The position numbers and the translations under genes are program-made. From Apostichopus japonicus (taxonomy: Eukaryota > Echinodermata > Holothuroidea > Aspidochirotida > Stichopodidae): DNA of 64,000 nucleotides. The stretch covers positions 30,403,666-30,467,665 of the forward strand of contig NC_092579.1 in the NCBI RefSeq assembly GCF_037975245.1, read 5' to 3'. A model generated the notes under the pieces. The model did no database searches. It was given only the letters and a program-made list of their open reading frames with translations, and was not told where the DNA came from. Below are positions 1 through 64,000 of the stretch, one piece after another. How positions within the stretch are numbered: the first letter of the stretch is position 1; each line of letters starts with the position of its first letter.

Positions 1-2054
1 CTTCAAAATATGAAATTAGTTTTGCTATTGTTTTATTTTACTATTATAATATGACTTTCCCAAAAAGAAGAAGTGACATAAAGTTATTCTGTAAATGTAT
101 CATCCACCACGCACTTGAATTATTTGGGGGTCCAACCTAGTATAGAAGTTTCTGATCACCGACCGAAATCGATTAGCAATAGCTCCCTGGTGTCTCTATT
201 GTTTGTTGTTGTTGTTTGTATTTAGCGCCATCTTTTAAAGCCACTAGCCTACCTACAACTACAACAGTACTAACAGCGAGTAAGTTTTTAGTTACTGTAG
301 GATCAGCAGCTGGAAATGACAAACTGGTGTAAATTGGAGAAAATCTTGTAACAGATAGCGAAGTTAACTGCTGTAATATGAACAGTGGTGATAACTTTTC
401 GCTTTCCAAAAGATCGAGGTATTCGAACATATGTCTAAAGTAATGTATCGTTAGGCTAGCCTAACATAACACCATTACCATAGCCTAGTCAAGTTCTTAG
501 TTGGTTCTACACTACTTACTTCAGTAGTTAGGCTACACAACAGTCATGATGTTGCTCTGTTTTTTTTAAGTTAACAATTAACATAGGCATACTGTAGCCT
601 AACTTCAGTCGGATATCAACAGTAGGGTTCCTCATTATGCATATATCCAATGCTTTGTGGTCAAAATCTTAGCAAATCTGGAAGAAAGATTCATGTCTTT
701 GTGTGATGTAAATATTGCATCAAATCTAAGGAGTAACAAATTTGCTGGAGTTGGAGTCGTGCCTGTTGTGGTGGGGAAATCATTATAAGGTAATTTAGAC
801 TTAGGCCTATTACTTCATAATAAGTTTGAGAATGACACATCATCCCAGCATGACTGATAGTTTTTGCTGTCTGGTATTGGTAATGGGGAAATCATTGCAT
901 GATGTTAGGGAAGAATTATTGTTTCTACTGGAGTTGTAGTAGAGCAGTTCAACAACTGCATCATCAATACTGTGGGCCGTATTATTTTTTTACTGGAGAA
1001 ATAAAAAAACTTGACTGCTACTCCACCCTAACAAGAGAACTTCTGAAAGGTGGTGTATGCTAAATTGTATCAATTCTGATACCAGATAAAAATTCCTAAA
1101 TTGTTGATAAAATTCTGACCAGAGGGAAGCAAAATTATAATTGGATTGATCTAACCTTAGAAGTATATGCAGTTAGACATAGTTTAAGTTGACAATAACC
1201 TCTGATGATCAGGTCTCCAAAAGAGAATATACAGTTGTGAAATAAGTCTGTAAAAAGTAGGTGGTAGCCTAGGTGACGTTTTGGACCCCAGTTATTGAGG
1301 CAATCAATTTGTCTTTAAGTAGTTCACAAAAAAATGTGTACCATTCCCAACAGTGTACCTACAGTAGGCAAGTGTCTGTCTAAATACACTTCAGTACAAC
1401 AGTTTGTGTTAAACCCTAGGATATTGTATGAACCCAATCTGCAATTGGTCCCAAACAAAGTGAGTGACCTCAGCAATTTTGGCTTTTACCATGTCAGTCA
1501 TTGACTACGTTTTCGTTTTACTTACACTCAACAAAAAATTAAAGCATAAACAAATCTCTATTACATTTCAGCCATAATATGTATGAAATATTTTGAAATG
1601 CCTTATATGTCAGAAGTTTAGTCTTGATTTATGAAATAGTCCAAGCAAAAAGGAAAGATTGATTGTTACTTACTTAATGTTTCTATTAAATTCTATACAG
1701 CTTTCCTTTATCAATTCTAATCACTCTTGCAACTTCTACACATCTTGTAAAAATATGTCATGCCATGCACTTTCATTATAAATACATTTTCCTTGATACT
1801 GTATTGATACAAGCTCACTGATACTCAATTTTGTCTACATTTTTCCTTGTTTTTTTCCAGATTTCCATCACCATGAAGAAACAGTTAGAGATAAGACAGA
1901 CAAATCCAGATCTCTCCAGATCTTTACGTTTCTTCTTCAATCTCGCGTATCAGTGTTCATGGAAGCTTCCTTTAGTAGTCAGTGTTTGTCTTCTTGGTTT
2001 GGATGTGAGACTTCAAGTTCATGTTAATGTTGTTGAAAATGAGAGAGAGAATAA

Positions 2055-2550
2055 CTAAAACAAGAGCAGTAACAGCACTAGCTAACAAGAAAATTTCTAA
2101 GAATAGCTAGCAAGAACGGTAAAAGTGCTAGCTAACAAGAACATTTCTAAGCATAGCTAGCAAGATTGGTAAGAGTACTAGCTAACAAGAACATTTCTAA
2201 GAATAGCTAGCAAGATTGGCAAGAGTACTAGCTAACAAGAACATTTCTAAGAATAGCTAGCAAGATTGGTAACAGTACTAGCTAACAAGAACATTCTAAG
2301 AATAGCTAGCAAGATTGGTAAGAGTACTAGCTAACAAGAACATTTCTAAGAATAGCTAGTAAGATTGGTAACAGTACTAGCTAACATGAACATTTCTAAG
2401 AATAGCTAGCAAGATTAGTAACAGGACTAGCTAACAAGAACATTTCTAAGTAAAGCTAGCAAGATTGTTAACAGTACTAGCTAACAAGAACATTTCTAAG
2501 AATAGCTAGCAAGATTATTAACAGTACTAACTAGCTAGCAAGAACAGTAA
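2055..2550. repeat. Minisatellite, about 50-bp unit
   Basis: About nine to ten imperfect copies of a 50-bp unit containing GCTAACAAGAACATTTCTAAG and GCTAGCAAGATTGG lie just upstream of the ankyrin gene's first coding exon. Units differ by single substitutions and small indels. It lies in the presumed 5' intron or UTR region. Confidence 0.9.
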
Positions 2551-2767
2551 AATCAATTTGATGCATCACATCGGAAATTAGTTAATCTACTTTGAACGTT
2601 TTTCTCTTAACAGGAAGCAAATCCACATTATATACTGTGTCTTAAAGCCTAAAGGCAATTGGTAACTCTTGGTACATAGCAATAGTACTACCTAGTTGGG
2701 TATACTTTATATTCTGAGTGAGCTAATTTATTTATTCTGGTTTTCCAAAATTTATAAGATTTTGAAA

Positions 2768-5700
2768 ATGTCCAGAAGCATAAAAGACCTTCGGGAACTG
2801 GTTTGCGTCTCTCGTCTCACAATGAGAGAGGACGATGATGAGGAGGAGGATTTGTCACGACCTTTGACCTCTCTCAGCCTGTTTGAGGAGAGACTGTCCG
2901 AAGGTCCAGAGTTGCTCTTTAACTCTGGACATGGTTCTACCAATGGTGTAAGCAGTGCACTGTACAATCCCTCAATTGAAGTCCATCAGACAACATTAGG
3001 GAAAACAAAGCATGTTGAAAACATCAACAACAACAGCGCCTCGCTTGAAGCTCGTATGGAATTTGGTAAACAGAAATCATGCCTGCCTCCAGTAAGAAGC
3101 TCCTCTCAGAGACCCTCATCGGGGGATTCACAATCTCTAGCTAATGAGAGACAGGGATTCTATGATGATGTATTGAAATATTTAGACGAAGAAAGTGTCA
3201 GTAGTTGGTTGCATCAGGCGAACCAATCAGTCACAGAATTAACACACTGGTGTCAACAAGGAGAAAACTTTGTCGGGTTCTGTCATTTCTGGCTGACAGA
3301 ATTTTCACTTGACGAACAACTTGCACTGGTGAAGCTTGAAATAGGTGTTCTCTTGGACGAAATTGGTTTTGCTCTTCGAAACGCTATCAGCAGTGGAAAG
3401 ATTCGTGAAGCTGATGTCAAGACTCTCTTTTCGTCTCTCTTACCTGAATATCCAGGTAAGCTCTGTAGTCCACGCGGCCAGTACGTTTTTCTGAACATAT
3501 TAAATACACTATCCTCTGGGAAGACAGAAGGTTATAAGAAACTCTTGACGAATGTCAAGCTTCACACTCGTCAGTCTGATATTGCTCAGAGAGCTCTGTC
3601 AATAAGAGCTTATATTGTGATAAACCTTTGGAAGAATGTGACACAGTTCTATGTCAACGTCAAGTCCGTCACTCAGACCGAAGAGAAGGCAAAAGACACG
3701 AGACCTCAAACACCTGGAAAAGAAAATACCCACCTTGATAATGATAGAATATTCCAGGCTGTGAGACGTGGTAATGTCCGTGTCCTCCACTACATGCTGA
3801 GTAACTCATGTGGAAGTCCAAGCACAAAAGATGGCAGAGGGCAATCGCTAGCCTTGGCTGCAGTACTGAACAATCAAGCTAGAATTTTGAAGTATCTTCT
3901 CACAAAGGTTTGCTTTCATTTCATTTCTTTCCTTAAAATCACTGTTTTACCTCACCTCTAGTCTTCATACATAATATAGTCTATCACTTACCTGTCTCCT
4001 CACATCACCTGAACTGACACTGTGCTATGTCTAGAGTAGCTGGTAACATGCTCTTTGGATGACTGGACCTTGCTGGTGTATTGTCCACTTTAATCTACAA
4101 TTCAGATTGGTTAACATCGCTTTTTGTCCGGTAATCCTTAAAAGATCATTAGCCTAACTATGATATCTTTCTGGATCTTTGGTAGTGCCTTCACTGCCCC
4201 TTTACCTAATGGTATGTGAACAGGGAGAAGAATTGTAGAGTCAAACATATCAGCATTGTTAAGATGTAACCAGGGAATAGTGGTACAGTCCAGTCATTTC
4301 AACATTTCTTCTTCCATGCTCTGTAGCTTACAGTAGCCGAACTATGAAGCTGAATTTAGTGCCAAGCAAATAATTTCTTATTGCTATCATGTAACAGTTT
4401 TGCAGTTTAGCTTTGCCACCAATTACTACACAACTTCAAATATTTGTAGCAGGTCTTGTACCTTTTAATTTTGACTATTTGGCTTCCCTCAAATTTTCCT
4501 TAAATACAGACTGTGAACATATAATTTATTTTCCAGAAGTTAATTACTGTATTAATAACCAGTTTGTTTTCTAATTTTTCAGCATTCTGAGAATCTATCT
4601 CTTGATGAACCATGTGATTCTGGTAACACCCCTTTACACGTAGCTGCCAATCTGAACCATACAGAGTGTCTTCAGCTGCTCCTACAAGCTGGTTCTGTGA
4701 ATGTAAATGAAAAGAATCTTCAGTGTGAAGGAGCAACACCTCTACATTTAGCAGTCATGCAAGGTATAAAACTGCAACACAGTCTGTCTACATAAGACCT
4801 TACTAATGAAACCTCAGATGTCTCAAATGTCCCCTGAAGTAGTCCCCTGAGTCCACAAGCCAACAAGTCAGTAACCCTTTAAGCCTCCCCTCTACATTTA
4901 GCAGTCATGCAAGGTATATAACTGCAACACAGTCTGTCTAGATTAGACCTAACTAATGAAATGTCAGATGTCTCAAATGTCCCCTGAAGTAGTACCCTGA
5001 GTCCTCAAGCCAACAAGTCAGTAACCCTTTAAGCCTCCCCTCTACACTTAGCAGTCATGCAAGGTATATAACTGCAACACAGTCTGTCTAGATTAGACCT
5101 AACTAATGAAATGTCAGATGTCTCAAATGTCCCCTGAAGTAGTCCCCTGAGTCCACAAGCCAACAAGTCAGTAACCCTTTAAGCCATTCCTCTACATTTA
5201 GCAGTCATGCAAGGTATGTAACTGCAACACAGTCTGTCTAAATTAGACCTAACTAATGAAATGTCAGATGTCTCAAATGTCCCCTGAAGTAGTCCCCTGA
5301 GTCCTCAAGCCAACAAGTCAGTAACCCTTTAAGCCACCCCTCTACATTTAGCAGTCATGCAAGGTATGTAAAGTTCTGCAACACAGTCTCTCTAGATTAG
5401 ACCTAACTAATGAAATGTCAAATGTCTCAAATGTCCCCTGAAGTAGCCCCCTGAGTCCACAAGCCAACAAGTCAGTAACCCTTTAAGCCACTCCTCTACA
5501 TTTAGCAGTCATGCAAGGTATGTAACTGCAACACAGTCTGTCTAAAGTAGACCTTGATAATGAAACATCAGATGTCTCAAATGTCCCCTGAAGTAGCCCC
5601 CTGAGGCCACACGCCAACAAATCAGTAACCCTTTATTGTTAAATTAATTATCATTAATTCACACCACAATTTTTGAGATGTGTATACAAAATTTTCTATT

Positions 5701-6150
5701 GTGCGAGTTCAACCGATGCCCAATTCCCCCCCCCCCCCCCCAAAAAAAACAAAACAAAAACAAAAACAGTCAAATGTGCTGAGCTTGGTCTGTGTGGACT
5801 TAAAATTATTTGGAGCTAATGTTTCTTGCATGCTGGTGTGTTGAGGCCATACAGCTTATAATTTACCTCTGGAATGAAAGAAGTTGTTAATTTGTGAGTT
5901 ACCTTAAAGGGCTACATTTATAGTGGTATCACTCCATGCTTTCCTCATTGTTGTTATATACTCTATTGGCTATTATTAAGTGGTAACATATCTTTCCTTA
6001 CTTTCCCCTTTAACTCTAGGTAACAAAGAATCAATAACATTACTACTAGAGGCAGGAGCTGACAGAGGTGCCCTAATGAACGGAGTATCGCCGCTGACAC
6101 TCGCTGAGCAACTTGACCTGGAGGAAATAATGCAGCTGTTAGTAGAATAA
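2768..6150 (+). CDS. Ankyrin-repeat protein, three coding exons (about 483 aa), family not recognised
   Basis: Coding exons are 2768-3907, 4583-4763 and 6020-6150, with GT-AG junctions in phase 0 and then phase 1; they join into one frame ending at TAA. I chose the ATG at 2768; an in-frame ATG at 2696 lies in what is probably 5'UTR downstream of a good acceptor at about 2611. Residues 1-120 are acidic and Ser-rich and look disordered. Residues 120-310 look like an all-helical region I cannot name. The C-terminal 150 or so residues form about four ankyrin repeats, with clear GNTPLHVAA and GATPLHLAV helices, the latter interrupted by the last intron. The product is therefore likely a protein-binding scaffold; no catalytic motif is visible. 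Intron 2 contains a tandem array that copies the exon-2 donor. No obvious AATAAA was found close to the stop. Confidence 0.85.
4735..5632 (+). repeat. 150-bp tandem array duplicating an exon end and its 5' splice site
   Basis: Six copies begin with the last 29 or so bases of ankyrin exon 2 (CTCTACATTTAGCAGTCATG then CAAG) and run through the donor into intron sequence. The authentic exon ends at 4763 (GTATAA). Copied donors start at 4914, 5064 (both GTATAT), 5214, 5364 and 5518 (all GTATGT). Spacing is exactly 150 bp, except the last step of 154. The distal copies match the donor consensus better than the authentic one. Reading through the first donor meets an in-frame stop after about ten codons, so only the first donor keeps the last ankyrin repeat. 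Confidence 0.93.
5726..5767. repeat. Low-complexity C tract followed by A/CAAAA-rich run
   Basis: A C homopolymer of about 15 bases is followed by A8 and CAAAA repeats in ankyrin intron 2, just after the 150-bp array. Confidence 0.9.
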
Positions 6151-6644
6151 GAGAAGTAGAGATTGCTTCCTACTCACTGACTTCACTATGGTAGTGTTTG
6201 GTAGTAACTGCACAGTTAAGGCTATAAGTATTTTATGCAGTGAAAAGTGGCAGAAAGACACCTGCAGCTCTACCTGCACGGATGGTGTTATCAAATGTCT
6301 AGAATCCATCTTGCACGAGCAAAACTACCTTTTGCGTTTATAAAAGAAACAACTGATTCATTAACGGTAAAATCATTCCAAGGTACAATTCATTGAATAC
6401 ATTCCCTTATTGGATTGATTAACTTTGCTGTTTGGATAAATGGTACAGAGAGTTCCAAGTTGGCCAAGAATTAACCAGCAAAATCTTCAAAGAAATCTCA
6501 CGAGTAACACATGGAATGCCAAGTAGAGTACAGATCAATAATTGTGAACAGTCTCATCTATAATTTGGTTTGTCTTGTGGAATAATTTTGCTGCTTTCTT
6601 TTTAATGCCATATGCACATAAGGAGACTTATGTAGCCATGTACT

Positions 6645-6806
6645 GTACATCAAAGTATATCATCAGATCTTGTAGGTCAGTTCAGATCAGCCAGTTGTAC
6701 ATCAATGTATATCATCAGATCTTGTATGGTCAGTTCAGATCAGCCAGTTGTACATGAATGTATATCATCAGATCTTGTATGGTCAGTTCAGATCAGCCAG
6801 TTGTAT
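6645..6806. repeat. Three-copy tandem repeat, 54-bp unit
   Basis: Three near-identical copies of a unit containing TATATCATCAGATCTTGTA and GGTCAGTTCAGATCAGCCAG follow one another directly. Probably 3'UTR or downstream of the ankyrin gene. Confidence 0.9.
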
Positions 6807-8766
6807 TATCCTTATGGCTGAGTGATATTAAGTGCTCTGCTTGGTGACAGAAGTACCTTGGCTCTCCTTGTGTTTTGTGTGTTACCAGGTGACTTTCAGG
6901 TTTTTTGCATGGAAGATTAAACGTGTTATGATTCATGTCATCTTAGAATGATAGAATAGCATACAGTCATCAAACATCTCCATTTAACAGACCTCATTAT
7001 CAAGTACATCAATTCTTGGTGTAAGTTTTCACTGCTTAAAACTGGAATTTTGAGTATCATTAAAGCGCTCTTACTGCGAGTGGATTCGGGAGCTCTTTAG
7101 AACTAAATCCTGTTTTGATGGAATGCTGTGTAAGCTTAGTTATGATGATGAGTCAAAATTTGATTTCTCTAATATTTGGAATGAACAATGATGTGCAAAA
7201 TTAGACAACATTTCTGCTTGTTGTGATATCCCTGAGATATACTTAAATCTGCAATATCATCAATACCATAGGAAGTGAGTTGAGGTGATCCTTGAGACTG
7301 CAATTGGAATGACTTGTCGAGTTAAGGGTTGTATCCATGGTGGATGTTGCAAACATACAGCTATGTTTTACTCATAGTAATTCACTATTGTTTTCTGAAA
7401 TCTGGCATGCAACATGTACTGCTTACTGTCCAACCCAGTTGTGCAATTTTTGCAAACGAAAAGACCATTTTATATCCAAGTAAATGTTTTCCAAATTAGT
7501 CGTGAAATTCCATGACCTGTGCTGCTGTTTTATGTGTTTACAAATCATTGGATTACTAATAGGTTATAGATAACAATTTTTGAAGTAACATCTTACAGTT
7601 GTCAGTTTTTGGTGTTGTTAACCAGCTCCCACCAAACAATGACAGAAACAAACAATGTATTATTAGTATAAGTGTTTGGTTAGCTTGTTTTTATGAATGT
7701 TACAAAAGATGCATGACAGCCTCAAAAAACTTTCAAACCAGGTATCAACACTTAGATGTGATCAGCATTTTTAAAGCAAGTGCATCAAGAATGAGCCTTA
7801 TTTTCATGCTCGAAGTTCTATTGCCTCTTTAATTGGTTTGGCCAATTAACTACTACCTGAATTTTTTTGAGGTGAGACGACATTGAACATATCACTAGTT
7901 TATACCTTGCATCTGGTGGAAGTGAAATGTTACTTTACTCATGAAATTCAAATAGTTACATTCAATAGTATAATTGATTTTGGATTTTTTTTTCCATTTT
8001 TTTAATGGCTATTTTAGCTTGATCTTTCCTTTGATAATTAGACATTTTCTTCAAGGTGCTAAATTTATTACTTTTGAAACATTTGATTGCACTATTCAGA
8101 AGAGTTATTAACATCAAGTCTTTCTTTTGCTAATGTTATTACTCTTTATATAAACCAGCTGTTAAAGCACAAACTTAGTGTAAGTACTTTGTAGAATTTG
8201 AATTGTCTGAGTGAAATTTCTATATCCAGAAGTGAACATGCCTACAGCTCTTGATAATAATTATCGTGTCTGTAGAAAAGTAAAAACAGTTAAATGTATA
8301 AACAAAATAGAAGTTACTCTCCTTAAGCAAAAGAGACTGGCATCTAGTAAACAACCCCCACCCACCATCCCCACCCCACCCACCATCCCCACCCCACCCC
8401 TGTCATCTCTTCAATGGTGTTGGTGTATAAGACATATCGTAAATTACATAAAACTCAATGAATCTTATTTCATCTTGATGATACCAACATATAAAAATAC
8501 ATGTATAATAGCTTGGTGTTGGAATACAACAAGATGGTGTTGCCAGGCATGCCAACACCAAATTATGTGAACAAGATATTGCCTGAATTTTTAATTCTCT
8601 TTCTATCCTGTTCAAGGCATTGTTGCATTTTCATTGGTTATTAGATGCAAATTTCCTCTTTCTCATCAATTCAAAAAGAAAAGAAAATGAGTTTTACCTT
8701 GCATATTGTTGGCACAAAGATATATCTGCTTGCACATTCTTTTCAGAACCATCTGTGTAAAGAGAA

Positions 8767-8998
8767 TGATAATCTTAACATTGTCATGGAATTGATAGTT
8801 AATTCAATTTCCTACGTATCAGTTTTGAGATAATCTTACCATTGTCATGGAATTGATTGTCAATTACTATATACCAGTTTTAAGATAATGTTACCATTGT
8901 CATGGAATTGATAGTCAAATCCTACATATCAGTTTTTAGATAATCTTAACATTGTCATGGAATTGATAGTCAATACCTAAATATCAGTTTTGAGATAC
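8767..8998. repeat. Four-copy tandem repeat, 54-63-bp unit
   Basis: Four diverged copies of a unit starting GATAATCTTAACATTGTCAT and ending in ATATCAGTTTTGA, at about 8767, 8830, 8884 and 8939. Non-coding. Confidence 0.88.
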
Positions 8999-9020
8999 TG
9001 TTAGTTGTAATTATCTCTCC

Positions 9021-9075
9021 TTTGTACCAAATGCAAACTTCAAGCAAACAGGTGTGATATCACAGTTGTAATTAA
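9021..9075 (+). mobile_element. Single terminal-inverted-repeat end (same family as 22384 and 37554)
   Basis: The segment contains CTTCAAGCAAACAGGTGTGA, matching the left end of the element at 22384. Its first 13 bases are the reverse complement of the right end of that element (GTACAAA side). No second end is recognisable within several hundred bases, so it is either truncated or strongly diverged. Confidence 0.55.
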
Positions 9076-12059
9076 ACAACAAAATGCTTTGTCTTGCTTT
9101 AATTTTCAATTCAGCATTATTCTTGTAGGGTTGGGTAGGAGAGTCCATCTTGACCTAATGGAGATGTGAATATAATACATTCATTACATTCCATACAAAC
9201 CGGCAATGATTGTATTCTTACCATAATTCATAACAATGGAGATACAGTATAGTAGCATGCAAAAGTTGTGCTTACATAAGCAGTGTATTTTCAAAGGCAT
9301 TAACATATATAATTATTACACTATATCAGACCCCTAGAGCTGTACATTCCCAGATGTTTCTGTTTAGCAATTTTGACATGGAACAGTATAAGAGCTTCAC
9401 ATTTGTGGTAGCATATCCTTGTTAAACAGACCTGTAGTAATGGCATTATGTTGCAGATATTTCACGATAATAATACAATAGCAATATCCAGCAGCAGGTG
9501 GCACAGTGGAGTGTGAGTTTGGTGTCTACCTCACTTTGTGCTGAAATTTAAGCAAACTAAATTATTTAGTCAGTTCATAATTTGCAGTTGTTGGAAGTTT
9601 TTTCTTATATTTTTTTCTTACAAAATGCCTTGAAGTGTGATGTGTGCTTGAGTCCTTTTCATTCCATTTTCCATGAATTCATTAAATAATGAATAATCAG
9701 ATTGCTTGTTGTTGTGATCATTTTTGTTGTTTACCTTGTTGCTTACAACATCTATATCAGTTTTGCAATTGGAAAATAGCAGAGCTCCAAGGATGCTATG
9801 TATTGTATAGGTCTTGAGTTACATTGAAAATTTTCACTGATATATCTTGTTAATACTCTAAGGGTAAATATAAAGTTTGTGAATGAGTGATCATGTTTAG
9901 TTTTAGCAGTCATCTCTCTGCTTATGGCACTCAACCCCATGTTCTTCCCAGCCTCCCCCAGTGCTGGAATAATAGGACCTATGGCACCATATGCTCCCCT
10001 CCCTGCACCTCTTGTAGGCATAATGCCCAACTGTAATTAGTACAGAGCTCTTTGTCATCCTATTGATGGAATCTAGCTTTGTGCCTCTACACACCTCACC
10101 TTCCCTCCCCAACACGTCTCATTTATTGTGTGTTTAGATCTACCAGGTAAACAACCCACAAATTATCCGGTTGTCTATGTTTACTGTTTATTTGCTGAAA
10201 CGGCGGCCGATAAGGATAAAGAAAATATGAGGTCATTGTCCTTTTTGCTCTGTACGACAGCGATCGATTCACCAGTTCTGCACACTTCGTCTTGTGCAAG
10301 TCATATCAAAAGATCATTAGGCTACATTGCATTTGCAGTAAACATACACCTAGGTTATGTCTAACTACTACGTAACAACAGCAGAAGGTATATTATTGTG
10401 AGTCTGAGAACAACATTGACCTAAGAAGCTGGAAAAACATCGCTTCCGTAAGCATGACCTTCTTTCTATAGCTTAATACCTAATACATACTGCAATCGGT
10501 TGGTTGAATAGTTTCCCCAGTTTTCTCCGTATGAATCTTTGTTGTATTACTAATTTTTTTAACCTAAGTTAGGCTAGTACTAGTAATAATACTCAACCTA
10601 GGCCTAGGTCCTAAGTTAAGTTGAACGTTACGCCTGGACTTAAGTTGTATTAGCTTTATAAGTAAGATCACTAGGCCTAGCCTCGTTAAACAATTAAGAT
10701 TCGGTTTTAATCAAGTTTGGCCCTTAGAAGTGAGAGGATAGACCTGAGTTAAAGGCTTCGACTAGTCATACTTTGGCTTGACTTACCATGGCATTAGTAT
10801 ACTAGCCCAGACCTACATATTTAGTTAGTTGTACCTTGGCCTAACTCAGTAGTACTAGCCCTATACTGTATGGTGGACTCATAATTGACGCGCTCAAGCC
10901 TAGGATTTGATTAACAATGTCAATCAACAAAACATCTAAATCACTCGACTGTATGCATTTTTCATATGTGCAGTTCGTCAGAAATGTAATGATCCCAAAA
11001 TATTTATTGTTCTGTGCCTACGAAACGTATAATTGAGCAGAATTTGGCCACAAAATGTCTGCCGTGTCAAGTTCTTTATACCCCTTAATTGACACATTTG
11101 TCGATAAGCTAACTGTAAATGTAATGTTGGCCTAAGTATACATCGATTGACTTTTGATGCTGTTTGCTATGCTCTGAGCCTCTAAGCTCAGACAGGTCAG
11201 ATCCCCGAGTGTAGTGGTATCATATTGAGGCAATGTCGGTAATGTTTAGGGAGTAAGATTTCCAAATGCCAGAAAAACATGCAAAACTGGGGGGAGGGTG
11301 TTAAAAGCTTAAAACAAAAAACACAATTTGATCAGCATAGCCTATACAAGAAAAGGATTAAACTCATCAAATATGCAACTCTGCTTGGCTGCAAAAAGTT
11401 TAGGTTGCCTGCTGTATCGTTGCTAATATAGTAATATTTGAAGGTGCAGCATTTTCACAATACAGCAAAAACATCACTTAAAATGGATATATAACAATGT
11501 ATTACAGGGAACAGGTTGAGCTTCTGAAGTACATAATGTTTTCAAAGGCATTCATAAACATGTATTTTTATATTCATATCTACCTGTAAGCCAATTAAAA
11601 ATTTTTGTTTAACATTGATATCATGACAGCTTGGTTATGTGCAAGCAACCCCTAAACAGTTATGTATAGTACTAGCTGCCCAAGTAGACTACTAACTTGA
11701 CTAACGATAAACATATATGGAATCTAAATCTGACGTTATTATATTTATAGGATTAAAAACTACAATGTATGAAACTTTAACAAGTTGTAAGTTACTTTAT
11801 TCCAAGTATCGCGATAGTTAAATTCATAAGTTAATGACACAAGACTCCTTCAGATTTGATATGCAGAAAATCAAATTTACTATGTCATGATTATCTGTCA
11901 TTTTGGTAAACATACACTAACATCAGTAGGATAGCATTAGGTTCATGTCAGAATACCAATAAGGTGGCCAAAAAAGTGAATATGTCTTCAGGCATTTTCT
12001 ACATGCCATCGGTTATAATTCGCAAACTATACAACAATTTAAAGAGCTTTGAGAAGCGT

Positions 12060-12541
12060 TTGCTGTTATTGCTAATCAAGTAGCGGCTGAAGTTTCGGCT
12101 ACAGTAGGTACTGTACAGGCATAGGTTTCACGCACACAAAACTGTATGCCAAGTACTGTACTAGAGGAGCCTTAATGTTACAGAAACCAAGCAACCTTCG
12201 TAGGTACTTTTGCAGATGTTCTTTGGAATTGTTTGAGACAGTATACAGTAGGCCTAGCTGCATATTAATGATTCTGGGACTTTTTTTCCTTTGTTCATCA
12301 CTTACATTTGGTGGAAAAAGTTTAAATTTCATTCTGCACAGAAATATATTTTTCCAAATTATGTAACGCCATGTTTCTGCCTAACCTTAGTTGACAGAAA
12401 GTATTGATGTTGTATATATGTACTATACTGTAAGTATGAAGACTTGAACAGCGATCATAGTGAATTTCATGTTTTGGCTATTAGATATTTAGTCACGGTC
12501 GCCAAATAGCTAGTACTTTTAAAAATGATTGTCGAGGCCTG
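12060..12541 (+). repeat. Dispersed 480-bp repeat, copy 1
   Basis: This segment aligns, with many substitutions and small indels, to the reverse complement of about 62794-63280. Shared landmarks in order are AATCRAGTAGCGG, AGTAYTGT near ACGCACAC, ACCTTCGTAGG, ATGATTCTGGG, TTTGGTGGAAAAAG, GAAAGTATTGATGTTG and TAGTCACGGTCGCCAAATAG, ending at GTCGAGGCCT. No coding potential is evident in either copy, so an old mobile element is the likeliest identity. It lies upstream of RAB40. Confidence 0.8.
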
Positions 12542-12806
12542 GGCTGTTATATGGCACCTAACAATATTAACTCAACAAATGCACACCTACCTTTGGAATG
12601 TGGTACAGACGTTAAATTTTCATAACAATTTTTACTTGTTTTGATACAGATTTTGATTACACACTTGTGCATTATCTTTCCAATTAACAACCCAGTATGT
12701 TATCGTCAGATGTTGACAAGTTGAGTATGAGTAAATTACAGACAAAACTTGCCTGACTGAAGAAAATGTAAACTAATTCATTCTATTTTGTTTTCTTCTT
12801 TAACAG

Positions 12807-13185
12807 TTGGCTGTTTCGTGTTGGATTTATCTTTGCTTGTCTTCAGGAGCCAATATGAAACACAATGTAATACAATTTCTGGAGCCAATATGTAATACAA
12901 TGTAATACAATTTCTGACATGAATGTTTAACCCGAAGGGAGAACTGATACGGTTGCCTTACAACAGAGAAGCAGTTGAAATGACTCAAGTATAGAGTAAG
13001 GGCTTATTTCTTGAAAGCCTCTCAGCTGTCAAAATATTTAAAGTTTGTGACTTAAAAAGAAATTAACTGAAATATTACAGTATGCATTGGAGAGATGGTA
13101 ACTTGAGAACCGCTAATTTCAAAGACACAGAGCATCGTTTAAGAACATCAACAGGAGGAGGGAATCCTCTTGATTTGTAAGAGTC
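12807..13185 (+). other. Probable RAB40 5'UTR part of the first coding exon
   Basis: A strong polypyrimidine tract and acceptor (TTTTCTTCTTTAACAG, ending 12806) precede the RAB40 ATG with no intervening acceptor of similar strength. This suggests a spliced 5'UTR with an upstream non-coding exon. Several ATGs occur in this stretch. Confidence 0.5.
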
Positions 13186-16100
13186 ATGTCATCACCACCT
13201 CATTCTCCAACCTTAAAAAATTACGATTATCTCTTAAAATTCCTCCTTGTCGGAGACAGCGATGTTGGGAAGGAAGAAATCTTGGAGAAACTGGATGAAG
13301 TCGCTCGAGCATTTGCCACTCAGCATCTTGCTACAGGTACAGTAGATAGCTTTAATAGAAGTATCTATTTTTTCATTAAAAAAAACCTCTTTGTTTAGAA
13401 AAAAATATTCCAATAATGTTTCATATACAGTATCTTTTATAGAAGAAGCCTTGAAAAATGATTGTTGTTTGAATAAACTTGTACAATCTGTGTAGTATAA
13501 TGAGAACATTAAACAATTAAGCATGTATTAGGTGTATCTGAATGGTCACATGCTAAAGACTATCTACTGTACAAATGTGCAGTATCATGCCCACTGTAGG
13601 ACTGTATATTTATGACCTGTGTTTACAAATTGAAGCGTCATGCTAATTCAAGCTCGAAAAAATTGCTGACAGTTTGAAAACTTGCAAGTTGTATCATTTC
13701 CCATAGCTATTTACTTAAAGCTTGATAAAGGGTGAAAGTTCATTAAATGTGTTACCAAATGTTGAGAAGTATGAAAGGATAGAAAACAATGTCGGTAAAG
13801 TACAGGAGGTGCATGAATCCTGAAGGTGAGCACTTTATACATTATGGTACAGTTTCTTTGTGAGTCTATGAAGCAGACTACTGTCCACAAGCAGGACTTC
13901 TCCATCTCATGAAAAGCTATTCCATATTGATATTTTGAATTATAAGTATTAAGGAACCAATTTTGCAACAAGTCAGCTGTGAGGGTTAAGAAGATTCTAC
14001 AAACATACTATATGTACTTAACTCATTACATTTAAAGTTCTTAAATCTGAAGTTGGCATAGTTCAGTAAGATTGAGTGTGCAATCTTTTATTCACTACAC
14101 TCTAATAGGTGTGTACTGTTGGTAGTTTAGCCAGTGTTAGGTGTATGAGGTGCAGTAGACGAAAGAGCTTAAAATGTTGTAAACATTTGCAAGATCACAT
14201 AGATTCAAGTCTGAAAACCTTATTACAAACTTCATCGCTCAAGAAATGAAAGCTTGGAGGCACTGTAGATCCACAGCAAAGCAAGAGCCTTGGTTTCACC
14301 AAAGGTCAACAGTGACATTAAATGTTTTCAAATTTCTCATTTTTGACAAAATCTTCTATGTAGGAAATTTAAGGTGATGTAAGTACAGTATTTTCTGGTA
14401 GTCGTCTGAATATGTCTGTTAACTCTGGTTACTGAAAAACACATTAATAAGCAACTTTGTGACTTTCTAGTGCAGCTGCTTCCTGGTTAAACTAACCTTT
14501 GCCCTTGTCCTTGAGGTCTGAAGTGTTATGTTTGCTCCCTTTTTATATCATTTAGTTTAATATGTAATGAATCTGACAATAACTTACCTGTAGTTAAACT
14601 TCTCTAAGAACAGAAATTCAAGTTCCATAAATGGTATTATATAGTGGCGGAGCGTCCATACAGTCATGGGGGGGGGTCCGCCCCCCTGACGGACTCAAGT
14701 GGACTGCTGGCTCCCTTTTCAGCTCTTTACCACTTTTTACTTATTCGCGATTATTGACTTTTTTATTGCGCTCATCTACCTATTGACATTTGTCACAGTT
14801 TGTTGGTGTAATTTGGCGATGACACCTATTTATTCTTCGTTTATCTGCAAATTAGCCAGGCCTGGAAAGGGTCATTTCTGGCGATCTAGGGAGTATCTTT
14901 ACTCAAAATATGTCTGTATGCTACGCGCCAACCTGTGGTGGCGCTCCACTTAGATAGTGTCCAAAGCGTCCCTACAGACCATTCTCGCCCCTCCTGACCA
15001 ATACCCCTAGCTCTGCCATTGGTATTATATACTGTGAAAGTAACCATATACAATATACAGTATATATTTTCAAATTCAGTAGGGATGTATTAATTATTGT
15101 GATAAATACCAGCAAATGTTGTATTACTGTCATCTATTCCTCACTTTTATATTCATTAGGCTCTTCCATTCAGTCACTACTAGTATCTAAGATGTAACAT
15201 GTATGTTATGTATGTACAGATTACAAAACATACAGCATTTTTGAATAACAAATCTTTTCAGGATACAACCATAAAACTGCAACAATATGGATGGATGGAA
15301 AAAGAGTGAAACTTCAGATCTGGTAAGAAGCTGATAATAGTTTTTAATCCATTGCAATAAAGTTTAAGAGGTGATAATGCACTGTATGATGCAACTACTA
15401 TATGTACCTGAACATCATGAAGGTTACATCTACATTACAGTATTCACAGAACTAGTATCATTTGAAAGAGTGCTCTAATAATGATGGTAAGCTACCAACA
15501 GAACTGAAATTTTGAGCAAAAACAGTTTACATATGAAAGTAGTATGTAATTTACCTCATTGAGTATACAGTACATGTATGAATTCTTCAGTGCCAAAAAG
15601 ACAGTAAGAAAGAAAGAGATAATGACATTAATGAGATATTTCTCTACTGGAAAGTCTCTCGATGGTAATCTTTAAATGTTTGCTGCATAACCCTGAGTTT
15701 ACAATACAGGAGTTGATATAGTGGATAAACTGTACATGTGTGCCATTTATCTCTCAAAAGAGGAGGAGCCATGATTATTAAAACTTGATATGGCCCTTTG
15801 TTTATTAATGATAAATGGTTTGTTCCCCTGTTACAGTACTTGTTGTAAACTACCCTTAGGAAGTGTATTTATGGTACAGTATAACAGTAATAGTTACAGT
15901 AGTGCTGGTTGAGAATGCCAAATACTGTAGATGTGAGTATATAACTTGACGACTCTAATGACTTCACCTCAGTAAATTCTAAAGAGTAAAGAGCATTCAT
16001 TAATCTCCTATAATCCCTGAATGTCATAACAGGGTTAATTTCTTCCCCCCCCCCCAAAGTTGTCCAAAAGCATCCACGATCCCAATGTTTTAGAACCAGA

Positions 16101-19100
16101 AGATTTAGGGGTATATAAGAACTGTTGACAATTTGTTTACAAACTTGAAAAAACCTGTTGACAAAAAGTTGTTGACAAAACTTGTTGACAAAGTCCAGGG
16201 GGAGGAGAAGGAAGAGGATGTGACAAGGTCCTCAGTTACAGTAGCCAGCCATCCATGCTATCAGCCATCTAAAGCCCTGTCCTTTATTCAAAGAGAAAAC
16301 TTCGGATCCCACTTGAAATTTGTTTTCCACAAACAATGGTAGGGATTTTCCCATATTTTGTAAATATTAATCGATTCCGCCTACACGCCAAGCAAAAGGA
16401 AACAGTTGTACCAGCCTGTGAGAGTTAATTGCCTCAGCCGCTCTATAAGATCCTGATGAAAGATGTTATGTGATGTATGCCAATTTGATCCTCTATGTGT
16501 TTCAGTCTGTGCATTCCATTCTTAAGAAAGAAAACAAAAAAAGTGGGAAGTTTCCATGACTATCAGCATCACTTCCTTGAGAAGTCTCTTTTGAGAAAAA
16601 TATGAAAAGATTATATCGTTCCTGGCGGTGTGTTTTGAATAATTCTCACAATGTTTACTGTGTGTACTTTCCTTGATCCTTCTACACACACTTCTGATAT
16701 GTAGTTTAATACAGGATGCTATATGCTGTCATTGTGTCCAAATTTAGCTGACTTGTATCTAGTTTTTTTCTCTATTAGCCATAATGGTGAAGTTAATGTT
16801 GTTGTATTGATGTGAGAGTATCAAACTACCAACAATGTATAGTATAGTTTACGAGACACATTTTAAATGTATATATACTATACTGTTGAAGTTACAAAGT
16901 TTGACTCATGCACCAAGTGTCTCTCTTTTTCAGGGATACATCTGGGCAGGGAAGGTTCTGTACCATCTTCAGGACATATTCAAGGGGGGCTCATGGTATC
17001 CTACTCGTCTACGACATTTCCAACAGGTGGTCTTTTGAGGGTATCGACAGGTGGCTCTCAGAAGTAGAGGAGGTAAAACCACCAAAAACGTATCTTTTGT
17101 AATAATCTTGAGATGTGAAGGAATGCACACTGTCCCAAAAAGAGCAATACCTAGCTATTCCTTCAAGTGTGCTTTTTTTTCTAGTTTTTGAGGTTAAGTC
17201 CTGAAATACACTAAAAAAATAATCTCAACTGATGTTTAAATCTAGGCATCTGCTCTCATAATTATGAGTTTCTAAACATTCTGGATCCGTGTAAGTGTGT
17301 GTGAAATTTAATAATTGCGAGGTTAGAAAGAAAAAGTTAATAGGTGTAATTGATTAACCTCACGGATGGCTGCTTCTTTGGGTATAAAAAGCTTAGTTTT
17401 CTCTGATCTGTGTCGTCCACTTGAAATTTATAATGGTTGAACTTCGAAAGAAGAAGGTAACAAGTTAATGTGAACTATGTAGTACCACAGGATGACTGTT
17501 ACTTTGCATATAAACTGCAGTACTAAACCTTTTTACAATGAATCCACTGCACATTACTTCTGCCTGTCTAGCCATTCAGATTCCTGACCAGTTTTTAATT
17601 TTTGTTTCAAACTATTACTTATGCATGCATGACGATTTGTATATTAAAATTTGTCACTACATGAATGGTTTTGAATTTACAGAGTATGTCTGGTTGATAT
17701 GATGGAACCATGAGTCATAACTACTCGCCACGATTGTAGTTTCTCTGTTTCATATCACCATGGCAATTTAAAAGTAGTAACACGTTGATGATGTAACAAT
17801 AATTGCTTTTCTTATTAGCATGCTCCGGGAGTGCCAAAGATCTTACTGGGGAACAGATTGCACCTAGCCTTCAAGAGACAGATCGGTTTGGAAGAAGCCC
17901 TGTCATACGCCAAGAAACATGACATGGTATACTTCGAAGTCAGTGGTCTCTGTGATTTCAACGTTACAGAATCTCTGACTGAGCTCTCCCGTCTGGTTCT
18001 GAAAAGAAATGGCTTAGACAGATTGTGGAGTACAGCCAAAGGTATCCTGGACAAGATTGTTAAATAGCTTCTTTTAGCCTTCAAGTCAGTCACTAAGCAC
18101 CCTAACATGTTATTCAATACCATACACATGTGCTAGACAAATTTATAGCCCATTGTTTACTGGAGATCATAAAATTGTTATGTGTTCTGGTATTGACTTT
18201 GTGTTGCATACATGGAGGAACTGAAATAACCGTGGGTGTGTCAGACGACAAAGTCCAACCTTTTGTTTAAATAATGAGCCTGATGTGTTTAAAGGGATAT
18301 TTTTCACACAAGAAAAAACAAAATAAATGGGGTATAGAAACACAACTTGCACATATAGCATTATTTTCAACAGTGTGCAATGCATCCAAAATTAAAATTA
18401 ATTTGTGCATTAGATAATTCTTTAAAGATTGCGAGAAGGATTTCCGTGGATATGAAAAATATGAAATTACAAAGTGACATAGATACAATGAAATGCTGTA
18501 CTGCCCTGGTTCAGTTTGAGTATTCTCTGCTATAATCCTTTAACGTAGCATACAAAGTGACTGCTTCCAGACTATAGCAAACAATGCCCCTCCGGACAAT
18601 AATGGACTAATGTGCGGACTTACACGGTTGATGTCCCTGTATCGATGTGTCATTGACTACACTCTACTTACTGAATACCTTCCTTATTGATCCCCCTTCA
18701 GTATTAAGCCTGCAAGATTACTGCTGCCGTACCATTGTTAACTGTGTTTCAACCTATGCCATTGACTACACTCTACTTACTGAATACCTTCCTTATTGAT
18801 CCCCCTTCAGTATTAAGCCTGCAAGATTACTGCTGCCGCACCATTGTAAACTGTGTTTCAACCTATGCCATTGACTACACTCTACTTACTGAATACCTTT
18901 CTTATTGATCCCCCTTCAGTATTAAGCCTGCAAGATTACTGCTGCCGCACCATTGTAAACTGTGTTTCAACCTATGCCATTGACTACACTCTACTTACTG
19001 AATACCTTTCTTATTGATCCCCCCTTCAGTATTAAGCCTGCAAGATTACTGCTGCCGCACCATTGTAAACTGTGTTTCAACCTATGCCATTGACTACACT

Positions 19101-20661
19101 CTTCTTACTGAATACCTTTCTTATTGATCCCCCTTCAGTACTAAGCCTGCAAGATTACTGCTGCCGTACCATTGTAAACTGTGTTTCAACCTATGCCATT
19201 GACTACACTCTACTTACTGAATACCTTTCTTATTGATCCCCCTTCAGTATTAAGCCTGCAAGATTACTGCTGCCGCACCATTGTAAACTGTGTTTCAACC
19301 TATGCCATTGACTACACTCTACTGTATACCTTTCTTATTGATCCCCCTTCAGTATTAAGCCTGCAAGATTACTGCTGCCGCACCATTGTAAACTGTGTTT
19401 CAACCTATGCCATTGACTACACACTACTGTATACCTTTCTTATTGATCCCCCTTCAGTATTAAGCCTGCAAGATTACTGCTGCCGTACCATTGTTAACTG
19501 TTTCAACCTATGCCATTGACTACACTCTACTTACTGAATACCTTTCTTATTGATCCCCCTTCAGTATTAAGCCTGCAAGATTACTGCTGCCGCACCATTG
19601 TAAACTGTGTTTCAACCTATGCCATTGACTACACTCTACTTACTGAATACCTTTCTTATTGATCCCCCTTCAGTATTAAGCCTGCAAGATTACTGCTGCC
19701 GCACCATTGTAAACTGTGTTTCAACCTATGCCATTGACTACACTCTACTGTATACCTTTCTTATTGATCCCCCTTCAGTATTAAGCCTGCAAGATTACTG
19801 CTGCCGTACCATTGTTAACTGTTTCAACCTATGCCATTGGCTACACTCTACTTACTGAATACCTTTCTTATTGATCCCCCTTCAGTATTAAGCCTGCAAG
19901 ATTACTGCTGCCGCACCATTGTAAGCTGTGTTTCAACCTATGCCATTGACTACACACTACTGTATACCTTTCTTATTGATCCCCCTTCAGTATTAAGTCT
20001 GCAAGATTACTGCTGCCGTACCATTGTTAACTGTTTCAACCTATGCCATTGACTACACTCTACTTACTAAATACCTTTCTTATTGATCCCCCCTTCAGTA
20101 TTAAGCCTGCGAGATTACTGCTGCCGCACCATTGTAAACTGTGTTTCAACCTATGCCATTTACTACACTCTACTTACTGTATACCTTTCTTATTGATCCC
20201 CCTTCAGTATTAAGCCTGCAAGATTACTGCTGCCGCACCATTGTAAACTGTGTTTCAACCTATGCCATTGACTACACTCTACTTACTGAATACCTTTCTT
20301 ATTGATCCCCCTTCAGTATTAAGCCTGCAAGATTACTGCTGCCGCACCATTGTAAACTGTGTTTCAACCTATGCCATTGACTACACTCTACTTACTGAAT
20401 ACCTTTCTTATTGATCCCCCTTCAGTACTAAGCCTGCAAGATTACTGCTGCCGTACCATTGTTAACTGTGTTTCAACCTATGCCATTGACAAACTTCCGC
20501 TGCCACCAAACTTGAGAACTAGATTAAAGTCGTATGCCGATGCCAACCACATTCATAGATACTTGCTGCCACACATAGAATGGAAGGATAAGAAAAGGAA
20601 AACCATTCTCAATGCTCAGGATCCGAACCAGTCTCTTCGCAAGAGTTGCAGTATATCCTGA
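13186..20661 (+). CDS. RAB40: RAB40 orthologue: Rab-type small GTPase with SOCS box (269 aa)
   Basis: Coding exons are 13186-13336, 15262-15322, 16934-17072, 17819-18041 and 20426-20661; all junctions are GT-AG and the phases (1, 2, 0, 1) join into one frame. The order is: atypical P-loop GDSDVGKEE (residues about 22-30), switch-[35 protein letters not shown] in place of the usual N/TKxD site, then a SOCS box with BC-box [12 protein letters not shown] and Cul5-box [11 protein letters not shown], and the C-terminus CSIS, a CAAX-like lipidation signal. These are hallmarks of RAB40, whose vertebrate members act with Elongin B/C and Cullin-5 as ubiquitin-ligase substrate receptors at membranes. 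Length is close to vertebrate RAB40. The SOCS exon is the final copy of a 17-copy tandem array, the other copies lying in intron 4. Confidence 0.96.
14642..15021. mobile_element. hAT-like non-autonomous DNA transposon (380 bp) in RAB40 intron 1
   Basis: Imperfect terminal inverted repeats TAGTGGCGGAGC and GCTCTGCCATTG (9/12) are flanked on both sides by the perfect 8-bp duplication GTATTATA (14634-14641 and 15022-15029), the size typical of hAT elements. Internally it shares the core GCTACGCGCCAAC...GGTGGCGCTCC with the elements at 44969 and 48328. There is no transposase. Confidence 0.8.
18655..20425 (+). repeat. Tandem array of 16 decoy acceptors plus half SOCS exons in RAB40 intron 4
   Basis: Units of 105-110 bp (mean about 108) each carry TTATTGATCCCCCTTCAG, then about 67 bp encoding [22 protein letters not shown], then about 20 bp of linker. 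Exon-like starts fall at 18702, 18811, 18920, 19030, 19139, 19248, 19353, 19458, 19565 and onward at similar spacing. The seventeenth, at 20426, is the authentic exon that continues into the Cul5 box. In 109-bp units the frame stops shortly after [11 protein letters not shown]. Units shortened by 4 bp (105 bp, 35 codons) stay open and link consecutive BC-boxes. Confidence 0.95.
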
Positions 20662-23600
20662 ACTACAGAGGGCGCTGTCCGTTTACAGATCGTTTGTCAG
20701 AGAGACTGCGATAATTAGCTTCTAAGGGTCTTTTATCTGGGCTGGATTGGTCCCAATGTGATTTATTGCACAACCTAACTGGGTTTAGATCACTGGGGTG
20801 TGGTTTGAGTGACTACCTACCCTACAGCAAAGGAGTTACACCTGTACAGTGAGACTTGAATACCCTGCCATGAGAGGAAATATGCAGTGAGAGGTTTGTA
20901 TGCAATGTTTGCTTCCTTGCCAAAGGGAGAAGGGGCAGGAAGGAATTTACCATTGATGGCTTGAAACAATTGTATGCTCTATAGGTAGAACCTAACAGCT
21001 CATGTCACTGATTGAGAGAATCATTAAAGTGATGTGTTTAGTGTAATTGGCTAACCTGTCCTTTCAAGTTTGGCCTCAATTTATGTCGTTATAGCTTACA
21101 GTACAAACTCTGAAAAGTACACACATTAAATATCTGTGAGGATGAAAAGACAAAAATGCCTTGAGAGCAGCCAGCCTTTCGGTGTACACATTTGTTGCAA
21201 TTTTATGTAGCTGAGCATTTGTATCAAACGAAATTGTCTGTAGCTGCAGCATTATTTGATACAATGAATATGCAACCTTACATGCTGTTATAAATGGTCC
21301 CAGTAACAATTACCTACATGACATTTTATGGTATGCAACATTTATAGACAATACGCACTTGTGACTGATTTACTCAAGAAGTGGATTCTCTGCTGATAGA
21401 AAACAAAATGTCTTGGGCTTTGTGAAGTAAAAATATGTTAATCATTATTCAAACAGTGTGTGAATTGAAACTGTAAGTTTTGTAACGACATAGGTGAGAA
21501 GAAAAGAACTGCCTCGAAGTACGCACATATTCAATCGCTGTGTATGATTTAAGCGTTATGCATAGAATTGCTTCAAGCAGAATGTGCAATGGTTGTGTAT
21601 GTATGTGGACAAATGCTGGTTTCATAGGTTACGACCTCACTTTGATAATGTTTACCTGTAAAGAAAACATGAAAGTTAAATATATATTTTATCTGTTTAA
21701 CGTATAACGTTTTTAGGGCATAAACCAAAGTAAGAAGAATTAAAGGTGAAATGAACGGGTGGATAAGTTTCAGATATATTCATTCATATCTTTTCTTTTA
21801 ATTACAGGATAGCATACGTTCCATTTTGATAAAAAAAAAAGTGGAATAATTTGTGTGCAAATATTACTCAGATGTTCAATTTCTTTTTATTTTGGTTGAG
21901 GATATTTGCCTTTTAAATTTGGTAAATATATAAAATTCTCCTTTGAATATGGCAACGTTGATGGTGATATTTAATATTTCATTGAGTTTAATCAAATTTG
22001 TCTGCTATGTCTACTCTTGAAACGAATAAATAATTGCTGTAACATATGGGTTAATATCAGCAATAAGGATTCACCACCACTTGCCCATGAAAAATTTGAA
22101 ATGTTATCTGTACTGAAAACTTCCTCAGAAAACAATTTTGTTCTATCTGCTGATTTTGATGAATTTAGATGATTTGACTTGTGTGCTAGCATTGTTTTCA
22201 AGATACTTGACCATACTTGGGGATTATATAAGGCTATTTATAAAAAATTTTCTAATAAAATGACAATAGTCTTTGTTGTCATCTATATGAATTGGATGAT
22301 TAAATCCTCAAGGTTGGTTGATGACTGTAGCCTAGGTATCATCATTACTTTGATCTATCATTAATTGTTAATCTGTTGGTGGTAAGTGAACTTGAAGCAA
22401 ACAGGTGTGATGTCATAGTTGCACACTGATAGTCGAAATGTTTGATTTGATCTGATTCTTTCATATTTTTCCCTTTTGGGATAGGATTGGATAGGGCTCC
22501 AACTTAGCTGTAGAGGATGTTGGGTTATCCATTCCTCCAATCACCGTGTTGTTTTCATATGTTTATCCATTCCCAGTTTGAAGAAGAAAATTGGATATAC
22601 AGATTAAAGAAAAGACATTAGAATAACTTTGTCAATGTGCATCTTCGACATCACACCTATTTGCTTCACATTTGGTACAAAACATGTCTGCTTCAAATGG
22701 TTTTTATTTTGAAAACAATAAATAGAAATTGAATGCAGATTTCACTAGGAGGCTTAGTATATGTTCTGCTTCCTGTGATCAGACAGAATTTCATTTTAAT
22801 TTTTGGCCTTAAAACTTATTCGAAGAGACTAGTGGCAAAAACATTTTCTGATATATGTTATAAAATTTGTATGGATTAATATATCAGGTGGGTACACTCA
22901 CCGCATCAACTCAAAGAAAGTTATGATACCTTATCAGACAATTATTAACTATTTAAAAAAAGAATTGCCAAACCTTTCCCTAATCTATCTACAGTATTGT
23001 CAACTCCAGCATGACAGAATTCTCAATTTCTCTGAAAGCAAAACTGTGGTCATTTGACCAGGAAATTCAAGTTTAAAGGAACAACCTACTTCTAGATTAT
23101 ATCATTTCACAAAACAATTTTTTTTTAAATATTAGGCTTTAAAAGTCTAATTATGCAGGACCAAATTAAATCAGCACAGAGCATCTTCCCATTTTGAAAA
23201 ATCCCACTAGTTTCGGAAACGCTCGACAGTTTCCGTTAGTGGATGGTGCACCAGTTGACTTGATTCAAGATGTGGAATATTGCTATGTCAATGAGGAACT
23301 GGAAGCAACCAGCCTTTTTAAATGTGTTATGATGCAAAATTCTTTTGAGATAGTAAAATTAAGTTATTGCCATGCTACTAGTGATCAAAACACTTTAATA
23401 TTTGCTATATCCATACTACAGACTGCTTATGAATATGGACCCTGCTCTTATTGGCAAAGATGCATTTCTGATGATTTAGTTATTCTGGTTAGAATATGGA
23501 ATATTGTCGGTACTGAGGCACTTCACTTTTTGTTTTAAATAGTTGTTGAGCAGAGAATTTGCATTCAATTTGGATGTGTTGGAGTATTAATTAATAAAGT

Positions 23601-26600
23601 ATAAGACTTTCAAGCTACCAATATTTCATGATGTAATTAAAAGCAAAATCTTTTTTTCAGATTGGGATTGTTGACATTTCAAAGGATTTTCAGGACAAGT
23701 TGTTGGAGAGATATTGAATTTTATTGTATTCTTGCCTCAATTGTCTTTTATATCATTGTGTGTTCAATACAGCTGTCCGAAAACTAGCTGTAAATTTAAC
23801 GAGGCAAAAAAAAAATCGGGTCCAACTTCAAAGAAGGTTTGGGGGAATTCCCTCTGTTAAATGAGCATGGTCGATGTTGTTGATTAAACACCAAATTTAC
23901 AAGATATCCTAGATGATGAAAATATGTATATTACAAGGATTAACGAACATGACACCCATAAAAGCCACTCATTCCATAGTGGTACATTATCCATCTAACA
24001 TTGCTGTGTACATGGATGTGTCTAATAACAGGCAGGATAAGCCACCAAAGTAAAGACTTTAGAGTCATGGCAAAACAGAAATGCCATTGGTGATAATGGG
24101 TAAGTGTGTCGCGTAATTAGTTGTAGATATTAGTTGTAAATTTCTATTTAGTGTGGGAAACCAAGGGCTTATCTGTAGTTTAAGAGTCCGAACCTGGACT
24201 TTATTCCTTGAAGCCTTTCCTTATGCCAAACTCACATTGTCCATCCCTCATCACCCCTTCCCCACCTCCCCCTCCTCATCCACCTGCAAGTATCAGAAGA
24301 CACTGCAAGCTTGGCAACTGTATAATTTTATGTTTCACCCGCCATGTTACCAGTATATATTTATAGTAGGAATGTTGGTTCTTTCCCTAAATCTCATCCC
24401 TTTCTGCCACCCCCCCCCCCATGTTCCTCAATAACTACCTCTTGCTTCACCATTGAATGTATCTCTCATTTTGATGACAAATTTCATACATATTTTACTA
24501 TTAAAATACTAGATGTTATATTTGTGGGAGTGAGGTAAAGATTGCAAACTCAAGTAATGTGGACTACTGAGAGAATCTAGGAAATCTGGTGGTTTAAGTG
24601 AAATCAGTTTTTATGTTTTGTGCAAATGTTTGTATATAATGGAAATATTGGCTTTGTATGTTTAAGATGTTTTTTGTTTATATATGATATCTGTTTATTT
24701 ATGTTCAGAATGGAATTCTATTGAAAAGCAACTTTGTTTTCTTGTTTGCCAGTTTGGTAGACCAAATTATGACAATGCACTTATCAATTGCAAACAAGAC
24801 CTAATGACCCATTTGGGATGTTATTTGAGTGCCTGTGTGTGTTTATAGATGTGAGCATGTACTGTCAGATGAACCAAGTATCAAATGTGTCCATCTGGTA
24901 TCCCTGAAAGTATCTTCATAGGGACCACTAAGAACATGATTTACTCATGTCAAAGCATGTTATGAATAGCAACTAATAATGCAGAATATGGAGACCTTCA
25001 TTGTTTCAAGGCATTGCTAAGTGATTTGCCTGATTGATGAAAGTTACCCAAATGGTAAAGTGTAGTATATAAGGATTTAAAGCAGTTGTATTGTAATTCA
25101 CAATCAGATATCTACATGAACCACAAACTTACAATCTGAAGTATTTCTTTTACTCTGAAAGAAGTGTGACGATTACGAAAAGTACATCTCTCTTCTAGCC
25201 CCCTCATGTCCCTCGTTAGCCATCATTTAGGAAAACATCCAGTAAATAGTAGAGACAATAGAAAATACCCTTCTTGAGGCAACATACTTCAGCCCCTTCC
25301 CCTACATTCTTGTTTCTGCATTCATAAAGTGACTGCCTACACCTATAAAATCTTTAAAATGACTTTCTACTTGAAGTGATGTTTGGAGTTATCCACTGTC
25401 ATTTCTTAAACTTTGCAGAACTGTTTTCAATCATAAAAGAAGTGATGATATCTTCATGTACAATATTTAATTTTCCTGAGTCAGTTATGCACGGACATAT
25501 ATTTATGGTTGTTTTACTCTCACCAGTGCAGACCTTGTTAAGGTTAATCGTGTGGGTCATTTGGTCTACCATGCAATTGATGAGTGCATTTATAATTAAA
25601 TTTGATGGGATTGAAGCAGGGTTGACCAGATTAAATGAATGTTCAGTTGGTTTTAATTGGTAAGATTTGTTTACTGATGCCAGAAATTTGGGTTTCTAAG
25701 ACAACCAGCTCAGTCAGGGGTTATGTTTTTGTCATTATCCAAAAGAGACTTAATGAAAAACATTTTTGGTGAAACCTTTTTTTTTGAATTAGTAGATTGG
25801 CAATTTTCTTGACCGTTTAACCCCTGACATAGCAGGTCTGAAACCTCGGTATGGCTGTTGCCAGGTTTTGCTATAAAATTGGTATAGTCTTTATTTATGT
25901 TTGAGTTGAATTCATTCATTGAGTAAAGAGAAAGGAAGTTAACTGCCATTAAGTTTAAAACTTGGTTCTATCTTATCATAAATTCGAGAAGTATAAAAGA
26001 AATCTATAAATAAGTTGTATACTGTGTTTGTTAGGCCTTCTGCCTGAATATCAAACAAAGTCGAATAGACCAAAATAGAATAGTCCAAGTTCTTTTTCAA
26101 AAGATATTGCAAAAATGTAAATCTCAAGTCAATAACTAGCATTGTTCTCTTTAAATGCAAGAAATTTCTGTAGAAAGCAGTTGAATCTAACTTATAAGAA
26201 GCTGCTTAGGCTTTAGCAGTAACCAGTTAACAATATTGAATACAACTTCTGAATATTTTCAAATGATACGTCATGACACAAAACTCACATGAATGGTTTG
26301 GTACAAGTAGAGGTGGTACCACTAGGCCCTGCAACACATCTGTGTACATTGATGTGTTTCGTGAGGTGTGCATTAGAAATATACCAGCAAAAACTGTCTA
26401 TCGATATAAACTGTTACCTTGTGTGCTTTGTAGCAAGCAAATATCTTTTACAAAGACTTGAATGTTTTTGTGTTTTATTGAATAGGTAGGATTATGGGGG
26501 GGGGGGGGGGATGGGGAGCGTGAATTGTTGCCACAATGAGGTACCAGTTGGACCTATTATTGTGTTTAGATTGTAACTGAGTCAATGACCAATCAGATAA

Positions 26601-27794
26601 TGCCAAGCAGTCATAGATATCCCTGGCTTTTGCAAGGGTATTGGTTGCATAATTACTAACAAATTTACATTTGATTATCTGACTGGTATATTATATATCA
26701 TCATGTTCATGATATCTGGAGATTGCTATAGACAAACACAGTATGCAACTTAAATTCAAATATGATTATTTTTTTTCCAGAGACTGTACATGAATGAGAT
26801 CAAAGAAGGAATGTTACTTCAACTAACTCAAGTTTGTGGTGTTTTTATTGTGTTTATGTTGGCTTGAAAATTCTTTTTGTTTTATGACCATCCCCCCCCC
26901 CCAAGAATTTGTCCCTCATTTTTTCATAAACTTTTTCATCGCTACCAGCAGTCATCCAGTCTAGTAGTCCAGTCATTGTGTTATGGATTTCAACATTTCA
27001 TATGGTGTTACTTTATCCTGGTTTGGATTTCTGAAACAATTTACAATAGCATTACAAGAACTTTGGTCTGTTCATGGTTGGGAGTGAGGAAGGTGATGGT
27101 TGAATGAATAAATCAAAAGTTACCAACAGGTGCAGCTGAATTAATAAAGAAATTGATTTTTCGATGGGGCAGGCCCTCCCTCCCTCTGCCACCCTCTTCA
27201 TTTTGGTCACAACGTTGCCTGAAACTACTGACATTTGCAAACGTTGAAGTACAGACATGCAAATACTGCACAATTTTCTTGATGCTAATGACATAATTTA
27301 ACCATCAACAGGTTCATGGATAGTGAACAGAAGTGAACAGAAGGCTTGGTACTATTTTTGACTGAGATATATTGGGTACCATGATTTTCAGATAATGTTC
27401 TCTCCCAGTTCATGGTACAGATCATTCAGAGGATTAAGGAATGGTCTTATTATTGCATCAGCTTTGAAAAACAAACAATCATCTAGAAATCATGCACCGG
27501 TGGTATTGCAGACCCAACTTAAGTAGTAATGTATGGTACGGTTTCAATTCGACTGCGATAGCTAATGTTTTGTATCATTTATTCAGACGACTTTGTTGTT
27601 TCCAACGCGTCATGAGCCGTTGAGCTCGTAAGTTAGCTCTGTAATACCACAATAACAAAGAACTTTCTCCAAGTCGTTTTCCTCGAGCAGTGAGTTAGCA
27701 TGCAAGCATGACAAGCACTTTAGCTACAGATGACAAATGCATTCCGATCATTCATGAAATACATTGTCAACGAGGACGAAAATAGAACGTGAAA
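20662..27794. other. RAB40 3'UTR and intergenic region
   Basis: No supported coding exon. The first part is RAB40 3'UTR of unknown length. The stretch contains a TIR element at 22384 and long C or G homopolymers near 24408, 26497 and 26890. A 114-codon open frame at 23194-23538 has no recognisable family. The last 200 bp before 27795 are richer in CpG and probably hold the DESI-PUL promoter. Confidence 0.6.
22384..22681. mobile_element. TIR element (MITE-like, about 300 bp)
   Basis: The left end AAGTGAACTTGAAGCAAACA followed by GGTGTGATGTCA is matched in inverted orientation by the right end GACATCACACCTATTTGCTT. The pair is related to the ends of the element at 37554. The interior is non-coding. 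Confidence 0.7.
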
Positions 27795-30700
27795 ATGGCG
27801 TCCACTGATGTTCTGCTGTTCGTGTACGATCTAAGTAAAGGCTTGGCGAAACAGCTGTCGTTGCCGTTAATTGGTAAGAGTTAATAGACAAAATAACTAC
27901 AGAATCTTTTATCTTGTACCCGAGAACGAGTACGAATTCTCTATTTCTTTTCTTTTACTAACTGATTATTCCCATACGAGACTATACAGTACTATTTACT
28001 ATACCTGTCTTCCACTGGGGTAGTGTATATGCCTAGGCCTACAGTATGTACTATCCACAATTCAGTAGGAATACCGTGGCCCTATGGGAGCACACATGAG
28101 AAAGGTCAATATCTGCAACTTGACTAAGGTATGCAGCATATAACATAGGCTAAGTATTGTTAATGTTAATGTGTTGGGATATGCCTACACTCCTTATAGG
28201 CCTAGTTAAACTTTCTCTGATCATTCATTGGCTATACTTATAAAGTATCCCCAGTTGAGAACATGTTCATATCTGTATTGTCGAGTACCACCAACAAATG
28301 GATAAATTTCTGATAAGATCCAGGCCAAAGGATATATTAGCACAAATATGTATGTAGCCTGTATTGGATTGTCAGTAAAATTGAGATGCTCAGAACACAA
28401 CTCTTGGCTTGTACGGGAGGATAGGTGACAGTTATGGTCTATCAGAGTTTCGTAGTTGTAAGTGTAAATTATCCTTCAATCATGTAATTTTGTTTCATAT
28501 TTGACCAGCTTGAATCAGAATTAATACTTAAATGGTCTTGTTTAAAGCACTAAGCAAGGTGACGTTTCCCAAACATTGTGCATGCACTATAAAGTTCTCT
28601 GTATGTTTTACTGGTGACATTTTCATGAACATACATTGAAATGTAATTGCTGATTTTCCATATAAAAACGTTAGCCATTCTTATATAGGTAGATTAGGTT
28701 AAAAGAGCATTAAAACAGAAGGCTATAAACAGAACAACATTCTTGAATACACATCAACTACAAGGTGTATCAATGTAAATACATATGTAATGAAAGAGTT
28801 GTGCAAAGTGAGAAAAGAAATTTTGTCACGTTGGATCATGAAAAATAAAGTTTGGGCGTAAAAAATGTATGTTTATACTTGATTTTGATGACATAAGGAT
28901 CTTATTCAGAGAAGGAAACTGCCATTTGTTAACCTTTTTACTTCTCACATTAAAGCATTGATGTTAGAGTAAAAGGACGTTTTTCTGTATTAATTTCACC
29001 AAGTGACATTAATTTGAAATTGGGAATGTTTTATCAAGGCTAAGTTTCCCCTTTAAGCAGTAATGAAGTATACACATCTGACAGTGAAAATTTCAGCAAA
29101 AATTACAAAAAATCTGGATTCTAATCAAGTAAATGTTTTTTCTCTAATCTCTGTTCAACTCCTCTGTGTCTGTTCGTAGGTAAGCAGTTAGATGGTATTT
29201 GGCACACAAGCATCGTCATCTTCAACAGGGAATACTTTTTTGGTGGCGGAGGAATCGAAAGCTGCAGACCTGTAAGTATTTGGCACAGGTGATGACTTTG
29301 GTAACCATGGAAACGAACTAGTTAATATTACTGGCTGAACCTTTATATTCCCTGATTGGTTGATGCTCATTGATCCATACAGTATAGACTACATAGATAA
29401 AACATGCTAAGGTCATGTATTGGTCCCAGTAGTTTAGCTTTGCGCTAACATTAGAAAATACTCACCTTTCTGAAGGTTCAGACATTCTACGTTATTCCCA
29501 GACATGGATGGAGGAAATGCTGATAGGGTAGCAGAAATAGAAATGTTGAAGTTTGGGGATGAGTGACCATTAGTAGACATTCTAGCATATTTGGGGTCAA
29601 TACTGGTGACCTTTAAATTTGATGACTTAATGAAATGGTTGATGTTATTGGTTGCTTTGTTATCTGTTGTACCTTCAAATATCAATATAATGATTGCCAG
29701 TTACAGTAGAGTACATTGATTTATATACTATGTTGTTACAAAATGCATGACAAAACATGGTTTTTAACAATATTTGAGGTTACATTTTGCCCTCAAAGCA
29801 CAACTGAGACACAAAGACTATAACTTTGATGAAGTATCAAAGACTTGATGAAGTACTGTATCAAGGTTTGTGGTGATGTTAGTGAGTAGAACCTCAGGGA
29901 ATAGTGTATGCAGTCTTGCATTGCAAAATGCTATGCAAATTTGGCAAATGGCTATACAAACTGTGCAAAGATGAATAGCAGGTTTTAAAAAAGGAAGCCA
30001 TAGAGTATTATAATAGACAAAGGTTGGAACCCTCAAAGTTGATACACAAAAGTTTGGGAACTAAATAATTCCCTGACCCTATGTCAACATTTAATTATGA
30101 CATGTGCAGGTTAGGAGACAGCTGTATGATATATATGGATTTGTAAACTATAACATAAATTAGATAAGTAGATATTTCATTGATATTCATGAGTGATGAT
30201 TATTATTATTCAATATATAATGTCCTATTGTCTTAACAGTGTGGAACAATCCTTGGAAAACCTGAAAAGACCATCCGCCTCGGAGAGACACAGGTGACCT
30301 ACGCCATCTTACTGGAATATCTCCATGAGCTTGGCGAAGAGAAATACACGTGGGTGAAAATTTGTTATAAATGTAACATCTCGCGCCCTCTTCCTCCCCC
30401 TACCTGCCTAACATCCCTATCGCCCACCCTACCCTTCCCCCAAATAGTTTCAATACCTTAAGAAGGATGGTTACTTTTCCAGATAAACAACACCCCCAAA
30501 ACACATCAACTATTAGCCCTTAGTCCTTCCCCCATTCCATCCTTTTCATTATCCATAAACTCTAGCTGTTATGCTTAATTGTTTTTCCAATGGTGTCCAG
30601 TCATTGACCATTACTACCAGATTTGTGTTACGCAAGAAATTGTGCTCAGAAAAATAATTTTGATCTTGGTAATCAAATTGATAAAATTTTCTCATTAACT

Positions 30701-33700
30701 GAAGATGGCATCCACCATATGTGTGTAATGACAAATTGAATAATTTTAGGGTCAAAGAGAAATGGGAATCAAGTGGCTTTGTGTCTGCATTGCCCTTAAA
30801 AGTTCCAACTACCTTGTGATGTTAAGTGTAACTTTTTGAATTTTTCCAGGATTGGTTACATAACATCATGAAGATTATTCAGTGATACATTTTTCTTTCC
30901 ACAGAGGAGAAAAGTACAATCTGTTTCAACACAACTGTAACACTTTCAGCAATGAAGTTGCGTCGTTCCTCACCGGTTCAAAGATCCCGGATTATGTGTC
31001 CACACTACCGCAAGAAGTCATGGACACGTGAGATTGGTTTAATACTGCTTTTTGAGTATTGTTTAATCTTTTTTAATATTTCTGTGTTTTAGGACAAATT
31101 TGGAAGCTTTAGTGATCATAATTTGGCAACAATGAATTAAAAATGTACATTGCGAATGGAGCAAGGAAGTCATTCCCTAAATTATTTGCCTCTGTATCAT
31201 TAAGAACTCAATTCTCTTGGTTTGATCATCTAGGATTTCAAAATGTCTCCTGATTTTAACTTGCGTATTATTTGCTGCAAACAAAAACAAACAAATTAGG
31301 AGAGTTATATTAAGGAATATATGTTAATACAACTTCAAAAAGCACACTAAACTAAAAACAAAAAACAAAACAAAAAACTAAACAAAAAACAAAACTAAAA
31401 ACAAAACAAAAAACAAAACAAAAAACAAAAAAACTAAACTAATTTCATGTTATATGTATGTTTGATTTGCAATTCCAAGTTAAATAGCTAGCTATTGAGG
31501 CATACAAGCATATATATTGTGTGTACCTGTTTGATTTCTACTTCCAAGTAACACACAATAGAGGTATATACCTAGGTGTTTAAGTCACTAGTTTCCTTTT
31601 TTCATGTTTATATAAATATATATATAAACCACAAATGCTTAAAAAATAGAAAAATAGAAATAGCATATACTTCATTATTTACTTTTGCATTTTCTTTTTG
31701 CAGAAACTAGAATAATGATCAATAGCCTGATCAGCACTTTCCATTTCACCTCAAAAGTTCTTGCAAAATTTGAGAGTGGTCACCTTGAGTTGGATTGACA
31801 GAATATTTCAACTCTCAGAAATCCTTTGCTCATTTCATTGTAAATAGATGTTGGTAAATAAACTCTAGTCCAGTTGGATAATTATAATCGAGATTACTTT
31901 TACCTAAGTTCTTGCAGTTGTATGATACCTTGGCTGTTTATATTCTAAATAATGTGCATTTCTCTTGCTCTCTCTCTCCTCGAAGCTCACTGAAACCATA
32001 AGTTACATTTTAAAGCATCTTATTTTGTTTATTGCAACAGGCCCATTGGAGCTATGCTTAAGAGTATCATGGACTCCATGACAGCTAACCCTATTGCTAA
32101 ACCAGGTGCCAATGCCTCTGAGAATGCTGCTATCAACGGTATCTCAAAGGGACAGAAAGAGGCGAGTGGATCCTCGAAAGAAGAAGAGGGAAGAGGGAAA
32201 GCATCAGAAGATGGTAACAAGTTTTGTTACATTGATCAAATTTGACAGACAATTTAATCTAATCTGGTATTGTCTTATTTCATATCTTACAAACTGTATT
32301 TCACCTTCTATCTGAGTGACCCAAGGACCTGGTGCAATGTTGCTCACGAAGTTGATGACAGTGCAAATAACCGATGAATTAGCCCTGACTGTTAATTGCA
32401 AATTATAGTGACTCTGCCCTGTAAACTTATATGCAAAGTAGGCTTGACCTTTGTGCTTCTGCTACAAGAAGTGTTGTGAGGCTTAGGCAAAGATTTTGTG
32501 TTCCTGTTTTGATAAGAAATAGAGTTTCTCCTGGTTGTTTAATGTTTTGTGACATTAAGACAAGTAGTAAAAGGAACATATGAACTGTGTTTTTTTTCAA
32601 TAGAATTTTGATCGCAAGAGACAAAAACTTGCAAACAGAACAAGCTGTTTTCACTCTGTTCTTGAACAAACAAACAGTGATCTATACTGACCAACAGAAA
32701 ACAAACACATCAAGTTGAGTTTATAAGGTTATCTGCAGAACTTGTTTCCTGTTCATTTTAATTTATTTCATTAATTGCTACCCTGTTTGTAGGTAAAGAC
32801 ACAGGAGGAGAAAATGCTGAAGAGTCTGGTGAAAACATAGAGGATGTTTTGATGGAGAGACTAAGGAAAGAGAAGATGCTGGAGAGATCCAGACTGGTCC
32901 TCTTTGAGGAGAGCAACGTGAGTCACTTTTGTCAAATTTGATTGGTTGTTACAGCTGTAGAACAGTGGCCTGTTAAGTTTACTTCCTGAACAAGGAAGCT
33001 TTTGTTATCTCATGCAAAAGTGCTGGAACAGGGTTGCCTGTGTTTCTGGGTTCGCATCTAGTGACTTACAGCTGGCTTCTGTTAATGTTCTTGGGAGGAT
33101 GTGCCCTATTTGCATATCCTACCATACATGTATGTAATACAGTGTGTGTGATTTAGCAGCAAGCATGTTAACAGTGTAGTATAATATATGCCAGTTTCTC
33201 TGATCTGATAAATGACACTAATAGAAAGAATAGAAGGGCCACAAAGTTTATTCCTCTGAAATGAAAAAATCCTGTTTTCTATGTTCAAATTCAGCAAAGT
33301 TCCATGATCAGTTTGCCTGATTTCTGTAAATTTGTTGTTTTCAGTTAGTTAAACCCCATGATCACTACTGTACAGTAGGCTACTATTTTAATAAGGTACA
33401 TAGCATAAGGACTCTTTTGAAATTTAACAGTATATTTGGAGAAGTCAAGGACAGTCTGAAATGAAGCTGTTTTTGTGATACGCATAGGGGAATGTTTTAG
33501 GCTTCTTTTGTATCAATGTAGGATCACACACTAAATAAATGTGTTGATACAGTATGTGAGTAAGCCATCAGTGACCTGACCTGGCTGGTTCATAAAAAAT
33601 AAGATTTTCATCATTCTGTTCTGCATAATATTTGGTTTTGATTCTGAATTGTAGGATTATTGTCAAAAATCTTATCAATTTGTACTTACAAAAGAAAACC

Positions 33701-36700
33701 TTTGAAAATCCCAAATACATTTTTTTTTTTTGGGGGGGGGGGGATTTTTTTATTACAGAAAATCAGTGACTTATATATAGAAGGTCATGACAGGCTGGCA
33801 TAAAATGCAGTAGATTAGGCATTACAAAATACAATTAAAACTTAGCCACCATTTTCACCAATGATTTAGTTAAGATATGCCTGCCTGTTTCGCTTGCACT
33901 ATTATATAACATGATATCCCTTCCTTTTTACCTTTCAAATTTCCCTATAAAGCCAGCGACATTGATCAGAATTCCATGGCAACATTCATAGCTGTCACCA
34001 TTGATTAGTTATGAGTGTGACTGCCAATTACAATGTTTCATATTTCTAATAATAGTAGCCTCATGTTGATCATTGTCTCTGAATATTTCAGCCTGTTGCC
34101 TGCGTGGAAGCAATCAAGACAAACCTTCCCAAAGGCCTCTTATCAGATGGAGAAATAACAGAGTTGGAGAACCTAGTACCGTGCCTCCTTGCCTCGGAAG
34201 ATGACATATATAAGCCATCAATAACACCTGCAGGGTTCCTGGTGTTAGGTATGTATGTATGATGGAAGGAAAGATCGTGCAAGGTTGATGTCCTGATTTA
34301 TAAACCCTTGTCTATTTGTTCCTGTGTTAGGTTTTGTAATGTAAATGGTATTGTAAAAGTCCATGTTCTATATAAATATCTATAAGATTGATAGAATGAA
34401 GCAGTTCATGAAAGTTCACTCTATCAGTAAACCCGATGTGGTATCAAGATATTGCAGTGGTCTTGGTTTCTTACTGTTATATGTATTTTGTGTATGAACA
34501 CCTTTAAAACTTTCAGGGTAGTATTTATTTATGCTCAGAATTTCTTACCCTTAATTTACTCTTACTTTTTAGTATTTGATAAATTTCAATTTTATCACTT
34601 ATCTCTGATCAACAGGTACATTTACTCAGTATGTAACATAGGATGTTAGTCTCTAATAAATTGATTGTTTCTGATCAACAGTTAGATTAAACAGTAATTA
34701 AGATGAGATTTTAGTATTTGATATATTGATTAATTGATTGTTTCTGATCAACAGTTGGATTACCCAGTAAATAAGATGGGATTCTAGTATTTGATATATT
34801 GATTAATTGATTGTTTCTGATCAACAGTTAGATTAACCAGTAAATAAGATGGGATTTTAGTATTTGATATATTGGTTAATTGATTGTTTCTGATCAACAG
34901 TTAGATTACCCAGTAAATAAGATGGGATTTTAGTATTTGATATATTGATTAATTGATTGTTTCTGATCAACAGTTAGATTATCCAGTAAATAAGATGGGA
35001 TTTTAGTATTTGATATATTGATTAATTGATTGTTTCTGATCAACAGTTAGATTATCCAGTAAATAAGATGGGATTTTAGTATTTGATATATTGGTTAATT
35101 GATTGTTTCTGATCAACAGTTAGATTACCCAGTAATTAAGATGAGATTTTAGTATTTGATATATTGATTAATTGATTGTTTCTGATCAACAGTTGGATTA
35201 CCCAGTAAATAAGATGGGATTCTAGTATTTGATATATTGATTAATTGATTGTTTCTGATCAACAGTTAAATTAACCAGTAAATAAGATGGGATTTTAGTA
35301 TTTGATATATTGATTAATTGATTGTTTCTGATCAACAGTTGGATTACCCAGTAAATAAGATGGGATTCTAGTATTTGATATATTGATTAATTGATTGTTT
35401 CTGATCAACAGTTAAATTAACCAGTAAATAAGATGGGATTTTAGTATTTGATATATTGATTAATTGATTGTTTCTGATCAACAGTTAGATTACCCAGTAA
35501 ATAAGATGGGATTTTAGTATTTGATATATTGATTAATTGATTGTTTCTGATCAACAGTTAGATTACCCAGTAAATAAGATGGGATTTTAGTATTTGATAT
35601 ATTGATTAATGGATTGTTTCTGATCAACAGTTGGATTACCCAGTAAATAAGATGGGATTTTAGTATTTGATATATTGGTTAACTGATTGTTTCTGATCAA
35701 CAGTTAGATTACCCAGTAAATAAGATGGGATTTTAGTATTTGATATATTGATTAATTGATTGTTTCTGATCAACAGTTGGATTACCCAGTAAATAAGATG
35801 GGATTCTAGTATTTGATATATTGATTAATTGATTGTTTCTGATCAACAGTTAAATTAACCAGTAAATAAGATGGGATTTTAGTATTTGATATATTGATTA
35901 ATTGATTGTTTCTGATCAACAGTTAGATTACCCAGTAAATAAGATGGGATTTTAGTATTTGATATATTGATTAATGGATTGTTTCTGATCAACAGTTGGA
36001 TTACCCAGTAAATAAGATGGGATTTTAGTATTTGATATATTGGTTAACTGATTGTTTCTGATCAACAGTTAGATTACCCAGTAAATAAGATGGGATTTTA
36101 GTATTTGATATATTGATTAATTGATTGTTTCTGATCAACAGTTAGATTACCCAGTAAATAAGATGGGATTTTAGTATTTGATATATTGATTAATTGATTG
36201 TTTCTGAGCAACAGTTAGATTACCCAGTAAATAAGATGGGATTTTAGTATTTGATATATTGATTAATTGATTGTTTCTGATCAACAGTTAGATTACCCAG
36301 TAAATAAGATGTGATTTTAGTATTTGATATATTGGTTAACTGATTGTTTCTGATCAACAGTTAGATTATCCAGTAAATAAGATGTGATTTTAGTATTTGA
36401 TATATTGATTAATTGATTGTTTCTGATCAACAGTTAGATTACCCAGTAAATAAGATGGGATTTTAGTATTTGATATATTGATTAATTGATTGTTTCTGAT
36501 CAACAGTTAGATTATCCAGTAAATAAGATGGGATTTTAGTATTTGATATATTGATTAATTGATTGTTTCTGATCAACAGTTAGATTACCCAGTAAATAAG
36601 ATGGGATTTTAGTATTTGATATATTGGTTAACTGATTGTTTCTGATCAACAGTTAGATTATCCAGTAAATAAGATGTGATTTTAGTATTTGATATATTGA

Positions 36701-39700
36701 TTAATTGATTGTTTCTGATCAACAGTTAGATTACCCGGTAAATAAGATTGAGATTTTATTATTTGATATATTGATTAATTGGTTAATTGATTGTTTCTGA
36801 TCAACAGGTAGATTACTCTGTACGGTAGATCTCCCTCATGAGTTGCTCCTCCCGTTAGTAGATCTACTTCAGCTCGTCTTCCTAGATCCAGAAATCATCA
36901 AAGAGCAAAAAGAGAACGACGACCACGCCATCATGACCTTTGTTTTCCTGCTTCAAACTTATTCTCTCGACGTTCAAGTGTCTATCTTCAGATTGGTACG
37001 TAGAAATTCTTGCTGGGAAGCGCATGTTTTGGTCCGATTATTTGGGAGGTTCAGGAGGGGTCGGGATATGGGGTGCGGGAGGGGGTATTATAGTGCTTAG
37101 TCACCTTTTTGTAGCTCGAAAGTTTGGAAAAGTAGACATGACGCAAAAGATTTGGAATTTTATTTGCATTAGTTTGTTATAAATATAATCTTGAAAAGTT
37201 AACTTAGCTACATTATTTACTGAATTATTGGCATAAGTTCCATAATGGTTGATTTACTTGTGTGTCCATTGTGATACTCTCATCACTTTGAATTTTTTTT
37301 TAAAACATTTCTACATTAGTAAATATTAATATTGTGTTCAGAACCCTGCAACAGAAGCATGACTCGTATTGTTAAAAATGTTTGTCTCTGTATTGAATCT
37401 CTCTGTAGTTTTAACGAAAAGGCTTACTATAGTCCAGAGGAATGTTTATTTTTGACTGACGACAGGAACAAATTGCAAAGCAGCCTGGTGAAAATTTGCA
37501 CTTGAAACAGAGTTTTCAAGATATTGATAATTGAAATTGTCGCAGTTTGAACCATAAGTGAACCCAAAATGAACAGTTGTGATGTCATTGTTGCACACCT
37601 TATTGCTTTGACCTTAGATTGGATTAGGTGCAAACGTAGCCAAAGGGAATGTCAAGATATTCCAGCAAAGGCAGTGTATACATTCTGAGATGCAAGAAGG
37701 AAATTACCATTTAAGTTTGAAGAAAAACATAAAATAAATTTACAGCCTGCTTCTATGAAATCACACTTGTTTGCTTCGAGTTCACTTATTCTGCAAAACA
37801 TGTCAAATACAAAATGATGTCATCTCCATCATGATCAGGTATGCAGGTAATGAATGCAAATTTTTGCCAGCATCTTTCATGTGTCTCTTTCATCTTTGAA
37901 ATATTAATTTTCATACTACTCTTTTATTGCCCAGGTATCTTTACTATAAACAGTACTATTATTTAGGGTTTCAACCATTAAGCTTCATTAAATTGATAAA
38001 CAAAATCTAAAACCTTAATGCTATAAAATGGAATAAACCATTATGACTTTATGCAATATTAGAGATGAGTTTTAAGTTTATTTGTTTGTTGTTTACCCCA
38101 TTTTACGGTTCTCAGAAAAGTAAACTTGTTTTCCTAGATGTAATATTAAGTGTTTAATGGACATTATGGCTTAGTGCTTATCAACTGGTTGTCCTTCCAA
38201 CAACCTCAATTTTAAGTTTGCTTGATGCCTGTAAGAAATTTCACCTTGGCCTACAGATCAACAATCCTTATGATCAAGTTGCTTAATAACTCTGATTTTG
38301 TTTCATTTTCAGTTATGCAATGCTTGTTCGACACGAAAGGGCAGTCTTTGGCTGAAGGCTGAGCAGCAGTGGGTGTGTCCCGTGGATGGACAACCCACTA
38401 GCAATATGCAACTCATGATCTCACTGATAGTATCCAGCCTCCTGAGCACGGTTCTCGATCTCATCATTGCGTCGGCAACACTCGTTTACAATATGACGAG
38501 ACACAACGTAAGCTTATGAATCAGCATTCTCTATTATTAAAAATCATACAAGGTTATGCAATGCCATTTCCTCCTTGTTAGAGTAGAAGCCACTCGATAG
38601 GCGCACTTTGAATGAAAATAATATCACAATGTTTATTTTATTTGGGAAATAATGGCAAAGTAAAGAGTTTTAGATAACTGTAATTTTACTGACTTATATT
38701 TTAGATCAATTTGACATCTTATTTGTGCAATAATATTTTATGATGCATAAAGTAGTTTACACAGAGGGTTGCCTAGCAACAATAAAAACAATGCAAGTTT
38801 TGAAGTTTTAAGTTTCCTCTGTTCTCATTCTGCTTCCCATTGCATATTTATTGTCAATAATAGAAGGATTTTCTTGTTGATAACAAAAAAATTAATTTAT
38901 ACAAGTTGATTATACCATGTAACCAAGGATAAGGGAGTAACATTTTTTGAACATTTAAGAGGAATAAGGTGCTACATGGTCTCTATTATCTTCATATTAT
39001 CATGCCTTGAAACTTAGGCTACTAACTGGCTAAATGCTGGTGATTTTGTCGTTTGCCAGTAGACAAAAAAATGCACTGGCGTTTGTCTTCCAATATAGAC
39101 ACATGTTGCTTTTGTAATTAGTTAAGGAAAGTGCCAGTGCCGATTTAAGTTTAGCGAGGAGCTTTTTAGACCATTGCATTTTTTGGCTAGTAGCTAAATT
39201 GTGAAGTTGTAGGTCTTGTTTTTATATATATACTAAGTGACAAACTTAAAAAAACATTATATGGCTTTCATTATTAAAGCAAAAATGAACCTCAAATAAT
39301 ATCTATGATGTTTTTCCAATGCCCTGTGTGGTTTGAATTTTTGAAAGCTAAATATCCTTGATATAGAAAAGAGAAGAAAAACTTAAAAGCCTTTGCTCAC
39401 TGTATGATTACTTCCTTGAATATCATGTTGTAAATATTCTCTTCTGAAGTCATGCATATTGTAAGAGACAGCATTTCAAATTAGCTCTGTAAGTCAGTCC
39501 ATTTGTGACAAACAACTGAATTTAAGTTTGTTTAAACTTCTTGCCATTTCTCGACTGTCGATTCACTAATGGACCATTAGTTCTTTTCATCTGTCATTAC
39601 ATCCTCTCTTATGCCTCTCCATTTGTTTATGACATTCACCGAAATATGATCTTTTATTCTTATCAATCATATTCATGCATGAAAGAATCACAGTACTGAT

Positions 39701-41870
39701 AAATACTCCCTGGAGTCTCACACTGATGCTTTCATTTGCATTTAATACATAAACCAAGTGTTGGTCTGTAGTTTAAAGGGACACTACACTGAATGAGCAA
39801 AAAAAGAAGCATACCTTAATGGTACCAAAATCAAATGAAGACTGTTTCCCTGAGTGTATATCTTCATGAAATCTTGTGAAATCACCAACATTTACACAAA
39901 ATTATAATCACTATATGCAAATTAATATTTCCAAAACTGTCAAAATATTCATAAAAGTGTGCTTTAAGTTCATTTTTATCATATCTAGCCACTTTTGGGG
40001 TCCTAGATATACAGCCTTTCCAGAGAAGTATGCTGCATTTTCAGGAATGCACATTAGCTATATAGAATGAGATAATAATAAAATGAACTCAATCCTCACA
40101 GATCTTCTTTGATAGGTGGTGTCAAATATTTTGGAAATTTTATTTTGGAAATGAGCAAAGAAATTGATGGCTAAAACAGGTTCAAACCAGTGACTTGTGG
40201 GTTACCAGCTGTCTACCAACTTAGCTTAGTTGGTGTGCATTCTCTATCAAGCCATTTCTTTCTGGTGGGGGGGGGGGGCTGTCAGTCAGATGCCACAGTA
40301 CAGTGCATGCCTTGTAACCAGTTTCATTCAATACAACCCAGAAAGTGGCTGAAAAGGGATTTCATAAAAATTCGACTTTAAATTATCTTTTATTTTGGGC
40401 TTTACTCCATACACTGTTTGTGGTTTTTATATTTTAGTATTCATGTTGAGGTTACTATCAATGTGTCTTATATCTTGTATAAAAATATGTGACAGAGGCA
40501 TAAACAAACCAGACAATATTCTCTATTCCAAAGAGACAAATGTTCCAAAAATAGGAGTGAAAAGATTTGTTAAAATGGTCATTTAACCATCCAGTGAGAA
40601 ACCATTCCTTGTGTTCAGCTAGTGCAAATAACTGTGAACTAAGCCTGATATGTTAATATAAGGGGTTGATAAGGCTCAAGTTGTTTTATTACTTTTCACA
40701 CGTCTTTGCTCCTTCAGATTTCAGAAGATTTTGTTGTGGAAGTGTCTAGTGCCCTTATCCAGTGTTTAACCATTGAACTTACAGAAGAAGCCAGTGAGTA
40801 TTCACTTTAACTTGTTTGTCTTAACTTCTGGATCTTAAAGTGTCTGTCTGTGTGTATGTCTATGTTCTGGCTGTACCGTACAACCCTGGTATTCAAACGT
40901 TCTTAACTTGGTGACTCCAACTTTTACCTGATACAACTTGGAGACCCTCCAGTGGTAATTTTGCGGCTCGAGAAGGCGTGTACATGTAGGAGGTGTCCCC
41001 CTCACATTTGAGAAATTTTTATGTGATTACAGGAACATTGTTGCAAAATGGTGTTTTTTTTTGCAACTTTTATTCCAGATTTTGTTACTGGTTTTTTTTT
41101 ATCCTGAATTTTTGGCAGCCCTCCAAAGCATTTTGGAGGGTCCCTAAATGGATTGCGACCAGCAGTTTGACTATCAGGGCAGTAGGCAGTAGTATTCCTT
41201 ATATAAAAAATTCAGTTCAGAGAAATCTATTAATTTCTACCATTTAATTAACCAATTAAATCAAGGAATGCTTGTTCTGTAATCAGTTAATCTGTTCCCT
41301 GCATGGTTGGCAAAAGAGAAGGCACCTTTAATAGTAAATACACTTACGATGAAAGATTTAAAACAAAACAGAAAAATCTTACTCCACTTTGGGAAATATA
41401 TTGGTCTCAAAATTGACTGAACTTATCAAGTTCATCAATTATCAAATATGTGGAGAGAAAAAAAAAACAGAACTTATTGCATTTAAAAGTTGTTTTGTAT
41501 AGCCATTGTTGAAATGGACTTACCAGCAGCATTAAAGTTGATTCAAGAATATTGAAAGTCTGAACTCTTGGCTTTATTGAGCAATTGCTTAATTGATCTT
41601 TTTCGATCTCTTTAATAACAATTTTCCAATATAATTTGTGAAGTTGGAATTTGTGTATTAATAAATTAAAAACTTGTTAATTTATTTTTGTTTCCTCTGA
41701 CAGCGTTTCGATGCTTGCAAGCTCTGTTTGGTCTGATGCCGTACGGAGAGGTGGGGAGTTTGATGATGGTCATGGGGGTGGATACAGCCAGGTACGGTAC
41801 CATGTCAGAGAGGACAGCCGAAATATGCAAGAAAATTGAAGACGCCATGCAAGCCTCACCAGTAGATTAG
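27795..41870 (+). CDS. DESI/PPPDE isopeptidase fused to PUL domain (494 aa, 11 exons)
   Basis: Exons: 27795-27873, 29180-29271, 30240-30349, 30905-31027, 32041-32213, 32793-32917, 34092-34248, 36808-36995, 38313-38507, 40718-40793, 41704-41870. All junctions are GT-AG and the frame is continuous. Residues 1-140 match DESI1 ([42 protein letters not shown]). The papain-like catalytic pair His35 and Cys105 is intact, so deSUMOylating or related thiol isopeptidase activity is expected. Residues 140-235 are a low-complexity Ser/Glu/Lys-rich linker with one charged helix. The remaining 260 or so residues are armadillo-like helices including [25 protein letters not shown] and GVDTARYG, which I read as a PUL domain, the PLAA/Ufd3 module that binds p97/VCP. 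Vertebrate DESI1 is under 200 aa and lacks this part. Confidence 0.9.
31355..31438. repeat. AAAAAC/AAAAC low-complexity run
   Basis: A-rich repeats of ACAAAACAAAAA type in DESI-PUL intron 4. Confidence 0.9.
34600..36807 (+). repeat. 73-bp tandem array of about 31 acceptor copies in DESI-PUL intron 7
   Basis: Each unit carries TTGATTGTTTCTGATCAACAG followed by TTAGATTACCCAGTAAATAA and GATGGGATTTTAGTATTTG. The acceptor AACAG recurs every 73 bp from about 34615 to the authentic acceptor at 36806-36807. The authentic exon starts GTAGATTACTCTGTA, and the repeat continues as TTAGATTACCCAGTA, so the unit is a copy of the real 3' splice site plus the first 15 or so exon bases. Variant units recur in order, indicating higher-order duplication. 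Confidence 0.95.
37554..37789. mobile_element. TIR element (MITE-like, 236 bp) in DESI-PUL intron 8
   Basis: Ends are perfectly inverted for 10 bp (ATAAGTGAAC and GTTCACTTAT), and the similarity continues inward through TGTGATGTCA on the left and ATCACACTTGTTTGCTTC on the right. It is related to the element at 22384. No clear target duplication was found. Confidence 0.72.
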
Positions 41871-41929
41871 TTACAGGATTGTTACATCTGTAATTACAAC
41901 AACAACAACAAAATGCTCAAAGATGGTAA

Positions 41930-41935
41930 AATAAA
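41930..41935 (+). terminator. Candidate polyadenylation signal of DESI-PUL gene
   Basis: A canonical AATAAA lies about 60 bp after the TAG. Other AATAAA hexamers occur further downstream, so the used site is not certain. Confidence 0.45.
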
Positions 41936-44900
41936 AGAAACCTCTGGCAATAATATAATTTGTTTTGAATCGCTTTCATGATAAAATTGCTGCCATTTGA
42001 TTGGATTCTAGTAAGTGTAGTTCAGATGTAGAATTATTATTTTACAGATTCTGAACAGATTGAGTCCTATGAAGCAGATTTTTCAGACGAATCTAAAGCT
42101 ACGTATGACTAATCCTCAATTAATTGATATTGTCTCTTCGATATTCACCCTCTCCTGTCAAGAAGCAAGGGAATGTAATTCATGCATTGTTTCAATGATG
42201 AAACAAATGATGTGAATTCATTTGATCTAGTAATCTAAGAGATTAACTGTCTGTTTTTGTCATTTCTTAATCTGTTTCCTTGGTTACTGATGTATACTTT
42301 TAGCAGAATGTTGTGACCTGAATCTAAGAATCTTTTCCAAAATGTGGTGTAAAATACATTTCTTGGAAAAACTGTCATTTAGTTCATAAGTCAGTTTGTT
42401 GTCACTCTAATGGTACACAAGCCTCATCTGCAACCCCTGGCATTGGTGTGAAGGTGGAAGGGATAAAAGGGGGGGGGGAGGGAAATAAGGTTGCACCAAG
42501 TACATTACATTGACAGGTAAATAATAGATTTTGTGTAATTTGCTGAAAGGAAACAAGAACCTAGAGAAAAGAAAACACAAACCTGGTCGTTTCCTAAAAG
42601 AAAATCTATTTGATCAATATTTTCCATCATTCTAGCAGTTATAGAACTTTACAAGTCAATGTACACCTTGGTGTTATATGTAATATCAGTGTTCTCCCCC
42701 TCCCCCCCCCCCCCATAAACATAAACATTTAGTGCAAGAATGTTACCTTCTAACCTAAAATAGAATTATTATTTTCAAATGTAAGACCACAGACACCTGA
42801 TAGCAACAGAAATACAGCAGTCAGCAAAACCACTTTGAAGAAACTGTCTGACACAGGTTTTCCAGGCTGTAGACATTAACTGCAGATATCAAATAGCTGT
42901 TACAATAGCAGATATAACTGTCAGTTTTCCAAGACCATGTTTGGCAAAATGGGAGTGAGCAAGATTTTTTGAGCAAAAAGAAAGGTTGAAATTGAGCACT
43001 TATTTTAATCATTTATGAACCCTTATGGATCTGCCAATGAATGTGTATTCTATTTGTATTTAGCCTGCAGCAGCTATGGTTTGCATTAACATTCTAGGGA
43101 TAACTACTCATCACAGCAATTTATAACTTGACACATTTAGGGCTAGGAAACAAGCCCAAATTTATAAACTCATAAATAAAAAAAATGTTTCATAAAATAA
43201 AGGGTAGATAGAATGATTTAATTTAGTTTTGCTGATGAGGTTTTGGTTATTGATTTTTGAGAGCACAATGTATTTGGTGCAATATGTATATGCTTTTAAT
43301 TGGGAAATTGTTTTCAAACTATTGAATTTATTTTAACAATTTTAATTTTTTTGGTTTTGTGGTTAAGGCAACACATTGTGGCATTTTAAAGCAATTGTGC
43401 CTTTAGTCAGTTTAGTGTGTTTTATAGCGATACAGTTTAAATATAATATGTAATATCTAAGCTTTGTTTGAAAGAACTTTTTTTTTATTGGAAAGAAGGT
43501 TACTCTAATGTTGAATAAAAATATCCCAGATGCATTATAATGTTCTTTAATGTTTTGCTTGAGTATTATAAGAGAATGACTTTTGATGGAAACTCAGTGG
43601 TAATATGTCATTGTATGATAGCAGAGGCTCTAACTAGAAAGGAGAAAACCAGCTTTGCTGGTCTGGGGGAGAACTTTATTTTTTATTTTGAGCAAAAGTG
43701 TTTTTGATCTCCCTACTACCTAAGTAAACTTCAGGCTACTCCAATGAAAATGTTTTCAGTGGAAACATTAACTTTGAACAGGCACATATCCAGTAAGGGA
43801 GGGCTGTATGGGGTGTATCCCACCCTATTTTCAACCCACACACTAAAAATTAAAAGAAGTTATTAGCACAGCCTTGCATGTAGACCTCACGATAAACCTA
43901 ACTTGAAAGCCTAAATTGCTCTTTCACATGTACCCCCCCCCCTACCTGGAGTCGGCTCCAACAACCCTATGGCCGCCACCCTCCCCCCTTTAAAACCCTG
44001 GTTCCGCCCGTTTAAGAGGAGCAAACTTGCCAAGTGGTGTTTGTATTTCTTCTCCTCAAACTTTCAGCATTCTTAGTCATTGTTAGTTGTTAACTGTTTA
44101 GGTTGCAGTTCGACTGCTTTATGAAACATTGTCATGGACCCGAAGTAAGTTCTTGCACCTCTGTAAATGTACACTGTGAGTGTACAGGAGCGTCCCCCCC
44201 CCCTTCTCCAAGCCCCATCACCCCTCCTCCTCTTTAGGCCTGCCTTATTATTGACTATTCACCCAAGCCATCCCCATCAAGCTCAAATATCGTGCTATGT
44301 TCCAATACGTGCATGCAATAATTTTGTAATTTCTTACGGTATATTCATTAGCAAGCAGTACTCAAACTTTAGTGATTCATTTTAACCAATAACACGTGGT
44401 TGCCTGATACATACGTTGGCAGCAGTTATGCCTACTCAATACAATACACTGATATACAGTGATGGTATGTCATATTGCTGTTCTGTTATTGTTTGTATAC
44501 TTGGCAAGGCGATCACGCTGGGTCACGTGCCAGTCATATCACTGATATACCGATCAAAACTATTGCCCGAGGTTTAAATGAAAAACATTGTTTTAATTTC
44601 TGCAAGTGTTCAAAACCTTTTCTCTCATCTGGCTTAGCTTGTGTTTATTTTATTTCGTCACAAGTATAACATTTGTTTTCTTTGTATCTATGTTTAATTT
44701 GCAAATTGCAGAGGCTAACTTTTTGTTCTGAAAAAAATAAAGTGAAGAGCCTTGAAGGTACATTGAAAAAAAAAACTTGTTTGTTTTCATTTCAAAACTT
44801 GAAAATAGGTTTTCTTTTGAGGTTGCTCATTCATAGAAATTGATAAGATTTCTATTGGTTGCTTTATATGATGTCGGCAGTTCAGAGCATCCACACGTAC

Positions 44901-46425
44901 CCTGCATGACAGTAATATAACGATGAATGGGAGACACATATAGGAGTACATGGGAAGAGACCTGAATGCATAGGCGTACGAGGCGGGGAGGGGGGCAGGG
45001 GGGGCAGATTGCCCCCAAATTTCCAGAGGACAAGAAATTCGGGCAAAAGTCCTGAAAAATTCGGGCAGCCTAAGAGGAGAAAAAAAATATCTATATATAA
45101 ATATGCAGTAGCTTGCCCAATTTTTTTTTCAAATTTTTGCCCAACAATTCCGTGGAGAGCGTTTTGTGTTATTTGTTTTGTGACATTAATATTAATATAG
45201 GCCAAATGATTTTCTTTATTTAGCATCATGATGCCCGAATATTTCCGTGTAACACCACCGTACGCGCAGCTCATCTGGGCTACCACGCTTTTTGCACTAT
45301 CGCCCAAAATTATTAACACAATCGTGGTGACATCATGTCATCTAGCTAGTCAACTGTATACCTGGACATCCCCGACATGAGTGTATATAAGAAACAGTTT
45401 CTTTTTCATGGATGGCGGTGGGGGGGGGGGGTGCCTACAAGCCTAGAAGAACAGGTTTATCATATTCTTTGTTATTTTTTATACTTTTTTTGTGAGACAA
45501 ATTGCAGTCTCACCCGACACAGCGACATTATCCCGCCTACGTGTCGTTGAACCATGTATGTTTTCTGGAGGTAGCTGAGTACTGTGTTAAAATAATAAAT
45601 ACGGTAACTAAATAGGAGCTTAAAAAATATACTGTCCTATTTTTCCCCTTCAAAGTGATGTTACCATTTTTTCTTCTTCTAATTTACCAAATTTTTTGGG
45701 AAGTGTAAATTTCTAAAATGTGAGATTATAAAATAAAGAATGTTTAAATGCAACTTGCAAGGCCTCAGAAGTGCCATTTCCGGCAATCTGAGAGGTATTT
45801 TTTGCCCAAAAATTCTTGTACGCTACGCGCCAACTGATGGTGGCGCTCCGTTTAGTGTCACGGGAACTTTCGGGCACAAAAGTTTCTGCCCCCACCCCAA
45901 ACTGAAATGGTCCCGTACGCCTATGTCTGAATGGTGGTCAGGTAGTCCACACTGGTACATCACCTGCAACCCCTCACCCTCAGCAGCCAATATGAACGAA
46001 GGACCTTGCGGATTTTGTTGACCTTCCTTTCACCAATAAAGGGCGATTTGTCAGTTTATTTGAAGTTTAGAGCCCAATATGGGTCTTTATATGATCGTAT
46101 CAATGGATATTAAGTTTGTAAGCTATATGTAACGATGTGTATATGATGCATGGTGAAGTTTGAAAATTTCCAAATTTTTCATCAACACAGCAAAAGTAGA
46201 TAAAATTATGAAACAATGAGATGTGTTGGCATACTGTAGCCTAGATTTGCTTAATAAATCAGAATTATTAATTTGAGTACGTTAACTTTGCCGGAACCAG
46301 ACACGGGGGCCAAATTTGCCCCACTATGGGCACGCAGTTGGCTTTGGGGGCTTTACGTCAAAAAGGCCCTGAAACAACCCGAGTTCGCTATTCCAGAGAC
46401 AGTCTAACCTTGATTTGGCCCACAT
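41936..46425. other. Intergenic region
   Basis: No coding exon supported. It contains C/G homopolymers near 42473, 42703 and 43932, repeat-like C-rich patches at 43.78-44.0 kb and the hAT-like element at 44969-45925. The final 150 bp before 46426 are CpG-richer and may be a promoter. Confidence 0.55.
44969..45925. mobile_element. hAT-like non-autonomous element (957 bp)
   Basis: Perfect 12-bp terminal inverted repeats CATAGGCGTACG and CGTACGCCTATG. The flanks CCTGAATG (44961-44968) and TCTGAATG (45926-45933) form a 7/8 target duplication. It shares the core AGTGCCATTTCCGGC...GCTACGCGCCAACTGATGG with the elements at 14642 and 48328. No transposase frame is visible. Confidence 0.82.
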
Positions 46426-46767
46426 ATGTGGGCTTTCAGTCATTGGTGGAAATTTCTGGGTCACGTAACTGTCATAACCAATGATCTATGGACTGACTGT
46501 GTAATAGATGTGATTGTTGCTAAGGAACAACCGGAAGTCACACTTCCGCCGTTCATTGTTTACCATCAAAAAGGATCGTCTGCGCGTAGGCTGCTGGTCT
46601 GGCCTGGAAAATTATTTATTTGGGATTATTTGTTTCTGGATTTCAATTCAACCGGAAAGTTTCTGACTGGGATAAAGTACTTTAATGTTGCTGCTTACGG
46701 AAAAAGAATACAATACCTGGATATGTCAGTTGGGTTGTCCGACGATTTTCCACTAAAGCTGAAAAAG
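46426..46767 (+). CDS. Probable first coding exon of an unrecognised gene (partial, 114 codons)
   Basis: An open frame from an ATG with an in-frame stop five codons upstream runs to a good donor (AAAAAG then GTAGGC) in phase 0. Composition is protein-like: mixed hydrophobic and charged residues, for example VTVITNDLWTDCVIDVIVA and LLVWPGKLFIWDYLFLDF. I do not recognise the family; the alternating beta-like pattern would fit an OB-fold, but that is a guess. The region downstream has the TAGGCC-rich composition seen after other first exons here. No later exon could be identified, so the gene either continues beyond what I can recognise or this is a chance frame. Confidence 0.4.
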
Positions 46768-47981
46768 GTAGGCCTTACTTGTGTGCAGAGCTATGCTTAG
46801 GCTACAGAAGGCCCAACCTAGTTAGTATAGCAGGCAGCCTGATACAGTGATAGTTAGGCCGGCCCTGATCACTCACCTACTTATTTAAGCGCAAGCATTG
46901 ACTGAGAAAAAGTAGCTGATTATTTGTAGCAAAGCTTATCATAGAAAACAAAACTCTGCAAAGTTCCGATAAAAGCCCCAAGTAAATCGTGACACAGCTT
47001 AGGCTAGTCTTACTTAGGCCGGGCCTTATACTAGGCTCAGTATGTAGTTTTAGGCCCATAAAAGGCCATAGAACCTATGTCAAGCAATCGAGTAATTACG
47101 TTCTGATAGTTCTAGCCAATATATGTTGGATCATAATGGATCCAAGCTGTTCTGTCACGTCAGATGATTAGTATGCCTCATACTTAGACCACACTACTTA
47201 ACGGGGAACTAGGCTAGGCTAAATACTAGGCCCGCCGGTGAAGTTATGAATTTGAGCCTTTGCGCTAGTCTTGTAGCCTACTAGTACATATCCTAGGCTA
47301 CATAGCCATCACGCAAACATTGACACGCAAAGTAGTTCAAAGGCTTCGCGCAGATTCCGAACAGGATGATAACGAAGGAATTTTCTTTAATTTATTCACT
47401 AAATTGTTGGCAATCGTTGTGACATTAAATTTACCATTATACGCTATTGCCTTTCACTTTGATACCCGCCAAATGGGCATATAGGCTTACCCCAGACGAC
47501 AGCTTGTCTAGAGAAGATGAAGTCACTAATTATGGTTCACAAAGTCAATCCATCATAGTCACATGTTGACTAATTTTGGGAACACGGAGAAGCAGATACT
47601 CTCCAAAGTAAGCATTACTGCATCAACTTCTAACTCATTGTCCAAATAGTAGTTTAAATCCCCCCCCCCTCCCCCACACACACACCTATGATGTGGAAAA
47701 AACGGTATTAAATTAGTACCTGAACTACGTTTTTATTCACAAGCCGCAATGTAAATAAATCAATGACACCATTAACGCTCTCGATACGCAATTATTTGAG
47801 TTTTCCCACAGCTGTTGAAATTATGCCCCACCCCCAATGCAAAAGAAACCGTCTGCTAACATGTCAAAATAGGCTTGATAAGGACCTTCTAAAATAAGCC
47901 TGCAATACTGCGTAGATATGGAAATAGGCCTTTCGAAAGATTAGATGGCCTTAAACCTGAAAATCTATATGTACATGCCCA

Positions 47982-49060
47982 CATGGGCGGCGATCATGGG
48001 GTGGGGGATATAGTATCTAATATCCCCCAATATTTGGTGGCATAGTTTTTTTTGTGTTGCTATAAATAGAAAATAATGCGTGAAATCCTGTTTGGCGGTG
48101 CATGGCTAAAACTTCATCCAACACAGGGCTGCATGAGGTAAATGACTCTTCGTGGTCGTTTCTGTGACCTGTGACCGTATAGCATGTTGTCACTCATGAT
48201 TATTATCATACTGTCTTTACATCTCTTGTATGTATGAGTGTAAGTACGTACAATCACGTATATGATCCACATCGATATGGGTTCACTGGGTTTTCATTTG
48301 GCCTGTTTCCTACAAGATTTCTAACCGCAGGCGCGTAGCGAAGGGGAGGGGGCGAAGGGGAAGAGCGCCCCCCTCGAGCATATTTTTTATTTATATGATA
48401 TCGAAGTTTTATAGTAGCCTTTATAAGAGGTTTTACTATTTGTACACCGATAAATTAACTTTGCCTGTATTTTCGAAAATTCCCTGACCAACATTCTTCA
48501 TCATACTTCCCTCTACTCGTGCAATTTTGACCGATCTGTTAGGGGTTGAAGGGGGTTTTTCTATATTGGTTGTCCATAGATGAAATTTTGTGCAACGTTA
48601 TGGGTATTTTTTTAAGTGAATTTATTATTCAAATTCTGAACAAATAATGTGCTTAAAACCTTGAAAAGTAGGGCTGACCGGTATTGTGGGCCGTTACGTA
48701 GTATTGCCTACGAAAGCAATGATCCACAGGAGATGCGATGAGGTCGAACATGATGTGTGACTGGTGCCACTCTTGAAAAGGGTTATGGATGGGAAAAAAA
48801 CTATTGGGGAAAACTTGGTTCTCAGGCAAAAGGGTACATCTGGTTGGTTATTTTCAAGCCCGAAAGTGCCATTTCCGGTGATCTGGGGAGCTACCGTATC
48901 AAACCAGAAATTTTCTTGAACTCATGCGCGCCAACCAATGGTGGCGCTCCTCTCCGATAGTAATTCGCGCCCCCCCCCCCGGGTTAGAAAATCCTGGATA
49001 CGCACCTATACCCAAGCAAATGCTCCCCCCTCCAATATTTGAAACAAATCGCCGCCCCTG
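47982..49060. mobile_element. Outer hAT-like element with perfect 8-bp target duplication
   Basis: Inverted ends CATGGGCGGCGAT and ATCGCCGCCCCTG (12/13) are flanked by perfect 8-bp repeats CATGCCCA at 47974-47981 and 49061-49068. The interior hosts a second, nested element. Confidence 0.8.
48328..49008. mobile_element. Inner hAT-like element nested in the previous one
   Basis: The ends CAGGCGCGTAGCG and GGATACGCACCTA are imperfect inverted repeats of the common hAT-like CAGGGGCGTAGC type. It carries the same core (AAGTGCCATTTCCGG...GCGCCAACCAATGG then TGGCGCTCC) as the elements at 14642 and 44969. No target duplication survives. Confidence 0.65.
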
Positions 49061-52000
49061 CATGCCCAGGTAATGACAAATTTTCCTGAAGCTCTTGAAA
49101 GCTACCAATAATAATGTGCATCCGGTCTGCTTCCGATTAATCGGGGCACACCCAGATGTAAGGATTATACTACCGTAATACATGGTGAATTTCGTGTAAG
49201 GATAGATTCATGCATTTACATGTATGGTAATATATGGAAAAGTGCGAATGGTAAGGGTTCAGATCGCTGGAAAAGACGGGTTAACATCGTCTACTTTTCT
49301 AGTTAATTCATGCGGCTCAGCCAAGTAGTGAGAAAAACCATTAAAGCCGTCTTCAAGAGCGAGAACGTCGTTTCAAGACATATCCTATCGAATTGTGATC
49401 TGAAATAAAATCACCGCGCCACACGTTTAATTGAAAATATTTAACTTATAAACCATGACAATTTTGGCAAAGAAAGAAAGAAAGTACTTTCGCGATAATG
49501 ACACTTTCAATAAGTTTCAAATGTATGTTGTACTTATGTGGTCATAGTTAGGGCTAAACATTGTCACATATTTTGGTATCTGCGATACATCGTGAATCAC
49601 TAACATTTCATTTCTGTATCTAATAAACAAACCACATGTTTTTCAAAATAAAAATATAAAACTATAAAACAGGGATTTTATTATGCAATGAACTGCTTTC
49701 ATGCTTCAAGTGTAGGTTAATCGTTAACTTTACAGTTACCGATGCATATTACATGGACATGATTAGTATCTCACAGACTGTTTATACTCTTTCAAGTTTT
49801 TATTGAATGAGGTTAGGTAATGTTCTCTTAATTTTTGCACATTCCGTCTGACTTGCTTAGCAAGAAAATCCAGAGGGTATTTAAATGTATCACATTTGAA
49901 TTATACCTACGTCATCCCAAATGAAATGAATACTTCTTCATATAGATCTTCTTTCTTTTCAAACCACCATTTGTCGAAATTCCCGGCTGACATTTTCACC
50001 CGATCTGTTTTAAAATTTGTGTATGCTAAGCATCTGATTCTTTAACTGTTCCAATTAATTGTCAAAGCCTAACACGGTTATTCACCTCTTAAATGTTTGG
50101 AGTACTTAACAAAAAAATAATTCAAAAGTATCTACAATCAGAATCTAAAAGAGGACAAAGAGGTAATCTATCGACGGTATAATAGAAATTGTTTCCCCCC
50201 ATAGCACAGTCTTTAGATTACAGAGCAATTAAGTGGATGACTATTAATAGGCCTAGCTTGTTCTTCGGTTCAACCTTTTCTAAAGCTTTCATCCACTTGA
50301 GTCCCATTAAATTGTCACCTCAGAAGAATGACTGACTTTTAGAGATGCAAACTTCCAAATTAAGAAAGTAAAGTGGTCTCCAATTTGTCGCAGTCTGTAA
50401 TTCTAAATCTCAGGCTTCTTGTAGACAATGTTTTTGCTTTAGTTTACAACATATCTCCCTGGACTTATTGTGAGCTACACTCGAGGTAAAGTGTAACTTA
50501 AACCACTGATTAAGGGAAGCAATGGAGTTTTCTTACCGATGTTGCGGTGTAACTGTGTTAGTCTTAAGCTGAGGAGGCGATTATTGTTAATGTGTTTTGC
50601 ACAAGAATTGGTTATAGCAAGTTTTTGTTGTTGTTGTATATCTCGCTATATACCAATGGACTACTTTCAAGATCGAGGCCCACCCCATCACTGCTATCAA
50701 GATACTCAAATCATATAGGTTTAGAAGAGACCCCCCCCCCCTTTCGATCATACGATTAAAGCTTACCATGGCACCATGATATTCACGATTTGCTTATGTC
50801 TAACACAAGCAGGGAGAGGGTGAAGGAAGGCTCAGAAAAACAAATTCAAACATATTCCATATTGGATATCAGTCTAGTGGAATATTCTCACACGGGGCTC
50901 TGAGCTCTAATTTGATGAAAGCGGAAACAGAAGGCTTTCAATTGGTAAAAGGTAATATTATAAGAACTTGAGAGGGCGTTGTTTTACAGGGAATATTAGA
51001 TTACTTGGTTGCGGAATATGTAGATATTATGGAAAGTGTGCAAACAGTGAGGTAAAGTTTAAGCTGTTTTTAGCAGCTGTTTTAGTCTAACTGCTGGAAA
51101 TACAGTTGGGAAATGTATATACGAAAACATCAAAACAAACTGAGTGAAACATTTCAGAAGCGGTTAATCATGTTACTGCCAGTATATCAGACCTCGAGTT
51201 AGAAGCAGCGTAATCGATGATTTTTAATGATTGTACTTACGTCACATTCTAGTGATTTACTCATCATCTCAGAACCGGTGCTCAATGATGCGTGCACACT
51301 GGCAGCTATACAAGTATTTAGTATCCACTGACTTCGATGGTCTATATTAAAATATATATTTCGATTGTCCGCATTATATGCGAAAAAAAATCTAAGATAT
51401 AACAAATAACAGTGATATTTGTCTTGACTTAACTTAGTTCAGAGATCTTCATTGTTCCTATTTGTTGATAAGACTCAGTTGTGCGTCGTAAATTAACGAT
51501 AAAATAGTAACGCAAACAGTACTGTATATGTGAACTATGTATAGGTATAGGTGAAATTTATGTAATAAGATTACTAATTATGCTCCAGTTTGATATATGC
51601 TATTTTCACTAGGCTTATACCTTCATGGGCCTCTTACGGCATGAAGTTCCTTGAAGTACATGTAAACCTCGATTCCTGTTTTCAAGGGGATTCTTCCATA
51701 TAGTCGGGGAAATATGGTGTGATTAGTCTGTTATTATTCTCACATTTAATCACACAACAAAACCTTAACATTCATCATAAGCTTACGTATACTGGATGCT
51801 GGAGGCAACTGGATGCATTCCAAAGTGCATGGTTTCGCCTAAATTCGGAAAATTTGACTGATTTTCGTTGCTTTTGGCCGCCAAAAAAGATTTTCACAAA
51901 AATAGAATTTTGACAAATATTTGGCTAGATTGAGTTTCAGGTATATGTCATGAAACAATGCAAAGATAAATGCCTTAATGTTTAATTTTTCAAGTTAAAA

Positions 52001-52607
52001 ACTTAATGAGTTTCTGAAATGGCCATGTGTTTGATACAAGTGAAAATGTATACTGAACCTCTGCCATAACGGCAATGTCTTTAACACAAAAACTGATGAA
52101 ACTGGTGAAACTGTACAGGTAACATTAACTCATTGACAAATCTAAGCTGTGTATAACCTGACCATATTAGCATTTCAAGCGTATTTAACAAGTTAGTTTT
52201 GAATTTAGGGGACAGTTATAGGCATTCCAGGGTTTTTTACAACTTAGCAACTCTGTTCTCTTTCCTATTATCTCACACAAGGTACTATAGACGTAGACCG
52301 TCATTTGAGATCATTCTGATATTGCTGACCAAGCAAGAGAAACAAAATATCACAATAATCACTACACTCTCTCAAACCGATAGCTAAATTCAAATTAAAA
52401 CTTAGTAGATTTCCTATACCGCGATTCTCTCTCCCGGGAGATTTAAGTTCAAACTGCAAGTTCTAACTCGTTCGACGTTGCCCAAAGAGATGTACAAGCC
52501 TCGTCAGTTGTAGATTTAATTAATGAAGAAAGAGCTATTTATTACCTAGATCTGATAATTTGATTTTCAACGAATGCTAAATCATCTACAAGCTATTCAG
52601 GTGGGGT

Positions 52608-52757
52608 ACACCCCTCAGTCCGACAAGTTTTCAGTCCGACAAATTTTCAGTCCGAATATAAAATACACGTTTCCATTCCGAATATGAAATACACGTTTTC
52701 AGTCCGATAATAAAATACACGTTTTCCAGTCCGATAATGAAATACACGTTTTCAGTT
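52608..52757. repeat. Short tandem repeat, 26-28-bp unit
   Basis: Five to six copies of TTTTCAGTCCGA(T)AATAAA followed by ATACACG; the first copies are shortened. Confidence 0.88.
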
Positions 52758-53139
52758 GGGGAATGAAAGCATGCAGTTTTAATGCCATAATATCACCAAT
52801 AGACGGTGACAGCCCGAACTGATAGTAAAGAAATCGATTGAATCTTTCGTATTAAGTCTCACATCACCGGCCTCAACAAAAACTTGGGACCCCTTAACAA
52901 CTATCAGTTCTACAAAATATTTAGTCCGTTCTTTGCTCCTTAATCCGCTTCTTGTAAAGTCATGCTTTATTTGGTTCTAATTCCATCAATACAATTTACA
53001 CTTACGTAGCGTCATACTTTCATTGTGTTACATTTTGTACTTTTCATTCGACTGCCAAGTATTGCTGACGAAGGTCCCAGGGGGACCGAAAATTCCAACA
53101 TATATTCTAAAACTTTACTCCTTATTTGTCAATTATAAG

Positions 53140-53258
<119 letters not shown>

Positions 53259-54886
53259 TATTAGTCTCGTAGATTAAAGTCTCGTAACAGATGCCGGTAT
53301 TTCGTCATCTTCCAATCTATATAGTACTTGAATTAAGACAAACATATTTAATACGTTTAAGCAAGTGATTGAGCAGATGGTTGTGGCTCAGATGAAACTT
53401 GATCACCTGTCAGTTTTAATTACTATAGACGTGTATACCATCCAACCTTATGTTGAAAAATTAAGTGACGTTATCGTTAAGCGTTTTAAGCGTATATATA
53501 ACTTAAAGTTACACTAGTAATTGTAAACAACAGATAGAGAAGTATTTAAAAGAGGTTGTTTGCTATGTTTCTTTCCTGCTCCTCCGATACTTAGAACGAA
53601 AACTTAAGCAAGCGATGAAGGATTTATGAAAATCAGCCGAGACCAGGAACTGTAATGAAAATTACTTTTCTGTCGCAAATGTCAAGAATGTCAGGATGTT
53701 GTCGTATTCATCGTACTGCAATGACATATTTGAATAGTTAAAATGTTTCAATTTTCTTTATTCATTCGGTCGATGCGTGGCCCAGTCACTGTTCAAAACT
53801 TCATTGCATTTCGATTTTCAATTCGAAATAAGAGCATTTTCTGCATAATACATAAAATAGCTAGTAAATAAGCCGTAACTTATATTTTTGTGCAAGACGC
53901 AGTTTTGAGTTTTCTCATCACGATTAATCAGCATTTCACAGAGTAATAACTCTTAGAGATCCTCATCCCCACGGGGAACGACTTTTCTATTTTCATGCTT
54001 GGCTTAATTTGACAATTAACAGACACCCCACAGGCATTAAGAAATCCATTTCAGCAATCGGAACTTAAAGGAGCCTACAGCTTCTGAAGTGTGCTAACCA
54101 TTTCTTGAAATGTTCATGTTAGAATAAACCACCCGTCCACTTGCCTCATATCACCTTCATACCACCCTTCATCCCAATATTACACTAGAACTCTCAAACC
54201 AGTGAACCTGACGGCTTTGTTTTCCTCGCATATACAATAACCTGGCTTTCCATTGTTATTCATTCACGAGACTACATTGTGCACACTGTACTCTAGTCAA
54301 ATCATTTCACAAGATCGTCTGGTATTATTCGTCTGACAAAATGGCGGTTCCGTGATGGTCCTATACACGGGTTTGGTCTGGCATTATATGATGTTACTGC
54401 TAACGGCGGAAGTACATCAATTATTTTCGGAACGGTTGATCGTGTATTTCACAAACATCAGCAGTTGTCCATCACTGCCTTCAACATGATACAACTTAGC
54501 AGACTTGATATGATCTTAAATCGAAGCTAGACCAGACATGAACGTACGCTAAGCCAGGTGAAAGTCATTGTAAATCAAAGTCAACTTTAAAGTCAAGTCA
54601 CGCCCCATGGATGTAGTGACATTTGCGAGAAGAAATAAAAACACATCCAAAGATGTTGCAAAAACGTACGATTGAGAGAACCTAATCTGATACCACAATA
54701 TGAAATTCAAACTATTTATGACAGTGTCTCGAATTATGATGCATAATTACAAGCCACACGGGGGAACAAACTTAAGATAGGTTAACACTCGTGGAAGTTC
54801 TTTCACAATTCTTCCGGGTTGATCATGACGCTCACAACAATGAAAGTGTCTATGTTACTTATGATCACTTTATATTTCAAAGATAT

Positions 54887-55948
54887 TTATATGTAGAAGA
54901 GTGGTCTGTGTTTGTATCTGGCGGATAAACGGCTTAATGTGTGACATGGGTGTGCTGGAATTTGCCTCTCGTAGGTAACTCCTGGCATCGAACAGTCCCC
55001 TTTTCCACACTCTGTCACAACTTCCTTGGCAGCATGACGAAACAATCGTGACATTAAACAATAAACGACCGGGTTTAAGCAAGTGTGCAGTGACGTCAGG
55101 CACCAACTGATTACCTTGAATCGAAAAGTAAATTGAGTCCAAGGAAATTTGTCTTTGGCTAGTGCAATCCAAACATTGAAGATGTTATGCGGCAGCCAGC
55201 TAACTCCAAAGGCTAGAACCAAAACGCTTATTATAACGGTGACCTGTTTACGGGATCGTTTTACACAATTACTAGAACCAATATTGGATACCTTCCATGT
55301 TGCTTTCATTATAGATGCATACGTAAAAGTTAATAACATTAATGGTACAACGTAACCCACCATAGCCACGAATAACAAATATCTCGGTTTCTGTCTTGCT
55401 GGGTCTGTCCATAAAGAATCGTAACATAGAAACTTGCTGGTATTATTAACCTGTGTTATATCAAATACTATCAAACAAGGACTTGAGAATCCAGCTGCTA
55501 CGATCCAAATAAACACCACGATTATAATACCCCATTTATTACCGAGCCGGTTTGACGGTTTTCTGACAAGCTTAAAATATCGGTCAAAAGACAAGATGAC
55601 GAGTGTGTAAATACTTGCTAACATTGATGATTGTATCACAAAGTTCCACAATTTACACAACAATCGTCCAAATATCCAGTACTTCATGGTTAGGACGGTG
55701 GCGGTGAAAGGAGAGCAGAAAAGTAAAAATAATAAATCAGATAAACTGAGATTAAGGATAAAAATACCGGTGCTGGACCGTGCTGCTACCGGTTTCTTGC
55801 AGGCTATAATTATCACCAGTGCGTTACCGATTAAACCAACAATCATAATAATAGCAAAGGTGACAGCGATCGTGATTTGTCTCCACGGAAACTCCACCGA
55901 TTCCTCCTCCTCGGGAGAGGTCGCGTTATGATTTATCAAGTTATCCAT
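54887..55948 (-). CDS. Class-A GPCR, galanin/allatostatin-A receptor-like (353 aa, intronless)
   Basis: One complete frame with seven hydrophobic segments. The N-terminus carries an N-glycosylation site (N8-A-T). TM1 has GN (Asn42), TM2 NLSLSD (Asp71), and the TM3 base DRY is at 122-124. The disulfide pair is Cys98 with the Cys in FLCYDSLW. TM6 has FGVSWLPHNI and TM7 ends NPVVY. The TM2-TM3 stretch NLSLSDLLFLLFCSPF and ATVLTMKYWIFGRLLCK strongly resembles galanin and allatostatin-A receptors, so the ligand is probably a neuropeptide and coupling is through G proteins at the plasma membrane. TM6 has SWLP instead of CWxP, as in galanin receptors. The cytoplasmic tail is short, with Cys and Ser residues available for palmitoylation and phosphorylation. 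A lineage-specific orphan paralogue is equally possible. Confidence 0.93.
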   Translation of the reverse strand: MDNLINHNATSPEEEESVEFPWRQITIAVTFAIIMIVGLIGNALVIIIACKKPVAARSSTGIFILNLSLSDLLFLLFCSPFTATVLTMKYWIFGRLLCKLWNFVIQSSMLASIYTLVILSFDRYFKLVRKPSNRLGNKWGIIIVVFIWIVAAGFSSPCLIVFDITQVNNTSKFLCYDSLWTDPARQKPRYLLFVAMVGYVVPLMLLTFTYASIMKATWKVSNIGSSNCVKRSRKQVTVIISVLVLAFGVSWLPHNIFNVWIALAKDKFPWTQFTFRFKVISWCLTSLHTCLNPVVYCLMSRLFRHAAKEVVTECGKGDCSMPGVTYERQIPAHPCHTLSRLSARYKHRPLFYI

Positions 55949-58271
55949 GAATTTTCACGTTCAAGTCACATGTGGAAAAGATTTTTTTTGGTTATCTCTC
56001 TTCGATATATATGCTCCGACTGAGATAACACCGCCCCAACACCACATGTATCAACCTTCTGCAAATATACGTATACACGATCAGTTGCAAGCCTGCTATT
56101 AACGGTGACGATATAGGAGAACTAAATTTGCGCAAGTCTTTTGTCGATGTTAAAATGCTGAATAATGGAGTTTTATAGATTCTGATGAGGATGAAAGTAA
56201 GACCGGACGATCTTGTCGAACTGGCTGCAGGATTAAGTTTAAAGGGTAAATGCTCAAGAAGACATGTTTTTATGCCTAATGGAGATTCCTGATGCGCAGT
56301 CTGCGCCCACTTTTTTCTTTATTGTTCCAATCCTGATATATTGCCCGAGAGGCATACACGGGGTACTTGACTAAGCACGTAAATAAGTAATGTTTAGTTT
56401 TTCAAGTGAGTATGAAATAATTCATAACCTGCACACTATAGTTTGTGCGTAACCCACTCCACATTCATGTAACTTGTCAGTAAGTCCGATTTTGTGGTAA
56501 CTATTACTTCAGTGGAATTGTTCACTCCGTAATATAGTGGTATATGTTTCAAGATTAGCCTTGAAAACATACTTAAATTGGTTTGGTACTTAACCCACCC
56601 CCCCCCCCCCCTCCGCCCCTCTCTCTCCTTTCTCCCCTTGTCAAAAGCTGATGAAGCATTTTAAATGTCAAATTGATAGTCAGCTTGTTTAAAGGTATCG
56701 TCGAACGCGATGGGTTAGGATTTCTTTCGTATTCATATTAAATATTCTTTAGATAAAGAAGAAGAATATCTAAATAAAAATATCACAGCAATTTAAAGGC
56801 AATTATACTTTAAAACCATTAATCCCGTCTAATATTTCATGTGTATCAAGGTGTAACGAATCATGCCTGTAAAAATACTCATGTGAAGCAATTAGTACAT
56901 AATGTCAGCAACCGCTCCGTTTCATTTTTAAGTTTGCTCTAATTTAATGTTTCAACCATTGCGAAACAGCATACACGACAGTTATTTCACTAAAATTATC
57001 TTTTCTTATTGCCAATTTTGTCGGGTTTTGCCAAGTTTCTGGTTTTCCACTTCATTTTCACATCATCTTGACGGATCAACAACAATCATTTTCGGCTGTT
57101 AGTGCTTATAGAGAATGAGAAAAAACGTAGCTCTTTTTTGACAGCTTGTTCAGTTCCGAGATTTTAAAATCTTATCCCCGAGGAGTCAATATATAAATAC
57201 TCAATTGCCAATAAATATATTTTTTTCTTGTGACTTTGTGTAGGGATTTTGAGGTATGTTGTCAAAGATTGTGGGGGGGGGGGGGGGCGCTGAATTATTA
57301 ATGTTCGAGAAAGGTTAACAGTATTCATTCTCTCTTAGAGAACAGGGTATTTGCTTTTACTTAATATTAGAATGAAAATGCAGGGATTGAACAATAAATA
57401 TTTGTATGGCAGGAACATTTAGAGGGCAGTAAAACTCTAATATGGATGTGTTAATGGAAAAATCAGTCTCTCGTAGATCGTTGCTTATAATGATTACATG
57501 AATCATTTTGTGATGTCATTGGCCTGCACATGCGTGGGTGATTATTGTAAATCTAGAAAGAAATAGAGGATTTACAATTTCATTAAATAACATCAAAACC
57601 ACTGGTAAAAGTCAACATTATGTTAAATGTTCATCAAAACAAAAAGAAAAGAAAAGAGTACAAGAATGTAAACATTTAAAATAACGTGTGGAAAGAATGT
57701 TAAACAATGTCGTAATGTTTCCATATGTTGAACATTCTTTGTACTCCCATTTAATTTTCTGAGTTTTCATAACAGTTTTTATGATCAGCTGAAAGGTTCG
57801 TGTATCTCAATTATGTTAATATTCACGTTCATCTAGGTTTCAAATGTGACTAACACTGCATGGATATTGATGTATCCGGTTACACTAATCCGTCATCACC
57901 GTCAACCGTCATCACCGAATGATAGTTGCTTCCCCAGGTACAATGATTCGACTGATTCAATGCATGCGAGCTGTTACTGTATATGTTATAACGTAACGAT
58001 TGCTTGCATTAATATTGATGTATCTGGTTACACAAATCCAACTATCATCACCGAATGATAGTTGCTTCCCCAGGTACAATAATTCGACTCTTTCAATGCA
58101 TGCGAGATGTTACTGTATATGTTATAACGTAGCGATTGCTTGAGTGAATATTGATGCATCTGGTTACACAAATCCAATTATCATCACCGAAAGATAGCTG
58201 CTGCTTTTTTTATAAGGATTTTAAGGACTATATGAGTATTGCCACAAGTTCAATAACGAGCAAAGTGAGTC
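55949..58271. other. Intergenic region between two minus-strand genes
   Basis: No coding exon recognised. It contains a C tract at about 56598, a G tract at about 57272 and a 145-bp tandem repeat at 57860. It should hold the GPCR promoter (just above 55948) and the 3'UTR of the CARD gene. Confidence 0.6.
57860..58203. repeat. Tandem repeat, about 145-bp unit, 2.3 copies
   Basis: Copies share ATTGATGTATCTGGTTACAC, TGATAGTTGCTTCCCCAGGT, TTCAATGCATGCGAG and TGTTACTGTATATGTTATAA. The last copy is partial. It lies just downstream of the CARD gene. Confidence 0.9.
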
Positions 58272-60836
58272 TCAGTTCATAAGTTGAACTTTTGAAAGAA
58301 GGAGATATTTTTTTCTTGGTCTCAAACATCCGTCTATTCCCTCCTCACAAATCAGTCTAAAAGCTTCTCTGCCTGGTCCTTTAGCTTGGGCGTCGTACAT
58401 TTTTAATCCGTCTTCCTTCAACTTATCAAACTTTTCCAACTGACCACCTCTCTCTATATTTAGAATAGGTATTAAATCATCTGAAGAATGGCGTATTTGT
58501 TTTATTATTTCAGTCGTGAGATCTTGGCATTGTTTGAGTGATTTATTATAATTAGCGTTGGTTAACTGGGCCTCGGGATATTCCGTTAAGGCTTCCATAA
58601 TCTGTTTGGGTCCCGACAGGGCCCGTTCATCAAAACCTCGTAGTCTGTCGTTAATTAAACCTCGGACCAATGACGCAGCTTGGTCATGCTGTCGAGTAAG
58701 ATCATTTTCTTCCAAGGGTAGCTGGTCCGCAATGTCCTTCATCTTTGTATGATACATCTTTATAGCCATGGTTAGAGTATTATCACTCATGGCCATCTGC
58801 ATGCGGAGTACGTCGTTTTCCATTTCACGACAACAGTGACGTCTCACCTCCAGTTTTGTCGGACCCTTAGCTTTCGCATCGAACTCGCTCAGATGTTTTG
58901 ATTTTATCTCTTTCAGTTTAGAGATAATGTCAAGTTGCTCATGCAAGCTCATTACGGAATGGTCTGCGAGGTATTGCGCACATTCGGTGCTCGCGCGTGC
59001 CACAATACTTGAGCGCAGGTTTTCGCAAAATGCGTGAGATAGGGTGGAGTTCACGAGTAAGAAGTGTTCTTTCTTGTCTTCCATATTGGATCTTAAAATC
59101 GATTCATTTGTTTGTATCTTCTCTGGATTTATTCCTTTACAGCGACTTTGATATTCATTTAGTACTTCCTGGTCGACGGCTGCAAATTTCCTCTGGATCT
59201 CTTCGGAATCAAATCGTGCCTCTACCACGATGTTGTGCAACATATCGCGATATTTGCCGATAGCATCGGAATAAGCGAAATCGGCCACCGCTATTTCAGA
59301 AAGACGTATGTTTGTGTTCATGTCCAACCGTAGTTCTTCCTTCACTTCTTCTTTGTCCGGGCCGTTGGCTTCCTCGTCGTATTCTTTCAGAACGGTTTCC
59401 TTTGCGCATTCTAATTCTGCAAACTTGCAATTTGCGATCTCCTCCAAAACTGGTTTAAGATGGCGCTGTTTAAGTTCTCTCGCTATTTCCGTACAGTTTT
59501 TTGATTCGGTTTTGTGGCTCGAATTTGATGTTTTATTGACTGAATTTGAATCTGATTTGCTATTTTGATGAGATACTGCAACGCCTCCTAGATTCGAATT
59601 AGAGTCCGCTCCTGGTTGCTGTGCAGGGATTGATCGAGGTCTTGGTACCGGAGTTCCTGTGGGCCTCGGACGAAGAACTGGCTTACGTCTTGGGGCTACT
59701 GGTTTAGGGTGGCCCTTCTCCTTTGCTACGAGAACAGAGGGCGGACGAGCTGCAACAGGTGGTCCTAGAATAGATAACAAAAAATATACTAAATGTGCTC
59801 CATGATGCATTTTATATGATTGCTTTCAGTCTGCTCTGTGTTCAATCTATCGACGACGGGGTCTTTTTTTCTGACAATATTATCTTGCTAATTATGTAGG
59901 TCATTTTGATATAAGTAAAACACTTCGACTTTCCAGTTCAATTGACAATGATAATGTCAAAAACCCTGTTTTGCTAGATACATATCAACTTTCAGAAAAA
60001 ATCATAAATCAAACTGCAATTCTTTGCGAAGAAAAATACTATATGAATTTTACTTAACAATTAGTGACGTAAAAGTTTAGAGAAGAATTTTTAATAAAGC
60101 CATACTTGTCACAGACTTGATCATATAAACGTACTTCTGCATTATTATTTGTTTCTTACTTTTTAAAGGACACGAAAAGTCCTCAAATAAGATTTAATTT
60201 TGAACGGTGTTCAATATATATGATATACATTATCAGTAATCAAAATTTCGAGGATCAAATTTAAAATAATAATAATTATACCAAACAATTATATAGCGCG
60301 ATAAGCACCGGCATCATGATGCGCTTTACAAAATAGAATCAATCTTAAAAACTACACAAAAATGAACTTTATAGAAGTTAGTTAAGTCTTGGTCTGCGAA
60401 CACGGGCTATTGATCTGTATCTTATACGTTTTTACGTTACAATAAAAGCTATTATTTAAATTTAAGAAACGGCATGAGTGTTTCTATAGTACTATCACAA
60501 AAGGGAAAGTTTGCAGACCTTACAAGTTAACATACCTTTCAAATTTCTTGGAACGATTTTAGCTTGCTCTTCGAGCTTCTTTGCTAGCATCTGGTACTGC
60601 GCATGCTCGGATAACGCACCAATGAAAACCTGGAATGCATTCCTGCCTTTCGTCTGTAGAATAAAGACGAACGCGTGGACTCGTTCGTTCTTCGATTTTT
60701 TTGCTTCCAATCTCTCGATATCTCTATCCTGCATGACGTCATCCTCAATGAGACGTGGCATTACGTCATCGATCTCCAGTATCTGGGTCAGCCCATCCAA
60801 GCACCGTTCCAGTGCTCGTATCTGAGAATCTTCCAT
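58272..60836 (-). CDS. CARD protein with atlastin/GBP-stalk-like helical repeats (597 aa, two exons)
   Basis: Exon 1 is 60836-60536 and exon 2 is 59764-58272, with a GT-AG intron in phase 1 (donor AAAG-GTATGT, acceptor TTCTAG). Residues 5-92 form a CARD: EDSQIRALERCLDGLTQIL, then VMPRLIEDDVMQDRDIERLE, then FVFILQTKGRNAFQVFIGAL, resembling caspase-adaptor CARDs. Residues 101-150 are Pro/Arg-rich and 150-185 Ser/Asn-rich. The rest is helical, with recurring blocks of type A...Y...M, then H...A...F/YD..AKGP, then a further helix (YDEEANGP, YQSRCKG, FDAKAKGP, FDERALSGP, YDAQAKGP). This matches the helical stalk of atlastin and GBP GTPases, but no GTPase domain precedes it. By family knowledge CARDs recruit caspases or kinases, so an innate-immune or cell-death adaptor is inferred. 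An upstream 5'UTR exon is possible because CACAG directly precedes the ATG. Confidence 0.85.
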
Positions 60837-60853
60837 CTGTGAACAACGTCTGC

Positions 60854-60942
60854 TTGAAAATAATAATAAAATAATAACAACAACAACAATAGCAACAACA
60901 ACAACATCAATAATAACAATAATAATAATAATAATAATAGGG
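60854..60942. repeat. AAT/AAC trinucleotide-rich microsatellite
   Basis: Interrupted AAT and AAC triplets immediately 5' of the CARD coding exon, which creates a spurious hydrophobic extension of the open frame. Confidence 0.92.
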
Positions 60943-61305
60943 TCATTCCATATCAAATACCCAAATTTTGGAGAAGGTTGTAGTTTAAACTTTTTGCAAA
61001 ATTACCAAATTTATTGTATATTTGGAACATCATGGAATAAGCACATTATGTGACTCTTAGTTGCACTGCTTCAAAATTGGCCGACTTATCGCATGCACTT
61101 TAAAAATTACGTAATTTGTCGCCACTGTGGCATTTTGGCATCTTCTTGATTTTTGAGGTCTGATTTCTCAGCAGTTAAACATTCTACTACCTTTCTATGA
61201 CAGAAACCTATAGACCCTATCTCATGGGGGAAAGGCTATAAATGCGTTAATTTTTTTCGGCACCCAAAATCCCAGTGGGAGTGTGACTTGGGCGACAAGC
61301 TTCCA

Positions 61306-61353
61306 AGGGGGGGGGGGGCTGTCGCCCCACGCCCCCGTATCTACGCCACTGGT
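61306..61353 (-). mobile_element. Solo hAT-like terminus
   Basis: GTATCTACGCCACTGG at about 61338-61353 is the reverse complement of a typical hAT-like left end (CCAGTGGCGTAGATAC) and is preceded by a G tract and GTCGCCCC. No matching opposite end was found. Confidence 0.45.
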
Positions 61354-62524
61354 TGGTTATAATAATGATTGTACTTTGTATAGGCCTACCGTGCTACTTC
61401 AGTATCGAATTAAACACACAATGACAAGAAACGTTATTCCCTATGTGCAACATTAACGTCGAGTTTCAGTCGTTCCACATTGAATCGGTGAATACAGTTA
61501 ATGTACACTTAACCAAATCTGCCACCGACATGAAATTGATCTGTTCTATATCCTTGCATTCATAAGACAGTAACTGTTCACATTGGTGAACCTTATAGAA
61601 CGATAGAATCAATTAATTAAATGGCTATCGTGAAACTGAGAGAAGAATCAAATTTGCATATCACTTACATTTTACCCGATGCTTGTGACCAATAAATGGA
61701 TACTCGCCACTATTGGTAACGAACTTTTGTAATAGGTGGTAATACACAACATGCAATTCTTGTAAGCCAATAGTATATGTGTATCAACCAGATACATAGG
61801 CCGAATACATATACAGGACGCTCTATGAAACCTTTGCAAATAAATGTAAATCTATTAAATAGATCAAATATTGACATTTTGGTAGAAAACGAGGTGACTG
61901 GATTGTGAGAGACACTCGCAGCATATCAATACTCATATGAAAAAAAACCCACGAACAATCGTCATTTTATAATAAACAATCTGTTGACAAAGCAGCTATA
62001 GGTGCGTAACGAAGAACGAACTATGGACTCCAAGAAACTATATCGGTACAAGCACGGGGTATTCCCAGTTTGAATCGTGACGTATTATTATTATCCGTGG
62101 CCGGTATTTTCTTGAAGAACTACCAGTTTTATTTTTTTTTATATATTTGTTATCAAAAAGTTATTAAATGATAACTTTAGGCAGAATTTTGGTCTTGTTA
62201 CTGTAATTTTTAGTATTATTGTTTATAAATTCTAATAACTCACCTAAAAAACACGATAACTTCATTTAAACAACAGGGGACCATTGGATGATATTCAACA
62301 CCACTCGTCTTTGCCATATTTGTATTCCTAGTTTGGTAATCTGTTCATAGATGTTTCGATTTGTTACTATATAAGAGATTCAGCACTAATTGTTCATTAA
62401 CCAGAATGCATAATGCATTGAGGTTTTGATGACTTCAATGCACTAGACTTCTGCTTGTTAGTATAACCAGAACTAGCTGTTGCAATAACATTATGGCATG
62501 ATAAACACAGGTCAGTCTACTGTA

Positions 62525-62793
62525 CGTGGCTATACACACCTCCACCAAAAACAATAGGGGTCTTGTATGGGTATGTTATGAATCCACACACCAAGTGTTA
62601 GAGGTATCCACGATTTCTATCGTTAGATATCATGTAATAGGTTTTTCAGAGTTTGACCTCTGGTGACCTATAGGAGATTTGACCTCACAAGCAATATGAT
62701 TCTTGTACTCAATATGGCAAATCCATATACCATGTATGAAAAGTATCCATAATTTCTACCATGAGAAATCATGTTTTGAAGGTTTTCAGGCCT
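62525..62793. repeat. Dispersed or tandem repeat with 'TTTGACCTCTGGTGACC' words, two to three degenerate copies
   Basis: Units contain CTCCACCAAAAACAATAGGG, ATCCACACACCAAGTGT, GAGGTATCCACGATTTCTA and TTTGACCTCTGGTGACC. A related piece (TTGACCTCTAGTGACCCC, then CCTCCACTAAAATC) runs off the right edge at 63910-64000. Confidence 0.75.
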
Positions 62794-63280
62794 CGACAAA
62801 TATTTCTAGAAGTACTCGCTATTTGGCGACCGTGACTAAAAATCTACTCATCAAATTACACTCGCCAGTAGTTCTATGATTGTTGTTCAAGTCTCCAAAC
62901 TACAGATTTGCAACATCAATACTTTCTATGAACAAAGGTTAGGCAGTTAGGCAATTACATGGTGCTACGTATTTGCGCATTGGAAAGTCATGTTTCTTTG
63001 CAGTATGAAATTTAACCTTTTTCCACCAAAAGTAAGTGTTGAACAAAGTAAAACATGACCCAGAATCATAAATAAGCAGTCAAGCCTACTGCAATGTCTT
63101 AAACAATTAAAAATAAAACGTCTGTAAAACCACCTACGAAGATAGCTTAGCTTATGTCACATTATTGCTCCTATATTACTAGGTATACAGTAGCTAGGTG
63201 TGCGCGAGTCCTAAGCCTCTACAGTACCTTACTACTACTTTGAACCGCTACTCGATTAGCGCGACTTCGTACATTTGTCC
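62794..63280 (-). repeat. Dispersed 480-bp repeat, copy 2 (inverted relative to 12060)
   Basis: Reverse complement of about 12060-12541 with small indels. The sharp boundary is at GGCCTCGAC (62794 side); the other side fades near 63280. Confidence 0.8.
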
Positions 63281-63909
63281 CGTTAATTATCTTGTTTGAT
63301 AGCTGCAGATTGATGCGCTATTACTCCATTAAACTGCCTGAATCAAAGCGATCTTTTACGCAATGAAAATCTGAGGTTGTAAGAGCATCGATCTTCCAAA
63401 AATCCTAGCAGCAACAACAGCAAACTTGTCTCAAAACTCCTTAAATTGTTCTATACTCCGCGAATTCTGACTGATATCCAGCCAGCTGGAATTAAGGAGA
63501 TGTTTTGCCATCTTAAGTGTATTGGTATCCTGACTGGTATTGTTCACGTTGTTGTGTTAACGAACCCTATTCTTCCCAACCGTTGCTGGCCTAGACAACA
63601 TAAAATTGCTCACAGGCCTATAGCCAGGTTAGTTCAAGTTGTCCCATAATCATAAACGTGATGACAGTCGAACGTTACTTTTAAGGCTTAGATATGCTGA
63701 AACTGGTGGAAGAGACTACACAAATTGAGATCAACAGCCGATCCAGACAAAAGCTCATGAACTTACTGCAAACTAAGACCGTTTTACACAATTATTTGGC
63801 ATTAGAGATTGGTCATAGCAAAAACTATAACTAGACGAACTGTTAAGTTTCATAAACGTTGCCTGGTCACAACGAACTACATCCAACCTTCCATTCTTGA
63901 GTTGTCGTA

Positions 63910-64000
63910 TTTACAAGGTTTTCACAATTTGACCTCTAGTGACCCCAAATGTTCTTGGACCTCCACTAAAATCAAAAGAGATATTGAACTCAATGTGGTA
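63910..64000. repeat. Partial copy of the 62525 repeat at the window edge
   Basis: It shares AAGGTTTTCACAATTTGACC, TCTAGTGACCCC and CTCAATGTGGT with the 62525-62793 units and is truncated by the window end. Confidence 0.65.

Follow-up and report, generated by a model that had tools for sequence, protein, structure and literature searches.

The window analyzed here is a 64,000-nucleotide stretch of Apostichopus japonicus DNA carrying three adjacent plus-strand genes, each with a minisatellite array that holds one of its splice junctions. Gene 1 combines a FAM220 domain with ankyrin repeats. The coding part of its exon 1 (2768..3907) encodes the FAM220 family domain (Pfam, E 2.6e-45) followed by the first ankyrin part, and frame reading gives an open join from the donor after 3907. 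Exon 2 (4583..4763) encodes ankyrin repeats (Pfam Ank, E 7.4e-14) and, when joined to 6020, continues the ankyrin frame into exon 3 (6020..6150), which was assigned by frame and contains the last ankyrin part and the stop codon (Pfam Ank, E 0.011, below the cut-off). Array 1 is a donor array (4732..5635; TRF, 150 bp x 6.0, 93%), the first copy of which includes the last 32 bp of exon 2. The donor was found six times by motif listing; the authentic site according to the reading frame is that of copy 1, between 4763 and 4764, and the decoy donors follow 4913, 5063, 5213, 5363, and 5517.

Gene 2 is Rab40-like, with Ras and SOCS box domains on its exons (Pfam). Two exon parts cover Ras domain positions 46-118 (16911..17123, E 2.4e-13, coordinates converted from the frame) and 104-161 (17819..18041, E 3.9e-7, with a donor after 18041). 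Array 2 is an acceptor array (18651..20490; TRF, about 109 bp x 17.1, 95%), and its unit, comprising the acceptor and about 60 bp of exon, was listed 17 times by motif. The full gene 2 frame is obtained from acceptor 17 only, i.e. the last copy, after which the last exon (20426..20661) encodes the SOCS box (E 8.6e-7) and the stop.

Gene 3 is PPPDE/DESI1-like, and two of its exon parts encode the PPPDE peptidase domain: 29167..29277 (Pfam Peptidase_C97, E 3.6e-7; PDB 3ebq) and 30900..31028 (E 5e-17; PDB 3ebq/2wp7, E about 1e-21). Array 3 is also an acceptor array (34587..36807), with a 73-bp unit and 31 acceptor copies including decayed end copies; TRF delimits its core at 34659-36781 (73 x 29.1, 95%). 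By frame, the authentic acceptor is the last of the 31. The exon that follows (36808..36995) is an open frame between a consensus acceptor and a consensus donor, open from acceptor 31 only. It has a weak PUL match (Pfam E 0.009, below the cut-off), and the array 3 junction has weaker support than those of arrays 1 and 2. A search with this exon alone against PDB gave no match.

The original prediction that the three arrays each hold a splice junction, with the authentic site outermost, is confirmed by TRF and by reading frames: the sites are present in 6, 17, and 31 copies, and the working ones, by frame, would be the first donor in array 1 and the last acceptors in arrays 2 and 3. We reject the outermost position as a new principle, since geometry suffices to explain it: only the exon-proximal copy touches the remainder of the exon. 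When each decoy site was used singly, all 51 truncated the frame (5 donors of array 1, 16 acceptors of array 2, and 30 acceptors of array 3). The splice motif is nevertheless kept in 6/6, 17/17, and 31/31 copies; the listing searched for the motif itself, so a copy that had lost it would be visible only by an interrupted spacing, of which there is no instance. This retention agrees with the suggestion that the sites are buffered under selection, extra copies guarding against loss of a site or tuning splicing, as does the observation that three of the five decoy donors of array 1 read GTATGT, which is closer to the donor consensus than the authentic GTATAA. However, signal retention in homogenized arrays requires no selection, and a single copy cannot stand in for the real site when 0/51 decoys give the normal frame. 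We consider selection for buffering very improbable.

Queries derived from the arrays each matched their own locus only in a genome search that skips very common words, and a dispersed element was therefore rejected as the source of the repeat units. The founding unit of array 2 has the word CATTGAC at either end, namely at the left array end and in the exon where the last copy stops. No clear microhomology was seen on inspection of the edges of array 1, and the ends of array 3 are too decayed to show any. Array 3 contains repeated multi-copy blocks, and its end copies are 62.2% and 67.1% identical versus 97.3% for internal copies, as unequal exchange would leave. The copies are diverse, with 15 types among the 17 copies of array 2 and 16 among the 31 of array 3, which argues against the arrays having been produced in assembly by collapsed or inflated repeats. 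Copy numbers of long repeat arrays are generally error-prone in assemblies, and the exact numbers here are accordingly uncertain. Against an artefact also stand the equivalent structures at five other junctions described below and, if this is the A. japonicus assembly described in PMC10344927, its construction from PacBio HiFi reads. An artefactual origin of the arrays is thus extremely improbable.

The original prediction knew of no named system of this kind, but the "mirages" of amphioxus are one. As described in the available portions of two reports (PMC3087553, PMC3902484), mirages are minisatellite-like tandem duplications over the 5' or 3' intron-exon boundary with units of 10-160 bp, in which GT or AG is kept in many copies; they were found in Adh3, the globins BflGb6 and BflGb9, troponin C, and PGBD5. 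The sea cucumber arrays share several features with them: (i) the repeat unit crosses the exon-intron boundary, clearly in arrays 1 and 2 and with weaker exon support in array 3, (ii) both boundaries are affected, with one donor and two acceptor arrays in the window and four donors and one acceptor in the survey below, and (iii) the splice motif is present in each of the 6, 17, and 31 copies. Another trait of mirages, a homogenized interior from which the end copies are excluded, is present in array 3, weak in array 1 by copy comparison, and absent from array 2, whose copies are 97.2% identical at both ends and 95.1% internally. Mirages are further marked by undisturbed normal splicing, with which the normal frame from the outermost site alone would agree, and by length instability between haplotypes or in somatic cells. 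Arrays 2 and 3 are longer than the globin case, with 17 and 31 copies versus 6 and 3 in the two BflGb6 haplotypes. The host is a sea cucumber, unlike the cephalochordate host of mirages, and the arrays are known here from the sequence of one assembly.

A human array with a similar position is the 31-bp VNTR of CBS, which Lievers in 2001 reportedly associated with enzyme activity. This VNTR, c.1444_1467+7(16_21), is described in the accessible part of its source as polymorphic with 16-21 copies (PMC2630376), and its unit, judging by the name, crosses a donor exon-intron boundary; the variation there is among humans, whereas our arrays come from a single assembly. In the potato RdRp case, as far as the available text goes (PMC4974935), a tandem duplication over an intron-exon boundary yields a new intron, whereas by frames the copies described here remain in the old intron. 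The internal minisatellite repeats of human segmental duplications alter gene structure, some of them at exon-intron boundaries (PMC2812944, available portion), but they belong to recent paralogues and half of them lie in coding sequence. Literature searches on sea cucumber minisatellites and introns gave nothing on topic, judged by titles. Among the papers listed by a further search on repeats at junctions in echinoderms, the lancelet paper PMC3902484 was present, and no title concerned echinoderm junction repeats. The sea cucumber genome paper of 2017 (PMC5638244) is silent on junction repeats in its available portion.

The frequency of such arrays was estimated from 217 homology-located junctions in 57 gene groups of four other families, with a junction counted as covered if any TRF row covers the site. 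Of the places located, 30 of 134 entered the survey for kinase, 30 of 96 for HECT, 64 of 70 for myosin, and 12 of 126 for kinesin; the survey over-represents the best-scoring exons, and myosin contributes 121 of the 217 junctions. When junctions were located, 11 of the 206 expected lacked an acceptable site and were left out. Arrays cover 5/217 junctions, or 2.3% (gene bootstrap 0-5.4%): kinase L019 and myosin L064, L089, L112, and L120. Junction-spanning minisatellites are therefore present in other genes too, in 3 of the 57 gene groups. Under uniform array birth in introns, 3.5, 2.8, or 2.4 covered junctions are expected depending on the threshold, and the Poisson probabilities of at least five are 0.27, 0.15, and 0.09, respectively. 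The observed number is somewhat above every expectation, but the excess is non-significant, and a two-fold enrichment is also compatible with it.

The profile of local duplication, computed with 24-mers from exon through junction to intron at the surveyed loci and excluding low-complexity windows, does not peak at the junction. The duplicated fraction is 1.4% in exons (27/1910), 3.1% at the junction (20/643), and 5.6% in introns 48-320 bp away (746/13344), and the intermediate bins climb in order except the 5-12 bp bin (2.9%). A general hot spot at junctions was rejected on this ground. Applied to 215 junctions, the 24-mer test picked out 6, comprising four of the five covered arrays (L064 was missed) together with L040 and L085, which have one near copy each and which we take as chance. 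Many of the 62 loci examined with TRF also carry arrays away from exon matches. Within the limits of a small sample, overlap at chance level, the outcome that the original prediction had itself named as contrary, is what the four-family survey gives, and the proposed genome-wide process seeded at junctions is not borne out.

The five covered junctions are confined to three gene groups, and a single myosin gene (C4, 23.97-24.00 Mb) has three of them among its 12 surveyed junctions (P 0.0023 at a uniform rate). Arrays occupy 6.0% of the introns of this gene versus a survey mean of 5.2%, so that local array density does not explain the clustering; its concentration in one gene counts against uniform array birth, and some genes seem more prone to junction arrays. 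The three cases in the 64-kb window, described in the original prediction as more than coincidental, are a mild excess over the surveyed rate (P about 0.01-0.035, assuming 20-26 junctions), but this window was a post hoc choice among about 10,500 of equal size. The run of three genes may have a common regional cause, since within-gene clustering was found outside the window as well.

These clusters speak for duplication directed to junctions, perhaps in some genes only, in which starts would favour splice junctions above the background minisatellite rate, triggered for example by R-loops, transcriptional stalling, or reverse transcription of incompletely spliced RNA. The three adjacent genes of the window, the myosin gene with its ordinary intron coverage, and the excess of five over 2.4-3.5 all point this way. 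The overall excess is non-significant, however, and drops to two observed versus 3.0 expected without the myosin gene; moreover, duplication is highest deep in introns, and many loci have arrays away from exons. We regard junction-directed duplication as unlikely.

The best reading, and in our judgement a probable one, is near-neutral minisatellite growth that catches junctions, while selection preserves the copy next to the exon. Slippage or unequal exchange would first create a short tandem duplication that happened to include an exon-intron boundary; in array 2, this founding event may have taken place between the two CATTGAC words, which lie about 109 bp from each other. Unequal exchange would later multiply and homogenize the units. 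Copies that do not touch the rest of the exon would sit within the intron and be spliced out with it, and the gene would keep working provided that the exon-adjacent site is used, with selection preserving the function and frame of this copy. We infer that slippage at microhomology founded the arrays, that they are nearly neutral, and that the outermost site is the one used in the normal mRNA. Junctions would be struck on average about as often as the high minisatellite load of the genome predicts; with a frequency near chance, neither a junction-directed process nor a benefit need be assumed.

The echinoderm host, the rough rate of 2.3%, and the clustering are new here; otherwise, this is ordinary repeat biology. 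We tentatively suggest that mirages may be a widespread, nearly neutral gene architecture beyond cephalochordates, concentrated in certain genes, although we hold this for less than an even chance. The rate of 5/217 and its comparison with chance make mirages predictable from minisatellite load and testable where they cluster, and arrays in which just one of up to 31 near-identical acceptors keeps the protein frame allow direct tests of splice-site choice. Should the rate found in the survey apply throughout, about 2% of the splice junctions in the genome would lie within arrays of near-identical decoy sites, from which the spliceosome would still choose the exon-touching copy out of up to 31. 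Such arrays would then provide a natural library for what defines a real splice site beyond the local motif and a standing raw material for new introns, and their clustering would indicate a trigger at the level of the gene or region.

TRF placed all three arrays of the window where the original prediction had described them, and the description was accurate. By the copy listing, array 1 (4732-5635) contains six donor copies spaced by 150-154 bp, array 2 (18651-20490) contains 17 acceptor copies spaced by 105-110 bp, and array 3 (34587-36807, with a TRF core at 34659-36781) contains 31 acceptor copies spaced by 73 bp, except for a first step of 66 bp and a last step of 82 bp. The host genes are characterized by distinct domain compositions: (i) gene 1 encodes a FAM220 domain and, C-terminal to it, ankyrin repeats, (ii) gene 2 (Rab40-like) includes Ras-domain exons and a SOCS box in the last exon, which is the Rab40 layout, and (iii) gene 3 includes PPPDE peptidase exons matching PDB entries 3ebq and 2wp7. 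We infer that the PPPDE exons and the exon located 3' of array 3 form one gene; the putative junction at this array is predicted from an open frame, two splice consensus sites, and a weak PUL match in the latter exon. A 50-bp minisatellite (2069-2533, 9.3 copies) lies upstream of gene 1, ending 235 bp short of its start codon, and overlaps no detected junction. On the minus strand, the window also encodes a single-exon rhodopsin-family GPCR (54890-55954; Pfam 7tm_1, E 5.6e-50) and a 517-aa open frame (58275-59825) with repeated-looking stretches and without a Pfam match at E 0.1, directly 3' of which is a 136-bp repeat (57909-58202, 2.2 copies).

The splice-site copies were joined in turn to the adjacent exons. 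In gene 1, the ankyrin continuation was obtained from donor 1 only, and donors 2-6 led to one common stop approximately 10 codons beyond donor 1. The full C-terminus of gene 2 was obtained only from acceptor 17, acceptors 1-16 giving truncated products. In gene 3, the exon frame is open from acceptor 31 only, and the other 30 acceptors reach a stop after 5 codons (7 for acceptor 1). Thus, the outermost copy is the working site by frame in all three arrays, as proposed; however, this rule requires no special principle, since in any tandem duplication of a junction only the copy touching the exon body keeps the native continuation. None of the 51 decoys, each used singly, restores the normal frame, which argues against redundancy as a benefit and hence against the suggested selection for buffered splice sites. 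The authentic donor of gene 1 is GTATAA (4764-4772), whereas three decoys (5214-5222, 5364-5372, and 5518-5526) have GTATGT, which is nearer to the donor consensus; the authentic donor is thus the weaker site.

Genome searches with queries from each array gave matches at its own locus only. CATTGAC marks the left end of array 2 and recurs in the exon at the point reached by the last copy. The two words form a short direct repeat with a spacing of roughly one unit, and the array may have been founded by slippage between them. At the ends of array 1, microhomology amounts to at most one shared base. In array 3, the end copies are strongly decayed (62.2% and 67.1% identity to the consensus vs. 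an internal mean of 97.3%) and blocks of copy types recur, both of which unequal exchange would leave. The decayed-end pattern is weak in array 1 (94.7% and 91.3% vs. 97.0%) and absent in array 2 (97.2% and 97.2% vs. 95.1%).

Elsewhere in the genome, exons of four families (kinase, HECT, myosin, and kinesin) were surveyed, with junctions placed by Pfam match ends together with the splice consensus. Five of the 217 distinct junctions (kinase 1/29, HECT 0/45, myosin 4/121, kinesin 0/22) lie inside an array with copied splice sites, each confirmed by reading the sequence; junction-spanning arrays occur in other genes as well. They comprise a kinase donor (L019, 31 bp x 16), three myosin donors (L064, 53 bp x 6.8; L089, three copies of about 124-163 bp including ~88 bp of exon; L120, mixed units), and a myosin acceptor (L112, 124 bp x 3, including ~69 bp of exon). 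The resulting rate is 2.3%, with a simple binomial interval of 0.75-5.3% and an interval of 0-5.4% from a bootstrap over gene groups that respects clustering. Among other surveyed loci, a 68-bp array of ~16 units (L049, 1757-2869) starts 35 bp into the intron, approaching but not crossing the HECT donor at 1723. The 66-bp unit (x 8.7) upstream of another HECT exon (L047, 1-570) has a consensus with GGTAAC-like donor and CCACAG-like acceptor motifs, and could reflect chance or an old mirage, as junction-spanning minisatellites are called in amphioxus. Kinase copies on contigs C1 and C7 (L027, L028, L029, and L032; profile positions 23/25-257) adjoin similar-looking ~180-260 bp tandem repeats, a pattern that suggests a dispersed family, either of genes or of elements.

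Under uniform array founding in introns, the expected count equals the number of junctions multiplied by the sum of array unit lengths per base of intron. The five observed cases compare with 3.5, 2.8, and 2.4 expected at three TRF thresholds (P 0.27, 0.15, and 0.09), and a two-fold junction effect could be hidden in these counts. A TRF-independent test measured the share of 24-mers with a near copy within 330 bp: 27/1910 at exonic positions 12-48 bp away from the junction, 10/428 at 4-12 bp, and 20/643 at the junction itself; within introns, 6/209, 20/571, and 43/1141 in successive bins covering the initial 48 bp, and 746/13344 at a distance of 48-320 bp. The junction value is intermediate, and this profile has no duplication peak there. 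Since neither the counts nor the profile point to it, the survey provides no evidence for the proposed general seeding at splice junctions.

The five covered junctions are confined to 3 of the 57 gene groups. L064, L120, and L089 all belong to one myosin gene on contig C4 (23.97-24.00 Mb), for which 12 junctions were surveyed. At the overall rate, such a share (3 of 12) has P 0.0023; the three arrays look unrelated. Array load does not explain this clustering, because array coverage of the introns in this gene (6.0%) is near the survey mean (5.2%). With this gene left out, arrays cover 2 of the remaining 205 junctions, vs. 3.0 expected. In the window, three cases among an assumed 20-26 plus-strand junctions correspond to P 0.01-0.035 before allowing for choice among ~10,500 windows. 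The three neighboring genes look similar to the clustered myosin case. The clustering counters a simple neutral picture, and both instances make a gene- or region-level propensity for junction arrays possible.

The original prediction knew of no named system of this kind; however, the amphioxus papers already name such minisatellites mirages, state that regular splicing is undisturbed, describe copy number varying between haplotypes, and put forward an intron-gain model (PMC3087553, PMC3902484). Likewise, the human CBS 31-bp repeat, as described under c.1444_1467+7(16_21), crosses a donor junction (PMC2630376). No report of junction repeats in sea cucumbers was found in the open-access literature searched. 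The junction arrays are thus real, belong to an already named kind, and are mostly explained without a special mechanism. The new elements are the likely host group, a rough estimate of the rate set against chance expectation, and a hint of clustering.
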